Below are positions 1 to 64,000 of a stretch of DNA of 64,000 nucleotides, piece after piece. This DNA comes from Arachis hypogaea. Lineage: Eukaryota > Streptophyta > Magnoliopsida > Fabales > Fabaceae. The stretch's first letter is position 1. Each line of letters begins with the position of its first letter. The notes beneath the pieces were generated by a model. The model saw only the letters and a list, made by a program, of their open reading frames with translations, ran no database searches and was not told the origin of the DNA. The translations under genes and the position numbers were made by a program. The DNA lies in the NCBI RefSeq assembly GCF_003086295.3, contig NC_092044.1, forward strand, positions 70,189,213 to 70,253,212. The letters are read 5' to 3'.

Positions 1-920
1 AGCATCTCAGGGATTTCTTGATGAGGATCTTCCTCATGCTCTTGTTGAGGTCCATGAATGGGCTCTCTTGTTTGCTCCATCCTCTTCTTAGTGATGGGCT
101 TGTCTTCTTCAATGAGGATGTCTCCTTCTATGTCAATCCTAGCCAAATTACATAAATGACAAATGAGATGAGGAAAGGCTAACCTTGCCAAAGTGGAGGA
201 CTTGTCAGCCACCTTGTAGAGTTCTAGAGGTATGATCTCATGAACTTCTACTTCCTCCCCAATCATGATACTATAGATCATGATGGCCCGATCCACAGTC
301 ACTTCAGATCGGTTGCTAGTAGGAATGATGGAGCGTTGGATGAATTCCAACCATCCTCTAGCCACAGGCTTAAGATCCGGTCTTCTCAATTGAACCGGAT
401 TACCTCTTGAGTCTCTTTTCCACTGAGCTCCTTCTACACATATGTCCATGAGGACTTGGTCCAACCTTTGATCAACGTTGACCCTTCTAGTGTAGGGGCG
501 TGCGTTTTCTTGCATCATTGGCAAGTGGAACGCCAACCTTATATTTTCTAGAATGAAATCTAAGTATTTACCCCGAACCATTGTAACTCAATTCTTTGGA
601 TTTGGGTTCATACTTTGATCATGGTTCCTAGTGATCCATCCATTGGCATAGAATTCTTGAACCATTAAGATTCTGACTTGTTGAATGGGGTTGGTAAGAA
701 CTTCCCAACCTCTTCTTCGGATTTCATGTCGGATCTCCGGATACTCGTTTTTCTTGAGCACGAAAGAGACCTCAGGGATCACCTTCTTCTTGGCCACAAC
801 TTCATAGAAGTGGTCTTGATGGACCTTTGAGATGAATCTCTCCATCTCCCATGACTCAGAGGTAGAAGCTTTTGCCTTTCCTTTCCTTTTTCTAGAGGTT
901 TCTCCGGCCTTAGGTGCCAT
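1..920 (-). pseudogene. ORF2 of element A, plant-transposon-domain protein, partial and interrupted
   Basis: Translation starts at the ATG at 920-918 (MAPKAGETSRKRKG...). The protein has a basic Ser/Lys-rich start, then a domain with WEMERFISKVHQDHFYEVV, a repeated lysine track, and NPIQQVRILMVQEFYANGW. It matches ORF2 of F along its whole visible length and resembles the Putative plant transposon protein domain (Transposase_32 type in Pfam, recognised from memory). A TGA near 588 breaks the frame just after NPNPKN; beyond it the same frame stays homologous to F down to the window edge. The role of this family is unknown. It sits downstream of a conserved hairpin (975-994), in the place where other lineages carry extra 3' ORFs. 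Confidence 0.75.
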
Positions 921-949
921 AAATGGTTATGAAAAAACAAAAAGCAATG

Positions 950-994
950 CTTTTACCACACCAAACTTAAAAGGTTTGCTCATCCTCGAGCAAA
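950..994 (-). promoter_or_regulatory. Hexaloop hairpin plus AAGTTTGGTGT tract upstream of A ORF2
   Basis: On the minus strand the arms TTTGCTC and GAGCAAA (7 perfect pairs) enclose the loop GAGGAT at 87-82. A TTTTAAGTTTGGTGTGG tract follows, and the ORF2 ATG comes about 35 bases later. The same hairpin-tract pair occurs in C, D, E, F and K with different stem bases. Function unknown. Confidence 0.7.
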
Positions 995-1409
995 AGAGGA
1001 AAGAAAGAATAGGGAAGAAGAAGAAAATGGAGGAGATGGAGGGTTAAAGGTCATTCGGCCAAGAGAGGGGAAAGATGTTTGTATTGTGTGAATATGAAGG
1101 AGTAGTGAGGGGTTTATATAGGGGTGAGGGGAGGGTTAGGTTTTGGTCATTAGGGTTGGGTTTGGGAGGGAAAAGTGTTTTGAATTTGAAAGGTGAGGTA
1201 GGTGGGGTTTTCGGGGAAGAGGTATGGAGGTGATTAGTGAAGAGAATATAGGGAAGATAATAGAATTTGATTGGTGAGTGTTATAGAGATGTGTGAGGGG
1301 GAGAGAGAGAGAGAGAGGTGGGGTAGGTGAGGATCATGTGGGGTCCATAGATCCTGAGGTGTCAAGGATTTATCATCCATGCTCCTATTAGGCGTGTAAA
1401 CTCCCTTAC

Positions 1410-1700
1410 AGTGCAATCCTGGCATTTAACGCCAGATTGCTGCTTGTTTCTGACGTTTAACGCCAGATTGTAGCCTGTTTCTGGCATTTAACGCCAGCTT
1501 TTATTCTTGTCTTGGCGTTAAACGCCAGACTGCAACCTGTTTCTGGCGTTTAACGCCAGTTTGTTGCTTTTTTCTGGCGATTAACATCAGTCTGGTGCTT
1601 CTTTCTGGCATTTAACGCCCAGAATGGTGCCAGACTGGGTGTTAAAAGCCCATTCTGCTACCCTTACTGGCGTTTAAACGCCAGTAAGTTTCTCCTTCAG
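1410..1700. repeat. Array of self-complementary CTGGCGTTTAACGCCAG spacers in A
   Basis: About eight imperfect units with the core GGCGTTTAACGCC are spaced roughly 30-45 bp apart, separated by degenerate TTGCTGCTTGTTT-type linkers. Each core is close to a perfect inverted repeat. The array lies between the protease end and ORF2 and has counterparts at 28160-28445 (E) and 34905-35170 (F). Several cores have lost CpGs (GGCATTTAACGCC). Confidence 0.85.
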
Positions 1701-1875
1701 GGTGTGCTATTTTTAATGTTATTTTTTATTTTTATTTAATTTTTGTAGTTGTTTTTGTGACTTCACATGATCATCAACCTAAAAAAAGAAAATAGCATAG
1801 ATAAATAAAATTGGGTTGCCTCCCAATAAGCGCTTTTTTAATGTCAATAGCTTGATAGTGAGCTCTCATGGAGCT

Positions 1876-2901
1876 TCACAGATGTTCAGAGCATTGTCGG
1901 GACTTCCTAAAACCAAACGTAGAGTTTGAATGTGGGGGTTCAACACCAAACTTAGAGTTTGGTTGTTGCATCCCAACACCAAACTTAGAGTTTGACTGTG
2001 GGGGCTTTGTTTGACTCTGCATTGGGAGAAGCTTTTCTTGCTTCCTTTCCATGGTTACAGAGGGAGATCTTTGAGTTTTAAACACAAGGTATTCCTTATT
2101 CAATTGAAGGATCAACTCTCCTCTGTCCACATCAATCACAGCTTTTACTGTGGCTAGGAAGGGTCTTCCAAGGATGATAGATTCATCCTCATCCTTCCCA
2201 ATATCTAGGATTATGAAATCAGCAGGGATGTAAAGGCCTTTGACCTTTACTAGCACGTCCTATACCTGTCCATAAGCCTTTTTTATGGATTTGTCTGCCA
2301 TCTCTAATGAGAATTTGGCAGCCTGTACCTCAAAGATTCCCAGTTTCTCCATTATAAAGAGTGGCATTAAGTTTATGCTTGACCCCAGGTCACACATAGC
2401 TTTCTCAAAGGTCATGGTGCCTATGATATAGGGAATTAAGAATTTACCAGGATCCTGTTTCTTTTGAGGTAATGTCTGCCTAACCAAGTCATTCAGTTCA
2501 TTGGTGAGCAAGGGGGGTTCATCCACCCAAGTCTCATTACCAAATAAGTTGGCATTCAGCATCATGATTGCTCCAAGGTACTTAGCAAATTGCTCTTCAG
2601 TAATATCTTCATCCTCTTCAGAGGAGGAATACTCATCAGAGCTCATGAATGGCAGAAGTAGGATCAATGGAATCCCTATGGTCTCTAGATGAGTCTCAGA
2701 TTCCTTTGGTCCCTCAAAGGAGAACTCCTTATTGGTCAGTGAACGTCCTAGGAGGTCTTCCTCACTGGGATTCACGTCCTCCTCCTCCTCTCTAGGTTCA
2801 GCCACACCAAGTAAGGTTATGGCCTCGTACTCTCTTTTTGGATTCTCTTCTGTATTGCTTGGGATAGTACTAGGAGGAGTTTCAGTGACTCTTTTACTCA
2901 A
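1876..2901 (-). pseudogene. Retropepsin-like region of element A gag-protease frame
   Basis: Same reading frame as the gag at 4218. It begins with a Glu/Ser-rich acidic linker (SSSEEDEDITEEQ), then an aspartic-protease-like domain with AMCDLGSSINLMP, whose D-L-G-S matches the usual D-[ST]-G / D-L-G-A active-site turn of plant gypsy proteases. After an in-frame TAG at 2259-2257 it continues through PADFIILDIG and ESIILGRPFLATVKAVIDV, the C-terminal flap and hydrophobic core of this family. The tail repeats SNSKFGV three times because the DNA repeats the AAGTTTGGTGT tract in frame. Stops only and no frameshift point to point-mutation decay. No reverse transcriptase follows. Confidence 0.8.
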
Positions 2902-4218
2902 CTAGCCCACTTGTACCTCCAAATTTCTAATGGAGGACTTTGTTTCATTCATGAAACTTAGAGTGGCCTTAGATAGATCAGAGACTATATTTGCTAAGCT
3001 AGAGGGGCTCTGCTCATAATTCTCTGTCTACTGCTGAGAGGATGATGGAAAAGGCTTGCTATTGCTAAACATGTTTCTTCCTCCATTATTAAAGCCTTGT
3101 TGAGGCTTTTGTTGATCCTTCCATGAGAAATTTGGATGATTTCTCTATGAGGGATTATAGGTGTTTCCATAGGCTTCACCCATGTAATTCACCTCTGCCA
3201 TTGCAGGGTTCTCAGTATCATAAGCTTCTTCTTCAGAAGATGCTTCTTTAGTACTGTTGGATGCATTTTGCAATCCATTCAGACTCTGAGAAATCATGTT
3301 AACTTGCTGAGTCAACATTTTGTTCTGAGCCAATATGGCATTCAGAGTATCAATTTCAAGAACTCCCTTCCTCTGAGGCGTCCCATTATTCACAGGATTC
3401 CTTTCAGAGGTGTACATGAACTGGTTATTTTCAACCATTTCAATGAGTTCCTGAGCTTCTGCAGGTATTTTCTTCAGGTGAATAGATCCAGCTACAGAAT
3501 GGTCCAATGACATCTTAAACAATTCAAACAGACCATCATAAAATATATCCAGGATGGTCCATTCTGAAAGCATGTCAGAAGGACACTTTTTGGTCAGTTG
3601 TTTGTATCTCTCCCAATCCTCATAGAGAGATTCACCTTCTTTCTGTCTAAAGGTTTGAACATCCACTCTAAGCTTGCTCAGCTTTTGAGGAGGAAAGAAC
3701 TTGGCTAAGAAAGCCGTGACCAGCTTATCCCAAGAGTTCAGGCTATCTTTAGGTTGAGAGTCCAACCATATTGTAGCTCTGTCTCTTACAGCAAAAAGGA
3801 AAAGCATAAGCCTGTAGACCTCGGGATCAACCCCATTGGTCTTAACAGTATCATAGATCTGCAAGACTTCAGTTAAGAACTGAAAAGGATCTTCTGATGG
3901 AAGTCCATGAAACTTGAAATTCTGTTGCATCAGAGAAACTAATTGAGGCTTTAGCTCAAAATTGTTTGCTCCAATGGCAGGGATTGAGATGCTTCTTCCA
4001 TGGAAGTTGGAATTTGGTGCAGTAAAGTCACCAAGCATCTTCCTTGCATTGTTGGCATTGTTGTTATTTTCGGCTGCCATGTCTTCTTCTTTCTCGAAAG
4101 TTTCTGTTAGGTCCTCTCCAAAGGGTTGTGCTTTAGCTTCCCTTATCTTCCTCCTTAGAGTCCTTTCAGGTTCAGGGTCAGCTTCAACAAGAATGTTCTT
4201 GTCCTTGCTCCTGCTCAT
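2902..4218 (-). pseudogene. Gag-like capsid region of element A
   Basis: The ATG is at 4218-4216, just downstream of the AT-rich leader. After an N-terminal Lys/Arg/Glu segment comes a Ty3/gypsy gag domain (Retrotrans_gag type): RSISIPAIGANNFELKPQLV, LWLDSQP-like helix, SWDKLVTAFLAKFFPPQKL, ESLYEDWERYKQLTKKCP and DIFYDGL. A TAG at 3147-3145 ends the first long frame; the same frame goes on with two further TAG codons (near 3016 and 2902) into the protease region. The TAG at 3147 is at the same codon as in element F, while the others are private. No CCHC zinc knuckle is visible. Expected role: particle assembly; this copy cannot make a full product. Confidence 0.8.
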
Positions 4219-5790
4219 ATGAAAAAGAAGAAAACAGAAAAGAAGAGGAATCCTCTATGTCACAGTATAGAGATTCCTTTATGTGAGTAGAAGAAGAAAA
4301 GAATAGAAGAAGGAGAAGAGAAAAATTCGAACACAGAGAGAGAAGAGAAGAGGGTTTGAATTATGAGTAGAAGAGAAATGTTAGTAATTAAATAAATAAA
4401 TAGAAAAAGATGAGAGGGAGAGAATTTCGAAAATTGTTTTTGAAAACAGGTTAGTGGTTTTCAAAAATTATGAGAAGAAATAAAATTAAAATTAAAATTT
4501 GAAATAATTAGTTAAAAGAAAAAAAGAAATTTTTGAAAAAGATGAAGGTGATTTTCGAAAATTAGAGAGAGAAAAATAGTTAGGTAGTTTTGAAAAAGAT
4601 AAAAATTTAAAAAATCAAACAAAAAGTTTAGTGGTTAAAAAAAAGATTTGAAAATCAATTTTGAAAAGATAAGAAGTTAGAAAAGATTTTGAAATTAAAG
4701 TTTGAAAAAGATATGATTTGAAAATGATATGATTAAAAAGATATGATTGAAATTTATTTTGAAAAAGATTTGAAAAGGAAGTTAAAAAGATTTGATTTTT
4801 AAAATTAAAATTAATTACTTGACTAACAAGAAACTAAAAGATATGATTCTAGAATTTAAAGATTGAACCTTTCTTAACAAGAAAGTAACAAACTTCAAAT
4901 TTTTGAATCAATCACATTAGTTGTTAGTAAAGTTTTCAAAAATTATGAAATGAAATTAAAAAAAGATTTTGAAAAACAATTTTTTAAATTTTTTAAAATA
5001 AAAAAATGAAAAAGATTTGATTTTTGAAAAAGATTTTGAAAAGATAGGATTTTTGAAATTGAAATCTTGACTTGACTAACAAGAAACAACTTATTTTAAA
5101 ATTTTTTGACTAAGTCAACCCAAAGATTTCAAAAATTATGAGTAAAATAAGGAAAAGATATTTTTTATTTATTTTTTAACTTTTTAATGAGAAGAGAGAA
5201 AAACACAAATATGACTCAAAACATGAAAATTTTGGATCAAAACTAATGATGCATGCAAGAACACTATGAATGTCAAGATGAACACCAAGAACACTTTGAA
5301 GATCATGATGAACATTAAGAACTTATTTTTGAAAAATTTTCAAGAAAAGAAAGAATGCAAGACACCAAACATAGAAATTTTTAATGCTTAGACTCTAAGA
5401 ATTCAAAAATGCATATGAAAAACAACAAAAGACACAAAACAAGAAAATATGAAGATCAAACAAGAAGACTTACCAAGAACAACTTGAAGATCATGAAGAA
5501 CACCATGCATGAGTTTTTGAATTTTTTTTTAGAAAAATTAAAACATGCAATTGACACCAAACTTAAAAATTGACTCTAGACTCAAACAAGAAACACAAAA
5601 ATATTTTTTGATTTTATGATTTTATAATTTTTTTGTAATTTTTCGAAAATTAATTTTGGAAAAATGAAAAAGAAGAAAAATTTTAAAAGATTTTTGAAAA
5701 CTTTTTGAAAACAAAATAAAGGTTGAAATAAGAAGAAAATTACCTAATATGAGCAACAAGATGAACCGTCAGTTGTCCAAACTCGAACAA
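4219..5790 (-). other. Long AT-rich leader of element A
   Basis: Between PBS and gag lie about 1.57 kb with no gene. The minus strand is T/C-rich (TTTTTCAAAAATC-type units), nearly free of CpG apart from small palindromes TTTTCGAAAA, and includes AAGTTTGGTGTC tracts near 5560 and 5370. The same organisation recurs in E and F. Confidence 0.75.
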
Positions 5791-5808
5791 TCCCTGGCAA
5801 CGGCGCCA
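5791..5808 (-). other. Primer-binding site of A (tRNA-Asp type)
   Basis: The minus strand reads TGGCGCCGTTGCCAGGGA, 17 of 18 bases complementary to the 3' end of plant tRNA-Asp(GUC). The single change is at a CpG (CG to CA). It lies 6 bases from the LTR end. Confidence 0.9.
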
Positions 5809-5814
5809 AAAACT

Positions 5815-7516
5815 TGGTACACAAAATTGTGATCTCAATAGCGCCAACAGCTTGGTATGGACAATTGTAATCTCAACTCTTTTTCAAAACTTCGCACAAC
5901 TAACCAGCAAGTGCACTGGGTCGTCCAAGTAATAAACCTTATGTGAGTAAGGGTCGATCCCATGGAGATTGTCGGCTTGAAGAAAGCTATGGTCATCTTG
6001 TAAATCTCAGTCAGGCGGATTCAAATGGTTATGGAGTTTTGATAATTAAAAGATAAATAAAACATAAAATAAAGATAGAGATACTTATGTAAATCATTGG
6101 TGGGAATTTCAGATAAGCGTGTGGAGATGCCTCATTCCTTTTGAAATTCTGCTTTCCTACTGCCTTCATCCAATCCATCATACTCCTTTCTATGGCAAGC
6201 TGTATGTTGGGTGTCACCGTTGTCAATGGCTACTTCCCGTCTTCTTAGTGAAAATGGTCCTCTACGGTTTCCCGCATGGCTAATCAGCTGTTGGTTCTCG
6301 ATCATGTAGGAATAGGATTTACTATCTTTTTGCGTCTGTCATTACACCCTACAGTCACGAGTTTGAAGCTCGTCACAGTCATCCTATCCCAGATCCTACT
6401 CGGAATACCACAGACAAGGTTTAGACTTTCCGGATCTCAAGAATGCTGCCAATTGATTCTAGCTTATACCACAAAGACTATGATCTCATGGAATTGAAGG
6501 CTCTATTGTTAGGAGAGGCAATCAAATGCATGGACCAGGGATCCAAGAGATACAAACTCTAGCTTTCACAGGTAGAACGGAAGTGTTTGTCAGGCACACG
6601 TTCATAAGTGAGAATGGTGATGAGTGTCACGGATCATCACATTCATCAGGTTGAAGTACGAATGAATATCTTAGAATAAGAATAAGCATGAATTGAATAG
6701 AAAATAGTAGTAATTGCATTAATACTCGAGGAACAGCAGAGCTCCACACCTTAATCTATGGTGTGTAGAAACTCCACCGTTGAAAATACATAAGTGAAAA
6801 TAGGGTAGGTATGGCCGTGAGGCTAGCCCCCAATGTCTAAGGACTAACAATAATCAAAGATGTTCCAAAAGCTCGTCCAAAGATAGATAATACAATAGTA
6901 AAAAGTTCTATTTATACTAAACTAGTTACTAGGGTTACAGAAATGAGTAAATGATGCAGAAATCCACCTCCGGGCCCACTTGGTGTGTGCTTGGGCTGAG
7001 CAATTAAAGCTTCCACGTGTAGAGGTCTTCCTTGGAGTTAAACACCAGTTTGTAACTTATTTCTGGCGTTTAAATCTGCTTTGCAACTTATTTTTGGCGT
7101 TTAATGCCAGAATAGGGCAGAAAGCTGGTGTTAAAAGCCAGTTTGCGTCGTCTAAATTCGGGCAAAGTATGAACTATTATATATTTCTGGAAAGCCTTGG
7201 ATGTCTACTTTTCATCGTAATTGAGAGCGTGTCATTTGGACTTTTGTAGCTCCAAAAATTTCATTTCAAGTGCAAGGAGGTCAGAATCCAATAGCATCAG
7301 CAGTCTGTTGTCAGCCTCTAAATCAGATTTTTGCTTATGTCCCTCAATTTCAGCCAGAAAATACCTGAACTCACAGAAAAACACACAAACTCATAGTAAA
7401 GTCTAGAAATATAAATTTTGCTTAAAAACTAATAAAAATATACAAAAAAGTTAATAAAATATACTAAAAACTATATAAAAACAATGCCAAAATGTGTATA
7501 AATTATCCGCTCATCA
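5815..7516 (-). repeat. 5' LTR of element A
   Basis: 1702 bp. On the minus strand it starts TGATGAGCGGATAATT (7516) and ends ...TGTACCA (5815). It holds a U3 hairpin module (about 7166-7255), several GGCGTTTAA spacers (7035-7150), a TATA box (6916-6909) and a U5 anti-tRNA motif with stem-loop (about 5971-5910, GGGATCGACCC). Confidence 0.9.
6909..6916 (-). promoter_or_regulatory. TATA box of LTR A
   Basis: TATAAATA on the minus strand, at the same place relative to the U3 hairpin module as the TATAAATA of element F (29787). Confidence 0.6.
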
Positions 7517-8096
7517 TGCGTACACATGCGCTGTTCGCATACGTGACATTGCTGGGCTGAGCCCAAATCTCGCGTTGCATGGAGCCTTCCACGTACGCAT
7601 GCATATCAGAACTCCAAAATGCTAATAAGTTCAATAAAATCAGTTTTTCACACCAAACTTCAAATGCGCATAACTTTTTTGTTAAAAAATCTATTTTTGG
7701 TCCGTTATTTGAACGTTAAAAACTTCATAGACTTAATTTTTATTCAAGACAAGTTTCACAAGAATTGGGGGTCCGGAAGTCAAGTTGTAGCCCACCGAAG
7801 TTACTCAAAAATTGGTTTTTACCAAAACTTACAAATCCTCTAGTTTTCCAAAATTCTCTATTCATAACCAATCAAACCACAACCAAGTCAATACTAATTA
7901 CTCCTAACCTTTATTACATACCTCTCAATCACTCCACAACCATATCAACCCCTAATTCTTCAATCTATTCAAATAATTCCACGCATAATTTCCACCAATT
8001 TCAACATTAACATCAACAATTCACATTACATGCACATACCATATCTAATCAATTAAACCAACCAATTCACACCATTCAAACCTATCTTAAGGAAAC
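7517..8096. other. Older sequence between A and E, no gene seen
   Basis: Starts with CpG-rich GCGTACAC/ACGTACGCATGC motifs like the group-2 spacers, then AT-rich sequence without a convincing ORF. It is the left half of the target in which E inserted: it ends with GAAAC (8092-8096) and continues at 43690-43743. Probably the remnant of another repeat; class not recognised. Confidence 0.5.
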
Positions 8097-9047
8097 TGGT
8101 GCACAAAACTGACTCCGCACATTTGGCACATATAGATCGACAAGTATACTGGGTCGTCCAAGTAATACCTCAGGTGAGTGAGGGTCGATTCCATGGAGAT
8201 TGTTGGCTGAGCAAGCAATGGATACCTTGCAGATCTTAGTTAGGTGGATAGAAAATTTAGTTTGTCATGAAGAACGTATAAAATAGATAAATAAAGATAG
8301 TAATACCGGATTGATTGTGAAGATAGTAATGGATGATAAGTTAAACCTTCGGAGATGATTTGCCTTTCCGAATTAACTTTTCTCACTGTCTACTTCAGTA
8401 GCTTTCTGATTCATTCAATAGCAGTCGTAAGTGATTAACTCATGTCCTCTCATCAAGTTAACCTCCTTTACTGTAGCAATCCACCATGTTGAAGTGACTC
8501 GTGTCCTCTCACCAAGCCACCCCTAGGTTTCTCACTGTAGCAGAAGATGAAGTTCTAAGTAGTTCACTCCCCTTCATGATCCTACTTAAGGTGCCACAGA
8601 TAAGGCAAATCATCCGGATCAGAAATTGCTGCTTCTCTGACTCTAGCCTTGCACCACAGAGACCTCAGGCATCCATTGTCAATGGGATTTCATGTCACAT
8701 TATGCAAACTTGCTCAAATGCTCTATTAGAATCCACAATACAATCTCTAGCTTTAGTTTAGTGCTATCCGGGTCAGGAATTGCACAGAACCCATGTAGAA
8801 CAAGGCTGAGTGTCACGGGTCACCCTTAATTTATAAGATGAAGAATGAGAATGAATAAGAGAATAGAATCAGAATTGTAGTGAAATAGAACAGTAATATT
8901 ATTAATCCATGAAACTCAACAGAGCTCCTAACCCTAACTTAAGAGGTTAGTGAGTCATACTGTACAGAAAAGTAATGAAAAAAGTGTAGAGCATCCAAGA
9001 GCTGAGGTAGAAGATCCTAAACATGGGTGATCTTCTCCTTTAAATAC
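8097..9047 (-). repeat. Truncated 3' LTR of element E
   Basis: 951 bp homologous to the 3' two-thirds of the 5' LTR at 42124-43684 (shared GTCCTCTCATCAAGCC, TCCGGATCAGA and a CTCCTTTAAATAC end). It begins TGGTGCAC and is preceded by the TSD GAAAC. The U3 start is missing where C abuts it. It keeps the U5 stem-loop with the paired variant CCTCA/TGAGG (8168-8183). Confidence 0.88.
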
Positions 9048-9299
9048 TGATGCCAGGGCATCCTGGCTAGTTTTACTAGCCATTTTTTGTATGCTTTAGG
9101 TTGGTTTCATGCATTTTCTTAGGCAATAAGCAAGTATTTGGATGAGAATTATATGCATGCCTTGATTCAATCAAACATTGTTAAATATGTGCATTTTCAT
9201 GAGATTTATGCAAGAATTGTTTGATGTTATGAAAGATGCAAAAATCTTGTGATTTAGCAAGGCCTTGATGCATGTGTTTGGTTGATGATAGGTGAAGCA

Positions 9300-10880
9300 A
9301 AGAGCCCTGGAGCAAGAAGGAAGTCACCAAGGGCGTTGCCAACTCTAGAAGGGCGTTGCCAACGCCAATGTGTGAAGCAATGAAGTGAGGAAGCCCTGGA
9401 TGATAAGAGGCAGAGTGCACGTTGCCAACTTGGGGAAGGAAGGCGTGTTTGCCTCTAACGCCAGCAAGCTTGGCAGCCTTGGAAGGCATAGCACGTTGCC
9501 AACTTAGCTTTCCATTGGCGTGCTCATTGGCAACGCAGCAAACTTGGAGCTATTCCAAAGCCTCGAGCACGTTGCCAGCCTAGAGATGAGGGGCGTGTTT
9601 GAGGAAAACACAGGCAAACAACGCTGAATAGAAGACTTGGCCCATGAAAGGGAGATGCACGTTGCCAACGCCAAGTTCTGAAGGCGTGTTCCTTGGCAAC
9701 GTAGCAAGCAAATCATGGAGCCATGAGGAAGGCTCGAGCACGTTGTCAACTCCAGGATACATAGGCGTGTTCATTGGAAACACATCATACAAGCAAGCTA
9801 GGCAACATTGGGAATGAAGAGCACGTTGCTAACTTGGGAATGCATTGGCATGCTCATCAACAACGCAGCAATGCTTGGAGCTAGGAAGCATAAGTTAGCA
9901 CGTTGGCAACTTGAAAGAACAAAGGAGTGTTTGCCAAAAACGCTGGAGAGCTGGACAGCCTGACCTTACCTCCTTCAATGGAGTATATCTTGAGCTACAA
10001 AGCTCCAAATGAGGTGATTCCAATGGCATTTGAAAGTAGACATCCAGAGCTTTCCAACCATATATCATAGTATGGGATTGGCATTCATTTGAAGCTTCAA
10101 AAGATGGCTTCATTTAGAGCTTCAGAATCTGAGCACGTTGGCAACGCTGGAAACAAGGGCGTTTTCACCAAAAACGTGTGCGATTTTGGCAGCCTGACCC
10201 TGTCTCCTTCAAACGAGCATAACTTGAGTTATAGAGATCCAAATTGAGTGCTTCTAGTTGCTTTGGAAAGCTGACATTCAGAGCTTTCTAACCATATATA
10301 ATAGTCTATAGTGCAGCATGAAATGGAAGCTCGAATCAGAGTCATCTTTAGGCCCCAAAAACAAGGAAATGAGGTTGAAATTCAAGGAAGCATGAATGAG
10401 CCCATGAGGAAGCAGCGGGCACGTTGGCAACGTGCCAACAAGGGGGAGTGTTCAGCAACAACGCCAGCCCCATGTCCCAGCCTTAGGAGGTTTGGCACGT
10501 TGGCAACTTGGAAGAGAGGGGCGTGTTCAGCAACAACTCCAACAAACTTGGCAGCCTGACCTTACCTTCTTTGAGGAAGCATAACTTGAGCTAGAAAAAT
10601 CCGATTTAGATGATTCCAAGTGCATTAGAAAGAAGACACTCTGAGCTTTCCAATGATATATGATAGTCCAAATTGAATCAGAGGATTGACACTCAAATTC
10701 TGGGCAACATTAAGCATGAAAGTAGAGTCAAGAAGAAGAAAAGCAAGTTGTTAGCAACAACTTGGGCTAACAACGCCCAAACACCAATGCCCACTTCCAG
10801 GAAAATACTTTGCACGTTGCCAACGTGCACTAAGGCTGGCGTTATTGGCAAACACGCCAAGCCATTGGACCAGAACAATG
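9300..10880. repeat. Array of CACGTTGCCAAC / GGCGTTGCCAACGCC spacers in LTR C
   Basis: More than a dozen irregular copies of cores such as CACGTTGCCAAC, GGCGTGTTCATTGGCAACGC and CACGTTGCCAACGTG (near 10813). Many pair with themselves or with neighbours, and ACGT cores are frequent. The same array occurs in the 3' LTR at about 16300-17880. Minus-strand ORFs here have no recognisable domain and I do not call them genes. Confidence 0.8.
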
Positions 10881-11057
10881 AAAATGGGTCCTGTTTCTTC
10901 TATTTGACAAGAATTCTTTCATGAGCTAGCTAACCTCAAGCAAGCAAAACCCATAAATCTTAATCAATCAAGGCTACAAGAATCATCTAGAATAGTTGAT
11001 TTTCATTTAATTGTAATTTGCTTTTAATTTCATTTCAATTTGTAATTTAGGAAAGCC

Positions 11058-11066
11058 TATATAAAG
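11058..11066 (+). promoter_or_regulatory. TATA box of 5' LTR C
   Basis: TATATAAAG in the context AAAGCCTATATAAAGGCC, shared with solo LTR L (56096). It lies between the U3 modules and the U5 motif, as expected for an LTR promoter. Confidence 0.75.
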
Positions 11067-12302
11067 GCCATAGTTTCATAGAATTAAAGGGGATTGGGGG
11101 GAGACGGAGGAGACCAATTTGAAATTCTGTGAATTGGCACACTCCATTGAGAGTCTTCGGACCCCTCCTCTTCATACACTCTTCTTCACCTCCCCTTCTC
11201 TTCTTCCTTAGTAGTAGTGTAGTTTAATTTGTAGTTTTCATCTATGAATTCTTGAATTCTCAATTTCTGTTTTGAAGTCTCACTCTTTATTTTCATGCAC
11301 TTTAATTTCATGCAATTTAGTTTTCAGTTAAGAGCAATGATCACTTAATTCCCTTTGCATTAGGGGGAAGAGCTCTGTTATTTGAATGAATTGATAACTC
11401 TTCTTCTCCTTCTTAATTCAAGTGGTTAATCCAAGAGGAAACTCTTGTTCTTCAAAGATTCAATCACCATCGAGAGAGGGATTAATCTATATGAATTGTG
11501 TGGTGAATTTGAGAAAGGAGCCACATAATTCAGTTTAGAGTTCATCCTTTCATGATTTCCTTAATCAATACACTTTGGTTGGTATGTGAGATGTAACCTC
11601 CCTTAGTTGAGATTCTGGAAGTTGTGTGGCTTGGATTAGAGATTGAACTTCATTTCTTCTCATGAACAATTAAATCACGAGAGTGGCAATTGGTTGTGTT
11701 GAGATAAATTGAGTCACCAAGAGATTGGGACTCAATTACCCACAATTTGCCATGGATCTATACCCATGATTGAGAAGGAATTGATCAACATCAATTCATG
11801 AGAATTTGCATCTCCGATCCCTAATGATCCTTTCCATCATTAATTCTCATTTCTTTTGCTCTTTAGTTGTTTGACTACCCATTACCCAATTCCCTTCTAC
11901 ATTCTTGCAATTTATTATTCTTGTCATCTACATTTTGTTTCTTTATTTCTTGCTCTTTGCTCTTATGTTCTTTAAAATCCTACAACATTTACTTTCTTGC
12001 AATTTATCCTTAATGTCATTTAAGTTTCTTGCACTTTAAGTTTCAGTCATTTACTTCCCTTTTCTTTCTTCATTGCAATTCTTTAGATTCCTTGTCATTT
12101 AATTTTTGCAATTACGTTCAAGAATTAAGATCTCATGAAATCAAAACCATGTTTGCTTGACTAAATCTACCATTTAACTAAAGTTGCTTAATCTACCAAT
12201 CTCCGTGGGATCGACCTCACTCTTAGTGAGTTTTATTACTTGATACGACCCGGTATACTTGCCGGTTGTACGTGAAATATTAATTTTTACGTATCAAGTT
12301 TT

Positions 12303-12320
12303 TGGCGCCGTTGCCGGGGA
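12303..12320 (+). other. Primer-binding site of C (tRNA-Asp type)
   Basis: TGGCGCCGTTGCCGGGGA, 18 of 18 complementary to the tRNA-Asp(GUC) 3' end, 6 bases after the LTR. No CpG decay, in contrast to E. Confidence 0.95.
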
Positions 12321-12516
12321 TTGGAAAAGACTGACAATGATTAAGTGAATGGTAGTTTAGATTAAGCATTTTCTTTGTTTTTGCCTTGTACAGTTCTTTT
12401 AATTTTTTTTTATTTTCTTTTTGACACTAAGGTGTTTGAGTTATTGCCTCACTAAGAAATTCTTCTCTCTGACATGAATTTCAATTTTATTTGGTGTGGT
12501 GTTTTACAAAATTCAA

Positions 12517-13959
12517 ATGGAGTTCAACTCATCTTGTGATCAAACAAATTTTCTGGGATATCACCCACCATCACCAATTGACTATTCTAATGGTGGTTGG
12601 GAATATCACCAAGAAATTACAGATCCTGAGCACTCCAATTCTTGGAGATATGCTTCAGAACCACAAGATGAGCAAGAGAATCATATGGGATATTTCTCAC
12701 CACCACAAAATGATTCAAGTCATTATTCTAATGGTGGCTGGGAGTATCACCAAGAAATTGCAAATTCTGAGCACTCCAATCCATGGAGATTTGCTCCAGA
12801 GCCACAAATTGATCAAGCTAATCACATGAGATGTTGTTCAGAACCACAAAATGATTTATGTCATTACCCTCATGGTGCTTGGGCATATCAACAAGAGTGT
12901 GAACAATCAAGTGAAATGAATTTTCTCCCAGAACCAAAAAGTGACTCATACTATTATGACAATTACACAAACTATGGCTGGGAAGGAAATTTTAATGATT
13001 CATTTGATTGTGTTGTCAATACATACATGGAAGATTGCTCCCCGTGGCCACAAAATGATTCTCACTCTGAGGAATTCTACAATGATTCACATTGTAGATG
13101 GGAGGATCAAAATCAGAGAGCACTCAATGTGTTATACTCCATTAATCAAGAGCCATCATCACTCGAGCAAACCTTCAATTCATTTATGCAAAATTTTCCA
13201 ACCTCACCTCCCATTTCTTCACTTGAAAATTCTTCCTCACTTGATTATGTCCCAACACAAAGTCTCCTCCAAGATCCACACCATTCATTCCACCAACCAC
13301 AAAACTCATTCAACAATTCACAAGATCCATTCCATACCACTCAAAACAACCTCACCACAACACATCCATATCCACAAAATTTCTCTCAACCTTCATCTCT
13401 TGAACTAGTAGCTGAGGACCTCCTTCAAAAGTCCAGAGAACTATTGGGAAGACAAGAACAATCCTGGAAAAGGCAAGAAATCCTCTTCAATAAGATGGAT
13501 GGGCATTTAGAGCAAATAAGGAGAAACTTAGAACTATTAAACAGCGAGGATGAAGACCAAATTGTGGGTGAGGAAGTGGAAAAACAAAATGAGAAAACCT
13601 TTGTATCAAGTGAAAGTTCAATGGAAAAGGAGGTTGTGGAGGTGTTTGAACCTGTCGCTTCATATTCACAAAAGCCACTTGACATGACAAGGGAACATGA
13701 AAACTCACAACTCTCTCAAACTTCCCCGGAACAAAATGGCTCAACAATTGAATCCATGATTGAAAGATATGAAGAGGAGATGAGGAAATCTTGGGAAGAT
13801 CAACAAACCTCCTCCATGAAAGAGCTATTAAAACAAATGTTGAGTATAAAAAAAGAAGTGGAAGAACAAGAAAATGAGGAAGACACTCAAGAGAAGTCAC
13901 ACTCAAGTGAAGCAGAGAAGTACACAGAGGAAGAGCTCATTGAACCACTATTACAATGA
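12517..13959 (+). CDS. Non-autonomous element protein, Asn/Gln-rich repeats plus coiled coil (C ORF)
   Basis: I take the ATG at 12517 (MEFNSSCDQTNF); a GTG 21 bases upstream also opens the frame. Residues about 10-160 hold three to four degenerate repeats with YSNGGWEYHQEI, EHSN.WR and SEPQND. A Ser/Pro/Gln-rich stretch follows (about 215-300). A predicted coiled coil then contains LLQKSRELLGRQEQSWKRQE and IRRNLELLNSEDEDQI. An acidic Glu/Lys-rich end includes SMIERYEEEMRKSWEDQQ. No gag, protease, zinc knuckle or polymerase motif is visible. The first stop is a TGA at 13957-13959; the same frame stays open to 14325. The gene occupies the gag position of element C. I do not recognise a function; coiled coil and repeats suggest self-association or particle/RNA binding, which is inference. 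Confidence 0.7.
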   Translation: MEFNSSCDQTNFLGYHPPSPIDYSNGGWEYHQEITDPEHSNSWRYASEPQDEQENHMGYFSPPQNDSSHYSNGGWEYHQEIANSEHSNPWRFAPEPQIDQANHMRCCSEPQNDLCHYPHGAWAYQQECEQSSEMNFLPEPKSDSYYYDNYTNYGWEGNFNDSFDCVVNTYMEDCSPWPQNDSHSEEFYNDSHCRWEDQNQRALNVLYSINQEPSSLEQTFNSFMQNFPTSPPISSLENSSSLDYVPTQSLLQDPHHSFHQPQNSFNNSQDPFHTTQNNLTTTHPYPQNFSQPSSLELVAEDLLQKSRELLGRQEQSWKRQEILFNKMDGHLEQIRRNLELLNSEDEDQIVGEEVEKQNEKTFVSSESSMEKEVVEVFEPVASYSQKPLDMTREHENSQLSQTSPEQNGSTIESMIERYEEEMRKSWEDQQTSSMKELLKQMLSIKKEVEEQENEEDTQEKSHSSEAEKYTEEELIEPLLQ

Positions 13960-14325
13960 ATTCTTGATGAAAAGAAGACTCCAACAATCACACAACCACC
14001 AAGATTTGGATTCAAGGAAGTGAAGGCAATTAACAAAAGCACCAAGAAGAGGATTGTGACCAAGCTACCAAGGACAATATTCATGAAGAAAAAAGGGTCA
14101 ACCACAAGCAATCCTCCCCCTGATCCAGTAAGCAAGCTCAATCAAGCCATTAACAAAAGAAAGCTTGCTGAGGAGAGGCCAAGACAGGGGACACTAGCTA
14201 AATCTTCTTCCCCCTTAAGGTCATTCCTATTAACAAATTGGAAGAAGAGGAAGAAAGTGAACAACATGTCAACCATAGGTATAATTTCTCTTCTCTGCTT
14301 TGTTTTCGTTCTTTGTTTTATTTAA
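13960..14325 (+). pseudogene. In-frame continuation of the C ORF after a TGA
   Basis: Directly after the TGA the same frame codes for a basic segment: PRFGFKEVKAINKSTKKR, LPRTIFMKKKG, LNQAINKRKLAEERPRQ, then SSPLRSFLLTNWKKRKK, and a hydrophobic tail ending at TAA 14325. The change from an acidic to a strongly basic region without frame shift suggests one protein cut by a single nonsense mutation. Readthrough is possible, but the codon context (CAA TGA ATT) does not match the classic CARYYA readthrough signal. Confidence 0.65.
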
Positions 14326-15020
14326 ATTCAATAAATTGGCATATGGTTACATTTTAAGTTTGGTGTTGCCTTGCAACAAATTGTTTTCAATCTTTTTGGA
14401 TGATTGCATCAAATCAAAAATGAAAGTGATACACCAAGATTCTAAGTTTGGTGTGCCATTTATTTTCTATGCAATTTATTCAAGCAACACTACTTGTCTG
14501 CATAATCATAATGCCTCTGCAGTTTTAGTTTTCTCTTTTGATTTGACACTTTTGCATTCTACTTGATTTAGTTATTTTTCTACATTTAAATGCTTTCATT
14601 TAGTTTGCTTATTAACTGTTTTTGTTAATACATTACCAAGAGATCCTTATTCATGACAGATTCTTAGCTTGGTGATTGTATTTAACATACAACAGTTTCA
14701 TTTGCTTAGTTTTAATTCAAATAAATTGACATATGATTGCATTCTAAGTTTGGTGTTGCTATGCAACAAAATTTGTTTCCAATCTTTACTGGATACTTGC
14801 ATTAATTCCAAGTGAAAGTGTCACACTAAGTTTGGTGTGCCACTTATCTTTTATGCAATGTATTGTGCTCACCTTCTTAAGTTTGCAATCAAAATGTCTC
14901 TGTCTCTTGTGCCTTAATTGTTATCTTTAATTTTGCTTACTTGAAACACATGTGATACTAATGTTTCATTGTGTAAGACATTCATGATCTATCTTAGCCC
15001 CATAGCCACGGTTCTAATTG

Positions 15021-15059
15021 TTGCTTGAGGACAAGCAATCATTCTAAGTTTGGTGTGGG
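15021..15059 (+). promoter_or_regulatory. Internal hexaloop hairpin plus CTAAGTTTGGTGT tract of C
   Basis: Arms TTGCTT (15021-15026) and AAGCAA (15033-15038) around the loop GAGGAC, then CTAAGTTTGGTGTGGG at 15044-15059. About 1 kb upstream of the 3' LTR. Confidence 0.75.
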
Positions 15060-16008
15060 AAGGGAAAGAAAAGGAAGAAAAGGACAACAATAGAGAAGAT
15101 AAATTACAAGGTTGTAAAGTTCTTTTTCCTCTCATTTATTTCCAGCACTTTAAATTGCATGATTGTCTTATTACCTTCTTTATATACATGTGTGGTATGA
15201 ATAGGCATAGTTTGATTTCTAAATTGCAACATGCTGCTGTGACATTATGACTACCAACTTGAGTTTTGTGAATACAAAAGCAATAAAGTATCATGATCTT
15301 AAACAAACAAGGAATTAAAGAAGAATTTAGTATGTGCATACAAGTATTGGAAAGCTAGTATGATTGATTGTTGCTCAAGTACATTAGATTTTATTTAATT
15401 GAAGTTTTCATCTAGGACATTTTGTGAAATCTTTTGAAAATCATGAAAACCTTGAAGAAGCAAATGCAATTAAGGCAAGAAAAGAAAAAGGGAAAGAATG
15501 AGAAAGCTGAAGGCTCTGAGTACTAATGACAATTTCATTGTTATGTACTTGTGGTGTTTATGTATCAAGTAAAATGCTTGAAAACAAAACACTTAGAAGT
15601 CAAGGCTAGGCTCAAGTGCAAAAGCACTCCCTCAAAGCTCAAGGCTCTGAGCATCAATGATTAGAGAGTCAAGAAAAGAAATAAATGAGCTTAATGAAGT
15701 CCTCTAATTAAATGCTTGTGGTGCTTATATATCAAGTGGTAATACTTGAAAATAAAGCATTTAGAATCGTAGCTTTGTTATTAACTCATGGGGCAAAGCA
15801 CCCAAAAGGAGAAGCTAATAAGAAAAATCAAAAGCTTGTTTCAAGGAAGAATTATAAGAAAAAGATTTCATGAGGTGAGCTAGATAGAAGCATCAATCAT
15901 TTACATTTCTTTTGTGATTGTAGCATGCATAGAAAACTAGCTTGCCATGAACATTAACTTGCTATTCTTCTAACCTTGGATTGTCAATCTCTATTGCATG
16001 ATTCTTTT

Positions 16009-16045
16009 CTTGCTTGAGGACAAGCAAGGTTTAAGTTTGGTGTTG
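16009..16045 (+). promoter_or_regulatory. LTR-proximal hexaloop hairpin and polypurine-type tract of C
   Basis: Perfect 7-bp arms CTTGCTT (16009-16015) and AAGCAAG (16022-16028) around GAGGAC, then TTTAAGTTTGGTGTTG (16030-16045) abutting the 3' LTR. The tract occupies the polypurine-tract position for plus-strand priming, though it is T-containing. Confidence 0.8.
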
Positions 16046-19000
16046 TGATGCCAGGTCATCCTGGCTAGTTTTACTAGCCATTTTTTGTATGCTTTAGGTT
16101 GGTTTCATGTATTTTCTTAGGCAATAAGCAAGTATTTGGATGAGAATTATATGCATGCCTTGATTCAATCAAACATTGTTAAATATGTGCATTTTCATGA
16201 GATTTATGCAAGAATTGTTTGATGTTATGAATGATGCAAAAATCTTGTGATTTAGCAAGGCTTTGATGCATGTGTTTGGTTGATGATAGGTGAAGCAAAG
16301 AGCCCTGGAGCAAGAAGGAAGTCACCAAGGGCGTTGCCAACTCTAGAAGGGCGTTGCCAACGCCAATGTGTGAAGCAATGAAGTGAGGAAGCCCTGGATG
16401 ATAAGAGGCACAGTGCACGTTGCCAACTTGGGGAAGGAAGGTGTGTTTGCCTCTAACGCCAACAAGCTTGGCAGCCTTGGAAGGCATAGCACGTTGCCAA
16501 CTTAGCTTTCCATTGGCGTGCTCATTGGCAACGCAGCAAACTTGGAGCTATTCCAAAGCCTCGAGCACGTTGCCAGCCTACAGATGAGGGGCGTGTTTGA
16601 GGACAACGCAGGCAAACAACGCTGAATAGAAGACTTGGCCCAGGAAAGGGAGATGCACGTTGCCAACGCCAAGTTCTGAAGGCGTGTTCCTTGGCAACGT
16701 AGCAAGCAAAGCATGGAGCCATGAGGAAGGCTCGAGCAAGTTGTCAACTCCAGGATACATAGGCGTGTTCATTGGCAACGCATCATACAAGCAAGCTAGG
16801 CAACCTTGGGAATGAAGAGCACGTTGCTAACTTGGGAATGCATTGGCGTGCTCATCAACAACGCAACAATGCTTGGAGCTAGGAAGCATAAGTTAGCACG
16901 TTGGCAACTTGAAAGAACAAAGGAGTGTTTGCCAAAAACGCTGGAGAGCTGGACAGCCTGACCTTACCTCCTTCAATGGAGTATATCTTGAGCTACAAAG
17001 CTCCAAATGAGGTGATTCTAACGGCATTTGAAAGTAGACATCCAGAGCTTTCCAACCATATATCATAGTATGGGATTGGCATTCATTTGAAGCTTCGAAA
17101 GATGGCTTCATTTAGAGCTTCAGAATCTGAGCACGTTGGCAACGCTGGAAACAAGGGCGTTTTCACCAAAAACGTGTGTGATTTTGGCAGCCTGACCCTG
17201 TCTCCTTCAAACGAGCATAACTTGAGTTATAGAGATCCAAATTGAGTGCTTCTAGTTGCGTTGGAAAGCTGACATTCAGAGCTTTCTAACCATATATAAT
17301 AGTCTATAGTGCAGCATGAAATGGAAGCTCGAATCAGAGTCATCTTTAGGCCCCAAAAACAAGGAAATGAGGTTGAAATTCAAGGAAGCATGAATGAGCC
17401 CATGAGGAAGCAGCGGGCACGTTGGCAACGTGCCAACAAGGGGGAGTGTTCAGCAACAACGCCAGCCCCATGTCCCAGCCTTAGGAGGTTTGGCACGTTG
17501 GCAACTTGGAAGAGAGGGGCGTGTTCAGCAACAACTCCAACAAACTTGGCAGCCTGACCTTACCTTCTTTGAGGAAGCATAACTTGAGCTAGAAAAATCT
17601 GATTGAGATGATTCCAAGTGGATTAGAAAGAAGACACTCTGAGCTTTCCAATGATGTATGATAGTCCAAATTGAATCAGAGGATTGACACTCAAATTCTG
17701 GGCAACATTAAGCATGAAAGTAGAGTCAAGAAGAAGAAAAGCAAGTTGTTAGCAACAACTTGGGCTAACAACGCCCAAACACCAATGCCCACTTCCAGGA
17801 AAATACTTTGCACGTTGCCAACGTGCACTAAGGCTGGCGTTATTGGCAAACACGCCAAGCCATTGGGCCAGAACAATGAAAATGGGTCCTGTTTCTTCTA
17901 TTTGACAAGAATTCTTTCATGAGCTAGCTAACCTCAAGCAAGCAAAACCCATAAATCTCAAACAATCAAGGCCACAAGAATCATCTAGAATAGTTGATTT
18001 TCATTTAATTGTAATTTGCTTTTAATTTCATTTCAATTTGTAATTTAGGAAAGCCTATATAAAGGCCACAGTTTCATAGAATTAAAGGGGATTGGGGGGA
18101 GAAGGAGGAGACCAATTTGAAATTCTGTGAATTGGCACACTCCATTGAGAGTGGGTCTTCGGACCCCTCCTCTTCATACACTCTTCTTCACCTCCCCTTC
18201 TCTTCTTCCTTAGTAGTAGTGTAGTTTAATTTGTAGTTTTCATCTATGAATTCTTGAATTCTCAATTTCTGTTTTGAGGTCTCACTCTTTATTTTCATGC
18301 ACTTTAATTTCATGCAATTTAGTTTTCAGTTAAGAGCAATGATCACTTAATTCTCTTTGCATTAGGGGGAAGAGCTCTGTTATTTGAATGAATTGATAAC
18401 TCTTCTTCTCCTTCTTAATTCAAGTGGTTAATCCAAGAGGAAACTCTTGTTCTTCAAAGATTCAATCACCATCGAGAGAGGGATTAATCTATATGAATTG
18501 TTTGGTGAATTTGAGAAAGGAGCCACATAATTCAGTTTAGAGTTCATCCTTTCATGATTTCCTTAATCAATACACTTTGGTTGGTATGTGAGATGTAACC
18601 TCCCTTAGTTGAGATTCTGGAAGTTGTGTGGCTTGGATTAGAGATTGAACTTCATCTCTTCTCATGAACAATTAGATCACGAGAGTGGCAATTGGTTGTG
18701 TTGAGAGAAATTGAGTCACCAAGAGATTGGGACTCAATTACCCATAATTTGCCATGGATCTATACCCATGATTGAGAAGGAATTGATCAACATCAATTCA
18801 TGAGAATTTGCATCTCCGATCCCTAATGATCCTTTCCATCATTAATTCTCATTTCTTTTGCTCTTTAGTTGTTTGACTACCCATTACCCAATTTCCTTCT
18901 ACATTCTTGCAATTTATTATTCTTGTCATCTACATTTTTTTTCTTTATTTCTTGCTCTTTGCTCTTATGTTCTTTAAAATCCTGCAACATTTACTTTCTT

Positions 19001-19299
19001 GCAATTTATCCTTAATGTCATTTAAGTTTCTTGCACTTTAAGTTTCAGTCACTTACTTCCCTTTTCTTTCTTCATTGCAATTCTTTAGATTCCTTGTCAT
19101 TTAATTTTTGCAATTACGTTCAAGAATTAAGATCTCATGAAATCAAAACCATGTTTGCTTGACTAAATCTACCATTTAACTAAAGTTGCTTAATCTACCA
19201 ATCTCCGTGGGATCGACCTCACTCTTAGTGAGTTTTATTACTTGATACGACCCGGTATACTTGCCAGTTGTACGTGAAATATTAATTTTTTACGTATCA
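16046..19299 (+). repeat. 3' LTR of element C
   Basis: 3254 bp, the same organisation as the 5' LTR: U3 modules at about 16968-17073, 17204-17308 and 17563-17668; the second has GTTGGAAAGCT facing AGCTTTCTAAC. TATATAAAG at 18056-18064; U5 motif at 19207. Ends CGTATCA and abuts E sequence at 19300. Confidence 0.92.
18056..18064 (+). promoter_or_regulatory. TATA box of 3' LTR C
   Basis: TATATAAAG, identical in context to 11058-11066. Confidence 0.7.
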
Positions 19300-19483
19300 A
19301 ATTTTTAGATTTTTCAGATTACCAATAATACTTCACTTTTATCATCATTCTTTCAAGAGCCAACATTCTTAACTCAAACATCAAACACGCACTATTCATT
19401 CATGCATTCAGAAAATAAAAGCAATGCCACTACATCAAATAATTGAACTATTTTTAATATATAACTCGAAATTCATGCATCCT
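19300..19483 (-). other. 3' UTR fragment of element E between C and D
   Basis: No gene. Its reverse complement aligns with F 37040-37230 (TTATTTTCTGAATG, GTTGGCTCTTGAAA, ATTGGTAATCTGAAAA). It ends with ATCCT (19479-19483), the left TSD of D. Confidence 0.8.
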
Positions 19484-21019
19484 TGACACAAGAATTATTG
19501 TCGGTAAGGAATTTCACAAAATATTTACATTGTAGGTATAGCCCCAAACCAAAAAACAACTCTCACATCAAATTAAATTATGGTTTTGTCACAAGTAGCA
19601 AACCCCCAAATAAGAATTAACCGAAGTATTCGGACTCCGGGTCGTCTCACATGGAGTTGCAATGAAGTTTATGATTATTGGCTATAAGATGTGTTTTTGG
19701 GGTTTTTGGAATAAGAGACATGAAAAGTAAATGGTAAAGGAAATCAAATGACAAAAAGGTCTTGGCAAGGATTGGTGGTCAAGGATCTCTATCCTTATCA
19801 CTAACCACAACATGAGAATTGGCAAGGATCAACCCCATTAAGTCATCCTCTAACTGATAAAGGAAAGTCAAATGAGCTATGTCAATCCAAGTCCATAAGT
19901 CCTAGGTCTCCACCGATTCAATTAGTGAGACCTAGAGTCAATGGCTCCCACTCATCAATCACTTGGACATTAGTAACTCAAGAGTTCCTAAGTTACCTCT
20001 CCAAGCCAAGAGCATAAAATTCTGCTCTAAAGCCCAACCAAGCATTTCATCAGACACTTGGAAGGCATAAAAGGGAAGCATGGTAAATGTGCAAAAATAG
20101 TAAAATCTGCCAACTACAAATTGCAATAAAGTAAATTAACAACCCAAATCATCAATAAAAGAACAGCAAACATTAAATTGCATTAAAAATAAACCAAATC
20201 CAACATGAGTGTTCATGAACATATAAGAGACATAAAAGTAAAATTGACAAAAGAGCTAAGAAGAATAGAATATTAGAAACAAGAAATTAGAAAGGAAACA
20301 AGATGAAATCAAGAAATCATGCCTAGATCTAAGATGGATTAACCTAACCTAACCTAATTCTAGAGAGAAGAGGGAGCTTCTCTCTCTAGAAACTAACCTA
20401 CATGATGCTAATGCTACAAACAATTGCTCCCCCTTTGCCCAAGCTTGAATTCTGCATGAAATAGCATTAGAAATGAGTTGGGTTGGACCCAAAGTGCTTC
20501 AAAAATCGCTGGGGGCTATTTTACTTTAGTGGGCCACGAGCAGCATCGGCATGCACGCATAGATGGCATGTGCGTGCCCCTGAATGCGAAGTAACATATG
20601 ATAAATTTTATATCATTTCGAAGCTCCGGATGTTAGCTTTCCAACACAACTGGAACCACTTCATTTGGACCTTTGTAGCTCAAGTTATGGTCGTTTGAGT
20701 GCGAAGAGGTCAGGCTTGACAGCTTTACGGTTCCTTCATTTCTTCATGAGTTCTCCCACTTGTATGCTTTTCTCCTCACTTCTTCCATCCAATACTTGCC
20801 TTATGAACCTGAAATCACTCAACAATCACATCAAGGCATCGAATGGAATTAAAGTGAATTAAAGTCACCAATTTTAGGGCCTAAAAAGCATGTTTTTACA
20901 CTTAAGCACAAATCAAGGGAGAATTGCAAACTCATGCTATTTCATCGAATAAATGTGAGAAAATGTGATAAAATCTCCCAAATTAAGCACAAGATAAACC
21001 ACAAAATTGGAGTTTATCA
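19484..21019 (-). repeat. 3' LTR of element D
   Basis: Sense strand starts TGATAAACTCC (21019) and ends CTTGTGTCA (19484). U3 module at about 20700-20601 (TTGGAAAGCT then AGCTTCGAA), CpG spacers at 20530-20590, U5 CGACCCGGAG followed by the stem CCGAA-TAC-TTCGG near 19640-19625. Confidence 0.92.
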
Positions 21020-21056
21020 AATCTCCCCACACTTAAACTAAGCATTTCCTCATGCT
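21020..21056 (-). promoter_or_regulatory. LTR-proximal hexaloop hairpin and TTTAAGTGTGGGG tract of D
   Basis: On the minus strand AGCAT-GAGGAA-ATGCT (21056-21041), then TTTAAGTGTGGGGAGAT ending at the 3' LTR. The tract is the group-2 form of TTTAAGTTTGGTG in groups 1 and 3 and is more purine-rich, fitting a plus-strand primer. Confidence 0.75.
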
Positions 21057-21726
21057 AAAATCAAGAAAGAAGCAAAGGGACATCAACATTTATTCTATGC
21101 AAACTAACTACATGCAACCTATCTATATGCAATCTATCTACATGAATTCATCCACTTGGTCAAAACAAGTCAATTTTCAAGAATATATATACAAGCACAA
21201 GGGCTAAGGCAATAGCAATCAAATCAACCCACAATTGAATTGAATCATTGAAATATTTTACAAACTTGCAAGAAAAGATGATCATGGGTGGAGACATGTA
21301 ATTGAGCGATCGAATCCTCGCCGGATGTGTATCCGCTCTAGGCACTCAAGTGTATGGGGTTGATTCACTCAATTTTCCTCTAATCATGTTTTCCAAGATT
21401 TTTTTTTCATCTAACAATCAATAATTATCTCATGCATGCATACAATTATCATGAGGGCTTTCCCATAGGTTGTAATGGGGCTAGGGTCAAGGTAAGGATG
21501 CATACAGTCAGGTGGACTAGAATTTGAATCTTTGACTAACTTAAACTTTCCACCTAACCTATGACAACCTATACAATTCAAAGCTAACCTAACTACCTAT
21601 TCTTCACTTTTCACACACACTCATGCATTCTCTTTTGATTACCACACATATGCATTGATTATTATCGAACCTTGCTTTGGGGCATTTTTGTCCCCTTCTT
21701 ATTGCTTTTCTTTTTCTTTCCTTTCA

Positions 21727-21728
<2 letters not shown>

Positions 21729-21776
<48 letters not shown>
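21729..21776. repeat. (TA)n microsatellite in D
   Basis: About 48 bp of TA dinucleotides with one TATG break. At the homologous place K has a (TTTTC)n tract (58009-58079), so this spot expands different simple repeats in different copies. Confidence 0.95.
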
Positions 21777-22170
21777 TTTCCTTTATTTTATATTATTTAT
21801 TATTTTTTTTTGCAATAAAGGATATACAAAAGTATCAATGCATATGATTTTACATTCAATGCATGAGTATGTACCCAATTTCCCAAAATTTTTTAACAAA
21901 CACACTTTTATCTCTACCCCATGTTCCCAACTTCCCAAAACTTGAATGATAAGCACTCTCACTAGCCTAAGCTAATCAAAGATCCAAATAAGGACATTTA
22001 TTGTTTTTCGCTTTAGGCTTGTAATGTGCTAAAATTAAGAACAAATGGGTTAAGCATAGGCTCAAGATTGGTTAATATATACATATGCAATGCAACCAAA
22101 AATCCTAAAATGAAATGCAAAAGTGTTGGGATTAGAGACTTGTTACCCAAAAATGCCAAGTGGTCGTGTG

Positions 22171-22209
22171 ACCTCCCCACACTTAAAATTTTGCACCGTC
22201 CTCAGTGCA
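22171..22209 (-). promoter_or_regulatory. Internal hexaloop hairpin plus TTTAAGTGTGGGGAGG tract of D
   Basis: Minus strand: TGCACT-GAGGAC-GGTGCA (22209-22192; the closing T/G would be a wobble pair in RNA), then TTTTAAGTGTGGGGAGG. It lies about 1.2 kb upstream of the 3' LTR copy. Confidence 0.75.
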
Positions 22210-23384
22210 CTCAAAGATAAGCAAGGGGTACGGCGACTCTCCGAGTTGCTACCTTCAGCTGGTAGGTCAACTGGTGCTGCATGTTCTTCTCCTGCTTCCA
22301 TTGTTGCTTATGATGACTTATCCTAAAAATAGAAACCGGGAGATAATAAGACAAGTAAATGCACAACTAGGGAAGCATGGATTATTGGAATGAGGTAATT
22401 CACTAGAATTGAGTGAGTGAGTTAATGTGACATTAATGAAAGAATAGGTGTGTGGGTTCTAACTTGCATGCGATTTTAGAGCTCACACCCTAGTATTTAA
22501 AAGAACATGTCACAGTTATACAAGGGGGTATGCACTTCACTCATTCTAGTGTGCTTGAGGTACTTCAAAAGACTTGTAGGGTAAGTTAACCAAACAAGTA
22601 GTGAAGAGGCATGGAAGCATTCAAGCAATTAATCAAGCAATTTGTGAAATTGGATAATGGATGGACATTGCTTGATGTGTAACTAACTTGGTAAACAAAA
22701 TAGAATATAAAGCTCACACATCAAACAATGACACATATTGAAGTTGTTGCAACACCTAAGTGACATAGAGGTGAAACACATGGGTGCTATGGAACTTAAG
22801 AAAAAAGAAGATAGAAGTGGAAATCCATCACTTAGCAAGCATGGTCCACAAAGCTAAGAAAGCTCAAAAATATGTTACTAGGTAAGCTTTCGATCCAATT
22901 TCACAATTCTACAATCTCAACGCATGAAATAAGTGATGTGAATAAGGGTAAACCATAAACAAGCATCTCCTAAAAAAAATATGATGATAATATACAATTG
23001 TCTAACAATGGATGATGAATGCATAGTGGCCAAAACGTGCAATTCAAAAGAGTTAAAAAACTTAAAGGCAATATAACATGTACTTGGTATTCAAAAACAT
23101 TGAGCATGAAAAGTTCCAAACCAAGTAACCAAATATAACCTCAACAAAGAAATCCAACAATGACAGTTACAACAATGATGTTAAACTAACATCCTATTAG
23201 TAATAAGCAGCAGCAGTAAACAAGATTAGTAATCCAACACTTATAATGGAAAGCAAAAGTTAAACAAAAATTAAACTAACTGACTGACTAAAAGAAATGG
23301 TGTTACATGGTGCTTGGTAGTATTGGATGATGGTTGAAGGGTGGAAAGAGATGAAAAGAGGAGAAGAAAAGAAGAATAGTGAAA

Positions 23385-23695
23385 CGGGGCATCCACGCGT
23401 ACGCGCACATGAAGCATAAGCGTGGATGGATGAAATGGTGGCGACGCGTACGCGGGAGGTACGCGCACGCATGCATGGCGAATCAGAGAGTCGACGCATA
23501 CGCGTCGAGTGCGTGCACGCTTGGGTCGCTTGGCACGAAGTGGGCACAAGGTGGGCAGAACTCTCTGGATAATATATGGAGGGGCGAAATTTTCAATCCA
23601 CGCGTACGCGTACGTGACGCGTGTGCGTTGATCGTAGGAATTGCTTAGGGCACGCGTACGCGTGCGTGGCGCGTACGCATGGGTTGGTGCTCTGT
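23385..23695. repeat. CpG-rich ACGCGTACGCGT-type spacer array of D
   Basis: About eight cores such as CACGCGTACGCGC, GACGCGTACGCGGG, CACGCGTACGCGTACGTG and CACGCGTACGCGTGCG within 310 bp. Most are self-complementary and some have lost CpGs (GACGCATACGCG). The array lies just 3' of the ORF. The ORFs that cross it are low-complexity shadows. Confidence 0.85.
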
Positions 23696-23983
23696 TTTTC
23701 AAAATTTGTCATATTTTTGTACCAAACTAAGCATTCCAAACCTTCAAACAACTACCAAAACATCATAAAACCTTATTTAACATACTAGACTCCCAAATAA
23801 ACCTATCTAACCAAACAAAACATGAAATCAAACCTATTTTACCAATATGTACAAAAGAGAAAAATGAAAAGATGTTACCGTGGTGGGGTGTCTCCCACCT
23901 AGCACTTTTGTTTATTGTCCTTAAGTTGGACTTATAGGGAGCTCCTATCAAGGTAGCTTGTTCTTGAATCCATCCTTGAACAT

Positions 23984-25675
23984 CTACCAATGCTTGGATT
24001 TCCATTGTGCTTTATCATCCAAAGTTAATAACTCCAAGATTTGATGGAATTCTTCACAAACCATGGGCTCCCAAAGTTGATCCTCCTCTTGTAATCTGAG
24101 ATCCCACACTTTGTTTTCACACCCGTCTTTGAGTTGATCACGGTAAGTTTCTCCAGGTGGCAAGCAAGATGAGTTCCCACCAAGGCACCAAACTACCCTC
24201 CTAGACCCATCTACATGAGCACTAGTCCAACCCTTACTCCTGGAAGCTTCAACCATAATGAGCCTAGACTTATGACGCCAACCACTAAACATTCTCCTCT
24301 TATGCTTCATTCCATAAAGCGCTCTAAGTGGGCCATCCGTTTCAAGCAAACCAAATTCAAGTGGGATAATAAAGCTAAGATTTAGAAGTTTTACCCACTC
24401 AAATGAAGGATTGGATGACAACCTAGTTGGAGGAGTTCCCAACGGTCTTGACAAGGCACGCTCCACTCCCGTCCATCCTCTTCTAGAGGCTTCCACCACT
24501 TGGCAAGGTCTTTCAAGCTTCACCCCTTGCCAAACATCCTCAACTTCACATTCTTCTTCACCAATGTCCTCTAGCTCTTCCCCATCACTCAAATCATACA
24601 TAGGAGGTTGAGTAAAATCTACCTGGTCATCAATTCCAAGTAGAGTGGGGAAGGATTCCTCAAACTCAAAAGGATCATATGTTGATGTAGAATCATCATA
24701 AATAGGAGGCCCTATTGCTTGGAACACTTCTTCTAACTCTTCACTCGAATTGTGTCTTAGAGGTTGTGCACTCTCCTCCTCAACACCAACTTCAAACTCC
24801 ATTGAAAAAGGCTCTTCAATTTGTGATTTCCCTATATACTCAACATATCCTAAGGTTCCAACCACTACTTCCTCTTGTTCAATCATCTCTACCTTCTCTT
24901 CTTATTGCACTTATTGCCTTAACTCCCCTTCTTCACCTTGAAACTCCAATTCTACTCCTTCACTAAGCTCCTTGGTTACTTCTCCACATTCAACAATGGG
25001 AGTGCCTTGATCACGCAAGCTTAGGCAGGATGAGACTACATTGCTAACGACTTCTACCAGGATGGCTACCTTAGCTCCTATCTTCTTAAGCTTCTTTTCC
25101 TCCTCCTCTTGATTCCTTAGGATACGAAATTCAATATCTCTTAGTTCTAGCAAGAGGACATCATCAGGAGGTGGTGGTGGAAGAGAGGGTTTATTATTTG
25201 AGGGAAGGGTATTGTAGTTGGAAGGTGATTCATATTGGTGAAACTCTTGAGGTGGTGTGTAAGGACTTTGTGGTTTATGGGAGTATTGGTGTTGGAATGG
25301 TGATGGCTCTAAATATGGTTCATATGGTGGTTGGTATGGTGGGTATGGGTTAGGATTATATGGAGGTGGTTGATGGTATGAGGCTTGTGAGCATGGTGAA
25401 AGGCTATGTTGAAGAGGCGGTTCATAAGCATAGTGTGGTGGTGATTGTGATTAACAACTACAATAAGGATCATCACACACACTAGATTGATATGCATTAG
25501 GAGTGGAATTATACCCATAAGTGTCCGGAGGAGGTTGTTGCCAAGAAGGTTGATCAATCCCTTAAGGCTCCTTCCATCCTTGATTCCCAAATCCTTGATA
25601 CACATCCCCATTGAATCTTCCAGTCCCTACAACATATTTGTAACCAAACTTATAGCCAAAGGGATGCAAATTCAT
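23984..25675 (-). pseudogene. Group-2 non-autonomous ORF (D): Tyr/Pro-rich N-terminus, acidic middle, conserved C-terminal domain
   Basis: ATG at 25675-25673; one frame to TAG/TAA near 23984 with about four to five nonsense codons (near 25562, 25452 and 24913-24902) and no frameshift. The N-terminus is FGYKFGYKYVVG followed by Tyr/Pro/Gln-rich sequence. The middle is Glu-rich, with EEEEKKLKKIGAKVAILVE predicted helical and a second acidic block (DGEELEDIGEEECEVEDVW). The C-terminus has FEWVKLLNLSFIIPLEFGLL, ETDGPLRALYGMKHKRRM and RLIMVEASRSKGW. The last part is strongly conserved in K (60378-61871). I recognise no known domain. It occupies the gag position; a chaperone-like, capsid-binding or captured host segment are all open possibilities. 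Confidence 0.7.
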
Positions 25676-25815
25676 TGTGACAAGAGAAAATAAAAACAAA
25701 AGCTAACAAGAAACAAAGAGAACAAAATCCTACAACTAGCAAAAACTAACAAACAACCCAAAAATCAAGCTATTCACAATATATACAATAGCCAACAACA
25801 TAGCACCATTGCAAT

Positions 25816-25833
25816 TTCCCAGCAACGGCGCCA
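25816..25833 (-). other. Primer-binding site of D (tRNA-Asp type)
   Basis: Minus strand TGGCGCCGTTGCTGGGAA, 16 of 18; one change is a CpG transition. 6 bases from the LTR. Confidence 0.85.
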
Positions 25834-25839
25834 TTAATT

Positions 25840-27374
25840 TGACACAAGAATTATTGTCGGAAAGGAATTTCACAAAATATTTACGTTGTAGGTATAGCCC
25901 CAAACCAACAAACAACTCTCACATCAAATTAAATTATGGTTTTGTAATAAGTAGCAAACCCCAAATAAGAATTAATCGGAGTATTTGGACTCCGGGTCGT
26001 CTCACAAGGAGTTGCAATGAAGTGTATGATTATTGGCTATAAGATGTGTTTTGGGGTTTTTGGAATAAGAAACATGAAAAGTAAATGGTAAAGGAAATCA
26101 AATGACAAAAAGGTCTTGGCAAGGATTGGTGGTCAAAGATCTCTATCCTTATCACTAACCACAACATGAGAATTGGCAAGGATCAACCCCATTAAGTCAT
26201 CCTCTAACTAATAAAGGAAAGTCAAATGAGCTATGTCAATCCAAGTCCATAAGTCCTAGGTCTCCACTAATTCAATTAGTGAGACCTAGAGTCAATAGCT
26301 CCCAATCATCAATCACTTGTACATTAGTAACTCAAGAGTTCCTAAGTTACCTCTCCAAGCCAAGAGCATAAAATTCTACTCTAAAGTCCAACCAAGCATT
26401 TCATCAGACACTTGGAAGGCATAAAAGGGAAGCATGGTAAATGTGCAAGAATAGTAAAATCTGCCAACTACAAATTGCAAGAAAAGTAAATCAACAACTC
26501 AAATCATCAATAAAAGAACATCAAACATTAAATTGCACTAAAAATAAACCGAATCCAACATGAGTGTTCATGAACATATAAGAGACATAAAAGTAAAATT
26601 GACAAAAGAGTTAAGAAGAATAGAATATTAGAAACAAGAAACTAGAAAGGAAACAAGATGAAATCAAGAAATCATGCCTAGATCTAAGATGGATTAACCT
26701 AACCTAACCTAATTCTAGAGAGAAGAGGGAGCTTCTCTCTCTAGAAACTAACCTACAAGATGCTAATGCTACAAACAATTGCTCCCTCTTTGCCCAAGCT
26801 TGAATTCTGCATGAAATAGCATTAGAAATGAGTTGGGTTGGGCCCAAAGTGCTTCAAAAATCGCTGGGGGCGATTTTACTTTAATGGGCCATGAGCAGCA
26901 TCGGTGCGCACGCGTACATGGCAGATGCGCGCCCCTGAACGCGAAGTAACATATGGCAAATTTTATTCCATTTCGAAGCCCCGGATGTTATCTTTCCAAC
27001 ACAATTGGAACTACTTCATTTGGACCTCTATAGCTCAAGTTATGGTTGTTTGAGTGCGAAGAGGTCAGGCTTGACAGCTTTACGGTTCCTTCATTTCTTC
27101 ATGAGTTCTCCCACTTGCATGCTTTTCTCCTCACTTCTTCCATCCAATACTTGTCTTATGAACCTGAAATCACTCAACAAACACATCAAGGCGTCAAATG
27201 GAATTAAAGTGAATTAAAATCACCAATTTTAGGGCCTAAAAAGCATGTTTTTACACTTAAGCACAAATCAAGGGAGAATTGCAAATTAATGCTATTTCAT
27301 TGAATAAATGTGAGAAAATGTGATAAAATCCCCCAAATTAAGCACAAAATAAACCACAAAATTGGGGTTTATAA
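25840..27374 (-). repeat. 5' LTR of element D
   Basis: 1535 bp. The start on the minus strand is TTATAAACCCC (27374), where the terminal TGAT has mutated. U3 module at about 27060-26951. The U5 stem is CGGAGT-CCAAAT-ACTCCG (about 25998-25980), a paired variant of the 3' LTR form. Confidence 0.9.
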
Positions 27375-27734
27375 ATCGTACTTTTCTTTTTCAATTAAAT
27401 TTTTTTTCTTTTAAGCAAGGTGAGAGATGCATGGAATATTTCATACCTTTAAGACTTGTAAAGATGATCATGTACTAGAAACAGACAATAAGACATAAAA
27501 CATAATGGGAAACAGAAAAGAAATAACTTAGGCAATGGGATTAAGGGAACGGGACCACCTTAGTGATGGCAGCTGCTACTCCCTCTAGTGGATCCAATGG
27601 AGTGTTTCAGCTCCTCTTTGTCTTTTCCTTGCCTCTGTTACTCCTCCTTCATAGTTCTTTGATCTTCTCTTATCTCATGGAGAGGTGTTCAGTTGATCCC
27701 AAAAAAAATTTGGGGTGAAAAATACATTCCTTGA

Positions 27735-27957
27735 GGTATCTCAGGGATTTCCTATTGAGGTGGCTCCACGTGCTCTTGCTGTGGTCCATGTGCCGACTCT
27801 CTAACATGCTCCATCCTTCTTTTAGTGATGGGCTTGTCCTCTTCTATGAAAATTCTAGCTAAATTGCATAGGTGACAAATGAGGTGAGGGAAGTGCAGGC
27901 AAGTGCTTTTCTCTTCCTCTTCCTTGAGGTTTCACCAGTATTTGGTGCCATACATAG
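27735..27957 (-). pseudogene. ORF2 of element E, internally deleted
   Basis: The start (27957-27900) reads a Met-Ala-Pro-type beginning with GETSRKRKRK-like codons. At about 27897 it jumps directly to the C-terminal part found in A near position 170-1 (CATAGGTGACAAATGAG..., GATGGGCTTGTCCTC, GCTCCATCC). About 0.7 kb of the domain-coding middle is missing compared with F. Clearly non-functional; homologous to the plant-transposon-domain ORF of A and F. Confidence 0.65.
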
Positions 27958-28004
27958 GGATGGTAGAAGTCAAAAAGCAAAGTTTTTGTAACACCAAATT
28001 GAAG

Positions 28005-28023
28005 AATTTGCTCATCCTCGAGA
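28005..28023 (-). promoter_or_regulatory. Decayed hexaloop hairpin upstream of E ORF2
   Basis: Minus strand TTTCTC-GAGGAT-GAGCAA: the loop is intact but the left arm carries a mismatch relative to A (TTTGCTC). The following tract is TTCAATTTGGTG instead of TTTAAGTTTGGTG. Confidence 0.55.
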
Positions 28024-28159
28024 AAATATGAACACAAAAAGAATAGAGTAGAAGAAGAAGAAAAAGGAGAGATAGAGGGTGAGGTAGGTGGGGTAGGTTG
28101 AGATTTTGTGGGACCCACTGGTTCTGAGAGGCTAGGAAATTCGAAATCCCTACCCCCTT

Positions 28160-28445
28160 ATGGGTGCTTGAACGCCCAGCTCTTGCTCCTAGCTGGCGTT
28201 CAACGCCAGCGTGATGCTCCTCTTGGAGCGTTGAATGCCCATTAAGGTGCTCCTTCCTGGCGTTTAACGCCAGGTTTGAGCCTCTGTTGGGGCGTTGAAC
28301 GCCCAGTATCTGCCCCCTGGCTGGAGTTCAACACCGGCTTCATACTCCTTGGTTAGCGTTCAACACCAACAATGCTTCCCCTCATGGGTGTTGAACGCCC
28401 ACTCTAGCCCCCTTGTCTGGCGTTCAGCGCCAGCAAGGTCTCTAC
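28160..28445. repeat. Array of GGCGTTCAACGCC-type spacers in E
   Basis: Six to eight units (CTGGCGTTCAACGCCAG, GGGCGTTGAACGCCC and decayed forms) spaced 30-45 bp apart, between protease and ORF2 as in A and F. Unit sequence differs by a T/C exchange in the centre (TTTAA versus TTCAA). Confidence 0.85.
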
Positions 28446-28819
28446 TACAAGGTGTTCTGTTTCCAGCTTTGACTGTTTCTGTTTCTGTTCTAACTACTGC
28501 ACATGATCACAAACATTAAAAAGCAAGGGAAAACTCTAAAAATAAACTAAAATAAACTCAAATGAAAATAAACAAAAGAAATAAGAACAGAAATACTCTA
28601 CTCATGGTTGGGTTGCCTCCCAACAAGCGCTTCTTTAATGTCATTAGCTGGACATTCCATTGCTGACTTTCTTCCTCTTCTTCGAGTTGGTTAACAAAAT
28701 GACTCCATGGAAGAAGAGGAGGAGATTAGTGCCCTTAGATTTGAATTCCTCCTAACAAGATTTCTTTTAGTGTGATGAGCTTGATTCTCCTTGCTTGTTA
28801 GGATAGGGGCTGTATTGTT

Positions 28820-29188
28820 TCACCATCCCCTATGCATCTTCCTCTTGGGACCTTCCTCCTTGGTAGGTGATGACTGTCCAACACCAAACTTAAGTTTGAT
28901 GTCTGTGGAAACTGTATGAGTTTTCACCAAGGGAGGAGGCTCCAGTATTGTACTCTGCATGGAAGTACCTCTTTTGTCAGGGACTAGTGGAAGTTGAAGG
29001 ACCTTGATAACCATGTAATCCTTCTATAACCTCATCACTAATTTGCCTCTCTCAGCATCAGAGAGGTTTTTTCCAGTAGATAGAGACCATTGCTCCAAAA
29101 CCTTAGCAAAAGGACTATTGATGTGTAGCTTTTTAGAGCCTTCTAAGGACTGTGAGCAGTGCTCGTCCTTTGTCTCCATTTAGGTCTT
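28820..29188 (-). pseudogene. Degenerate gag C-terminal / protease linker of element E
   Basis: Broken minus-strand frame, with fragments including KLKFGVGQSSP from an in-frame AAGTTTGATG tract, and many stops. It continues on the other side of F at 39546-39809. Too decayed to place protease motifs. Confidence 0.5.
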
Positions 29189-30811
29189 TGATGAGCGGAT
29201 AATTTATACACTTTTTGGCATTGTTTTTAGGTAGTTTTTAATAGGTTCAAGCTACATTTAGGAATATTTTCATTATTTTTATGTTAAATTCACATTTCTG
29301 GACTTTACTATGAGTTTTTGTGTTTTTCTATGATTTCAGGTATTTTTTGGCTGAAATTGAAGGACTTGAGCAAAACTCTGATAGGAGGCTGACAAAGAAC
29401 TGCTGATGCTATTGGAATTTGACCTCCCTGCACTCAAAATTGATTTTCTGGAGCTACCAAACTACAAATAGTGCGCTCTCAACGGCGTTGGAAAGTAGAC
29501 ATCCAGAGCTCTCCATAAATATATAATAGTCCATACTTTATTCGAGAATTGATGACATGGACCGGCGCTCAATGCCAGCTCCATGTTACTGTCTCGAGTC
29601 AAACGCCAGAAACACGTCACGAACCGGAGTTGAACGCCCAAAACACGTTACAACTTGGCGTTCAACTCCAAGAGAAGCCTCAGCTCGTGGATAAATCAAT
29701 CTCAGCCCAAACATACACCAATTGGGCCCCGAAAGTGGATTTATGCATCAATTACTTACTCTTGTAAACCCTAGTTGCTAGTCTAGTATAAATAGGATAG
29801 TCTACTATTGTATTAGACATCTTTGGACGCCTAGTCCTTAGACCTTCATGGGGGCTGGCCATTAGGCCATGCCTAAACCTCTTTCACTTATGTATTTTCA
29901 ACGGTGGAGTTTCTACACACCATAGATTAAGGGTGTGGAGCTCTGCTGTACCTCAAGTTTCAATGCAATTACTATTATTTTCTATTCAATGCGATTTATT
30001 CCTTTTCTAAGATATTCGTTGCACTTCAACTTGATGAATGTGATGATCCGTGACACTCATCATCATTCTCACCTATGAACGCGCATGACTGACAACCCTT
30101 CCGTTCTACCTTAGACCGGGCACATATCTCTTGGATTTCTTAATCAGAATCTTCGTGGTATAAGCTAGAATTGATGGCAACATTCATGGGAATCCGGAAA
30201 GTCTAACCTTGTCTGTGGTATTCCGAGTAGGATTCCGGGATTGAATGACTGTGACGAGCTTCAAACTCCTGAAGGCTGGGCGTTACTGACAGACGCAAAA
30301 GAATCATGGGATTCTATTCCAGCCTGATTGAGAACCGACAGATGATTAGCTGTGCTGTGACAGAGGATTTGGACCATTTTCACTGAGAGTATGGGATGTA
30401 GCCATTGACAACGGTGATGCCCTACATACAGCTTGCCATGGAAAGGAGTAAGAAGGATTGGATGAAAGCAGTAGGAAAGCAGAGATTCAACAGGGACAAG
30501 CATCTCTATACGCTTATCTGAAATTTCCACCATTAATTTACATAAGTATTTCTATCCTTAATTATTTAAGCAAGTATCTCTTTATATTTCCCATAACCAA
30601 TTATTATCCGCCTGACTGAGATTAACAAGATGACCATAGCTTGCTTTATACCAACAATCTCCGTGGGATCGACCCTTACTCACGTAAGGTATTACTTGGA
30701 CGACCCAGTGCACTTGCTGGTTAGTTGTGCGGAGTTGTGACTAAGTGTAATTCACGTGTGAGAGCTACCAAATTATTGGAGCCATTGTTGATTATCACAA
30801 TTCGTCCATCA
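29189..30811 (+). repeat. 5' LTR of element F
   Basis: Starts TGATGAGCGGATAATT, ends TCCATCA. U3 module about 29450-29540, GGCGTTCAACTCC-type spacers 29560-29670, TATAAATA 29787-29794, U5 CCGTGGGATCGACCC at 30661-30675 with the stem CCTTAC-TCAC-GTAAGG (30674-30689). Confidence 0.95.
29787..29794 (+). promoter_or_regulatory. TATA box of 5' LTR F
   Basis: TATAAATA in the context CTAGTATAAATAGG; the same box occurs in the 3' LTR at 38523-38530. Confidence 0.7.
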
Positions 30812-30817
30812 AGTTTT

Positions 30818-30835
30818 TGGCGCCGTTTTCGGGGA
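30818..30835 (+). other. Primer-binding site of F (tRNA-Asp type)
   Basis: TGGCGCCGTTTTCGGGGA, 16 of 18; the GC to TT change is not a simple CpG loss. Confidence 0.85.
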
Positions 30836-32361
30836 TTATTCGAGTATGGACAACTAACGGTTCGTCTTGTTGCTCAGATTAGGTAATTTTCTTTTCAAAA
30901 AGTTTTCAAAAAATCTTTCAAAAAAATTTTTCTTTATTTTTCGTTTTTCCAAAAGAATTTATTTCGAGAAAAAATAATAAAAATACAAAAAAAGCATAAA
31001 ATCATAAAAAACCAAAAATATTTTGTGTTTCTTGTTTGAGTCTTGAGTCAATTTTTAAGTTTGGTGTCAATTGCATGCTTTAAAAATTTTTCTTGCATTT
31101 TTCGAAAATTTCATGCATTCATAATGTTCTTCATGATCTTCAAGTTGTTCTTGGTAAGTCTTCTTGTTTGATCTTGATGTTTTCTTGTTTTGTGTTGTTT
31201 GTTGTTTTTCATATGCATTTTTTGTTTGTTAGAGTCCATGCATTAAAGATTTCTAAGTTTGGTGTCTTGCATGGTTTCTTTGCATCAAAAATTTTTCAAA
31301 ATTATGTTCTTGATGTTCATCATGATCTTCAAAGTGTTCTTGGTGTTCATCTTGACATTCATAGTGTTCTTGCATGCATCATGAGTTTTGATTCATAATT
31401 TTCATGTTGTAAGTCATTTTTGTTGTTTTTCTCTCTCATCATTAAAAATTCAGAAATCAAAAAAATATCTTTTCTTTATTTCTCTCCAAAATTTCGAAAA
31501 TTTGAGTTGACTTAGTCAAAAATTTTTAAAATTAGTTATTTCTTGTAAGTCAAGTCAAATTTTCAATTTTAAAAATCTTATCTTTTCAAAATCTTTTTCA
31601 AAAATCATATCTTTTTCATTTTTTTTCTATTTTTTCGAAAATTTTGAAAATTATTTTTCAAAAATCTTTTTCTTAACTTTATTTCAAATTTTCGAAAATT
31701 ATGCTAACAATTAATATGATTGATTCAAAAATTTGAAGTTTGTTACTTTCTTGTTAAGAAAGGTTCAATCTTTAAATTCTAGAATCTTATCTTTTAATTT
31801 CTTGTTAGTTAAGTAATTAATTTTAATTTTAAAAATTAAATCTATCTTATCTTATCTTTTATATCATATCTTTTTCAAAATTTTATCTTTTTCAAAAATT
31901 TAATTTCAAAATATCTTATCTAACTTCTTATCTTCTTATCTTTTCAAATTTGATTTTAATATCTTTTTCAACTAACTATTTGACTTTTTGTTTGTTTCTT
32001 ATCTTTTTCAAAACCACCTAACTACTTTTTCCTCTCTAATTTTCGAAAATATCTCATCCCTTTTTCAAAAATTCTTTTTAATTAATTAATTGTTTTAATT
32101 TTAATTCTATCTTATCTTTTATTTTCAAAAATCATTTAACTTCTTTTCAAATTTATTTTTGAAATTTCTTCCCTCTCCCCTTCTTCTATTTATTTATTTA
32201 TTTACTAACACTTCTCTTCACCTCTCTTCATCTCAAATCACTGCCCCTATCTATTCATTCTTCTTCACTCCTATTCCCTTTCTTCTTCTGCTAACATAAA
32301 GAAATCTCTATACTGTGACATAGAGGATTCCTCTTTCTTTTCTTGTTCTCCTCTTCCTTAT
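30836..32361 (+). other. Long T-rich leader of element F
   Basis: 1.5 kb without a gene. It is dominated by TTTTTCAAAAATC and TATCTTATCTTTTTC units, palindromes TTTTCGAAAA, and AAGTTTGGTGTC tracts at 31058 and 31255. The last 150 bases are CT-rich before the gag ATG. Confidence 0.75.
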
Positions 32362-33426
32362 ATGAGCAGGAACAAGGAAAAAGGCATTCTTGTTGAAGCT
32401 GATCCTGAACCTGAAAGGACTCTGAAGAGGAAATTAAGAGAAGCTAAATTACAACAATCCAGAGACAACCTTTCTGAAATTTTCGAACAAGAAAAGGAGA
32501 TGGCAGCCGAACCCAACAACAATAATGCAAGGAGGATGCTTGGTGATTTCACTAAACCAACTTCCAAATTTGATGGAAGAAGCATCTCCATTCCGGCCAT
32601 TGGAGCAAACAATTTTGAGCTGAAACCTCAATTAGTTGCTCTAATGCAACAGAACTGCAAGTTTCATGGACTTCCATCTGAAGATCCTTACCAATTTTTA
32701 ACTAAGTTCTTATAGATTTGTGAGACTGTAAAGACGAATGGAGTAGATCCTGAAGTCTACAGGCTCATGCTTTTCCCTTTTGCTCTAAGAGACAAAGCTA
32801 GAACATGGTTGGACTCACAACCTAAAGATAGCCTGGACTCCTGGGATAAGCTGGTCACGGCCTTCTTGGATAAATTCTTTCCTCCTTAAAAGTTGAGCAA
32901 GCTTAGAGTGGATGTTCAGACCTTCAAACAAAAAGATGGTGAATCCCTCTATAAAGCTTGGGAAAGATACAAGCAGATGACCAAAAAGTGTCTTTCTGAC
33001 ATGTTTTTAGAATGGACCATATTAGATATATTCTATTATGGTCTATCTGATTTTTCCAAAATGTCATTGGACCATTCTGCAGGTGGATCTATCCACCTAA
33101 AGAAAACGCCTGCAGAAGCTCAAGAACTTATTGACATGGTTGCAAATAACCAATTCATGTACACTTCTAAGAGGAATTCTGTGAATAGTGGGATGCCTCA
33201 GAGGAAGGGAGTTCTTGAAATTGATGCTCTGAATACCATATTGGCTCAGAACAAAGTGTTGACTCAGCAAGTCAATATGATCTCTCAAAGTCTGAATGGA
33301 TGGCAAAATGCATCCAACAGTACTAAAGAGGCAGCTTCTGAAGAAGCTTATGATCCTGAGAACCCTGTAATGGTAGAGGTAAATTACATGGGTGAACCTT
33401 ATGGAAACACCTATAATTCATCATAG
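32362..33426 (+). pseudogene. Gag-like capsid region of element F
   Basis: ATG at 32362 after a CT-rich stretch. The frame runs through RSISIPAIGANNFELKPQLV, then a TAG at 32713, the middle of the capsid domain, a TAA at 32887 (CAA in A), then KLSKLRVDVQTFKQKDGE, AWERYKQMTKKC, MSLDHSAGGSIHL and EAQELIDMVANNQFMYTS, and ends at TAG 33424-33426. That last TAG is shared with element A at the same codon. All breaks are in-frame stops; there is no frameshift in 2.3 kb. Retrotrans_gag-type domain; no zinc knuckle seen. Inactive copy. Confidence 0.8.
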
Positions 33427-34698
33427 AGAAATCATCCAAATTTCTCATGGAAGGATCAACAAAAGCCTCAACAAGGCTTTAATAATGGTGGAAGAAACAT
33501 GCTAAGTAATAACAAGCCTTGTCCATCATCTTCTTAGCAACAGACAGAGAATTCTGAACAGGGCCCCTCTAACTTATCAAACATAGTCTCTGATCTGTCT
33601 AAGGCCACTTTAAGTTTCATGAGTGAAACAAGATCCTCCATTAGAAATTTGGAGGCACAAGTGGGCCAGCTGAGTAAGAAAGTCATTGAAACTCCTCCCA
33701 GTATTCTCCCAAGCAATACAGAAGAGAATCCAAAAGGAGAGTGCAAGGCCATTGATGTAATCAATATGGCCGAATGCACAAGGGAGGAGAAGGACGAAAA
33801 TCCTAGTGAGGAAGACCTCCTGGGACGTCTCTCAAACAAGAAGGAGTTCCCTATTGAGGACCTAAAAGAATCTGAGGCTCATATAGAGACCATAGAGATT
33901 TCATTAAATCTCCTTCTGCCATTCATGAGCTCTGAAGATTATTCTTCCTCTGAAGAGGATGAAGATGTAACTGGAGAGTAAGTTGCTCAATATCTAGGAG
34001 CCATCATGAAGCTCAATGCCAAGTTATTTGGTAATGAGACTTGGGAAGGTGAACCTCCCTTGGTCATTAGTGAACTTGATACATGGGTTCAGCAAACTCT
34101 ACCTCAAATGAAACAAGATCCTGGGAAATTCTCAATACCCTGTACCATAGGCACCATGACCTTTAACAAGGCTCTGTGTGACCGGGGGTCAGGGATAAAT
34201 CTTATGCCACTCTCTGTAATGGAGAAATTAGGGATCATTGAGGTACAACCTGCCTTATTCTCATTACAATTGGCAGACAAGTCAGTAAGACAGGCTTATG
34301 GATTAGTAGAGGATGTGTTGGTAAAGGTTGAAGGCCTTTACATCCCTGCTGATTTCATAATCCTAGACACTAGGAAGGAAGAGGATGAATGCATCATCCT
34401 TGGAAGACCTTTCCTAGCCACAGCTGGTGTTGTAATAGATGTTAACAGAGGAGAATTAGTCCTTCAATTGAATGGGGAGTACCTTGTGTTTAAGGCACAC
34501 GGCCATCCCTCAGTAACAAAAGAGAGTAAGCATGCAGAGCTTCTCTCAGTACAGAGTCCAAAAGAGCCCCCACAATCAAACTCTAAGTTTGGTGTTGGGA
34601 GGCCACAACCAAACTCTAGGTTTGGTGTTGAGAAGACCCCACATTCAAACTCTAAGTTTGGTGTTGGGAAACCTTCATCATGCTTTGAACTTCTCTAA
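33427..34698 (+). pseudogene. Protease-like region of element F
   Basis: Same frame as the gag, continuing past TAG 33426, a TAG near 33535 and a TAA at 33979-33981. A coiled segment SSIRNLEAQVGQLSKKV and an acidic linker (SSSEEDEDVTGE) come first, then a retropepsin-like domain: ALCDRGSGINLMP, PADFIILDTRKEEDE and CIILGRPFLATAGVVIDV. The active-site turn reads D-R-G where A has D-L-G, a change likely to matter. The C-terminus has three in-frame SNSKFGVG repeats encoded by AAGTTTGGTGTTG tracts. The polymerase part expected next is absent. Confidence 0.8.
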
Positions 34699-34904
34699 GG
34701 CTCCATGAGAGCCCACTATCAAGTAGTGACATTAAAAGAGCGCTTGTTGGGAGGCAACCCAATTTTTATTTATCTAATTTTCTTTTTATTTTATTGTTAT
34801 TTTGTGTTTTAATAGGTTCATGATCATAAGGAGTCACGAAAAAAAATATTAAAATTAAAAACAGAATCAAAACACAGCAGAGGAAAAATCACACCCTGGA
34901 GGAA

Positions 34905-35170
34905 GGACTTACTGGCGTTTAAATGCCAGTAAGGTGCATCTGGCTAGCGTTCAACGCTAGAACAAAGCATGAATCTGGCGCTGAATGCCAAAAACAAGCA
35001 ACATCCTGGCGTTTGAACGCCAGGAATGTGCCATGAGGAAAGCTGGCACTGAACGCTAGTAACAAGCATGGAACTGGCGTTCAACGCCAGAAACATGCTG
35101 CACATGGGTGTTGAACGCCCAGAACGTGCATCACTTCGGCGTTTAAATGCTAGAATGGTATGCTAAGGCA
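34905..35170. repeat. Array of GGCGTTCAACGCC-type spacers in F
   Basis: Seven to eight units (CTGGCGTTTAAATGCCAG, CTGGCGTTTGAACGCCAG, CTGGCGTTCAACGCCAG, GGGTGTTGAACGCCC) at 30-40 bp spacing between protease and ORF2, as in A and E. Confidence 0.88.
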
Positions 35171-35612
35171 TTTTAAATGCCTAATTAGTGCAGGGATGTA
35201 AATCCTTGACACCTCAGGATCTGTGGACCCCACAGGATCATCTCAGGATCTGTGGACCCCACAAGATCCCCACCTAACATATTCCCACCTTACCTCCTAA
35301 CTAATCCTATAACACACTCTCCCAAAAAACCCTTCACCAATCACCTCAATCTCTCTTCCCAATTACCCCCTTCACCACTCACATCCATACACTCTTCCCC
35401 ATAAACCTCACCTACCTTCAGAATTCAAAATTCTTTCCCACCCAAACCCACCCTAAATGGCCGAACCTACCCTCTCCCCCCTCCCTATATATACCCCTCC
35501 ATTCTACTTCATTTTCACACAACACAACCCCCTCCTCTATACCTTGGCCAAAACCTACACCTCCCTTTTTCCTCCATATTTTCTTCTTCTTCTTCTTCTC
35601 TTCTTTCTTCTC

Positions 35613-35649
35613 TTGCTCGAGGGCGAGCAATATTTTAAGTTTGGTGTGG
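35613..35649 (+). promoter_or_regulatory. Hexaloop hairpin plus TTTAAGTTTGGTGT tract upstream of F ORF2
   Basis: Arms TTGCTC (35613-35618) and GAGCAA (35625-35630) around GAGGGC, then TTTTAAGTTTGGTGTGG (35633-35649). It follows a (TTC)n pyrimidine run and precedes the ORF2 ATG (35686) by 36 bases. Confidence 0.8.
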
Positions 35650-35685
35650 TAAAAGCATAAGATTTTTGTTTTTCCATAACCATTG

Positions 35686-36834
35686 ATGGCACCCAAGGCC
35701 GGAGAATCCTCTAGAAAAGAGAAAGGTAAGACAAAAGCTTCCACCTCCGAGTCATGGGAGATGGAAAGATTCATCTCCAAAGCCCATCAAGACCACTTCT
35801 ATGATGTTGTGGCCAAGAAGAAGGTGATCCCTGAGGTCCCTTTCAAGCTCAAGAAAAATGAGTATCCGGAGATCCGACATGAGATCCAAAGAAGAGGTTG
35901 GGAAGTTCTAACCAACCCCATTCAACAAGTCGGGATTTTAATGGTTCAAGAGTTCTATGCCAATGCATGGATCACTAGGAACCATGATCAAAGTATGAAC
36001 CCGAATCCAAAGAACTATCTTACAATGGTTCGGGGAAAATACTTAGATTTTAGTCCAGAAAATGTGAGGTTGGCGTTCAACTTGCCCATGATGCAAGGAG
36101 ATGTACGCCCCTACACTAGAAAGGTCAACTTTAATCAAAGGTTGGACCAAGTCCTTATGGACATATGTGTGGAAGGAGCTCAATGGAAAAGAGACTCCAA
36201 AGGTAAGCCGGTTCAACTAAGAAGACTGGACCTCAAGCCTGTGGCTAGAGGATGGTTGGAGTTTATTCAATGCTCCAACATCCCCACTAGCAACCGATCT
36301 GAAGTTACTGTGGATCGGGCCATCATGATTCATAGAATCGTGATTGGAGAGGAAGTAGAAGTTCATGAAGTCATCTCCCATGAATTCTATAAAATAGCCG
36401 ATAAGTCCTCTACTTTGGCAAGGCTAGCTTTTCCTCATCTTATTTGCCATTTATGTTACTCAGTTGGAGTTATCATAGAAGGAGACATCCTCATTGAGGA
36501 GGACAAGCCCATCACTAAGAAAAGGATGGAGCAAAAAAGAGAGCCCACTCATGGAGCCCAAGGGACGCATGGGGAAGCTCATCACCAAGAAATCCCGGAG
36601 ATGCCTTAAGGGATGCACTTTCCTCCCAACAACTATTGGGATCAACTCAACACTTCCTTAGAAGATTTGAGTTACAATGTGGAACAATTAAGGGTGGAAC
36701 ATCAAGAGCACTCCATCATTCTCCATGAAATAAGAGAAGATCAAAGAGCAATGAGGGAGGAGCAACAAAGGCAAGGAAGGGACATAGAAGAGCTTAAGGA
36801 CATTGTTGGTCCTTCAAGAAGAAGACGCCACTAA
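35686..36834 (+). pseudogene. ORF2 of element F, plant-transposon-domain protein with C-terminal coiled coil
   Basis: ATG at 35686 (MAPKAGESSRKEKGK). A basic N-terminus is followed by WEMERFISKAHQDHFYDVV, NPIQQVGILMVQEFYANAW, VRLAFNLPMMQGD and VARGWLEFIQCSNIPTSNRS; this resembles the Putative plant transposon protein domain (Transposase_32 type). A TAA at 36607-36609 (one base from CAA) interrupts the frame. It resumes in phase with YWDQLNTSLEDLSYNVEQL and a Glu/Arg/Gln-rich coiled coil ending at TAA 36834. Apart from this single stop the gene is intact, unlike the gag. Function unknown; the domain is widespread next to plant gypsy elements. Downstream of a hairpin, so possibly translated from its own transcript (inference). 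Confidence 0.78.
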
Positions 36835-37885
36835 GGTGAACTCATTCCTTATTCTTATTTCTCTGTTTTTTTCGATTTTTATGCTTCATGTCTATTTATG
36901 TTTTGTGTCTCTACTTCATGATCATTAGTATGTAGTAACTATGTCTTAAAGCTATGAATAAAATTCCATAAATCCTTCACCTCTCTTAAATAAAAAATGT
37001 TTTTAATTCAAAAAGAACAAGAAGTACCAAATTTCGAAAATTGTCCTTAAATTTAATTTAATTATATTGATGTGGTGACAATACTTTTTATTTTCTGAAT
37101 GAATGCTTGAACAGTGCATATTTTTTATCTTGTTGTTTATGAATGTTAAAATTGTTGGCTCTTGAAAAAATGATGAACAAAGAGAAATGTTATTGATGAT
37201 CTGAAAATCATGAAATTGATTATTGAAGCAAGAAAAAGCAGTGAAAAAGCAAAAGCTTGCGAAAAAAAATAGAAAGAAAAAGAAAAAGCAAGCAGAAAAA
37301 GCCAATAGCCCTTAAAACCAAAAGGCAAGGGTAAAAAGGATCCAAGGCTTTGAGCATCAATGGATAGGAGGGCCCAAGGAACCAAAATCCAGGCCTAAGC
37401 GGCTAAATCAAGTTGTCCCTAACCATGTGCTTGTGGCATGCAGGTCCAAGTGAAAAGCTTGAGACTGAGTGGTTAAAGTCATGATCCAAAGCAAAAAGAG
37501 TGTGCTTAAGAGCTCTGGACACCTCTAACTGGGGACTCTAGCAAAGCTGAGTCACAATCTGAAAAGGTTCACCCAGTCATGTGTCTGTGGCATTTATGTA
37601 TCCGGTGGTAATACTGGAAAACAAAGTGCTTAGGGCCACGGCCAAGACTCATAAAAGTAGCTGTGTTCAAGAATCAACATACTTAACTAGGAGAATCAAT
37701 AACACTATCCGAAGTTCTAAGTTCCAAGAGAAGCCAATCATTTTGAACTTCAAAGGAAAAAGTGAGATGCCAAAACTGTTCAGAAGCAAAAAGCTACAAG
37801 TCCCGCTCATCTAATTAGAATTAATATTCATTGATATTTTGGAATTTATAGTATATTCTCTTCTTTTTATCCTAATTGATTTTCA
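36835..37885 (+). other. 3' untranslated region of element F
   Basis: About 1.05 kb without a convincing gene. 37345-37632 contains AAGGCTTTGAGCATCAATGG and CTGTGGCATTTATGTATC motifs shared with the 3' UTR of C. Confidence 0.75.
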
Positions 37886-37923
37886 GTTGCTTGGGGACAA
37901 GCAACAATTTAAGTTTGGTGTTG
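37886..37923 (+). promoter_or_regulatory. LTR-proximal hexaloop hairpin and TTTAAGTTTGGTGTTG tract of F
   Basis: Perfect 7-bp arms GTTGCTT (37886-37892) and AAGCAAC (37899-37905) around GGGGAC; TTTAAGTTTGGTGTTG (37908-37923) touches the 3' LTR. Confidence 0.85.
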
Positions 37924-39545
37924 TGATGAGCGGATAATTTATACGCTTTTTGGCATTGTATTTAGGTAGTTTTTAAAAGGTTCAAGCTACTTTTAGGGCT
38001 ATTTTCATTAGTTTTTATGTTAAATTCACATTTCTGGACTTTACTATGAGTTTGTGTGTTTTTCTGTAATTTCAGGTATTTTCTGGCTGAAATTGAGGGA
38101 CCTGAGCAAAACTCTTATAGGAGGCTGACAAAGGACTGCTGATGCTGTTGGAATCTGACCTCTCTTCACTCGAAATGGATTTTCTGGAGCCACAGAACTC
38201 CAAATGGCGCGCTCTCAACGGCGTTAAAACGTAGACATCCAGAGCTTTCCAGCAATATATAATAGTTCATACTTTATTTGAGAATTGACGACGTAAACTA
38301 GCGCTCAACGCCAGCTCCATGTTACTGTCTGGAGTCAAACGCCAGAAACACGTCACGAACCGGAGTTGAACGCCCAAAACACGTTACAACTTGGCGTTCA
38401 ACTCCAAGAGAAGTCTCAGCTCGTGGATAAATCAAGCTCAGCCCAAACATACACCAATTTTACCCCGGAATTGGATTTATGCATCAATTACTTACTCCTG
38501 TAAACCTTAGTAGCTAGTCTAGTATAAATAGGATAGTCTACTATTGTATTGGACATCTCTGGACGCCTAGTCCTTAGACCTTCATGGGGGCTGGCCATTT
38601 GGCCATGCCTGAACCTCTTTCACTTATATATTTTCAACGGTGGAGTTTCTACACACCATAGATTAAGGGTGTGGAGCTCTGCTGTACCTCAAGTTTCAAT
38701 GCAATTACTACTATTTTCTATTCAATGCGATTTATTCCTGTTCTAAGATATTCGTTGCACTTCAACTTGATGAATGTGATGATCCATGACACTCATCATC
38801 ATTCTCACCTATGAACGCGCGTGCCTGATAACCACTTCCGTTCTACCTTAGACCGGGCGCATATCTCTTGGATTCCTTAATCAGAATCTTCATGGTATAA
38901 GCTAGAATTGATGGCGGCATTCATGGGAATCCGAAAAGTCTAACCTTGTCTGTGGTATTCCGAGTAGGATTCCGGGATTGAATGACTGGAGCTTCAAACT
39001 CCTGAAGGCTAGGCGTTAGTGTCAGACGCAAAAGAATCATGGGATTCTATTCCAGCCTGATTGAGAAGCGATAGATGATTAGCCGTGCTGTGACAGAGCA
39101 TTTGGACCATTTTCACTGAGAGGATCGGATGTAGCCATTGACAACGGTGATGCCTTACATACAGCTTGCCATGGAAAGAAGTAAGAAGGATTGGATGAAA
39201 GCAGTAGGAAAGCAGAGATTCAACAGGGACAAGCATCTCCATATGCTTATCTGAAATTCCCACCATTAATTTACATAAGTATTTCTATCCTTTATTATTT
39301 AAGCAAGTATCTCTTTATATTTCCCATAACCAATTATTATCCACCTGACTAAGATTTACAAGGTGACCATAGCTTACTTCATACCAACAATCTCCGTGGG
39401 ATCGACCCTTACTCACGTAAGGTATTACTTGGACGACCCAGTGCAATTGCTGGTTAGTTGTGCGGAGTTGTGACTAAGTATAATTCACGTGTGAGAGCTA
39501 CCAAATTATTGGAGCCATTGTTGATGATCACAATTTCGTCCATCA
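37924..39545 (+). repeat. 3' LTR of element F
   Basis: 1622 bp, ends TCCATCA followed by the TSD GTCTT. U3 module about 38188-38275, TATAAATA 38523-38530, U5 motif and CCTTAC-TCAC-GTAAGG stem near 39397-39423. Confidence 0.95.
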
Positions 39546-39809
39546 GTCTTGTGAGTGTGTGGTACTTCAGGCTTTCTTCCCATAAGAGGGTCATGTAACA
39601 GTGTGCTTCCAGCCTCTTCTTGAGTCTCTTCTTTATTTAGTTCCTCAATAGTGTGTACCATCTTATGCTCAGCCTCCTTGGTACTTATGATGGCCAAACA
39701 CTCTTCTCTTTTTCTGCTCAGACAAGTGCTGTCTAGCTTGACTCAACTGTGCCTCTATATTCTTGTTAGAGGCTCTGGCTTATTGCAACATCTCTTGCAA
39801 TTTCAATAT
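39546..39809 (-). pseudogene. Gag C-terminal remnant of element E right of F
   Basis: It starts with the second GTCTT of the F target duplication and continues the E gag region as broken frames with several stops. No motif is preserved. Confidence 0.5.
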
Positions 39810-40580
39810 TTATTGTGCAAGGGAGTTTAGCAGCTGAGTCAATGGGCCATTTTGTTTTGGAGGGTTAGGTTCAATGGATACTGCTTTAACCTCTCCTTTC
39901 AAGGAAGTCTCACCAACTAAGTACAAATGCTGGTTGCTGGCAACTATTTCAAGGAGTTCTTGAGCTTCCTCAATTGTCTTTCTCATGTGGATTAAACCAC
40001 TAGCAGAATAGTCTAAGGACATCTTAGCCATATTTGTAAGTCTATAATAGAAGATGCCTAACTTTACCCATTCTGAAAATATTTCAGTAGGGCAATTCCG
40101 TAGCATCATCCTATACCTCCCCCAAGTATCATAAAGGGATTCAATAACTTTTTGTTTGAAGCCTTGGATGTCCAGTCTCAACTGGGTCAGCTTCTTTGGG
40201 GGAAAGTATTGATTCAAAAACTTTTCAACCAGCTTATTCCATGTGTTCAAGCTAGACTTGGGTTGGTTATTTAACCGCTTCTTTGCCTCGTCTTTAATAG
40301 CAAAGGGAAAAAGCAACAATCTGTAGACATCATGGTCTACTCCGTCAGTGTACACTGTGTCAGTATATTGCAAGAAATCCGTAAGGAATTCTGTGGGCTC
40401 TTCCTGTGGAAGTCCATAAAACTGGCAGTTTTGCAGCACTACTATAATTAACTGAGGGTTTAGCTCAAAATTGCTTGCTCTAATGGAAGGTATACTGATA
40501 CTTCTTCCATAGAGGTCAGGAGTGGGGGATGTATAGGACCCCAAAGTTCTTCTGAACTGTTCATTCCCATTTGGGTCCAT
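39810..40580 (-). CDS. Gag-like capsid protein of element E
   Basis: ATG at 40580-40578 (MDPNGNEQFRRTLGSY), 256 residues, open to TAA at 39812-39810. Retrotrans_gag-type domain: RSISIPSIRASNFELNPQLI, YGLPQEEPTEFLTDFLQY, LNTWNKLVEKFLNQYFPP, KKLTQLRLDIQGFKQKV and SLYDTWGRYRMMLRNCPTE, then SLDYSASGLIHMRKTIEEAQ. It aligns with the A and F gag but lacks their roughly 50-residue N-terminal extension and is clearly diverged. The region behind it is decayed and cut by F, so the protein is at best a capsid fragment. Surprisingly open for the oldest element. Strand and leader agree with the minus-oriented LTR at 42124-43684. Confidence 0.75.
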   Translation of the reverse strand: MDPNGNEQFRRTLGSYTSPTPDLYGRSISIPSIRASNFELNPQLIIVVLQNCQFYGLPQEEPTEFLTDFLQYTDTVYTDGVDHDVYRLLLFPFAIKDEAKKRLNNQPKSSLNTWNKLVEKFLNQYFPPKKLTQLRLDIQGFKQKVIESLYDTWGRYRMMLRNCPTEIFSEWVKLGIFYYRLTNMAKMSLDYSASGLIHMRKTIEEAQELLEIVASNQHLYLVGETSLKGEVKAVSIEPNPPKQNGPLTQLLNSLAQ

Positions 40581-42099
40581 GGTGAACTCTTCCTATTCCT
40601 ATGCACTCAATCAAGAAACAAGGAAATGGGAAGGTGTGTATCTCTATATCAGAGTATAGAGCACTTCTAGTAAGATGTCTTGAGAAGACAAGAAGAATGG
40701 AGGTAGAGGGAGAGAGATGGCATTCAAATTTTTGAAAATAAAAAGAAAAGGAAATTAAATTATTTTTTGTTTTTATTTTATTTAACTGTTAATTTCGAAA
40801 AGAAGAAAGAAAAATAAAAGAAAATTTAAGACAATTAATTAATTAAAAAGATTTGAAAAATTTAAAGGTGCTTTTCGAAAAATAAGAGAGAGAAAAAAGT
40901 AGATGATTTTCGAAAATAGAAGAGAGAGAGAAAGAGGTAAGAATTTTCAAAAAAGAAGAGAGAGGAATTAGTTAGGAGGTTTTGAAAAAGAGAAAAGAGA
41001 AAGAAGAGTAGAAAAGAGAATAAGATAAGATAAGTAAATAACTAATCAACAAGATTTGAAAGTAAAGTAAAAATATTTGATTTTGAAAATTTGAAGATTG
41101 AAAATTGAAAATTAAAATTTGAATTTAAAAAGAATGTCAAAGAAAGATTGAGAATTGAAAGAATAAGTGAACAAGATAAGGTAAGATTTGAAAAGATTTT
41201 GAAAAAGATTTTATTTTGAATTTTTGAAAAAAGTTGGATTTTGAAATTTGAAATTGATTCAAGATAAGATAAAGATTTGAAAAATATTTGAAAAAGATAA
41301 GATATGATAAGAATTTGAAAAAGATTTGAAAAGATAAGATTTAAAAGTTGAATTTTGAAAAAGATTTGATTTTGAAATTTGAAATTTGAATTTTAAATTT
41401 TGAAAATTGTTTTTGAATTAAGATAAGATAAGAATTTGAAATTTGATTTTAAAATTTTGAAATTAAAACAAGATAAGATAAAATTTTGAATTTAAAGAAA
41501 AAGATAAGATAAAGATTTGAAAAGATAACAAGAAAGTTAAAATTTCAATTTTTAATTTTTGGAATTTGAATTAAAAAGACAAACACTAAAAGACACCAAA
41601 CTCAAAATTTTTTTTGAAATTAAAAACACAATTTTTGAAATTTTGACAAAGAAAAGCACTAAAAGAAACCAAACTTAAAATTTTTAAGATCGAACCAAGA
41701 AAAATACCAAGAATAATTCGAACACAATGAAGAACACTCAAGAACACTTTTCAAAAATTTAAGAAAAGAAGAACACAAAGAGATACCAAACTAAAAAAAT
41801 TTGAAATCAAACAAGAGAAATAACAAGAATAGTTTGAACACCAAGAAGGAAAACAAAGAACAATTTTCGAAAAACTAAGTAAAGAAAAACAAAGAAACAC
41901 CAAAAAGATACCAAACTTAAAGATTGACACAAGATTCAAACAAAGGAAAAAGATTACTAAAGAAAGCAAAAGGTTTTGAAGAATTTTTTAAAAGTTTTCT
42001 AAAAAGAAATTAAGAAAGATAATTAAAAGAGAAATAAAACCTTAAAAAGTACCTAATCTAAGCAACAAGATAATCTGGAAGTTTGTCAGATCCGAACAA
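40581..42099 (-). other. Long AT-rich leader of element E
   Basis: 1.5 kb without a gene. The plus strand is A/G-rich (GAAAAAGATTTGAAAA, AAGATAAGATAAGAT units), with TTTTCGAAAA palindromes and antisense ACCAAACTTAAAA tracts near 41600-41920. Confidence 0.75.
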
Positions 42100-42117
42100 T
42101 CCCTGGCAATGGTGCCA
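42100..42117 (-). other. Primer-binding site of E (tRNA-Asp type), decayed at every CpG
   Basis: Minus strand TGGCACCATTGCCAGGGA: 15 of 18, and all three differences are CG to CA at the three CpGs of the consensus. Confidence 0.88.
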
Positions 42118-42123
42118 AAAACT

Positions 42124-43684
42124 TGGTACACGAAACTGACTCCGCACGTTTCGCACAGATAAACCGGAAAGTATACCGCGTAGTCCAAGTAATACCTAGG
42201 TGAGTAAAGGTTGATCCTACGGAGATTGTTGATTTGAGCAAGCAATGGATACCTTGCATATCTTAGTTAGGCAGATAGAAAATTTAGTTTGTCACGAAGA
42301 ACGGATAAAACAGATAAATAAAGATAGAAATAAGGAATTGATTGTGAAAATAGTAATGCATGATAAGTTAAGGCTTGGAGATGCTTTGTCTTTCTAGATT
42401 AACTTTTCTCACTATCTACTTCAATAGCTTTCTGATTCATTCAATGGCAGCCGTAAGGGATTAACTCATGTCCTCTCATCAAGCTAACCTCCTCTACTGC
42501 AGTAATCCACCATGTTGAAATGACTCATGTCCTCTCATCAAGCCACCCCTAGGTTTCTCACTGTAGCAGAGGATGAAGCTCTAAGCAGTTCACTCCCCTT
42601 CACGATCCTACTCAAGGTGCCACAGACAAGGCAAATCTTCCGGATCAGACAATGCTACTTCTCTGACTCTAGCCTTGCGCCACAGAGACCTCACGCATCC
42701 ATAGTCAACGGGATTTTATGTCACGTTATCCAAAGTTGCTCAGATGCTCTATTGGAATCCGCAATGCAATCTCTAGCTTTAGTTCAATGCTATCCGGGTC
42801 AGGAATTGCACGGAACCCATGTAAAACAAGGGAGATTGTCACAGGTCACCCGCAATTCATAAGATGAAGAACGAGAATGCATGAGAGAATAGAATCAGAA
42901 TTGTAGTGAAATAGAATAGTAATATTATTAATCCATGAAACTCAGCAGAGCTCCTAACCCTAATATAGGAGGTTAGTGACTCATACTGTATAGAAAAGAA
43001 ATGAAAAATGTGTAATGTGTCCAAGAGTGAGGTAGAAGATCCAAAACAAGGGTGATCTTCTCCTTTAAATACTAATCTAATAACTAAGAATTACAGAAAT
43101 ATGGTAGACTAGAATTGTAGTGCGAAAATCCACTTCTAGGGCACATTTGGTGAGTGTTTGGGCTGAGATAAGATGAAATCCACGAGCTAGTACTTCTCTT
43201 GGGCATTGAATGCCACTGATGGGCTCCCTTTTGGGCGTTGGACGCCAGCCACCCCCTTGTGGGCGTTGAATGCCAGGAATGGAGCTAGTGGCTGGCGTTG
43301 AATGCCAGTTTTGGGCCTTTATTTCCAAAGCAAAGCATAAACTATTATATATTTCTGGAAAGCCCTGGATGTTAGCTTTCCATAGCCATTGAGAACGTGC
43401 CATTTGAATCCATGGAGCTCCAGAAATGCTCGTTCGAGTACATGGAGGTCAGATCCTAACAACATCTGCAGTCCTTTCTCTGTCTCTGAATCAGATTTTT
43501 ACTCAAGCTCCTCAATTTCGGCCAGAAAATACCTGAAATCATCACAAAACACAAAAACTTGAAGTAGAATCCAAAAATATGAATTTATCACTAAAACCTA
43601 TGAAAATAGAATATAATTTAAACAAAACATACTAAAAACTATATGAAAATGATACCAAAAAGCGTATAAAATATCCGCTCATCA
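42124..43684 (-). repeat. 5' LTR of element E
   Basis: 1561 bp. Minus strand starts TGATGAGCGGATATTT (43684), ends ...GTGTACCA (42124). U3 module about 43435-43341 with GGAAAGC facing GCTTTCC, GGCGTTGAATGCCAG-type spacers 43200-43310, TATTTAAA at 43071-43064, decayed U5 motif (CCGTAGGATCAACC). Followed by the TSD GAAAC. Confidence 0.93.
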
Positions 43685-43689
43685 GAAAC

Positions 43690-43743
43690 TAGCCTAAGTT
43701 TTCATGCAAAATTATATATTAACTACAAAAAACCAAAACCATA
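43690..43743. other. Older flank between E and G
   Basis: 54 bp that join to 8091 when E is removed. Nothing recognisable. Confidence 0.5.
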
Positions 43744-45223
43744 TGATAAACCCCAATTTTAGAGTTTATCTTGTGTAGAATTTGGTGGGTTTTATCAATA
43801 TTTTTCACATTTATTCATATAAATTTCATGTTTTTGCGATTCCTTCCTAATTATGCTCTGTAGTTTAAAACATGCATCTTTAACACTAAAAATGCTAAAT
43901 TTTAATCCTCTCTTGATACCATTCAATGTTGTGATACGTATGTTAAGTGATTTCAGAGTTTATAGGGCAGGAATGATTTGGAAGATGGAAAAGAGGCATA
44001 CTACAGTGGAAGGAACACAAGGAATAAAGCTTTGGAGAAGTTGGTACTGACGCGCACGCATGACTGATGCGTATGCATGGCCTAGTACAGCACTGACCGA
44101 CACGCACACGTGCTTGACGCGTATACGTGGCCTGTGGAGTTCATTTGACTCGCACACGTGATGCCCAGCACGTGACTTATTAATCGAAAACGTGGTTGGC
44201 GATTTCTGAAAGGTTGCAGACCTAAATCCAACTTGATTATGAATCTAAAAAGGCCAGGAATTGATGGGGAAAAGGGAGAAATCAATCATACACAACATAC
44301 ACATAATTGTAGCTAGTTTTGTTCTAGTTTTTCTAGAGAGAGAAACTCTTACTTCTCTCTAGATTTAGCTTATTTTGATCATCTTGTGTTAAATTTCTGA
44401 ATTGGGTCTTGTTGAATTCAGCTTTATTTGTTTAATCTTAATTTCTCTAGTTGTAATTTGCTTGGATCTTGTGTTAGAATTTTGTCTTCTCTTTATTTTC
44501 CCTTCTTCATATCATTTTATGAATCTAATTGATTTTGAACCTTTATTAGTGCATTGATCTTTTCAGTGGTTTATAGTGTTACTTAAGTTGTTTTCTATTG
44601 ATAATTGTTAGTGGGTAACTTTAATTTCTTGTTAATTTTGCAATTTAGCTATGTCTTTAGTTAGTTCCTACCATGTGTTTGATGAAATGTTTTCATTGAT
44701 CATGGAGTAGTTTTCTAAACTCTTGGCCTAGCCTAAGGGAATTGGGTGGCCTTGAGTCATTGGGTTTAATTGAATTGGTAATTTGAGAACCCTTGTTGGT
44801 CAAATTGATACCTATTGACACTAATCTATTACTAAGTCAATTAGTAGTTAGATTGGAACTTATGAGTTGAAGTTGACCAAGTCTATTTGACATACTTCAA
44901 TTGTAGAAATAGACTTGATGGGCTTGGTTCCTCATAATTGTCAATATATAGTTGTTAGACAGGGATAGTGATCCCAATTCCTATGCCTTAGCCAAGAGTT
45001 CTTTTGCATCTCATTTTTGAAAACCCAAAATTCTAATTCCGTAGTTCTTGCCTTAGTTAATTTTAGTTGCTTAGCTAGCTCTAGAATATAATTAGATTTA
45101 TATAGTGTCCTATTAGATTACCATTTACCTAGTTCTTGCTTTAATTGTTTTGATTTAAATTCCTTGCAATTTAAGTTTCTTACATGCTGAGTTTGCTAGT
45201 TTAAATACTCGTTTATGACTCTC
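43744..45223 (+). repeat. Partial group-2 LTR G (5' part)
   Basis: Starts TGATAAACCCCAATTTTAG and is collinear with LTRs H, I and J up to the AGTTCTTGCTTTAATTG region. CpG spacers at 44045-44160 (GACGCGCACGC, GACGCGTATACGTGG). The U5 end is missing because LTR H begins at 45224. Probably the 5' LTR of an element continuing beyond the window. No gene; the U3 hairpin module is not seen here. Confidence 0.75.
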
Positions 45224-46611
45224 TCATAAACCCCAATTTGGTGGTTTATCTTATGCTTAAATTAGGGGACTTTGTCACCTTTTACTCACATTTATCCAAG
45301 GAAATAGCATGGTTTCATGGTTGTCTCCTAAATTGTTCTTAAGTGTGAAAATATACTTTTTAGGAATTTAATTGCTTAATTTTGATTCACCTTTGATTCC
45401 ACTAGATGCCTTGATATGTTTGTTAGTGAATTCAGGATGGAGAGGAAAAGCATGCAAGTGGAGAAATCATGGAGAATCAAGGATTTGGGATGAACTCATC
45501 GACGAGCAAGCGCAGCTGATACGCAAGCATAGAATTGAAGTCGCATGGCGACGCGTACGCGTGGATAGGAAATTGCCAAGCGACACGTACGCGTCGATGC
45601 TCGCACGTGACTCACTTAAAGGCAAAACGCTGGGGGTGAATTCTGGGCTTCCCAGGCCCAAATCCAACTCATCTCTGATGCTATTTAAGTCAGAATTCAG
45701 AGGGGAATCTCAAGCTTTCATCACTTTAGTTTAGTTTTAGTTGAGCTTTGGAGGGAAAGTTAGTTTCTAGAGAGAGATCCTATCTCTTCCCTCTAGAATT
45801 AGGATTAGGTTTAGGTTAATCTCTTAGATCTAGATCTACTTCTCTTGCTTCAATTTCTCTTTTGCTTTATGAATTCTCATGTAGATCTCCATTTTTCTTT
45901 CAATGCAATTTATGATTTCCATGACTTTTCATGTTTGATTTGGTTTTCTTTTGTTGATTTCTTGCTTTTGTGGTTAGATCTCTCTTTAATTTTTGCAATT
46001 CATGTTGTTTACCTTTAATGCCTTCTATGTGTTTGATAAAATATTTCTTCTAGTTATGAGTTAGATTTTGTTCCTCTTGGCCTAGGTAGAGTAATTAGTG
46101 ACACTTGAGTTATCAAATTCTCTTGTTGATTGATAATTAGAGATTGCTAATTGACTTGAATGCCACTAAGCTAGTCTTTCCTTAGGAGTTGGCTAGGACT
46201 TGTGGACTCAAGTTAATTCATCAACTTGACTCCTCTCCATTGTTAGAGGTTAACTAACTGGGAACAATGAATAATTCTCATCACAACTGATAAGGACAAC
46301 TAGGATAGGACTTCAAGTTCTCATACCTTGCCAAGAGCTTTCATAGTTACTAGTTTATTTCCTTTGCAATTTACAATTCTAGTATCTTATTCCAAAAACC
46401 CCAAAACATACCTCTAACCAATAACAAGAACACTTTATTGCAATTCCTAAGAAGAACGACCCGAGGTTTAAATACTTCAGTTTATATTTTTAGGGGTTTG
46501 TTACTTGTGACAACCAAATTTTTTGTAAGAAATTATTATAGTTGGTTTAGAAACTATACTTGCAACGAGGATTTATTTGTGAATTCTAAACCGTCAAAAA
46601 TCCAATCATCA
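45224..46611 (+). repeat. 5' LTR of element H
   Basis: 1388 bp, start TCATAAACCCC (G to C at base 2), end ...AATCATCA three bases before the PBS. Spacers GACGCGTACGCGTGG and GACACGTACGCGTCG at 45550-45600. U5 CGACCCGAGG near 46453. Confidence 0.85.
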
Positions 46612-46614
46612 AAA

Positions 46615-46632
46615 TGGTGCCGTTGCCGGGGA
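46615..46632 (+). other. Primer-binding site of H (tRNA-Asp type)
   Basis: TGGTGCCGTTGCCGGGGA, 17 of 18; the change is CG to TG. Confidence 0.9.
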
Positions 46633-46779
46633 TTTGCAATGGTGTTATGTTATTGGTTATTGTATATATGTGAATATTGTGAATATGTTTGCCTTTTGTT
46701 TTTTTGTTAGCTCTTGCTAGTTTTAGGATTTGATTTTCTTGTTTCTTATTAGTTCTTGTTTTTATTTTCTATTTTCACT

Positions 46780-48466
46780 ATGAATTCTCATCCTTTTGGC
46801 TATGAGCTTGGTTACAACCATGTTGTAGGAAGTGAAAATTACAATGAAGATATGCATCAAGGATGGGACAACCAAAGGTGGGAGGAACCACAAGCTTATG
46901 AACAACCTTATTGGCAACAACCTCCTCCGGTCTCATATAGGTATAACTCCAATCCTAATGCATACCAATCTAATGGATGTGGTAATTCTTGTTGTACGTG
47001 TCACAACCCCCACCACATATGACCCTAATGGACTACCTACTCAACCATACTTACAAGCCTTTTTTTACTAAACACCCTCATATGAACCATACATAGAAGA
47101 ACCACCACAATTCCATCACAATTACTCCCAAGAACCACCTTCATACTCCTACCAAGAAGAACCACCTTCCTATCATGAACCCTTCCTCTAAAATGATGAA
47201 CCCGCCTATCCACCCCAAGCCCCAATGGATGACTCCCTTACTTTGCTACTTCAAGGGCAAACTCGTTCTTCAACCATTCCAAACTCGGTATCTGAATCTT
47301 GACCCCCATTTTGAGTTGAAGAATAGTTTAATTAACTTTTTGCCTAAGTACCATGGACTACAGGGCCAAGACCCCATTAGGTATTTGAGAGACTTTCAAG
47401 TGGCTTCTTCCACGGCTTGAAGGCATGGTGCCGATGAGATTGCAATTATGCTCTTTGCTTTCCCCTTCTCTCTTGACGGGCAAGCTAAGAATGGTTTTAC
47501 TCTCAGCCTGATGAAGTGGTAACTGAATAGGACCTATTGAGAATAGAATTCTTGGATAAGTTCTTCCCTCCGGAGAAGACTGATTACATCCGGAAAGAGA
47601 TTTCTGGTATCATGCAAAGAGACCAAGAGACACTCTATGAATACTGGACTCGATTTAAGAGGTTGTTGGAATCTTGTCCACATCATGGGTTAGATACTCA
47701 TTTGCTCATTAGCTATTTCACTGGAGGTCTCTGTGCACCGGATAAGAGATTGCTTACTACTTCTAGTGGCGGCTCTCTTTCTAAGAACAAGACGGTGGCG
47801 AAAGCATGGAATTTGATCAATGATGTTGTCGAAGCTACCCAACATGTGAGAGTGAGGAACAATCCCCCCAAGAGTGTGGCGGAAGCATCTTATTCCGACT
47901 TGGCTTTGACTAAAGTGCTTGGAGAAATGACCACTCTCCTCAAGTAGATTCACCAAGGGCAAAAGGCATCTCAATCAATCCAAGCCATCCAAGCCCCATC
48001 TCAGATTCTTCAAATTGAGGAACTTCCAAGGGTGTGTAGTGTGTGCTCTTGTACTTCATACTATACCGACCAATGCCCTCAAATTCAAGGGGAATACACT
48101 CTTACGATAGCCAACAACTACAATAACCGTCCACCCTATTAACCTCAAAATCAAAACAATTACTCCCATGGTAATAGCTCTAATCAAGGGTGCAGGGACA
48201 ATGCTCAAGGAAACAACCACAATCAAAAGTGGAATCAAGGCAACTCCTCTTCTCAATACCAAAATAATTACCAACATTCTTCACAACCATTCCACAATAA
48301 TTCATATCAAGGAAACCAAAACTACCACAATCAAACCCAAACCAACAACCATAGATACCAAATGCCTCACCAAAGACAACAAACCAATCAACCTTCTTTT
48401 TCTTCCACAAACCAAGGTGATGACTCTCACCGTGCATTCTACTAAGAACAAGAGAGGCTTAGGGCT
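46780..48466 (+). pseudogene. Gag-like region of element H, frameshifted
   Basis: ATG at 46780 (MNSHPFGYELGYNHVVG), the same N-terminus as I, D and K. It shifts frame near 47020 and again before 47280. The capsid core is visible in two pieces: FELKNSLINFLPKYHGL and DPIRYLRDFQV (47300-47420), then FLDKFFPPEKTDYIRKEI, MQRDQETLYEYWTRFKRLLE and LISYFTGGLCAPDKRLL (47540-47760), ending at TAG 47947. Near 48033-48075 another frame shows a zinc-knuckle-like CSVCSCTSYYTDQCPQ, with Tyr where the His ligand is expected. An Asn/Gln-rich stretch follows. A Retrotrans_gag-type protein, broken beyond use. Confidence 0.75.
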
Positions 48467-49102
48467 ATGATAGAGAAAAATGAAGAGAACATTAGGAATC
48501 TCAACACACAAGTTGGTAATATGAGTGCTCAAATGTCCAATATAGCCAAGATGCTATCTAGGATGTCCTTACCTCCCACCAACAATACCAACACCACCCA
48601 AGCCTCTAGCTCCTCTAGCCTTCCTTCCCAACCTATCCCAAACCTAAGAGGTAGCATCAATGCAATTACCTTGAGGAGTGGTACAACACTTGAGGAAGTT
48701 GATCCTAAGCTTATCAAGTTAGCAGAGGATGTTCCTAACATGGAAGTCGGTGAAACAAGAGAGATAGATGAAGATGAAAAGGAGGAAGTTGCAAAGGAAG
48801 AAGAAGAACAATTGAAGGCCAAGGAACCGAAGAGGAAGAACAACTTAGAGAAACAAATTCCTATACCTTTTCCTACGGTAGCTAAGAAGGCCAAGAAGCA
48901 TGAGGAGCTTGATCCCAACATAGTGCAAATCTTCAAGAATGTGGAGGTAACCATTCCACTTTTTGATGCCATACATCATGTCCCGAAGTATGCTAAATTC
49001 CTTAAAGATGTGTGTACTCACAAAGAGCAGATTGGTGGACTAGGGATGAATCTATTAGGTAATTCTGTTTCTTCTGTGATGGATAATTTTCCTAAAACAT
49101 AG
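48467..49102 (+). pseudogene. Gag-protease linker of element H
   Basis: Open stretch with NIRNLNTQVGNMSAQMSNIA (coiled-coil-like), SINAITLRSGTTLEEVDPKL, an acidic Glu/Lys block, then KKHEELDPNIVQIFKNVEVT and YAKFLKDVCTHKEQ, which is the usual sequence just before the protease in plant gypsy elements of the Athila/Tat type. The start at 48467 is only the first Met after a break. It ends at TAG 49102. Confidence 0.7.
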
Positions 49103-49452
49103 TGATCTCGGTCCTTGCTTGGTATCTTGTATGATTGGTGAGATTCAACTTAAGGATTGCATGTGTGACCTAGGGTCGTGTGTGAGTATTATGCCACGTT
49201 CGATTTATAAAAAGTTGAACCTTGCACCATTAAGACGATCCGGGGTAGGTTTGTGCTAGCAAACAAGAGTATAATTTTGGTTGTTGGTATTGCTGAGAAT
49301 ATATTGATGAGAATTCAAGACTTAATTTTTCTGGTGGACTTCCATATCCTAGAGACACCCCCCATTGAGACGGATAGACCATCATCCATCTTACTTAGGA
49401 AGCCATTCTTGAAGACATCCCGGTTTAAATTAGATGCATTTTTGGGGGATAT
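49103..49452 (+). pseudogene. Protease remnant of element H, cut by element I
   Basis: In shifting frames: MCDLGSCVSIMP (active-site-like D-L-G-S, near 49165), then from 49253 ADK-like NKSIILVVGIAENILM, LIFLVDFHILE and RPSSILLRKPFLKTSRFKL. The LTR of I starts within the next codons (49453). Confidence 0.75.
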
Positions 49453-50927
49453 TGATAAACCACTATTTTATGGTTTATCTTGTGCTAAATTGAGTGATTT
49501 TTATCAACTCTTTACCCATTTATTCATATGATTTACATGTTTTACATTTTCCTTCCTGATTCTGTAGTATGATTGAAAACATGCCTCTTTGGTCTTAATT
49601 TTGATATGTTTAATCCTCTCTTATTACCATTCAATGCCTTGATATCTGTGTTAAGTGATTTCAGAGATTACAGGGCAGGAATGACTTAGAGGATGGAAAG
49701 GAAGCATGCAAAACTGGAAGGAATACAAGGAACTGAAGGAACTGCTAAAGCTGTCCAGCCTGACCTCTTGGTACTAAATCGACCATAACTTGAGCTACAG
49801 AGGTCCAAATAATGCCGTTCTAGTTGCGTTGGAAAGCTAACATCCGGAGCTTCGCAACATTATATAATTTTCCATTGCTGCCCCAAAGTTAGGCGACACG
49901 AACGCGTGGATGACGGCCCGCGTTGCAGTTGCGAATCTCAATCCACGCAAACACGTGGACGATGCCTCCGCATCACTTTGCCGCGACTTGTACGAACCAG
50001 AAAGCGCTGGGAGTGATTTCTGGGCTATTTTTGACCCAGTTCTCGGCCCAGAAAACACAGATTAGAGGCTGGGAGTGGAGCAGAATGAATCATTGAATTA
50101 TTACTCACAATTTTAGGTTTTAGATGTAGTTTTTAGAGAGAGAGGTTATATCCTCTCTCTTTTGATTTAGGATTAGGATTTCTATTAGGATTATGATTGT
50201 TTCTTCATACCAGGTTCAATAATTTATGTTTCTCTTCTATTTTTGTTTACTCTAAAGCTTTTATTTGTATTTGATTTATGTTGCCCAATTGGCTTATGAA
50301 TTTGTCCATGTTAGAATTGACATCTCCATTCAATATAATTTGAGGTATTCCAGATATTTATGATTTTAATTTAGCTTTCCATATTCTTGGTTCTGGTTGA
50401 TTAATTGGTAACTCTTGAGTTATCAAACTCATTCTTGATTGAAAATTAGAATTCTTCAAGAATTAAATTCGAGTTCCAATAACTCTAGCCTTTCCCAAGG
50501 AAAGACTAGGACCTGAGGAATCAAAATTAATTTATCCACTTAACTTACCTTCATAGTTAAAGGTTAACAAAGTGGGAGAAAAATCCAATTCTCATCACCA
50601 TTGATAAGGATAACTAGGATAGGACTTCCAGTTTTCATACCTTGCCAAGAGTTTTATTAGTTATTAATTTATTAATTCCTGCAATTTATTTCCCTTGTTC
50701 AAAACCTTTTCAAAACCCAAAAACATTGTTTTGCATAACCAATAATAATTCATACTTCCCTGCAATTCCTTGAGAGGACGACCCAAGGTTTGAATACTTC
50801 GGTTATCAATTTATTTAGGGGTTTGTTACTTGTAACAACCAAACGTTTGTAAGAAAGGTTGATTGCTTGGTTTAGAAACTATACTTGCAATGAGAATTTA
50901 TTATAACTTCTAAACCATCAATCTTCA
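49453..50927 (+). repeat. 5' LTR of element I
   Basis: Starts TGATAAACCAC; the end is placed at ...ATCTTCA (a boundary at 50920 is also possible). U3 module about 49776-49872 with TTGCG and CGCAA outside AAGCT and AGCTT. CpG spacers 49890-49985. U5 stem region near 50780. Confidence 0.85.
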
Positions 50928-50938
50928 GCTCTTTAAAA

Positions 50939-50956
50939 TGGCGCCGTTGCCAGAGA
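50939..50956 (+). other. Primer-binding site of I (tRNA-Asp type)
   Basis: TGGCGCCGTTGCCAGAGA, 16 of 18; one change is at a CpG. Confidence 0.85.
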
Positions 50957-50989
50957 ATTGCAAATGTGTGCCTTATTATTGGTTATTGT

Positions 50990-51181
50990 AAATATTTTTC
51001 GAAAAAAATTCAGATTTTAAAATTTTTATCTTATCTTATCTTATTTTTCAAAATTCAAATCTTTTTCAAAAAAAAAATCATATCTTTTTCAAAATCTTAT
51101 CTTATCTTTTTTTTCAAAAATCATATCTTTTTTAAAATATTTTCTTTTTGTTAGTTTTTGTTTTCATTTTCTCCTACTATT
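50990..51181 (+). other. Short T-rich leader of I
   Basis: TATCTTATCTTATTTTTC and ATCATATCTTTTTC units very like the group-1 leaders (31600-31950), although I belongs to group 2. No gene. Confidence 0.65.
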
Positions 51182-52179
51182 ATGAACTCTCACCCCTTTG
51201 GCTATGAGTCTGGTTACAACTATGTTGTAGGAAGAAGAAGCTATAACAGGAATATGCATCAAGGTCAAAGCAATCAAAGATGGACGGACCCAAGAGGAGC
51301 TGATCAACACTTTAGGCGACAACACCTTCCAAGATATCATGGACGAAGACCATTCTATAATGCATACCAAGATGATAGGTATGGTGGACCCCCTTGTAGT
51401 TACCAACAAGCCCCATCATATGCCAATGAACCACCTCCTCAACATAGCTTTGAACCACCACACTCACAAGCCCCTTTCCACCATTCATCTCCATATGACC
51501 CCATTCCTTATTCACCACACCAACCACCATATGAACCATACTTAGAACCACCACCTCAATATATACCATCTCTATATCCTTATCAAGAGGAACCACCTCC
51601 GTGTTATGAGCCTTTTCTCCCAACAAATGAACCTTCCTACCCACCCCAAACCTCCATGGAGAGCACACTTGCCTCTATCACTAGTCTCACCTCTACTCTT
51701 CAAGCACTTATATCCCGCATGGACCAACCCTCTACCCCCAATATTCAACCCTCAAGCTCCAATGCACTTCCATCTCAACCACATAATGATCCACCTATCC
51801 CATCACCACCATCCATGGAAGAGCACCAACATCCATCAATCCAAGAGCAACATGATCCCACTGATACTATTGACATGGAACAAGAGAGAGAGGATCATCT
51901 TTGCGAATCCATACTTCATAAGGAGCTAGAGGAGGCACTAAAGTTAAAGGTAGTAGAGACCCTTGAAGTTGACAGCGCGGTTGCAGAACTCGGGAAGGAA
52001 GACAACAAGGAGGATTTTGTACTTGAAGATGAAGAAATAGTTGAACAGGTAATCATCAAGGATGAATACGATTTCATACTTAAACACCTAGATCAAGCGA
52101 TAAATCGATTACCTTTCCGACGTTTGGACATTCAAGGAACCCCCATGGCTTCATATGCAGAATCTAATGAAGAACGTAG
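51182..52179 (+). CDS. Tyr/Pro-rich group-2 protein of element I, interrupted by solo LTR J
   Basis: ATG at 51182 (MNSHPFGYESGYNYVVGRRSY). Residues about 20-160 are rich in Tyr, Pro, Gln and His (PPQHSFEPPHSQAPFHHSS, YEPYLEPPPQYIPSLYPYQ). A helix follows (STLASITSLTSTLQALISRM), then a Ser/Pro linker and an acidic region (EELEEALKLKVVETLEVD, EDNKEDFVLEDEEIVEQVI). The last native codons are at the CGTAG target site; the following 40 bases to the TGA at 52219 come from LTR J. No nonsense codon occurs before the insertion, so this is the cleanest example of the N-terminal half of the D/K protein family, whose C-terminal domain is lost here. Function unknown. Confidence 0.72.
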
Positions 52180-53732
52180 TGATGAACGGATTTTTGACGG
52201 TTTAGAATTTCACAAATGAATTCTCGTTGCAAGTATAGTTCCTAAACCAAACAATAATCTTTTCATAAAAAAAGTTGTTTGTCACTAAAACAAACCCCTA
52301 AATTATAAACCAAAGTATTGAAACCTCGGGTCGTTCTCCCTAGGAATTACAATAGAGTGTCTTGTTATTGGTTGTGAGTTATTTTGGGGTTTTGATATGA
52401 AGCATGAAAGATAAATGGCAAGAAAGTAAACTAAGGCCTAAAAAGGTCTTGGCAAGGGTTGGTGGTCAAGGATCTCTATCCTAATCACTAACCACAATAC
52501 GAGAATTGGCAAGGATTAATCTCATTAAATCATCCTCTAACTAGTAGTAAAGGAAAGTGAAATGAGTTATATCAATCCTAGTCCATAAGTCCTAACTCTC
52601 CACTAATTCAATTAGTGAGAACTAGATTAAATGGCTCCCAATCATCAATTACTTGGGCATTAGTAACTCAAGAGTTCCTAAGTTACCTTTCCAAGCCAAG
52701 AGTATAAAATTCTACTCTAAAATCCAACCAAGCATTTCATCAAACACTTGGAGGGTACAAAAGAAAAGCATAGTAAATTGATAACAAGAGTAGAATCTAA
52801 CAACAATTATTGAAAAGAATTAATAACAACAATCAAAAGAAATACATCTATTATGAATTACCTTGAATTGAATTGGAAGAAAGTAGAAGAAACAAAAGTA
52901 GATCTACAACAAAAACACAAGAACAACATAAAGGAAATTACAACAAAAGAATAGAAGAAGATGAATGTAGCAACAAAAAGTTGAGAGATAGAAGTAGAAG
53001 AAGGTGAATTGAAATCTAGATCTAAGAACTAAGCCTAATCCTAATCCTAATTCTAGAGAGAAGAGAGAGCTTCTCTCTCTAGAAACTACTTCTAGAACTA
53101 AACTATGACTAATGGTAACTAACTTGTAAATGTTGTGAAGTATGTTGATTCCCCTTCAATCCTTGGCTTAAATAGCATCAGAAATGAGTTGGATTGGGCC
53201 CACAAGGCTTGTAAATTCGCTAGCCACGAGTTTGCATGAAGTGAATCACGTGCACCAATGACGCGTACACATACAGTGTGTGTACGCATCCTTGTACATA
53301 TAGCAAATATGGTAAATCTTATATCATTTCGAAGCCCCGGATGTTAGCTTTCCAACCCAACTAAAACCGCATCATTTGGACCTCTTTAGCTCAAGTTATG
53401 GTCGTTTAAGTGCAAAGAGGTCGGCTTGACAGCTTTCCGGTTCTTTCATTTCTTCATGAGTTCTCCAACTTTTCATGCTTTCTTTCTTCATTCCCTTGAT
53501 CCAATATTTGCCTCCTAAACCTTAAATCACTTAACAAACATATCAAGGCATCTAATGGAATCAAGGAGAATTAGATTTAGCTATTTTAAGTCCTAAAAAG
53601 CATGTTTTCACTCTTAAGCACAATTAAAGGAGAATATACAAAACCATGCTATTTCATTGAATAAATGTGGGTAAAAGGTGATAAAATCCCCTAAAATCAA
53701 TACAAGATAAACCCTACAAATGGGGTTTATCA
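52180..53732 (-). mobile_element. Solo LTR J (group 2)
   Basis: 1553 bp with perfect TSD CGTAG (52175-52179, 53733-53737). The minus strand starts TGATAAACCCC (53732) and ends ...CCGTTCATCA (52180). No PBS, interior or second LTR, so it is the product of LTR-LTR recombination. U3 module about 53410-53299; U5 CGACCCGAGG with the wobble stem CCGAGG/CTTTGG near 52342-52312. Confidence 0.92.
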
Positions 53733-55069
53733 CGTAGCATGAAGGAGACACTAGTAACTCCAGTGGACAATAAGGAGCGTGACTGACGTTAGGATTTTTG
53801 CCAGTAAAGAATATCATAAAAACAGTCGCGTTGTAGATATAGTCTCTAAACCGACAAAAATCCCTTCGTACAAACGTTTTGGTTGTCACAAGTAACAAAC
53901 CCCTTTGAAATTGATAACCGAGTATTCAAACCTCGGGTCGTCTTCTCAAGGAATTGCAGGGAGGTATGTTCCTATTATTGGTTATGGAGATTGTAAATTT
54001 AGGGTTTTGAGAAATTAGGGAGCAGTATGTTGCATAAGAAGAAATAAAATAAATAAATAACTATAAAATAAACTCTTGGCAAGGTATGAAGACTGGAGGT
54101 CCTATCCCAGTTATCCTTATCAATTGTAATGAGAATTGGATTTTTCTCCCACTTTATTAACCTCTAACTATGAAGGTAAGTTAAGTGGATGAATTAATTC
54201 TTGAAGAATTCCAATTCTCAATCAACAATGAGTTTGATAACTCAAGAGTCACCAATTATTTAACCAAGGCCAAAAAGGAGAAAAATATCTAAATTAAATT
54301 GAAAGCAATCTTAAACAGAGCAAAGCAATCTCAAATCTGAATTACCTCAAATAATATTAATTAAGAAAATCATAACATGAATGTAGCATAAGCCAAATAG
54401 GCAACATACCTAATACAAGCATTGAAGCATCTGAAAGTAAAAAGAGGAATATAAAGTAAAAGAACGTTGAACCTGGGATTGAGAGTCACTCCTAAAACTA
54501 AGAGAAATCCTAAATCCTAATCCTAAGAGAGAGGAGAGAGCCTCTCTCTCTAAAAACTACATCTACTCCTAAAATTGGGAATGTGAGAGCCTGCTCATGA
54601 ATGAATGGATTCCACCACTTTATAACCTCTAATCTGTGTTTTCTGGGCCGCAAACTGGGTTAAAAACAGCCCATAAATTGCCCCCAGCGTATTTCGGTAC
54701 GTACAGGTCACAAAAAAGTGATGCCGCTGCGCGGGTTGTGTTCCTGCCAGGTCACGCGTCCGCGTGACCCACGCGTTCGCGTCGCCTGGCATCGGGGCAG
54801 TGATGACATGTCATCATATACCTATTTTTCTATGCTTTTTCATACAAGAAATTGATGATTTGTGCTTAAATATTGAATGCTTTTATACTTAATTGGTATA
54901 TTTCCTTGATCTTTTAATTTTATAAATCTTGTAGGAAATAAGAAGAAAAAGAAGCAAAGAAGCACAAAAAAAGGAGAAAAAAAGAGCTTTGGGACACACT
55001 TTGAAGTTGGAGCACACTTTGGAGCCTTAGGCCACGCTTTTAAAAGCGTGGCCCATGACCAAATTAAAG

Positions 55070-55900
55070 GAGAATAGGCAATCAGCACACACTGCCCTGC
55101 TCTTGCCAAGGGCACGGCAGAATCGTGATGCAAAGTGAGGTTGGAAGCAAGAATTTTCGCTAAGGTAAAATCTGGGCGCTCACAACATGACCATGCCTCC
55201 TTCAAAGGGCTATAACTTGAGCTACAGACGTCCAATTGATGTGCTTCTAGTTGCGTTGGAAAGCTGATATTCAGAGCTTTCCAACGATATATAGCAATCC
55301 ATATTTGGCATAAAATTGAGGCAGGAACAAAAGGCATCTTTAAGGGCCAAAAATAAGCGAAAATAAACCAATGTGCTTCCACCAAGGTTCGAAGCTGGAG
55401 CCTCACCCCAAAGCAAAGTAGCGCTCATTTTGCTGCTCTGCCCTCTTGGAGAGCAGGGCAATGTCATGCTCCCTTCATGAAAAATCAAGAAAAATTGCTC
55501 CCCCAATTGCTTTCACCAAGGTTCGAACACAAGACCTCCAAGGAAGCCAAGCCTTATGCGTGAATTAGGTGCCAAGGAAACCAAGGAAAAGGAGCAGTGT
55601 GTGCCTCCACCAAGTTTCGAACTTGGAACCTCACGTTTTGGCAACATTGCCCTACCCTCCGCAAGGACAGGGCAGCAATTCTTGGTGCATGGCACAAAAA
55701 TTGGCACGGCCAGCTTGCACAATTGTCGCACACCAAAGGAGTTTCGGCCAACAACAAACGCGCACCATGGCAACTCTGCCCTGCCCACCACAAGGGAATC
55801 CTGACACACCAAGCACGCACGCAATGAGGGCCGCACGCACCATTTCCTACTCTGCCCTCCACAAGGGCAGGGCAGCCTCCTGGGAGCAAACACTCATGGG
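55070..55900. repeat. Array of CTGCCCT...AGGGCAG inverted repeats and GGTTCGAA units in L
   Basis: Inverted repeats such as CTGCCCT-CCACA-AGGGCAG (near 55853) and ATTGCCCT/AGGGCAGCAAT (near 55645-55680) alternate with CCACCAAGGTTCGAA units (55386, 55520, 55613). Overlapping ORFs on both strands are not supported as genes. Confidence 0.7.
55255..55285 (+). other. Perfect U3 hairpin of L
   Basis: Arms GTTGGAAAGCT (55255-55265) and AGCTTTCCAAC (55275-55285), 11 perfect pairs, 9-base loop, followed by GATATATAG. It is the reference copy of the U3 module. Confidence 0.85.
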
Positions 55901-56095
55901 CCAAAATTCAACCAAAATTCCATTTAAATTCAATTCCTCTCCAAATTGAATCAAGGCCAACCAAACCCATTTCTCCTCAAATCCAAAGCAAGCAAAGCCC
56001 ACATCATCACTCAAAGGCACATGGATCAATTAAATTAAGATTTTTATTTTTGTAATTTGTTTTAATTTCATTTTCATTTTTCATTTAGTAAAGCC

Positions 56096-56104
56096 TATAT
56101 AAAG
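56096..56104 (+). promoter_or_regulatory. TATA box of solo LTR L
   Basis: TATATAAAG in AAAGCCTATATAAAGGC, same as in C. Confidence 0.7.
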
Positions 56105-57338
56105 GCATCAATTAGAGCTCGGAAAGGAGGTTGGCTCCAATAGGGAGCATTAGGAATAGATAGCTCTCTCCTTTAGTTTTCTTTTCTGCTTTAAATCTTG
56201 GGTAGAGAATTGAAGAAATTCTGTTTCAATCTCACCTTGAGATCTTTTGTTTACTTTTTCTGCATAAATTGAAATTCACATACTGCTTCATCTTCTCTTT
56301 AATTCTGCAATTCATTTTTCTTCTTTATGCTGCAAACTATTCTTGTTGAATCAAGGAAGGATTTGAGATCTAGACTTGTTACTAGTCTCTTCTACTCCTG
56401 AGATCTTGAACCCAATTTTTAATTGCTGCAACTTAAGCACTTGTTTTGCTGCAAATTAAGCACCAGTATTTCTCTGTTTACTCTTCAAGGCATTTTTACT
56501 TTTTTGTTAAGATCTAGTTCCATTGAATCAATCCTCTACTCTTCTACTTGTTGCAATTTATTTTTTCTTGATTAAACTCTGTAATCCCACATCCCTGACC
56601 CATTTAAGATTCAAGCAATTTACATTTTTTGTCATTTAAGTTTCTCCAATTTACATTGCTTATTCTTTAAGCTTCCTGCCTATTTACATTCTGCAATTTA
56701 AGTTCATTGCTATTTACATTCTGCTGCCACAATTCTCACTCACCAATGTTAGCTTGACTAAACTAATCACCCACTAAAGTTGCTTGATCCATCAATCCCT
56801 GTGGGATCGACCTCACTTTAAGTGAGTTATTACTACTTGATGCAACCCGTATACTTGCCGGTTAGATCTATGTGTTTGGAAATTCGTTTTTCCACAAAAT
56901 CACCATCAGGCAGCTATGGCAAATTATATATCAAATCGAAGCCTCGGACGTTAGCTTTCCAACGCAACTAGAACTGCATCGTTTGGACCTCTGTAGCTAA
57001 AGTTATAGCCGTTTGAGTGCAAAGAGGTCTGGCTGGACAGCTTAGCAATTTCTCCAACTTCTTGTATTTCTTCCACTTTTGCATGCTTCTTTTCCATCCT
57101 CTGAGCCATTCCTGCCCTGTAATCTCTGAGATCACTTAACACACATATCAAGGCATCTAATGGTAATAAGAGAGGATTAATAATAAGCAAATATAAGATC
57201 AAAGAAGCACGTTTTCAATTATAGTACAAAATCAGGAAGGAAATATAAAACTCTGCAAATATTATGAATAAGTGGGTAAAGAGTTGATAAAATCCACTCA
57301 ATTGAGCAAAAGATAAACCATAAAATAGTGGTTTATCA

Positions 57339-57376
57339 ACCTCCCCACACTTAAACACTAGCATGTCCTCATGCTA
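57339..57376 (-). promoter_or_regulatory. LTR-proximal hexaloop hairpin and TTTAAGTGTGGGGAGG tract of K
   Basis: Minus strand TAGCAT-GAGGAC-ATGCTA (57376-57359), 6 perfect pairs, then TGTTTAAGTGTGGGGAGG up to the 3' LTR. Confidence 0.8.
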
Positions 57377-58008
57377 AGCTCAAGAGAAACTATAAAGATG
57401 AAGAGGAATGGTAGATTAATATGAAATGCAATCCTATCTATATGAATGCAACTACATGCAGAATGTTTCTACCTACTTGGTTAAAAATAAATAAATCTTT
57501 CAAGAACATATATGAACTGGATTTCACTGATTCAAATCATAAAAATGAAGTAAAAGTAAACTTGCAGAAGAAAATAGCTCATGAAAGCCGAGAACAAAGA
57601 ATCGAGCATCGAACCCTCATTGGAAGTGTATACACTCTAATCATTCAAGTGTTTAAGGTTCGACTCTCTCAATTCTCTACTAACCTTGCTTTCTAAGGCT
57701 TGCTCTTCATCTAACAATCAACAAAAATTTAATGCATAAATACAAATATCAAGAGGTCTTTTAAGGGTTGTAATGGGGTTAGGGTCATGGTAGGATTGTA
57801 TTTGGCCAAGGGGACTAAAAATCTTAATCCTTAATTAACTTAAACTTTTCCACCTAACTTAGACAATCCATGTAATCATAATACAACATCTAACCATCCA
57901 TTAACTATGTTTTCCACATATTCATACGTTCTAATTTCAAGTACAACTCATATGCATTGCTTTCACCACTCACTTTGGGGCATTTTGTCCCCTTTTATTT
58001 GCTCTTTT

Positions 58009-58079
58009 TCTTTTCTTTTCTTTTCTTTTTCTTTTATTTTTCTCTCTTTTTTTATATTATTTTTCTTTTCTTTTTCTCA
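58009..58079. repeat. (TTTTC)n pyrimidine tract in K
   Basis: About 70 bp of TTTTC/CTTTT repeats after TTTGGGGCATTTTGTCCCC; the homologous site in D is a (TA)n repeat. Confidence 0.85.
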
Positions 58080-58799
58080 ATGCATATGATTAAATTATTG
58101 AATGCATAAACATGTCCTAAACATTTCTTTCACATTTTCAGAAATTTCTAACATACTCAATTCTCAAACCAAATGTTTCCAAACACAATTTTTCCACACT
58201 TAAATCATAAGCACTTTCACTAGTCTAAGCTAACCAAGGATTCAAATTAAGGACATTATTGTTTTTCGCTTAGAGTTGATGATGTGCTAAAATAAAGAAC
58301 AAATGGGTATAATAGGCTCAAAATTGGTTTGCAAGGGATAATGAAAGGTAAGGCCATATGGGTATGTGAGCTCAGTGAAACAAAGGCCTCAATCATGTAA
58401 GTGCATGTATACATCAAATAATGGAAATATAGAATTAAGCAAGACAAAGATCACAATTTTAGAGAGAAAAACACACATCAAAAATAAATTATTGGTTGAC
58501 AAAATGCAACCAATCAATTAGGCTCAAAAATCTTACAGGTTTTGTGTGTTCGAGCTCTAAACCATGTTCCAATATAATATTTCTTCAAACAAGTGTAACA
58601 AAAAATTTTATTCAAATTAGTGAAATACTTTAAAAGGTTTCTTGGAAAAGAAAATATTACTTCAACCAAGTGGTAAAATATGCAAAAAATCAAACAAATA
58701 TGCAATCAATTATGCAAATGCAACAATGAACAAACCAATAAAATAAAAAAATTTTGGTGTTGAGTCAAGAAATAACTAACCCATAGAGATCGGTATCAA

Positions 58800-58836
58800 C
58801 CTCCCCACACTTAAAGATTGCACCGTCCTCGGTGCA
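58800..58836 (-). promoter_or_regulatory. Internal hexaloop hairpin plus TTTAAGTGTGGGGAGG tract of K
   Basis: Minus strand TGCACC-GAGGAC-GGTGCA (58836-58819), 6 perfect pairs; the D copy has a T/G pair at the closing position. The tract TTTAAGTGTGGGGAGG follows. About 1.5 kb from the 3' LTR. Confidence 0.8.
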
Positions 58837-59626
58837 TGCTGAGATGTGCAAGTGGATGGGGGTTGTCGTTTCTCAGCTGAGCTCTTTTTGTTCCTTTCCT
58901 TCCTTGGTGGCCATCCTGAAGAAGGGAAGAGAAAGTAAATTAAATTCAAATAGATATATAGCAAGGAAGAGAACGGAAGAATGGTGATGGATGCACATTA
59001 GGATGTAATTGACATTAACACATGCTCGCGAGTACATGTGAAAAGCCATCAATTGAAAATAGCTAGTGCATATAAGGACAAGTGAATGCAAGGTGTTTAT
59101 TGGCATGCCGGCAAAGGGCATGAGTAGCATAGACCAAGCATCACTTGTAATAAATCACCATGTTTGTATTGACAATTAAATTCAATTAATAAAATAGTAA
59201 AGGGAGTTTATGAAAAGCAAGTATTGAATAGTATAAAGTATAATAGAGAAGTGCATAATGCCATATGGGCTTTTTCACAAACACATAGCATGTATGGTAA
59301 ATAAGCTATTGAAAGTATTAAATTGAACATGCAAGCAACCATTCAAAAAGTAATATATAATTGTCAAACAATTTCATAATAATTTACAAGAAAATAATTT
59401 CCCAATTAAATTTTTAACACCAAAATAACAAATTTAGAAAAGAAAATAAAAATATGCACAAAATAAAAAAATGTAATGAATGAAAGTATGCAAATAAATT
59501 AAATAAAATAGAATGGAAGTGAGAGAAAATAAGAAAGGAAGAAGAAAGAAATAAGAAAAGATAAGAAGAATAAGGATTCGGAGAAGAAAAGATAAGAAAA
59601 TTGGCACTAATCTGGAGAGGTTGTGC

Positions 59627-60170
59627 GATGCTGGCGACGCGGTCGCGTGGGTAACGCGGTTGCGTGGTGCGCAATAAGGTTAGGCGATGCGGACGCGTGG
59701 GGCACGCGATCGCGTGACTTGATTTGTGCTAGTGGCGCGAGTGCAGCCTCGCGGTCGCACAACTCTCTGTTCAAAACTTAGTATTGCCAAAATCCAGGGT
59801 GACGTGGTCGCGTGGTCGACGCGATCGGGTGGGTGGCTTTTTCTTAAAATGACGCGGCCGCGTGGGGCACGCAGTCGCGTGGTAGGGCTTGGGCTTCCAA
59901 CATGAGTCCAGCCCAATTCCAGCTTAACTTTCGGCCATACACCTTGTTACGTCGAAATCCAGGGCTACGCAGTCGCGTGGGTGACGCGGACGCGTGGGGA
60001 AGCCATTTTGCAAATGACGCGGCCGCATCAGCGATACGGTCGCGTGGGACGATTTGTGCCCTTGGCACGCCTCCATCCTTGCTCCTGCGTAACTCTTTGT
60101 TCAATTTCTTTTCCTCCTAACGCACATACGACGCGGACGCGTCAGCGACGCTGCCGCGTCGCGTGCGTAA
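59627..60170. repeat. GACGCGGNCGCGTGG spacer array of K
   Basis: At least ten GC-rich cores (GACGCGGTCGCGTGGG, GACGCGGCCGCGTGGG, GACGCGGACGCGTC and others) in 540 bp, just 3' of the ORF as in D, but with a different core sequence. Several contain GCGGCCGC. ORFs over it are low-complexity shadows. Confidence 0.85.
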
Positions 60171-60377
60171 AACCCCCTTTTTTTAAAAAAATGAAGAATA
60201 CAGTGTTAATATGAATGTGACGCAAAACTCCAGGTTCAATATAATAAAATAAAATAAAACTAGAAAACAAATAAAACTAAATAAAAATGAAAAATGAACG
60301 ATTGTACCATGGTGGGTTGTCTCCCACCTAGTACTTTTAGTTAAAGTCCTTAAGTTGGACATTTGGTGAGCTTCCTG

Positions 60378-61871
60378 TTATGGTGGCTTGTGCTTGAACT
60401 CATCCAGGAATCTCCACCAATGTTTGTGATTCCAGTGTCCTCCGGGATCCCAAACTAAGCATGTAAAGCCCTTAAGAAGCTTCAAACAGATTCTTAGGCT
60501 CCCGGGGTGACAAATGCCAGAACAGATTCCAGGATCCGAAACTTTACTTTTACACCCGTTTTTGTCTCGATCTGTATTTTTCCAGCCGGGTGAAAGGTGA
60601 TCTGAATTCTCACTGCAGCGACCAAACAGCTTTCTAGACCCATTCAGTTGAGCTTTATACCAACCTTTGCGTTTAAACTTAAAGCTTCCAACCATGATGA
60701 ACCTTGCAGGACAATTTTTACCACTAGCCATCTTCCTCTTACTCTTAATGCCACAAAGAGCTCTAAGTTGACCATCCGTCTCCAGTAGCCCATATTCAAG
60801 TGGGATTAAAAAGCTATGGGATATGAATTTTACCCACTTGAATGTTGTGAAGGATGATGGCAACTTAGGGGGAGGTATTTTTAATGAAATTGCAAGCTCC
60901 ACTCCCTTGTGCTCTTCTCTGATAATTACCACCTCTTTGCAAGCTTCTTCAATTTCAACCTCTTCCTCTTGGTAGCTTTCTTCCAATTCAATCTCCTCTT
61001 TATTGCTTTCCAAGGGCATGGGGGGTTGTGCTTCTTCTTCTTGAATCTCCATCTCTTGATCAACCTCTTCCAAGTCTTCAACTATGATATGCTTTGGAGG
61101 TTGTACACCCTCCTCAGCATCAATTTCAATCGTCTTGGAAGGAGGCTCTATGTCTTGACTTTCCCATGGAGGTTCTGCATCTCCTAAGTCTTCAACCACT
61201 TCTTCTTCTTCTTGAACAATGACAGCGTCTTCTACTTGTTCTAGTATGAATTCATTCTCTGTCTTGTCCACTGGGGTTTCTGGTATCTCTGTCATGCTAC
61301 GCTCTTCAGTAGACTGTCCACATGGAACTGTGGCTGATCCTTGTATATTTGAGCGCCTAGAAACCCATTGAATTACTACTTGCTCCAGTTGTTGAATGGT
61401 TGCCTGAAATCGATCCACTATTTCCTTGAAACGATCCTTTGTCTCTTGATGTACTCGGCTTTCATAAGTAGGATCATAGTGCTCTTGGATTGATGGATAT
61501 GGAGATGATGAATATTGAAGTGGTGGTTCTTGGGAGTAATTGGGTTGGAATTGGGGTGGTTCTATATATGGTTCATATGGCTCATAAGGTGGTTAGTATG
61601 GTGGTTGAGGGTTAGGGTCATATGGAGGTGAATGGCGGAAAGGGACTTGTGAGTTTGGTGGTCCAAAGTTATGTTGAGGAAAGGGTTCATAGGCATATGG
61701 TGGTGGTTGTTGATAGTCCATTGGAGGTGGTTGTTGCCATGAGGATTGATCAAGTCCTTGTGGCTCCTCCCATCTTTGATTGTTCCAACCTTGATACCTG
61801 TTCTCATTATAATTTCTTCTTTCTGCAACATAATTGTAACCAGACTCATAGCGATGGTGGTGAGAACTCAT
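60378..61871 (-). pseudogene. Group-2 non-autonomous ORF (K), single stop, conserved C-terminal domain
   Basis: ATG at 61871-61869 (MSSHHHRYESGYNYVAERRN), Tyr/Pro-rich N-terminal 90 residues, TAA at 61595-61593, then the same frame to 60378. After the stop: a helix with RFQATIQQLEQVVIQWVSRR, a long acidic block (VEEEEEVVEDLG-type, EEIELEESYQEEEVEIEEA), then FKWVKFISHSFLIPLEYGLL, ETDGQLRALCGIKSKRKM, ARFIMVGSFKFKRKGW and NGSRKLFGR. The last 150 residues match D. About 497 codons in total. No cysteine-histidine knuckle, protease or polymerase. The conserved part is more constrained than the acidic part, which argues for a real function; I cannot name it. Confidence 0.75.
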
Positions 61872-62190
61872 GATAGCAAATAAAAATTAAAAACGAAAAT
61901 AAAAACAAATTTAAATTAAAAGGTTATTTAAATTTTGAAAATTAAATTTTGAATTTTAAATTTTGAAATTTGAAATTTCGAATTTTTAAATTTTTGAAAT
62001 TTGAATTTTTTTGAAATTTGAAATTTGAAAATTGATTTTTGAAATAAGATAAGATAAGATAAAAATTTTAAAATAAAAACCAATAACCTCTTAATTTACG
62101 AAAAAGCAAAAAAAATAAAAATAAAAATAAAAACAAATAAACAAGAAAAAAATATTTACAATAACCAATAATAAGGCACAAGTTTGCAAT
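61872..62190 (-). other. Leader of element K
   Basis: About 320 bp, T-rich on the sense strand, with TTTCAAATTTC and TTATCTTATCTTATTTC units. No gene. Confidence 0.7.
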
Positions 62191-62208
62191 TCCCCGGCAA
62201 CGGCGCCA
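62191..62208 (-). other. Primer-binding site of K (tRNA-Asp type)
   Basis: Minus strand TGGCGCCGTTGCCGGGGA, 18 of 18, 3 bases from the LTR. Confidence 0.95.
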
Positions 62209-62211
62209 TTT

Positions 62212-63248
62212 TGACGTTAGGATTTTTGCCAGTAAAGAATATCATAAAAATAGTCGCGTTGTAGATATAATCTCTAAACCGACAAAAATCCCTTCGTACA
62301 AACATTTTGGTTGTCACAAGTAACAAACCCCTTTGAAATTGATAACCGAGTATTCAAACCTCGGGTCGTCTTCTTAAGGAATTGCAGGGAGGTATGTTCT
62401 TATTATTGGTTATGGAGATTGTAAATTTGGGATTTTGAGAAATTAGGGAGCAGTATGTTGCATAAGAAGAAATAAAATAAATAAATAAATAACTATAAAA
62501 TAAACTCTTGGCAAGGTATGAAGACTGGAGGTCCTATCCCAGTTATCCTTATCAATTGTAATGAGAATTGGATTTTTCTCCCACTTTATTAACCTCTAAC
62601 TATGAAGGTAAGTTAAGTGGATGAATTAATTCTTGAAGAATTCCAATTCTCAATCAACAATGAGTTTGATAACTCAAGAGTCACCAATTATTTAACCAAG
62701 GCCAAAAGGGAGAAAAATATCTAAATTAAATTGAAAGCAATCTCAAACAGAGCAAAGCAATCTTAAATCTGAATTACCTCAAATAATATTAATTAAGAAA
62801 ATCATAACATGAATGTAGCATAAGCTAAATAGGCAACATATCTAATACAAGCATTGAAGTATCTGAAAGTAAAATGAGGAATATAAAGTAAAAGAACGTT
62901 GAACCTGGGATTGAGAGTCACTCCTAAAACTAAGAGAAATCCTAAATCCTAATCCTAAGAGAGAGGAGAGAGCCTCTCTCTATAAAAACTACATCTACTC
63001 CTAAAACTGTGAATGCGAGAGCCTCCTCATGAATGAATGGATTCCCCCACTTTATAGCCTCTAACCTGTGTTTTCTGCGCCGCAAACTGGGTTAAAAACA
63101 GCCCAGAAATCGCCCCCAACGTATTCTGGTACGTACAGGTCGCAGAAAAGTGACGCGGCCGCATGGCTCACGCGGCCGCGCGGGTTGTGTTCCTGCCAGG
63201 TCACGCGTCCGCGTGACCCACGCGTTCGCGTCGTCTGGCGTCGGGGCA
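62212..63248 (-). repeat. 5' LTR of element K, broken by M
   Basis: U5 and part of U3, collinear with 53784-54800. CpG spacers 63150-63235 (GACGCGGCCGC, CACGCGGCCGCGCGGG, CACGCGTCCGCGTG). It stops at GGGGCA where LTR M starts. The U3 start would lie beyond the window. Confidence 0.9.
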
Positions 63249-64000
63249 TGATGAGCGGATAATTTGTACGCTTTTTGGCATTGTTTTTAGTATGTTTTTA
63301 GTATGATTTAGTTAGTTTTTAGTATATTTTTATTAGTTTGTAGCTAAAATTCACTTTTCTAGACTTTACTATGAGTTTGTGTGTTTTTCTGTGATTTCGG
63401 GTATTTTCTGGCTGAAATTGAGGGTCCTGAGCAAAAATCTGATTCAGAGACTGAAAATGACTGCAGATGCTGTTGGATTCTGACCTCCCTGCACTCGAAG
63501 TAGATTTTCTGGAGCTACAGAAGCCCAATTTGCGCGCTCTCAACGGCGTTGGAAAGTAGACATCCTGGGCTTTCCAGAAATGTATAATAGTCCATACTTT
63601 GCCCAAGATTTGATGGCCCAAACCGGCGTGGCAAATCAGCCTCAGAATTTCCAGCGTTTAACGCTGGAACTGGCATAAAACTTGGAGTTAAACGCCCAAA
63701 CTGGCATAAAAGCTGGCGTTTAACTCCAGAAAAAGTCTCTACACATGAAAGCTTCAATGCTCAGCCCAAGCACACACTAGGTGGACCCAGAAGTGAATTT
63801 TTACGTCATTTACTCAATTCTGTATACCCTAGGTTACTAGTTTACTATTAATAGGATCTTTTGACATTGTATCTGTACCTCATGACACTTTACACGATTC
63901 TTTGTATACCTTCCACGGCATGAGTCTCTAAACCCCATGGTTGGGGGTGAGGAGCTCTGCTGTGTCTTGATGGATTAATGCAATTACTACTGTTTCTTAT
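63249..64000 (+). mobile_element. Group-1 LTR element M, 5' LTR start only
   Basis: Starts TGATGAGCGGATAATT; the U3 module at about 63515-63600 has GGCGTTGGAAAGTAG facing GGGCTTTCC; GGCGTTTAACTCC/GTTTAACGCTGG spacers 63650-63730; weak TATTAATAGG near 63846. Runs off the right edge. Confidence 0.88.

Follow-up and report, generated by a model that had tools for sequence, protein, structure and literature searches.

A conserved hairpin and box at the 3' LTR of peanut retroelements: a possible bipartite element for plus-strand priming

A number of retroelements within a 64-kb stretch of peanut (Arachis hypogaea) DNA, hereafter the window, carry a similar small hairpin followed by a short box, which raises the question of what this module does in its host elements. 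The window was scanned for a GRGGRN loop, a stem of 5–8 pairs with G.U allowed and a box matching in at least 12 of 13 positions. Nine intact copies were found, as well as one decayed copy on the minus strand, perhaps the "E" copy of the initial annotation (Table 1). Their places were as given there; the internal box of element C contains TCTAAG and not TTTAAG, and the terminal hairpin of element D has the loop GAGGAA on 5 bp. The box, said to lie within about 20 bases, begins 14–16 nt from the loop start in the nine copies. A hairpin (stem of at least 5 pairs) with a box at 12/13 or better did not occur in any of 100 dinucleotide shuffles. When the scan did not demand the box, it was present at 8 of 9 window hairpins with a GRGGRN loop and a stem of at least 6 pairs, and 13 of 22 box-like window sequences had no such hairpin. 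An Rfam 15 scan of the whole window gave no matches at the gathering score.

Table 1. Hairpins, boxes and related features of their host elements in the window (MFE, minimum free energy fold).
Feature	Position	Strand	Loop start	Method or remark
A, internal-type hairpin TTTGCTC-GAGGAT-GAGCAAA	975–994	-	987	pattern scan; not MFE fold
A, box TTTAAGTTTGGTG	959–971	-		
A, gag ORF, stop to stop, PF03732	3145–4254	-		
C, internal hairpin GTTGCTT-GAGGAC-AAGCAAT	15020–15039	+	15027	pattern scan, RNAfold
C, internal box TCTAAGTTTGGTG	15043–15055	+		
C, terminal hairpin, up to 8 pairs	16008–16029	+	16016	pattern scan, RNAfold
C, terminal box + TTG (PPT position)	16030–16045	+		3' LTR TGATGCC from 16046
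D, terminal hairpin AGCAT-GAGGAA-ATGCT	21041–21056	-	21051	pattern scan; centroid yes, MFE no
D, terminal box TTTAAGTGTGGGG	21025–21037	-		LTR TG 5 nt further on
D, internal hairpin TGCACT-GAGGAC-GGTGCA	22192–22209	-	22203	pattern scan, RNAfold
D, internal box TTTAAGTGTGGGG	22175–22187	-		
Decayed copy	28008–28025	-	28019	5/6 pairs, box 10/13
F, 5' LTR	29189–30811	+		aligned stretch 93.7% identical to 37914–39545
F, PBS (TGGCGCCGTT..)	30818–30835	+		
F, internal hairpin TTGCTC-GAGGGC-GAGCAA	35613–35630	+	35619	pattern scan, RNAfold
F, internal box TTTAAGTTTGGTG	35634–35646	+		ends 33 nt 5' of PF20167 frame
F, extra ORF, stop to stop, PF20167 (Transposase_32, putative plant transposon protein)	35680–36609	+		
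F, terminal hairpin GTTGCTT-GGGGAC-AAGCAAC	37886–37905	+	37893	pattern scan, RNAfold
F, TTTAAGTTTGGTGTTG (PPT position)	37908–37923	+		3' LTR TGATGAG from 37924; TSD GTCTT
F, 3' LTR	37924–39545	+		
K, terminal hairpin TTAGCAT-GAGGAC-ATGCTAG	57358–57377	-	57370	pattern scan, RNAfold
K, terminal box TTTAAGTGTGGGG	57343–57355	-		then AGGT, then LTR TGATAAACC
K, internal hairpin TGCACC-GAGGAC-GGTGCA	58819–58836	-	58830	pattern scan, RNAfold
K, internal box TTTAAGTGTGGGG	58803–58815	-		

To judge from its letters, the PBS of the window elements is of the tRNA-Asp type, as in the Athila/Calypso lineage. Besides that of element F, PBS-like sites were found at 12303+, 50939+, 62208-, 25833- and 5808-. 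All six open with TGGCGCCGTT; those of C and K read TGGCGCCGTTGCCGGGGA, and those of A, D, E and F are 1–2 bases off. The same 18 letters were found in the peanut Athena probe (PMC5904367), and the available text of PMC1142308 gives a tRNA-Asp PBS for Diaspora and Calypso. Elements C, D, F and K each contain two copies of the hairpin and box, the second copy lying 1.0–2.3 kb upstream of the terminal one, and two copies per element were also found at the sampled places L001/L002 and L007/L008. These four window elements thus have a putative extra PPT in the linker, a feature of the Athila/Calypso lineage.

Of the gag and additional sense ORF that Athila/Calypso elements carry ahead of the 3' LTR, a gag match (PF03732) was seen in A and a PF20167 match in F; the ORFs of C, D and K had no Pfam match. 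BLASTP revealed no real similarity between the ORFs of C and K, between the C ORF and a gag-protease ORF of locus L174, or between the A gag and K; the proteins of the element groups, called unrelated in the initial annotation, are so in these comparisons. D and K, which form one group, are 35% identical. No reverse transcriptase domain was found in the scanned window frames (20 of the 61 open frames of at least 100 aa) or in 10 of the 15 frames of at least 120 aa scanned at loci L173–L175, and no module-bearing element with a reverse transcriptase was found among the frames scanned in this genome. Locus L173 contains a copia-type piece. Of the 11 Athila families of Arabidopsis, just 4 have pol (PMC2410132).

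A search of the 2.56 Gb genome, the one plant genome covered, gave 61,944 matches to the loop and box pattern and 36 to the same pattern written backwards. The pattern fixed GAGG and the box and left loop positions 5 and 6 free, so that the conservation of GAGG and the box in these matches is by construction. All sampled loci come from contig C1, and, unless stated otherwise, per-copy figures refer to the first 100 matches listed, which were not selected for arm type. The pooled sets combine these 100 places with copies chosen for odd arms and with further copies located within 3-kb loci; at least two places enter them twice (L030 = L053, L034 = L143). In a viral collection, 4 exact matches were found, and their stems never exceeded 3 pairs.

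The initial annotation held that pairing is preserved while the stem bases differ. All six pairs were intact in 91 of the 100 unselected matches listed, and stem differences between families were compensated. The covariation check suggested there was performed on 36 of 37 distinct 22-mers, with L047, which has lost its 5' arm, omitted. Over seven pairs, 91.3% of the cells were paired (59.4% in shuffled alignments), 72 cells carried double changes (22 in shuffled ones) and the covariation score was 0.784 (0.207), each value being matched by 0 of 500 shuffles; slid stem registers were merely 27–52% paired. A letter-based MAFFT alignment disrupted the stem register and was set aside. Two further measures were close to their shuffled values. 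Pairs changed on both sides numbered 7 of 7, the ceiling, against 6.1 in shuffles, a value that 170 of 500 shuffles reached, and additional pair types numbered 16 against 14.2 (reached by 97 of 500); in another covariation run 170 and 161 of 500 shuffles came up to the observed values. These two measures are the ones least inflated by relatedness.

When one copy was taken per flank cluster, out of 177 copies compared, 193 of 210 pair cells were kept, and 10,000 arm permutations gave 143 at most. The flanks fell into 35 clusters by an ungapped comparison, which partly splits related families, so that the clusters do not equal independent origins. Ten different fully paired six-base stems were found among the pooled copies. 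In one stem, the loop-closing pair 1 is T-A (23,891) or C-G (13,785) in 37,676 of 39,021 genome copies. Among 30 copies chosen for a 3' arm starting with C or T, 18 had all six pairs, including the stems AGCACG/CGTGCT, GGCACG/CGTGCC and TGCACG/CGTGCA; the other 12 had one mismatch (10 copies) or two (2 copies), with a common C.C at pair 1 in L150, L160 and L168. Arms with A or T at position 4 gave 2,818 genome matches (GAGAAA in 12 and GGTACA in 12 of the 100 listed), and 22 element copies from this set had G.U (15) or a mismatch (7) at that pair and in no case a compensated A-T. Uncompensated variants do occur, above all in copies chosen for odd arms. Neither a dominance of uncompensated changes nor conservation of one arm only, the outcomes named beforehand as contrary, was observed, and the pairing and permutation data support the earlier claim of a selected base-paired cis element common to groups with unrelated ORFs. 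As a prediction from aligned letters, the conserved base-paired structure can be considered well supported.

The tract reported after the hairpin is present, and its place could be refined: the terminal box occupies the plus-strand primer (PPT) position at the 3' LTR, and the internal copy had gone unnoted. In elements C, D, F and K the LTR TG comes 3–5 nt past the downstream box. In 72 terminal copies, taken from the pool of 187 by a rule allowing tails of 3–5 nt, the distance from loop start to LTR was 30, 31, 32 and 33 nt in 2, 52, 17 and 1 copies, respectively, and that from stem end to LTR was 18–21 nt, mostly 19. The loop-to-box spacing was 14, 15 and 16 nt in 9, 59 and 32 of the 100 matches listed; spacing and tail do not always compensate (15+4 for TAGCAT stems, 14+3 for C). 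A coding explanation was ruled out, since these single-base shifts fit no common reading frame. The K-type tract has 11 purines in 17 bases, with GGGGAGG, and the F/C type TTTAAGTTTGGTGTTG has 7 in 16; the latter is not purine-rich, so the PPT label rests on its position. An LTR never follows the internal copies.

These data allow us to assume, with a probability of about 55%, that hairpin and box together form a bipartite cis element with which Athila-type Ty3/gypsy elements prime plus-strand DNA; the structure is well supported, and the priming mechanism is what we infer. The first part would be an RNA hairpin of 6–8 bp whose purine tetraloop, RGGR, is closed by a G-C pair, and the second the box TTTAAGTKTGGKG with 3–5 further nt, 14–16 nt past the loop start. 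The downstream copy of the second part, which ends where the 3' LTR begins, would be the required PPT site, and the upstream copy a second, internal PPT. The hairpin could stall reverse transcriptase during minus-strand synthesis with the RNase H domain over the PPT/U3 junction, or alternatively may help to select or protect a primer that lacks a clean polypurine tract. Since pol-less elements depend on enzymes in trans, it would be this module that the shared machinery recognizes. More tentatively, and with considerable doubt, the hairpin may be a molecular ruler that stalls reverse transcriptase and thereby places the RNase H cut 18–19 nt back, at the PPT/U3 junction, which would free the primer from the need for polypurine and provide a portable tag for unrelated pol-less elements replicated in trans by Athila-type enzymes. 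Plus-strand primer choice is generally attributed to the purine tract itself. If the priming proposal is true, a compensated hairpin at both primer sites, common to elements with unrelated ORFs, would add a structural cis determinant and explain how degenerate primer sites work. The module could also flag pol-less Athila dependents in annotation, and with its natural variants, which number tens of thousands, a single genome would offer material for tests of structure and spacing.

The loop, described initially as a hexaloop, has the GRGGRN form, but G1 and C6 are able to pair, and it is thus probably an RGGR tetraloop closed by G-C. RNAfold yields an AGGA-type tetraloop and retains the hairpin in the MFE fold of 7 of the 9 copies in the window and of 149 among the 187 pooled ones; at the free positions, a purine stands at position 5 in all 100 matches listed and a pyrimidine at position 6 in 99 of them. 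The predicted fold and these two positions would also suit an RNA packaging or nucleocapsid-binding hairpin in which Gag would bind the exposed RGGR tetraloop, the loop presumably resembling retroviral GG-containing tetraloops, with the place beside the PPT due to NC chaperoning of the plus-strand start or simply to inheritance. We regard this as unlikely: packaging alone needs no box at near-fixed spacing, yet both copies have one, and packaging signals are usually located near the 5' leader.

The start of the PF20167 frame 33 nt past the internal box of F could point to an mRNA-level element acting in translation start of the extra ORF, export, stability or 3' end formation. However, the internal copy is kept in C, D and K, where no open frame of at least 200 aa was found between the two copies, and the terminal copy precedes an LTR instead of an ORF, which makes such a role improbable. 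Equally improbable is a role in strand transfer or integration for a DNA-level inverted repeat (a cruciform or a minus-strand ssDNA hairpin). Covariation suits DNA hairpins as well, and a strand test at the pair 1 mentioned above gave no signal: T.G (691) is about as frequent as C.A (654), so an RNA-strand signature is absent. Nevertheless, an LTR end is near the terminal copy only, and the stem end is still 18–21 nt away from it. A functionless old inverted repeat, spread by descent and interfamily recombination, would agree with the common PBS type, a possible single origin and the recombination between distant Athila families reported in the available part of PMC2410132, but is highly improbable given the pairing kept across the ten stems and the 35 partly split clusters.

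Among the papers listed in a literature search with the motif letters, none had a title that pointed to a retrotransposon. The second PPT of Athila4 and Calypso reportedly goes back to Wright and Voytas in 2002. The available text of PMC2829016 reports one extra PPT for these elements; like the peanut elements, they carry a pair of PPT-like sites in the stretch from pol to the 3' LTR, the first adjoining the LTR and the other lying upstream of it, but this text mentions no hairpin, and the 2002 paper may describe one. Sirevirus elements (Ty1/copia), as far as the same text goes, share a conserved inverted repeat precisely beside the PPT and multiple PPT copies. Their repeat, however, encloses the PPT, its left arm bordering the PPT and its right arm lying inside the 3' LTR, whereas both arms of the peanut hairpin lie upstream of the box, and no window copy has the Sirevirus arrangement. 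The upstream Sirevirus PPTs are without the repeat, while the hairpin is at both copies here, and the superfamily is different. A T-run right before the primer recalls the HIV-1 PPT with its upstream U-tract, although the available part of PMC5766924 describes no local hairpin as part of that PPT. In the texts on these systems and on Ty3, as far as available, the hairpin found here is undescribed.

Ty3 is similar in having a Ty3/gypsy plus-strand primer beside the 3' LTR, but the available parts of PMC5371799 and PMC11381356 present a clean purine tract, with no central PPT known and no upstream hairpin described, and place the PPT itself in a weakly predicted paired region. The distance from polymerase to RNase H is 18 bp for HIV-1 RT but about 13 bp for Ty3 RT, a point of tension for the stall model.

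The scan of the window revealed nine intact copies of the hairpin (a GRGGRN loop with a stem of 5–8 pairs) followed by its box, a short tract located 14–16 nt past the loop start. A tenth, decayed copy was found at 28019 (-) and is perhaps the E copy of the initial annotation. Hairpin plus box occurred in 0 of 100 dinucleotide shuffles of the window. The window, 64 kb out of the 2.557 Gb plant genome, consists of nested LTR elements, the borders of which were determined from self-comparison and LTR ends. Elements C, D, F and K each carry two copies, 0.99–2.27 kb apart; the upstream copy is internal and the downstream copy is terminal, its box being separated by 3–5 nt from the TG of the LTR. 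The internal box of F ends 33 nt upstream of the extra ORF containing PF20167, and element A shows a single copy because the window ends there.

LTR elements of the window (window-relative coordinates)
Element	Features	Strand	Basis
C	LTR starts 9048 and 16046	+	self-comparison, LTR ends
D	5' LTR 25839-27377, 3' LTR 19483-21023 (as aligned)	-	self-comparison, LTR ends
F	LTRs 29189-30811 and 37924-39545; TSD GTCTT	+	self-comparison, LTR ends
K	3' LTR 57338 down to about 53784; PBS 62208	-	self-comparison, LTR ends
A	5' LTR 6570-7516 (as aligned); truncated at window start	-	

Six PBS sites in the window open with TGGCGCCGTT; the PBS of Diaspora and Calypso is complementary to tRNA-Asp, according to a passage of PMC1142308. 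A gag gene (PF03732) was found in element A, and no RT was detected among the 20 scanned of 61 open frames of at least 100 aa. In Arabidopsis, pol is present in only 4 of 11 Athila families, as stated in a section of PMC2410132. BLASTP showed no similarity of the K ORF to the C ORF or to the A gag, in line with the earlier claim that the encoded proteins of the groups are unrelated. The D ORF (23984-24901, -) and the K ORF (60378-61592, -) are related to each other (35% identity), and neither had a Pfam match.

The hairpin structure is real and is maintained by compensatory change. In an alignment of 36 distinct sites (one of 37 was omitted), double changes were found at every one of the seven stem pairs, and 91.3% of cells were paired, versus 59.4% in shuffles and 27–52% in slid registers. 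When the outermost pair was replaced by loop G1-C6, these values were 96.0% and 66.4% (shuffled). Two of five covariation measures were no higher than in shuffles; the number of pairs with a double change (7 of 7) is at its ceiling and was equally high in 170 of 500 shuffles, and further pair types were equally high in 97 of 500, or in 161 of 500 in the version with G1-C6. The flanks of 177 copies fell into 35 clusters, each represented by one medoid. In the medoids, 193 of 210 cells were paired and 22 of 35 stems were full, while 10,000 arm permutations averaged 108 paired cells (maximum 143) and 4.9 full stems (maximum 13), which upholds the initial reading that pairing is preserved while stem bases differ.

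The fully paired stems observed were TTGCTT/AAGCAA, TTGCTC/GAGCAA, AGCACG/CGTGCT, TAGCAT/ATGCTA, TGCACC/GGTGCA, AAGCAT/ATGCTT and GGCACG/CGTGCC, with AGCATC/GATGCT, GGCACC/GGTGCC and TGCACG/CGTGCA found once each. In xGCACy stems, five of the six combinations of outer (T-A, G-C, A-T) and inner (C-G, G-C) pairs are present. In a prediction test on 30 copies chosen because their 3' arm begins with C or T, the complete expected left arm was found in 18; the other 12 had one mismatch (10 copies) or two (2 copies), and C.C at pair 1 was common to three of the set (L150, L160 and L168). Genome-wide counts for pair 1 of the TTGCTY stem, made without requiring the box, were 23,891 for T-A, 13,785 for C-G, 691 for T.G and 654 for C.A.

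The pattern GAGG-N9-13-TTTAAGTKTGGKG gave 30,761 + 31,183 matches in the genome, and 18 + 18 when reversed. The initial annotation described a hexaloop. Its six letters are GAGGAC in 88 of the 100 matches listed (GAGGGC 6, GAGGAT 4, GAGGGA 1, GAGGGT 1), GAGG being imposed by the search so that only the last two positions were free to vary. However, RNAfold included the stem in the minimum free energy structure of seven of nine window copies and in all seven paired G1 with C6, leaving a four-base RGGR loop. Position 6 was C or T in 99 of the 100 unselected copies listed, in agreement with what a closing G-C or G.U pair would require. The predicted structure also included the stem in 149 of 187 pooled copies (the 100 unselected places, copies fetched for odd arms and second copies in 3-kb loci).

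All six pairs were intact in 91 of the 100 matches listed (all Watson-Crick in 86 of these). Uncompensated variants count against the structure: arms carrying A or T as their fourth base gave 2,818 genome matches, and 30 such loci comprised 15 with G.U, 7 with a mismatch at that pair and 8 other sequences, with no compensated A-T pair. GAGAAA and GGTACA recurred (12 of 100 each among the position-4 matches listed), and therefore these variants may have spread as subfamilies. We read most uncompensated variants as decay of dead copies. The near-equal T.G and C.A counts fit this decay, and on that reading they cannot tell which strand folds.

The terminal copy occupies the required PPT site, and its position makes the link to the PPT strong. 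The distance from the stem end (six pairs) to the LTR was 18, 19, 20 and 21 nt in 2, 52, 17 and 1 of 72 terminal copies, which were chosen by a rule admitting only 3–5 nt tails and are dominated by two big families. The commonest terminal stems have spacing and tail of 15+3 and 14+4, with equal totals; the totals differ in TAGCAT stems (15+4) and C (14+3). In HIV-1 RT, RNase H cuts 18 bp from the polymerase site (a passage of PMC5766924), whereas the corresponding distance in Ty3 RT is about 13 (a passage of PMC5371799). Given these distances, RT stalling at the hairpin would bring RNase H near the PPT/LTR junction, which, if true, would help to account for the non-polypurine site of the F/C type. 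One extra PPT in Athila4 and Calypso and inverted repeats surrounding Sirevirus PPTs are described in part of PMC2829016. The word "hairpin" is absent from the main text of PMC1142308, PMC11963269, PMC2829016, PMC2410132 and PMC5371799; Wright and Voytas 2002 may describe the hairpin.

Box-like sites without a hairpin were also observed. Four lie 5' of the internal copy of C, at 14353, 14441, 14743 and 14825 (+), within a pair of repeat blocks at 14309-14480 and 14697-14864. Box-like CTAAGTTTGGTG repeats at 34582-34663 (+), with GAGGCCACAACCAAA at 34599 among them, and at 1944-2003 (-) are located in post-gag open frames; repeats of this type match the box without a correctly formed hairpin, and similar ones recur genome-wide. 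At locus L173, an F-type internal copy has copia-type pieces (gag, integrase, SH3-like; 338-2867) on its 5' side, an arrangement suggestive of a copia insertion. An internal copy of D/K type at L034/L143 (G000:C1:12631029) continues with AGGTCGG and then TGATGAGCGG, the start of an F-type LTR, which is suggestive of an F-type insertion at that point. The box of many internal copies of D/K type is succeeded by a short palindrome or inverted repeat (GGTCGGCCGACC, GGTCACACGACC, GGTCGATACC), for example at 22187-22155 (-) and 58815-58780 (-) in the window and at L022, L144, L151 and L156, and GGTTGATAAACC spans the LTR junction in K-type terminal copies; these repeats could possibly form a second hairpin 3' of the box.
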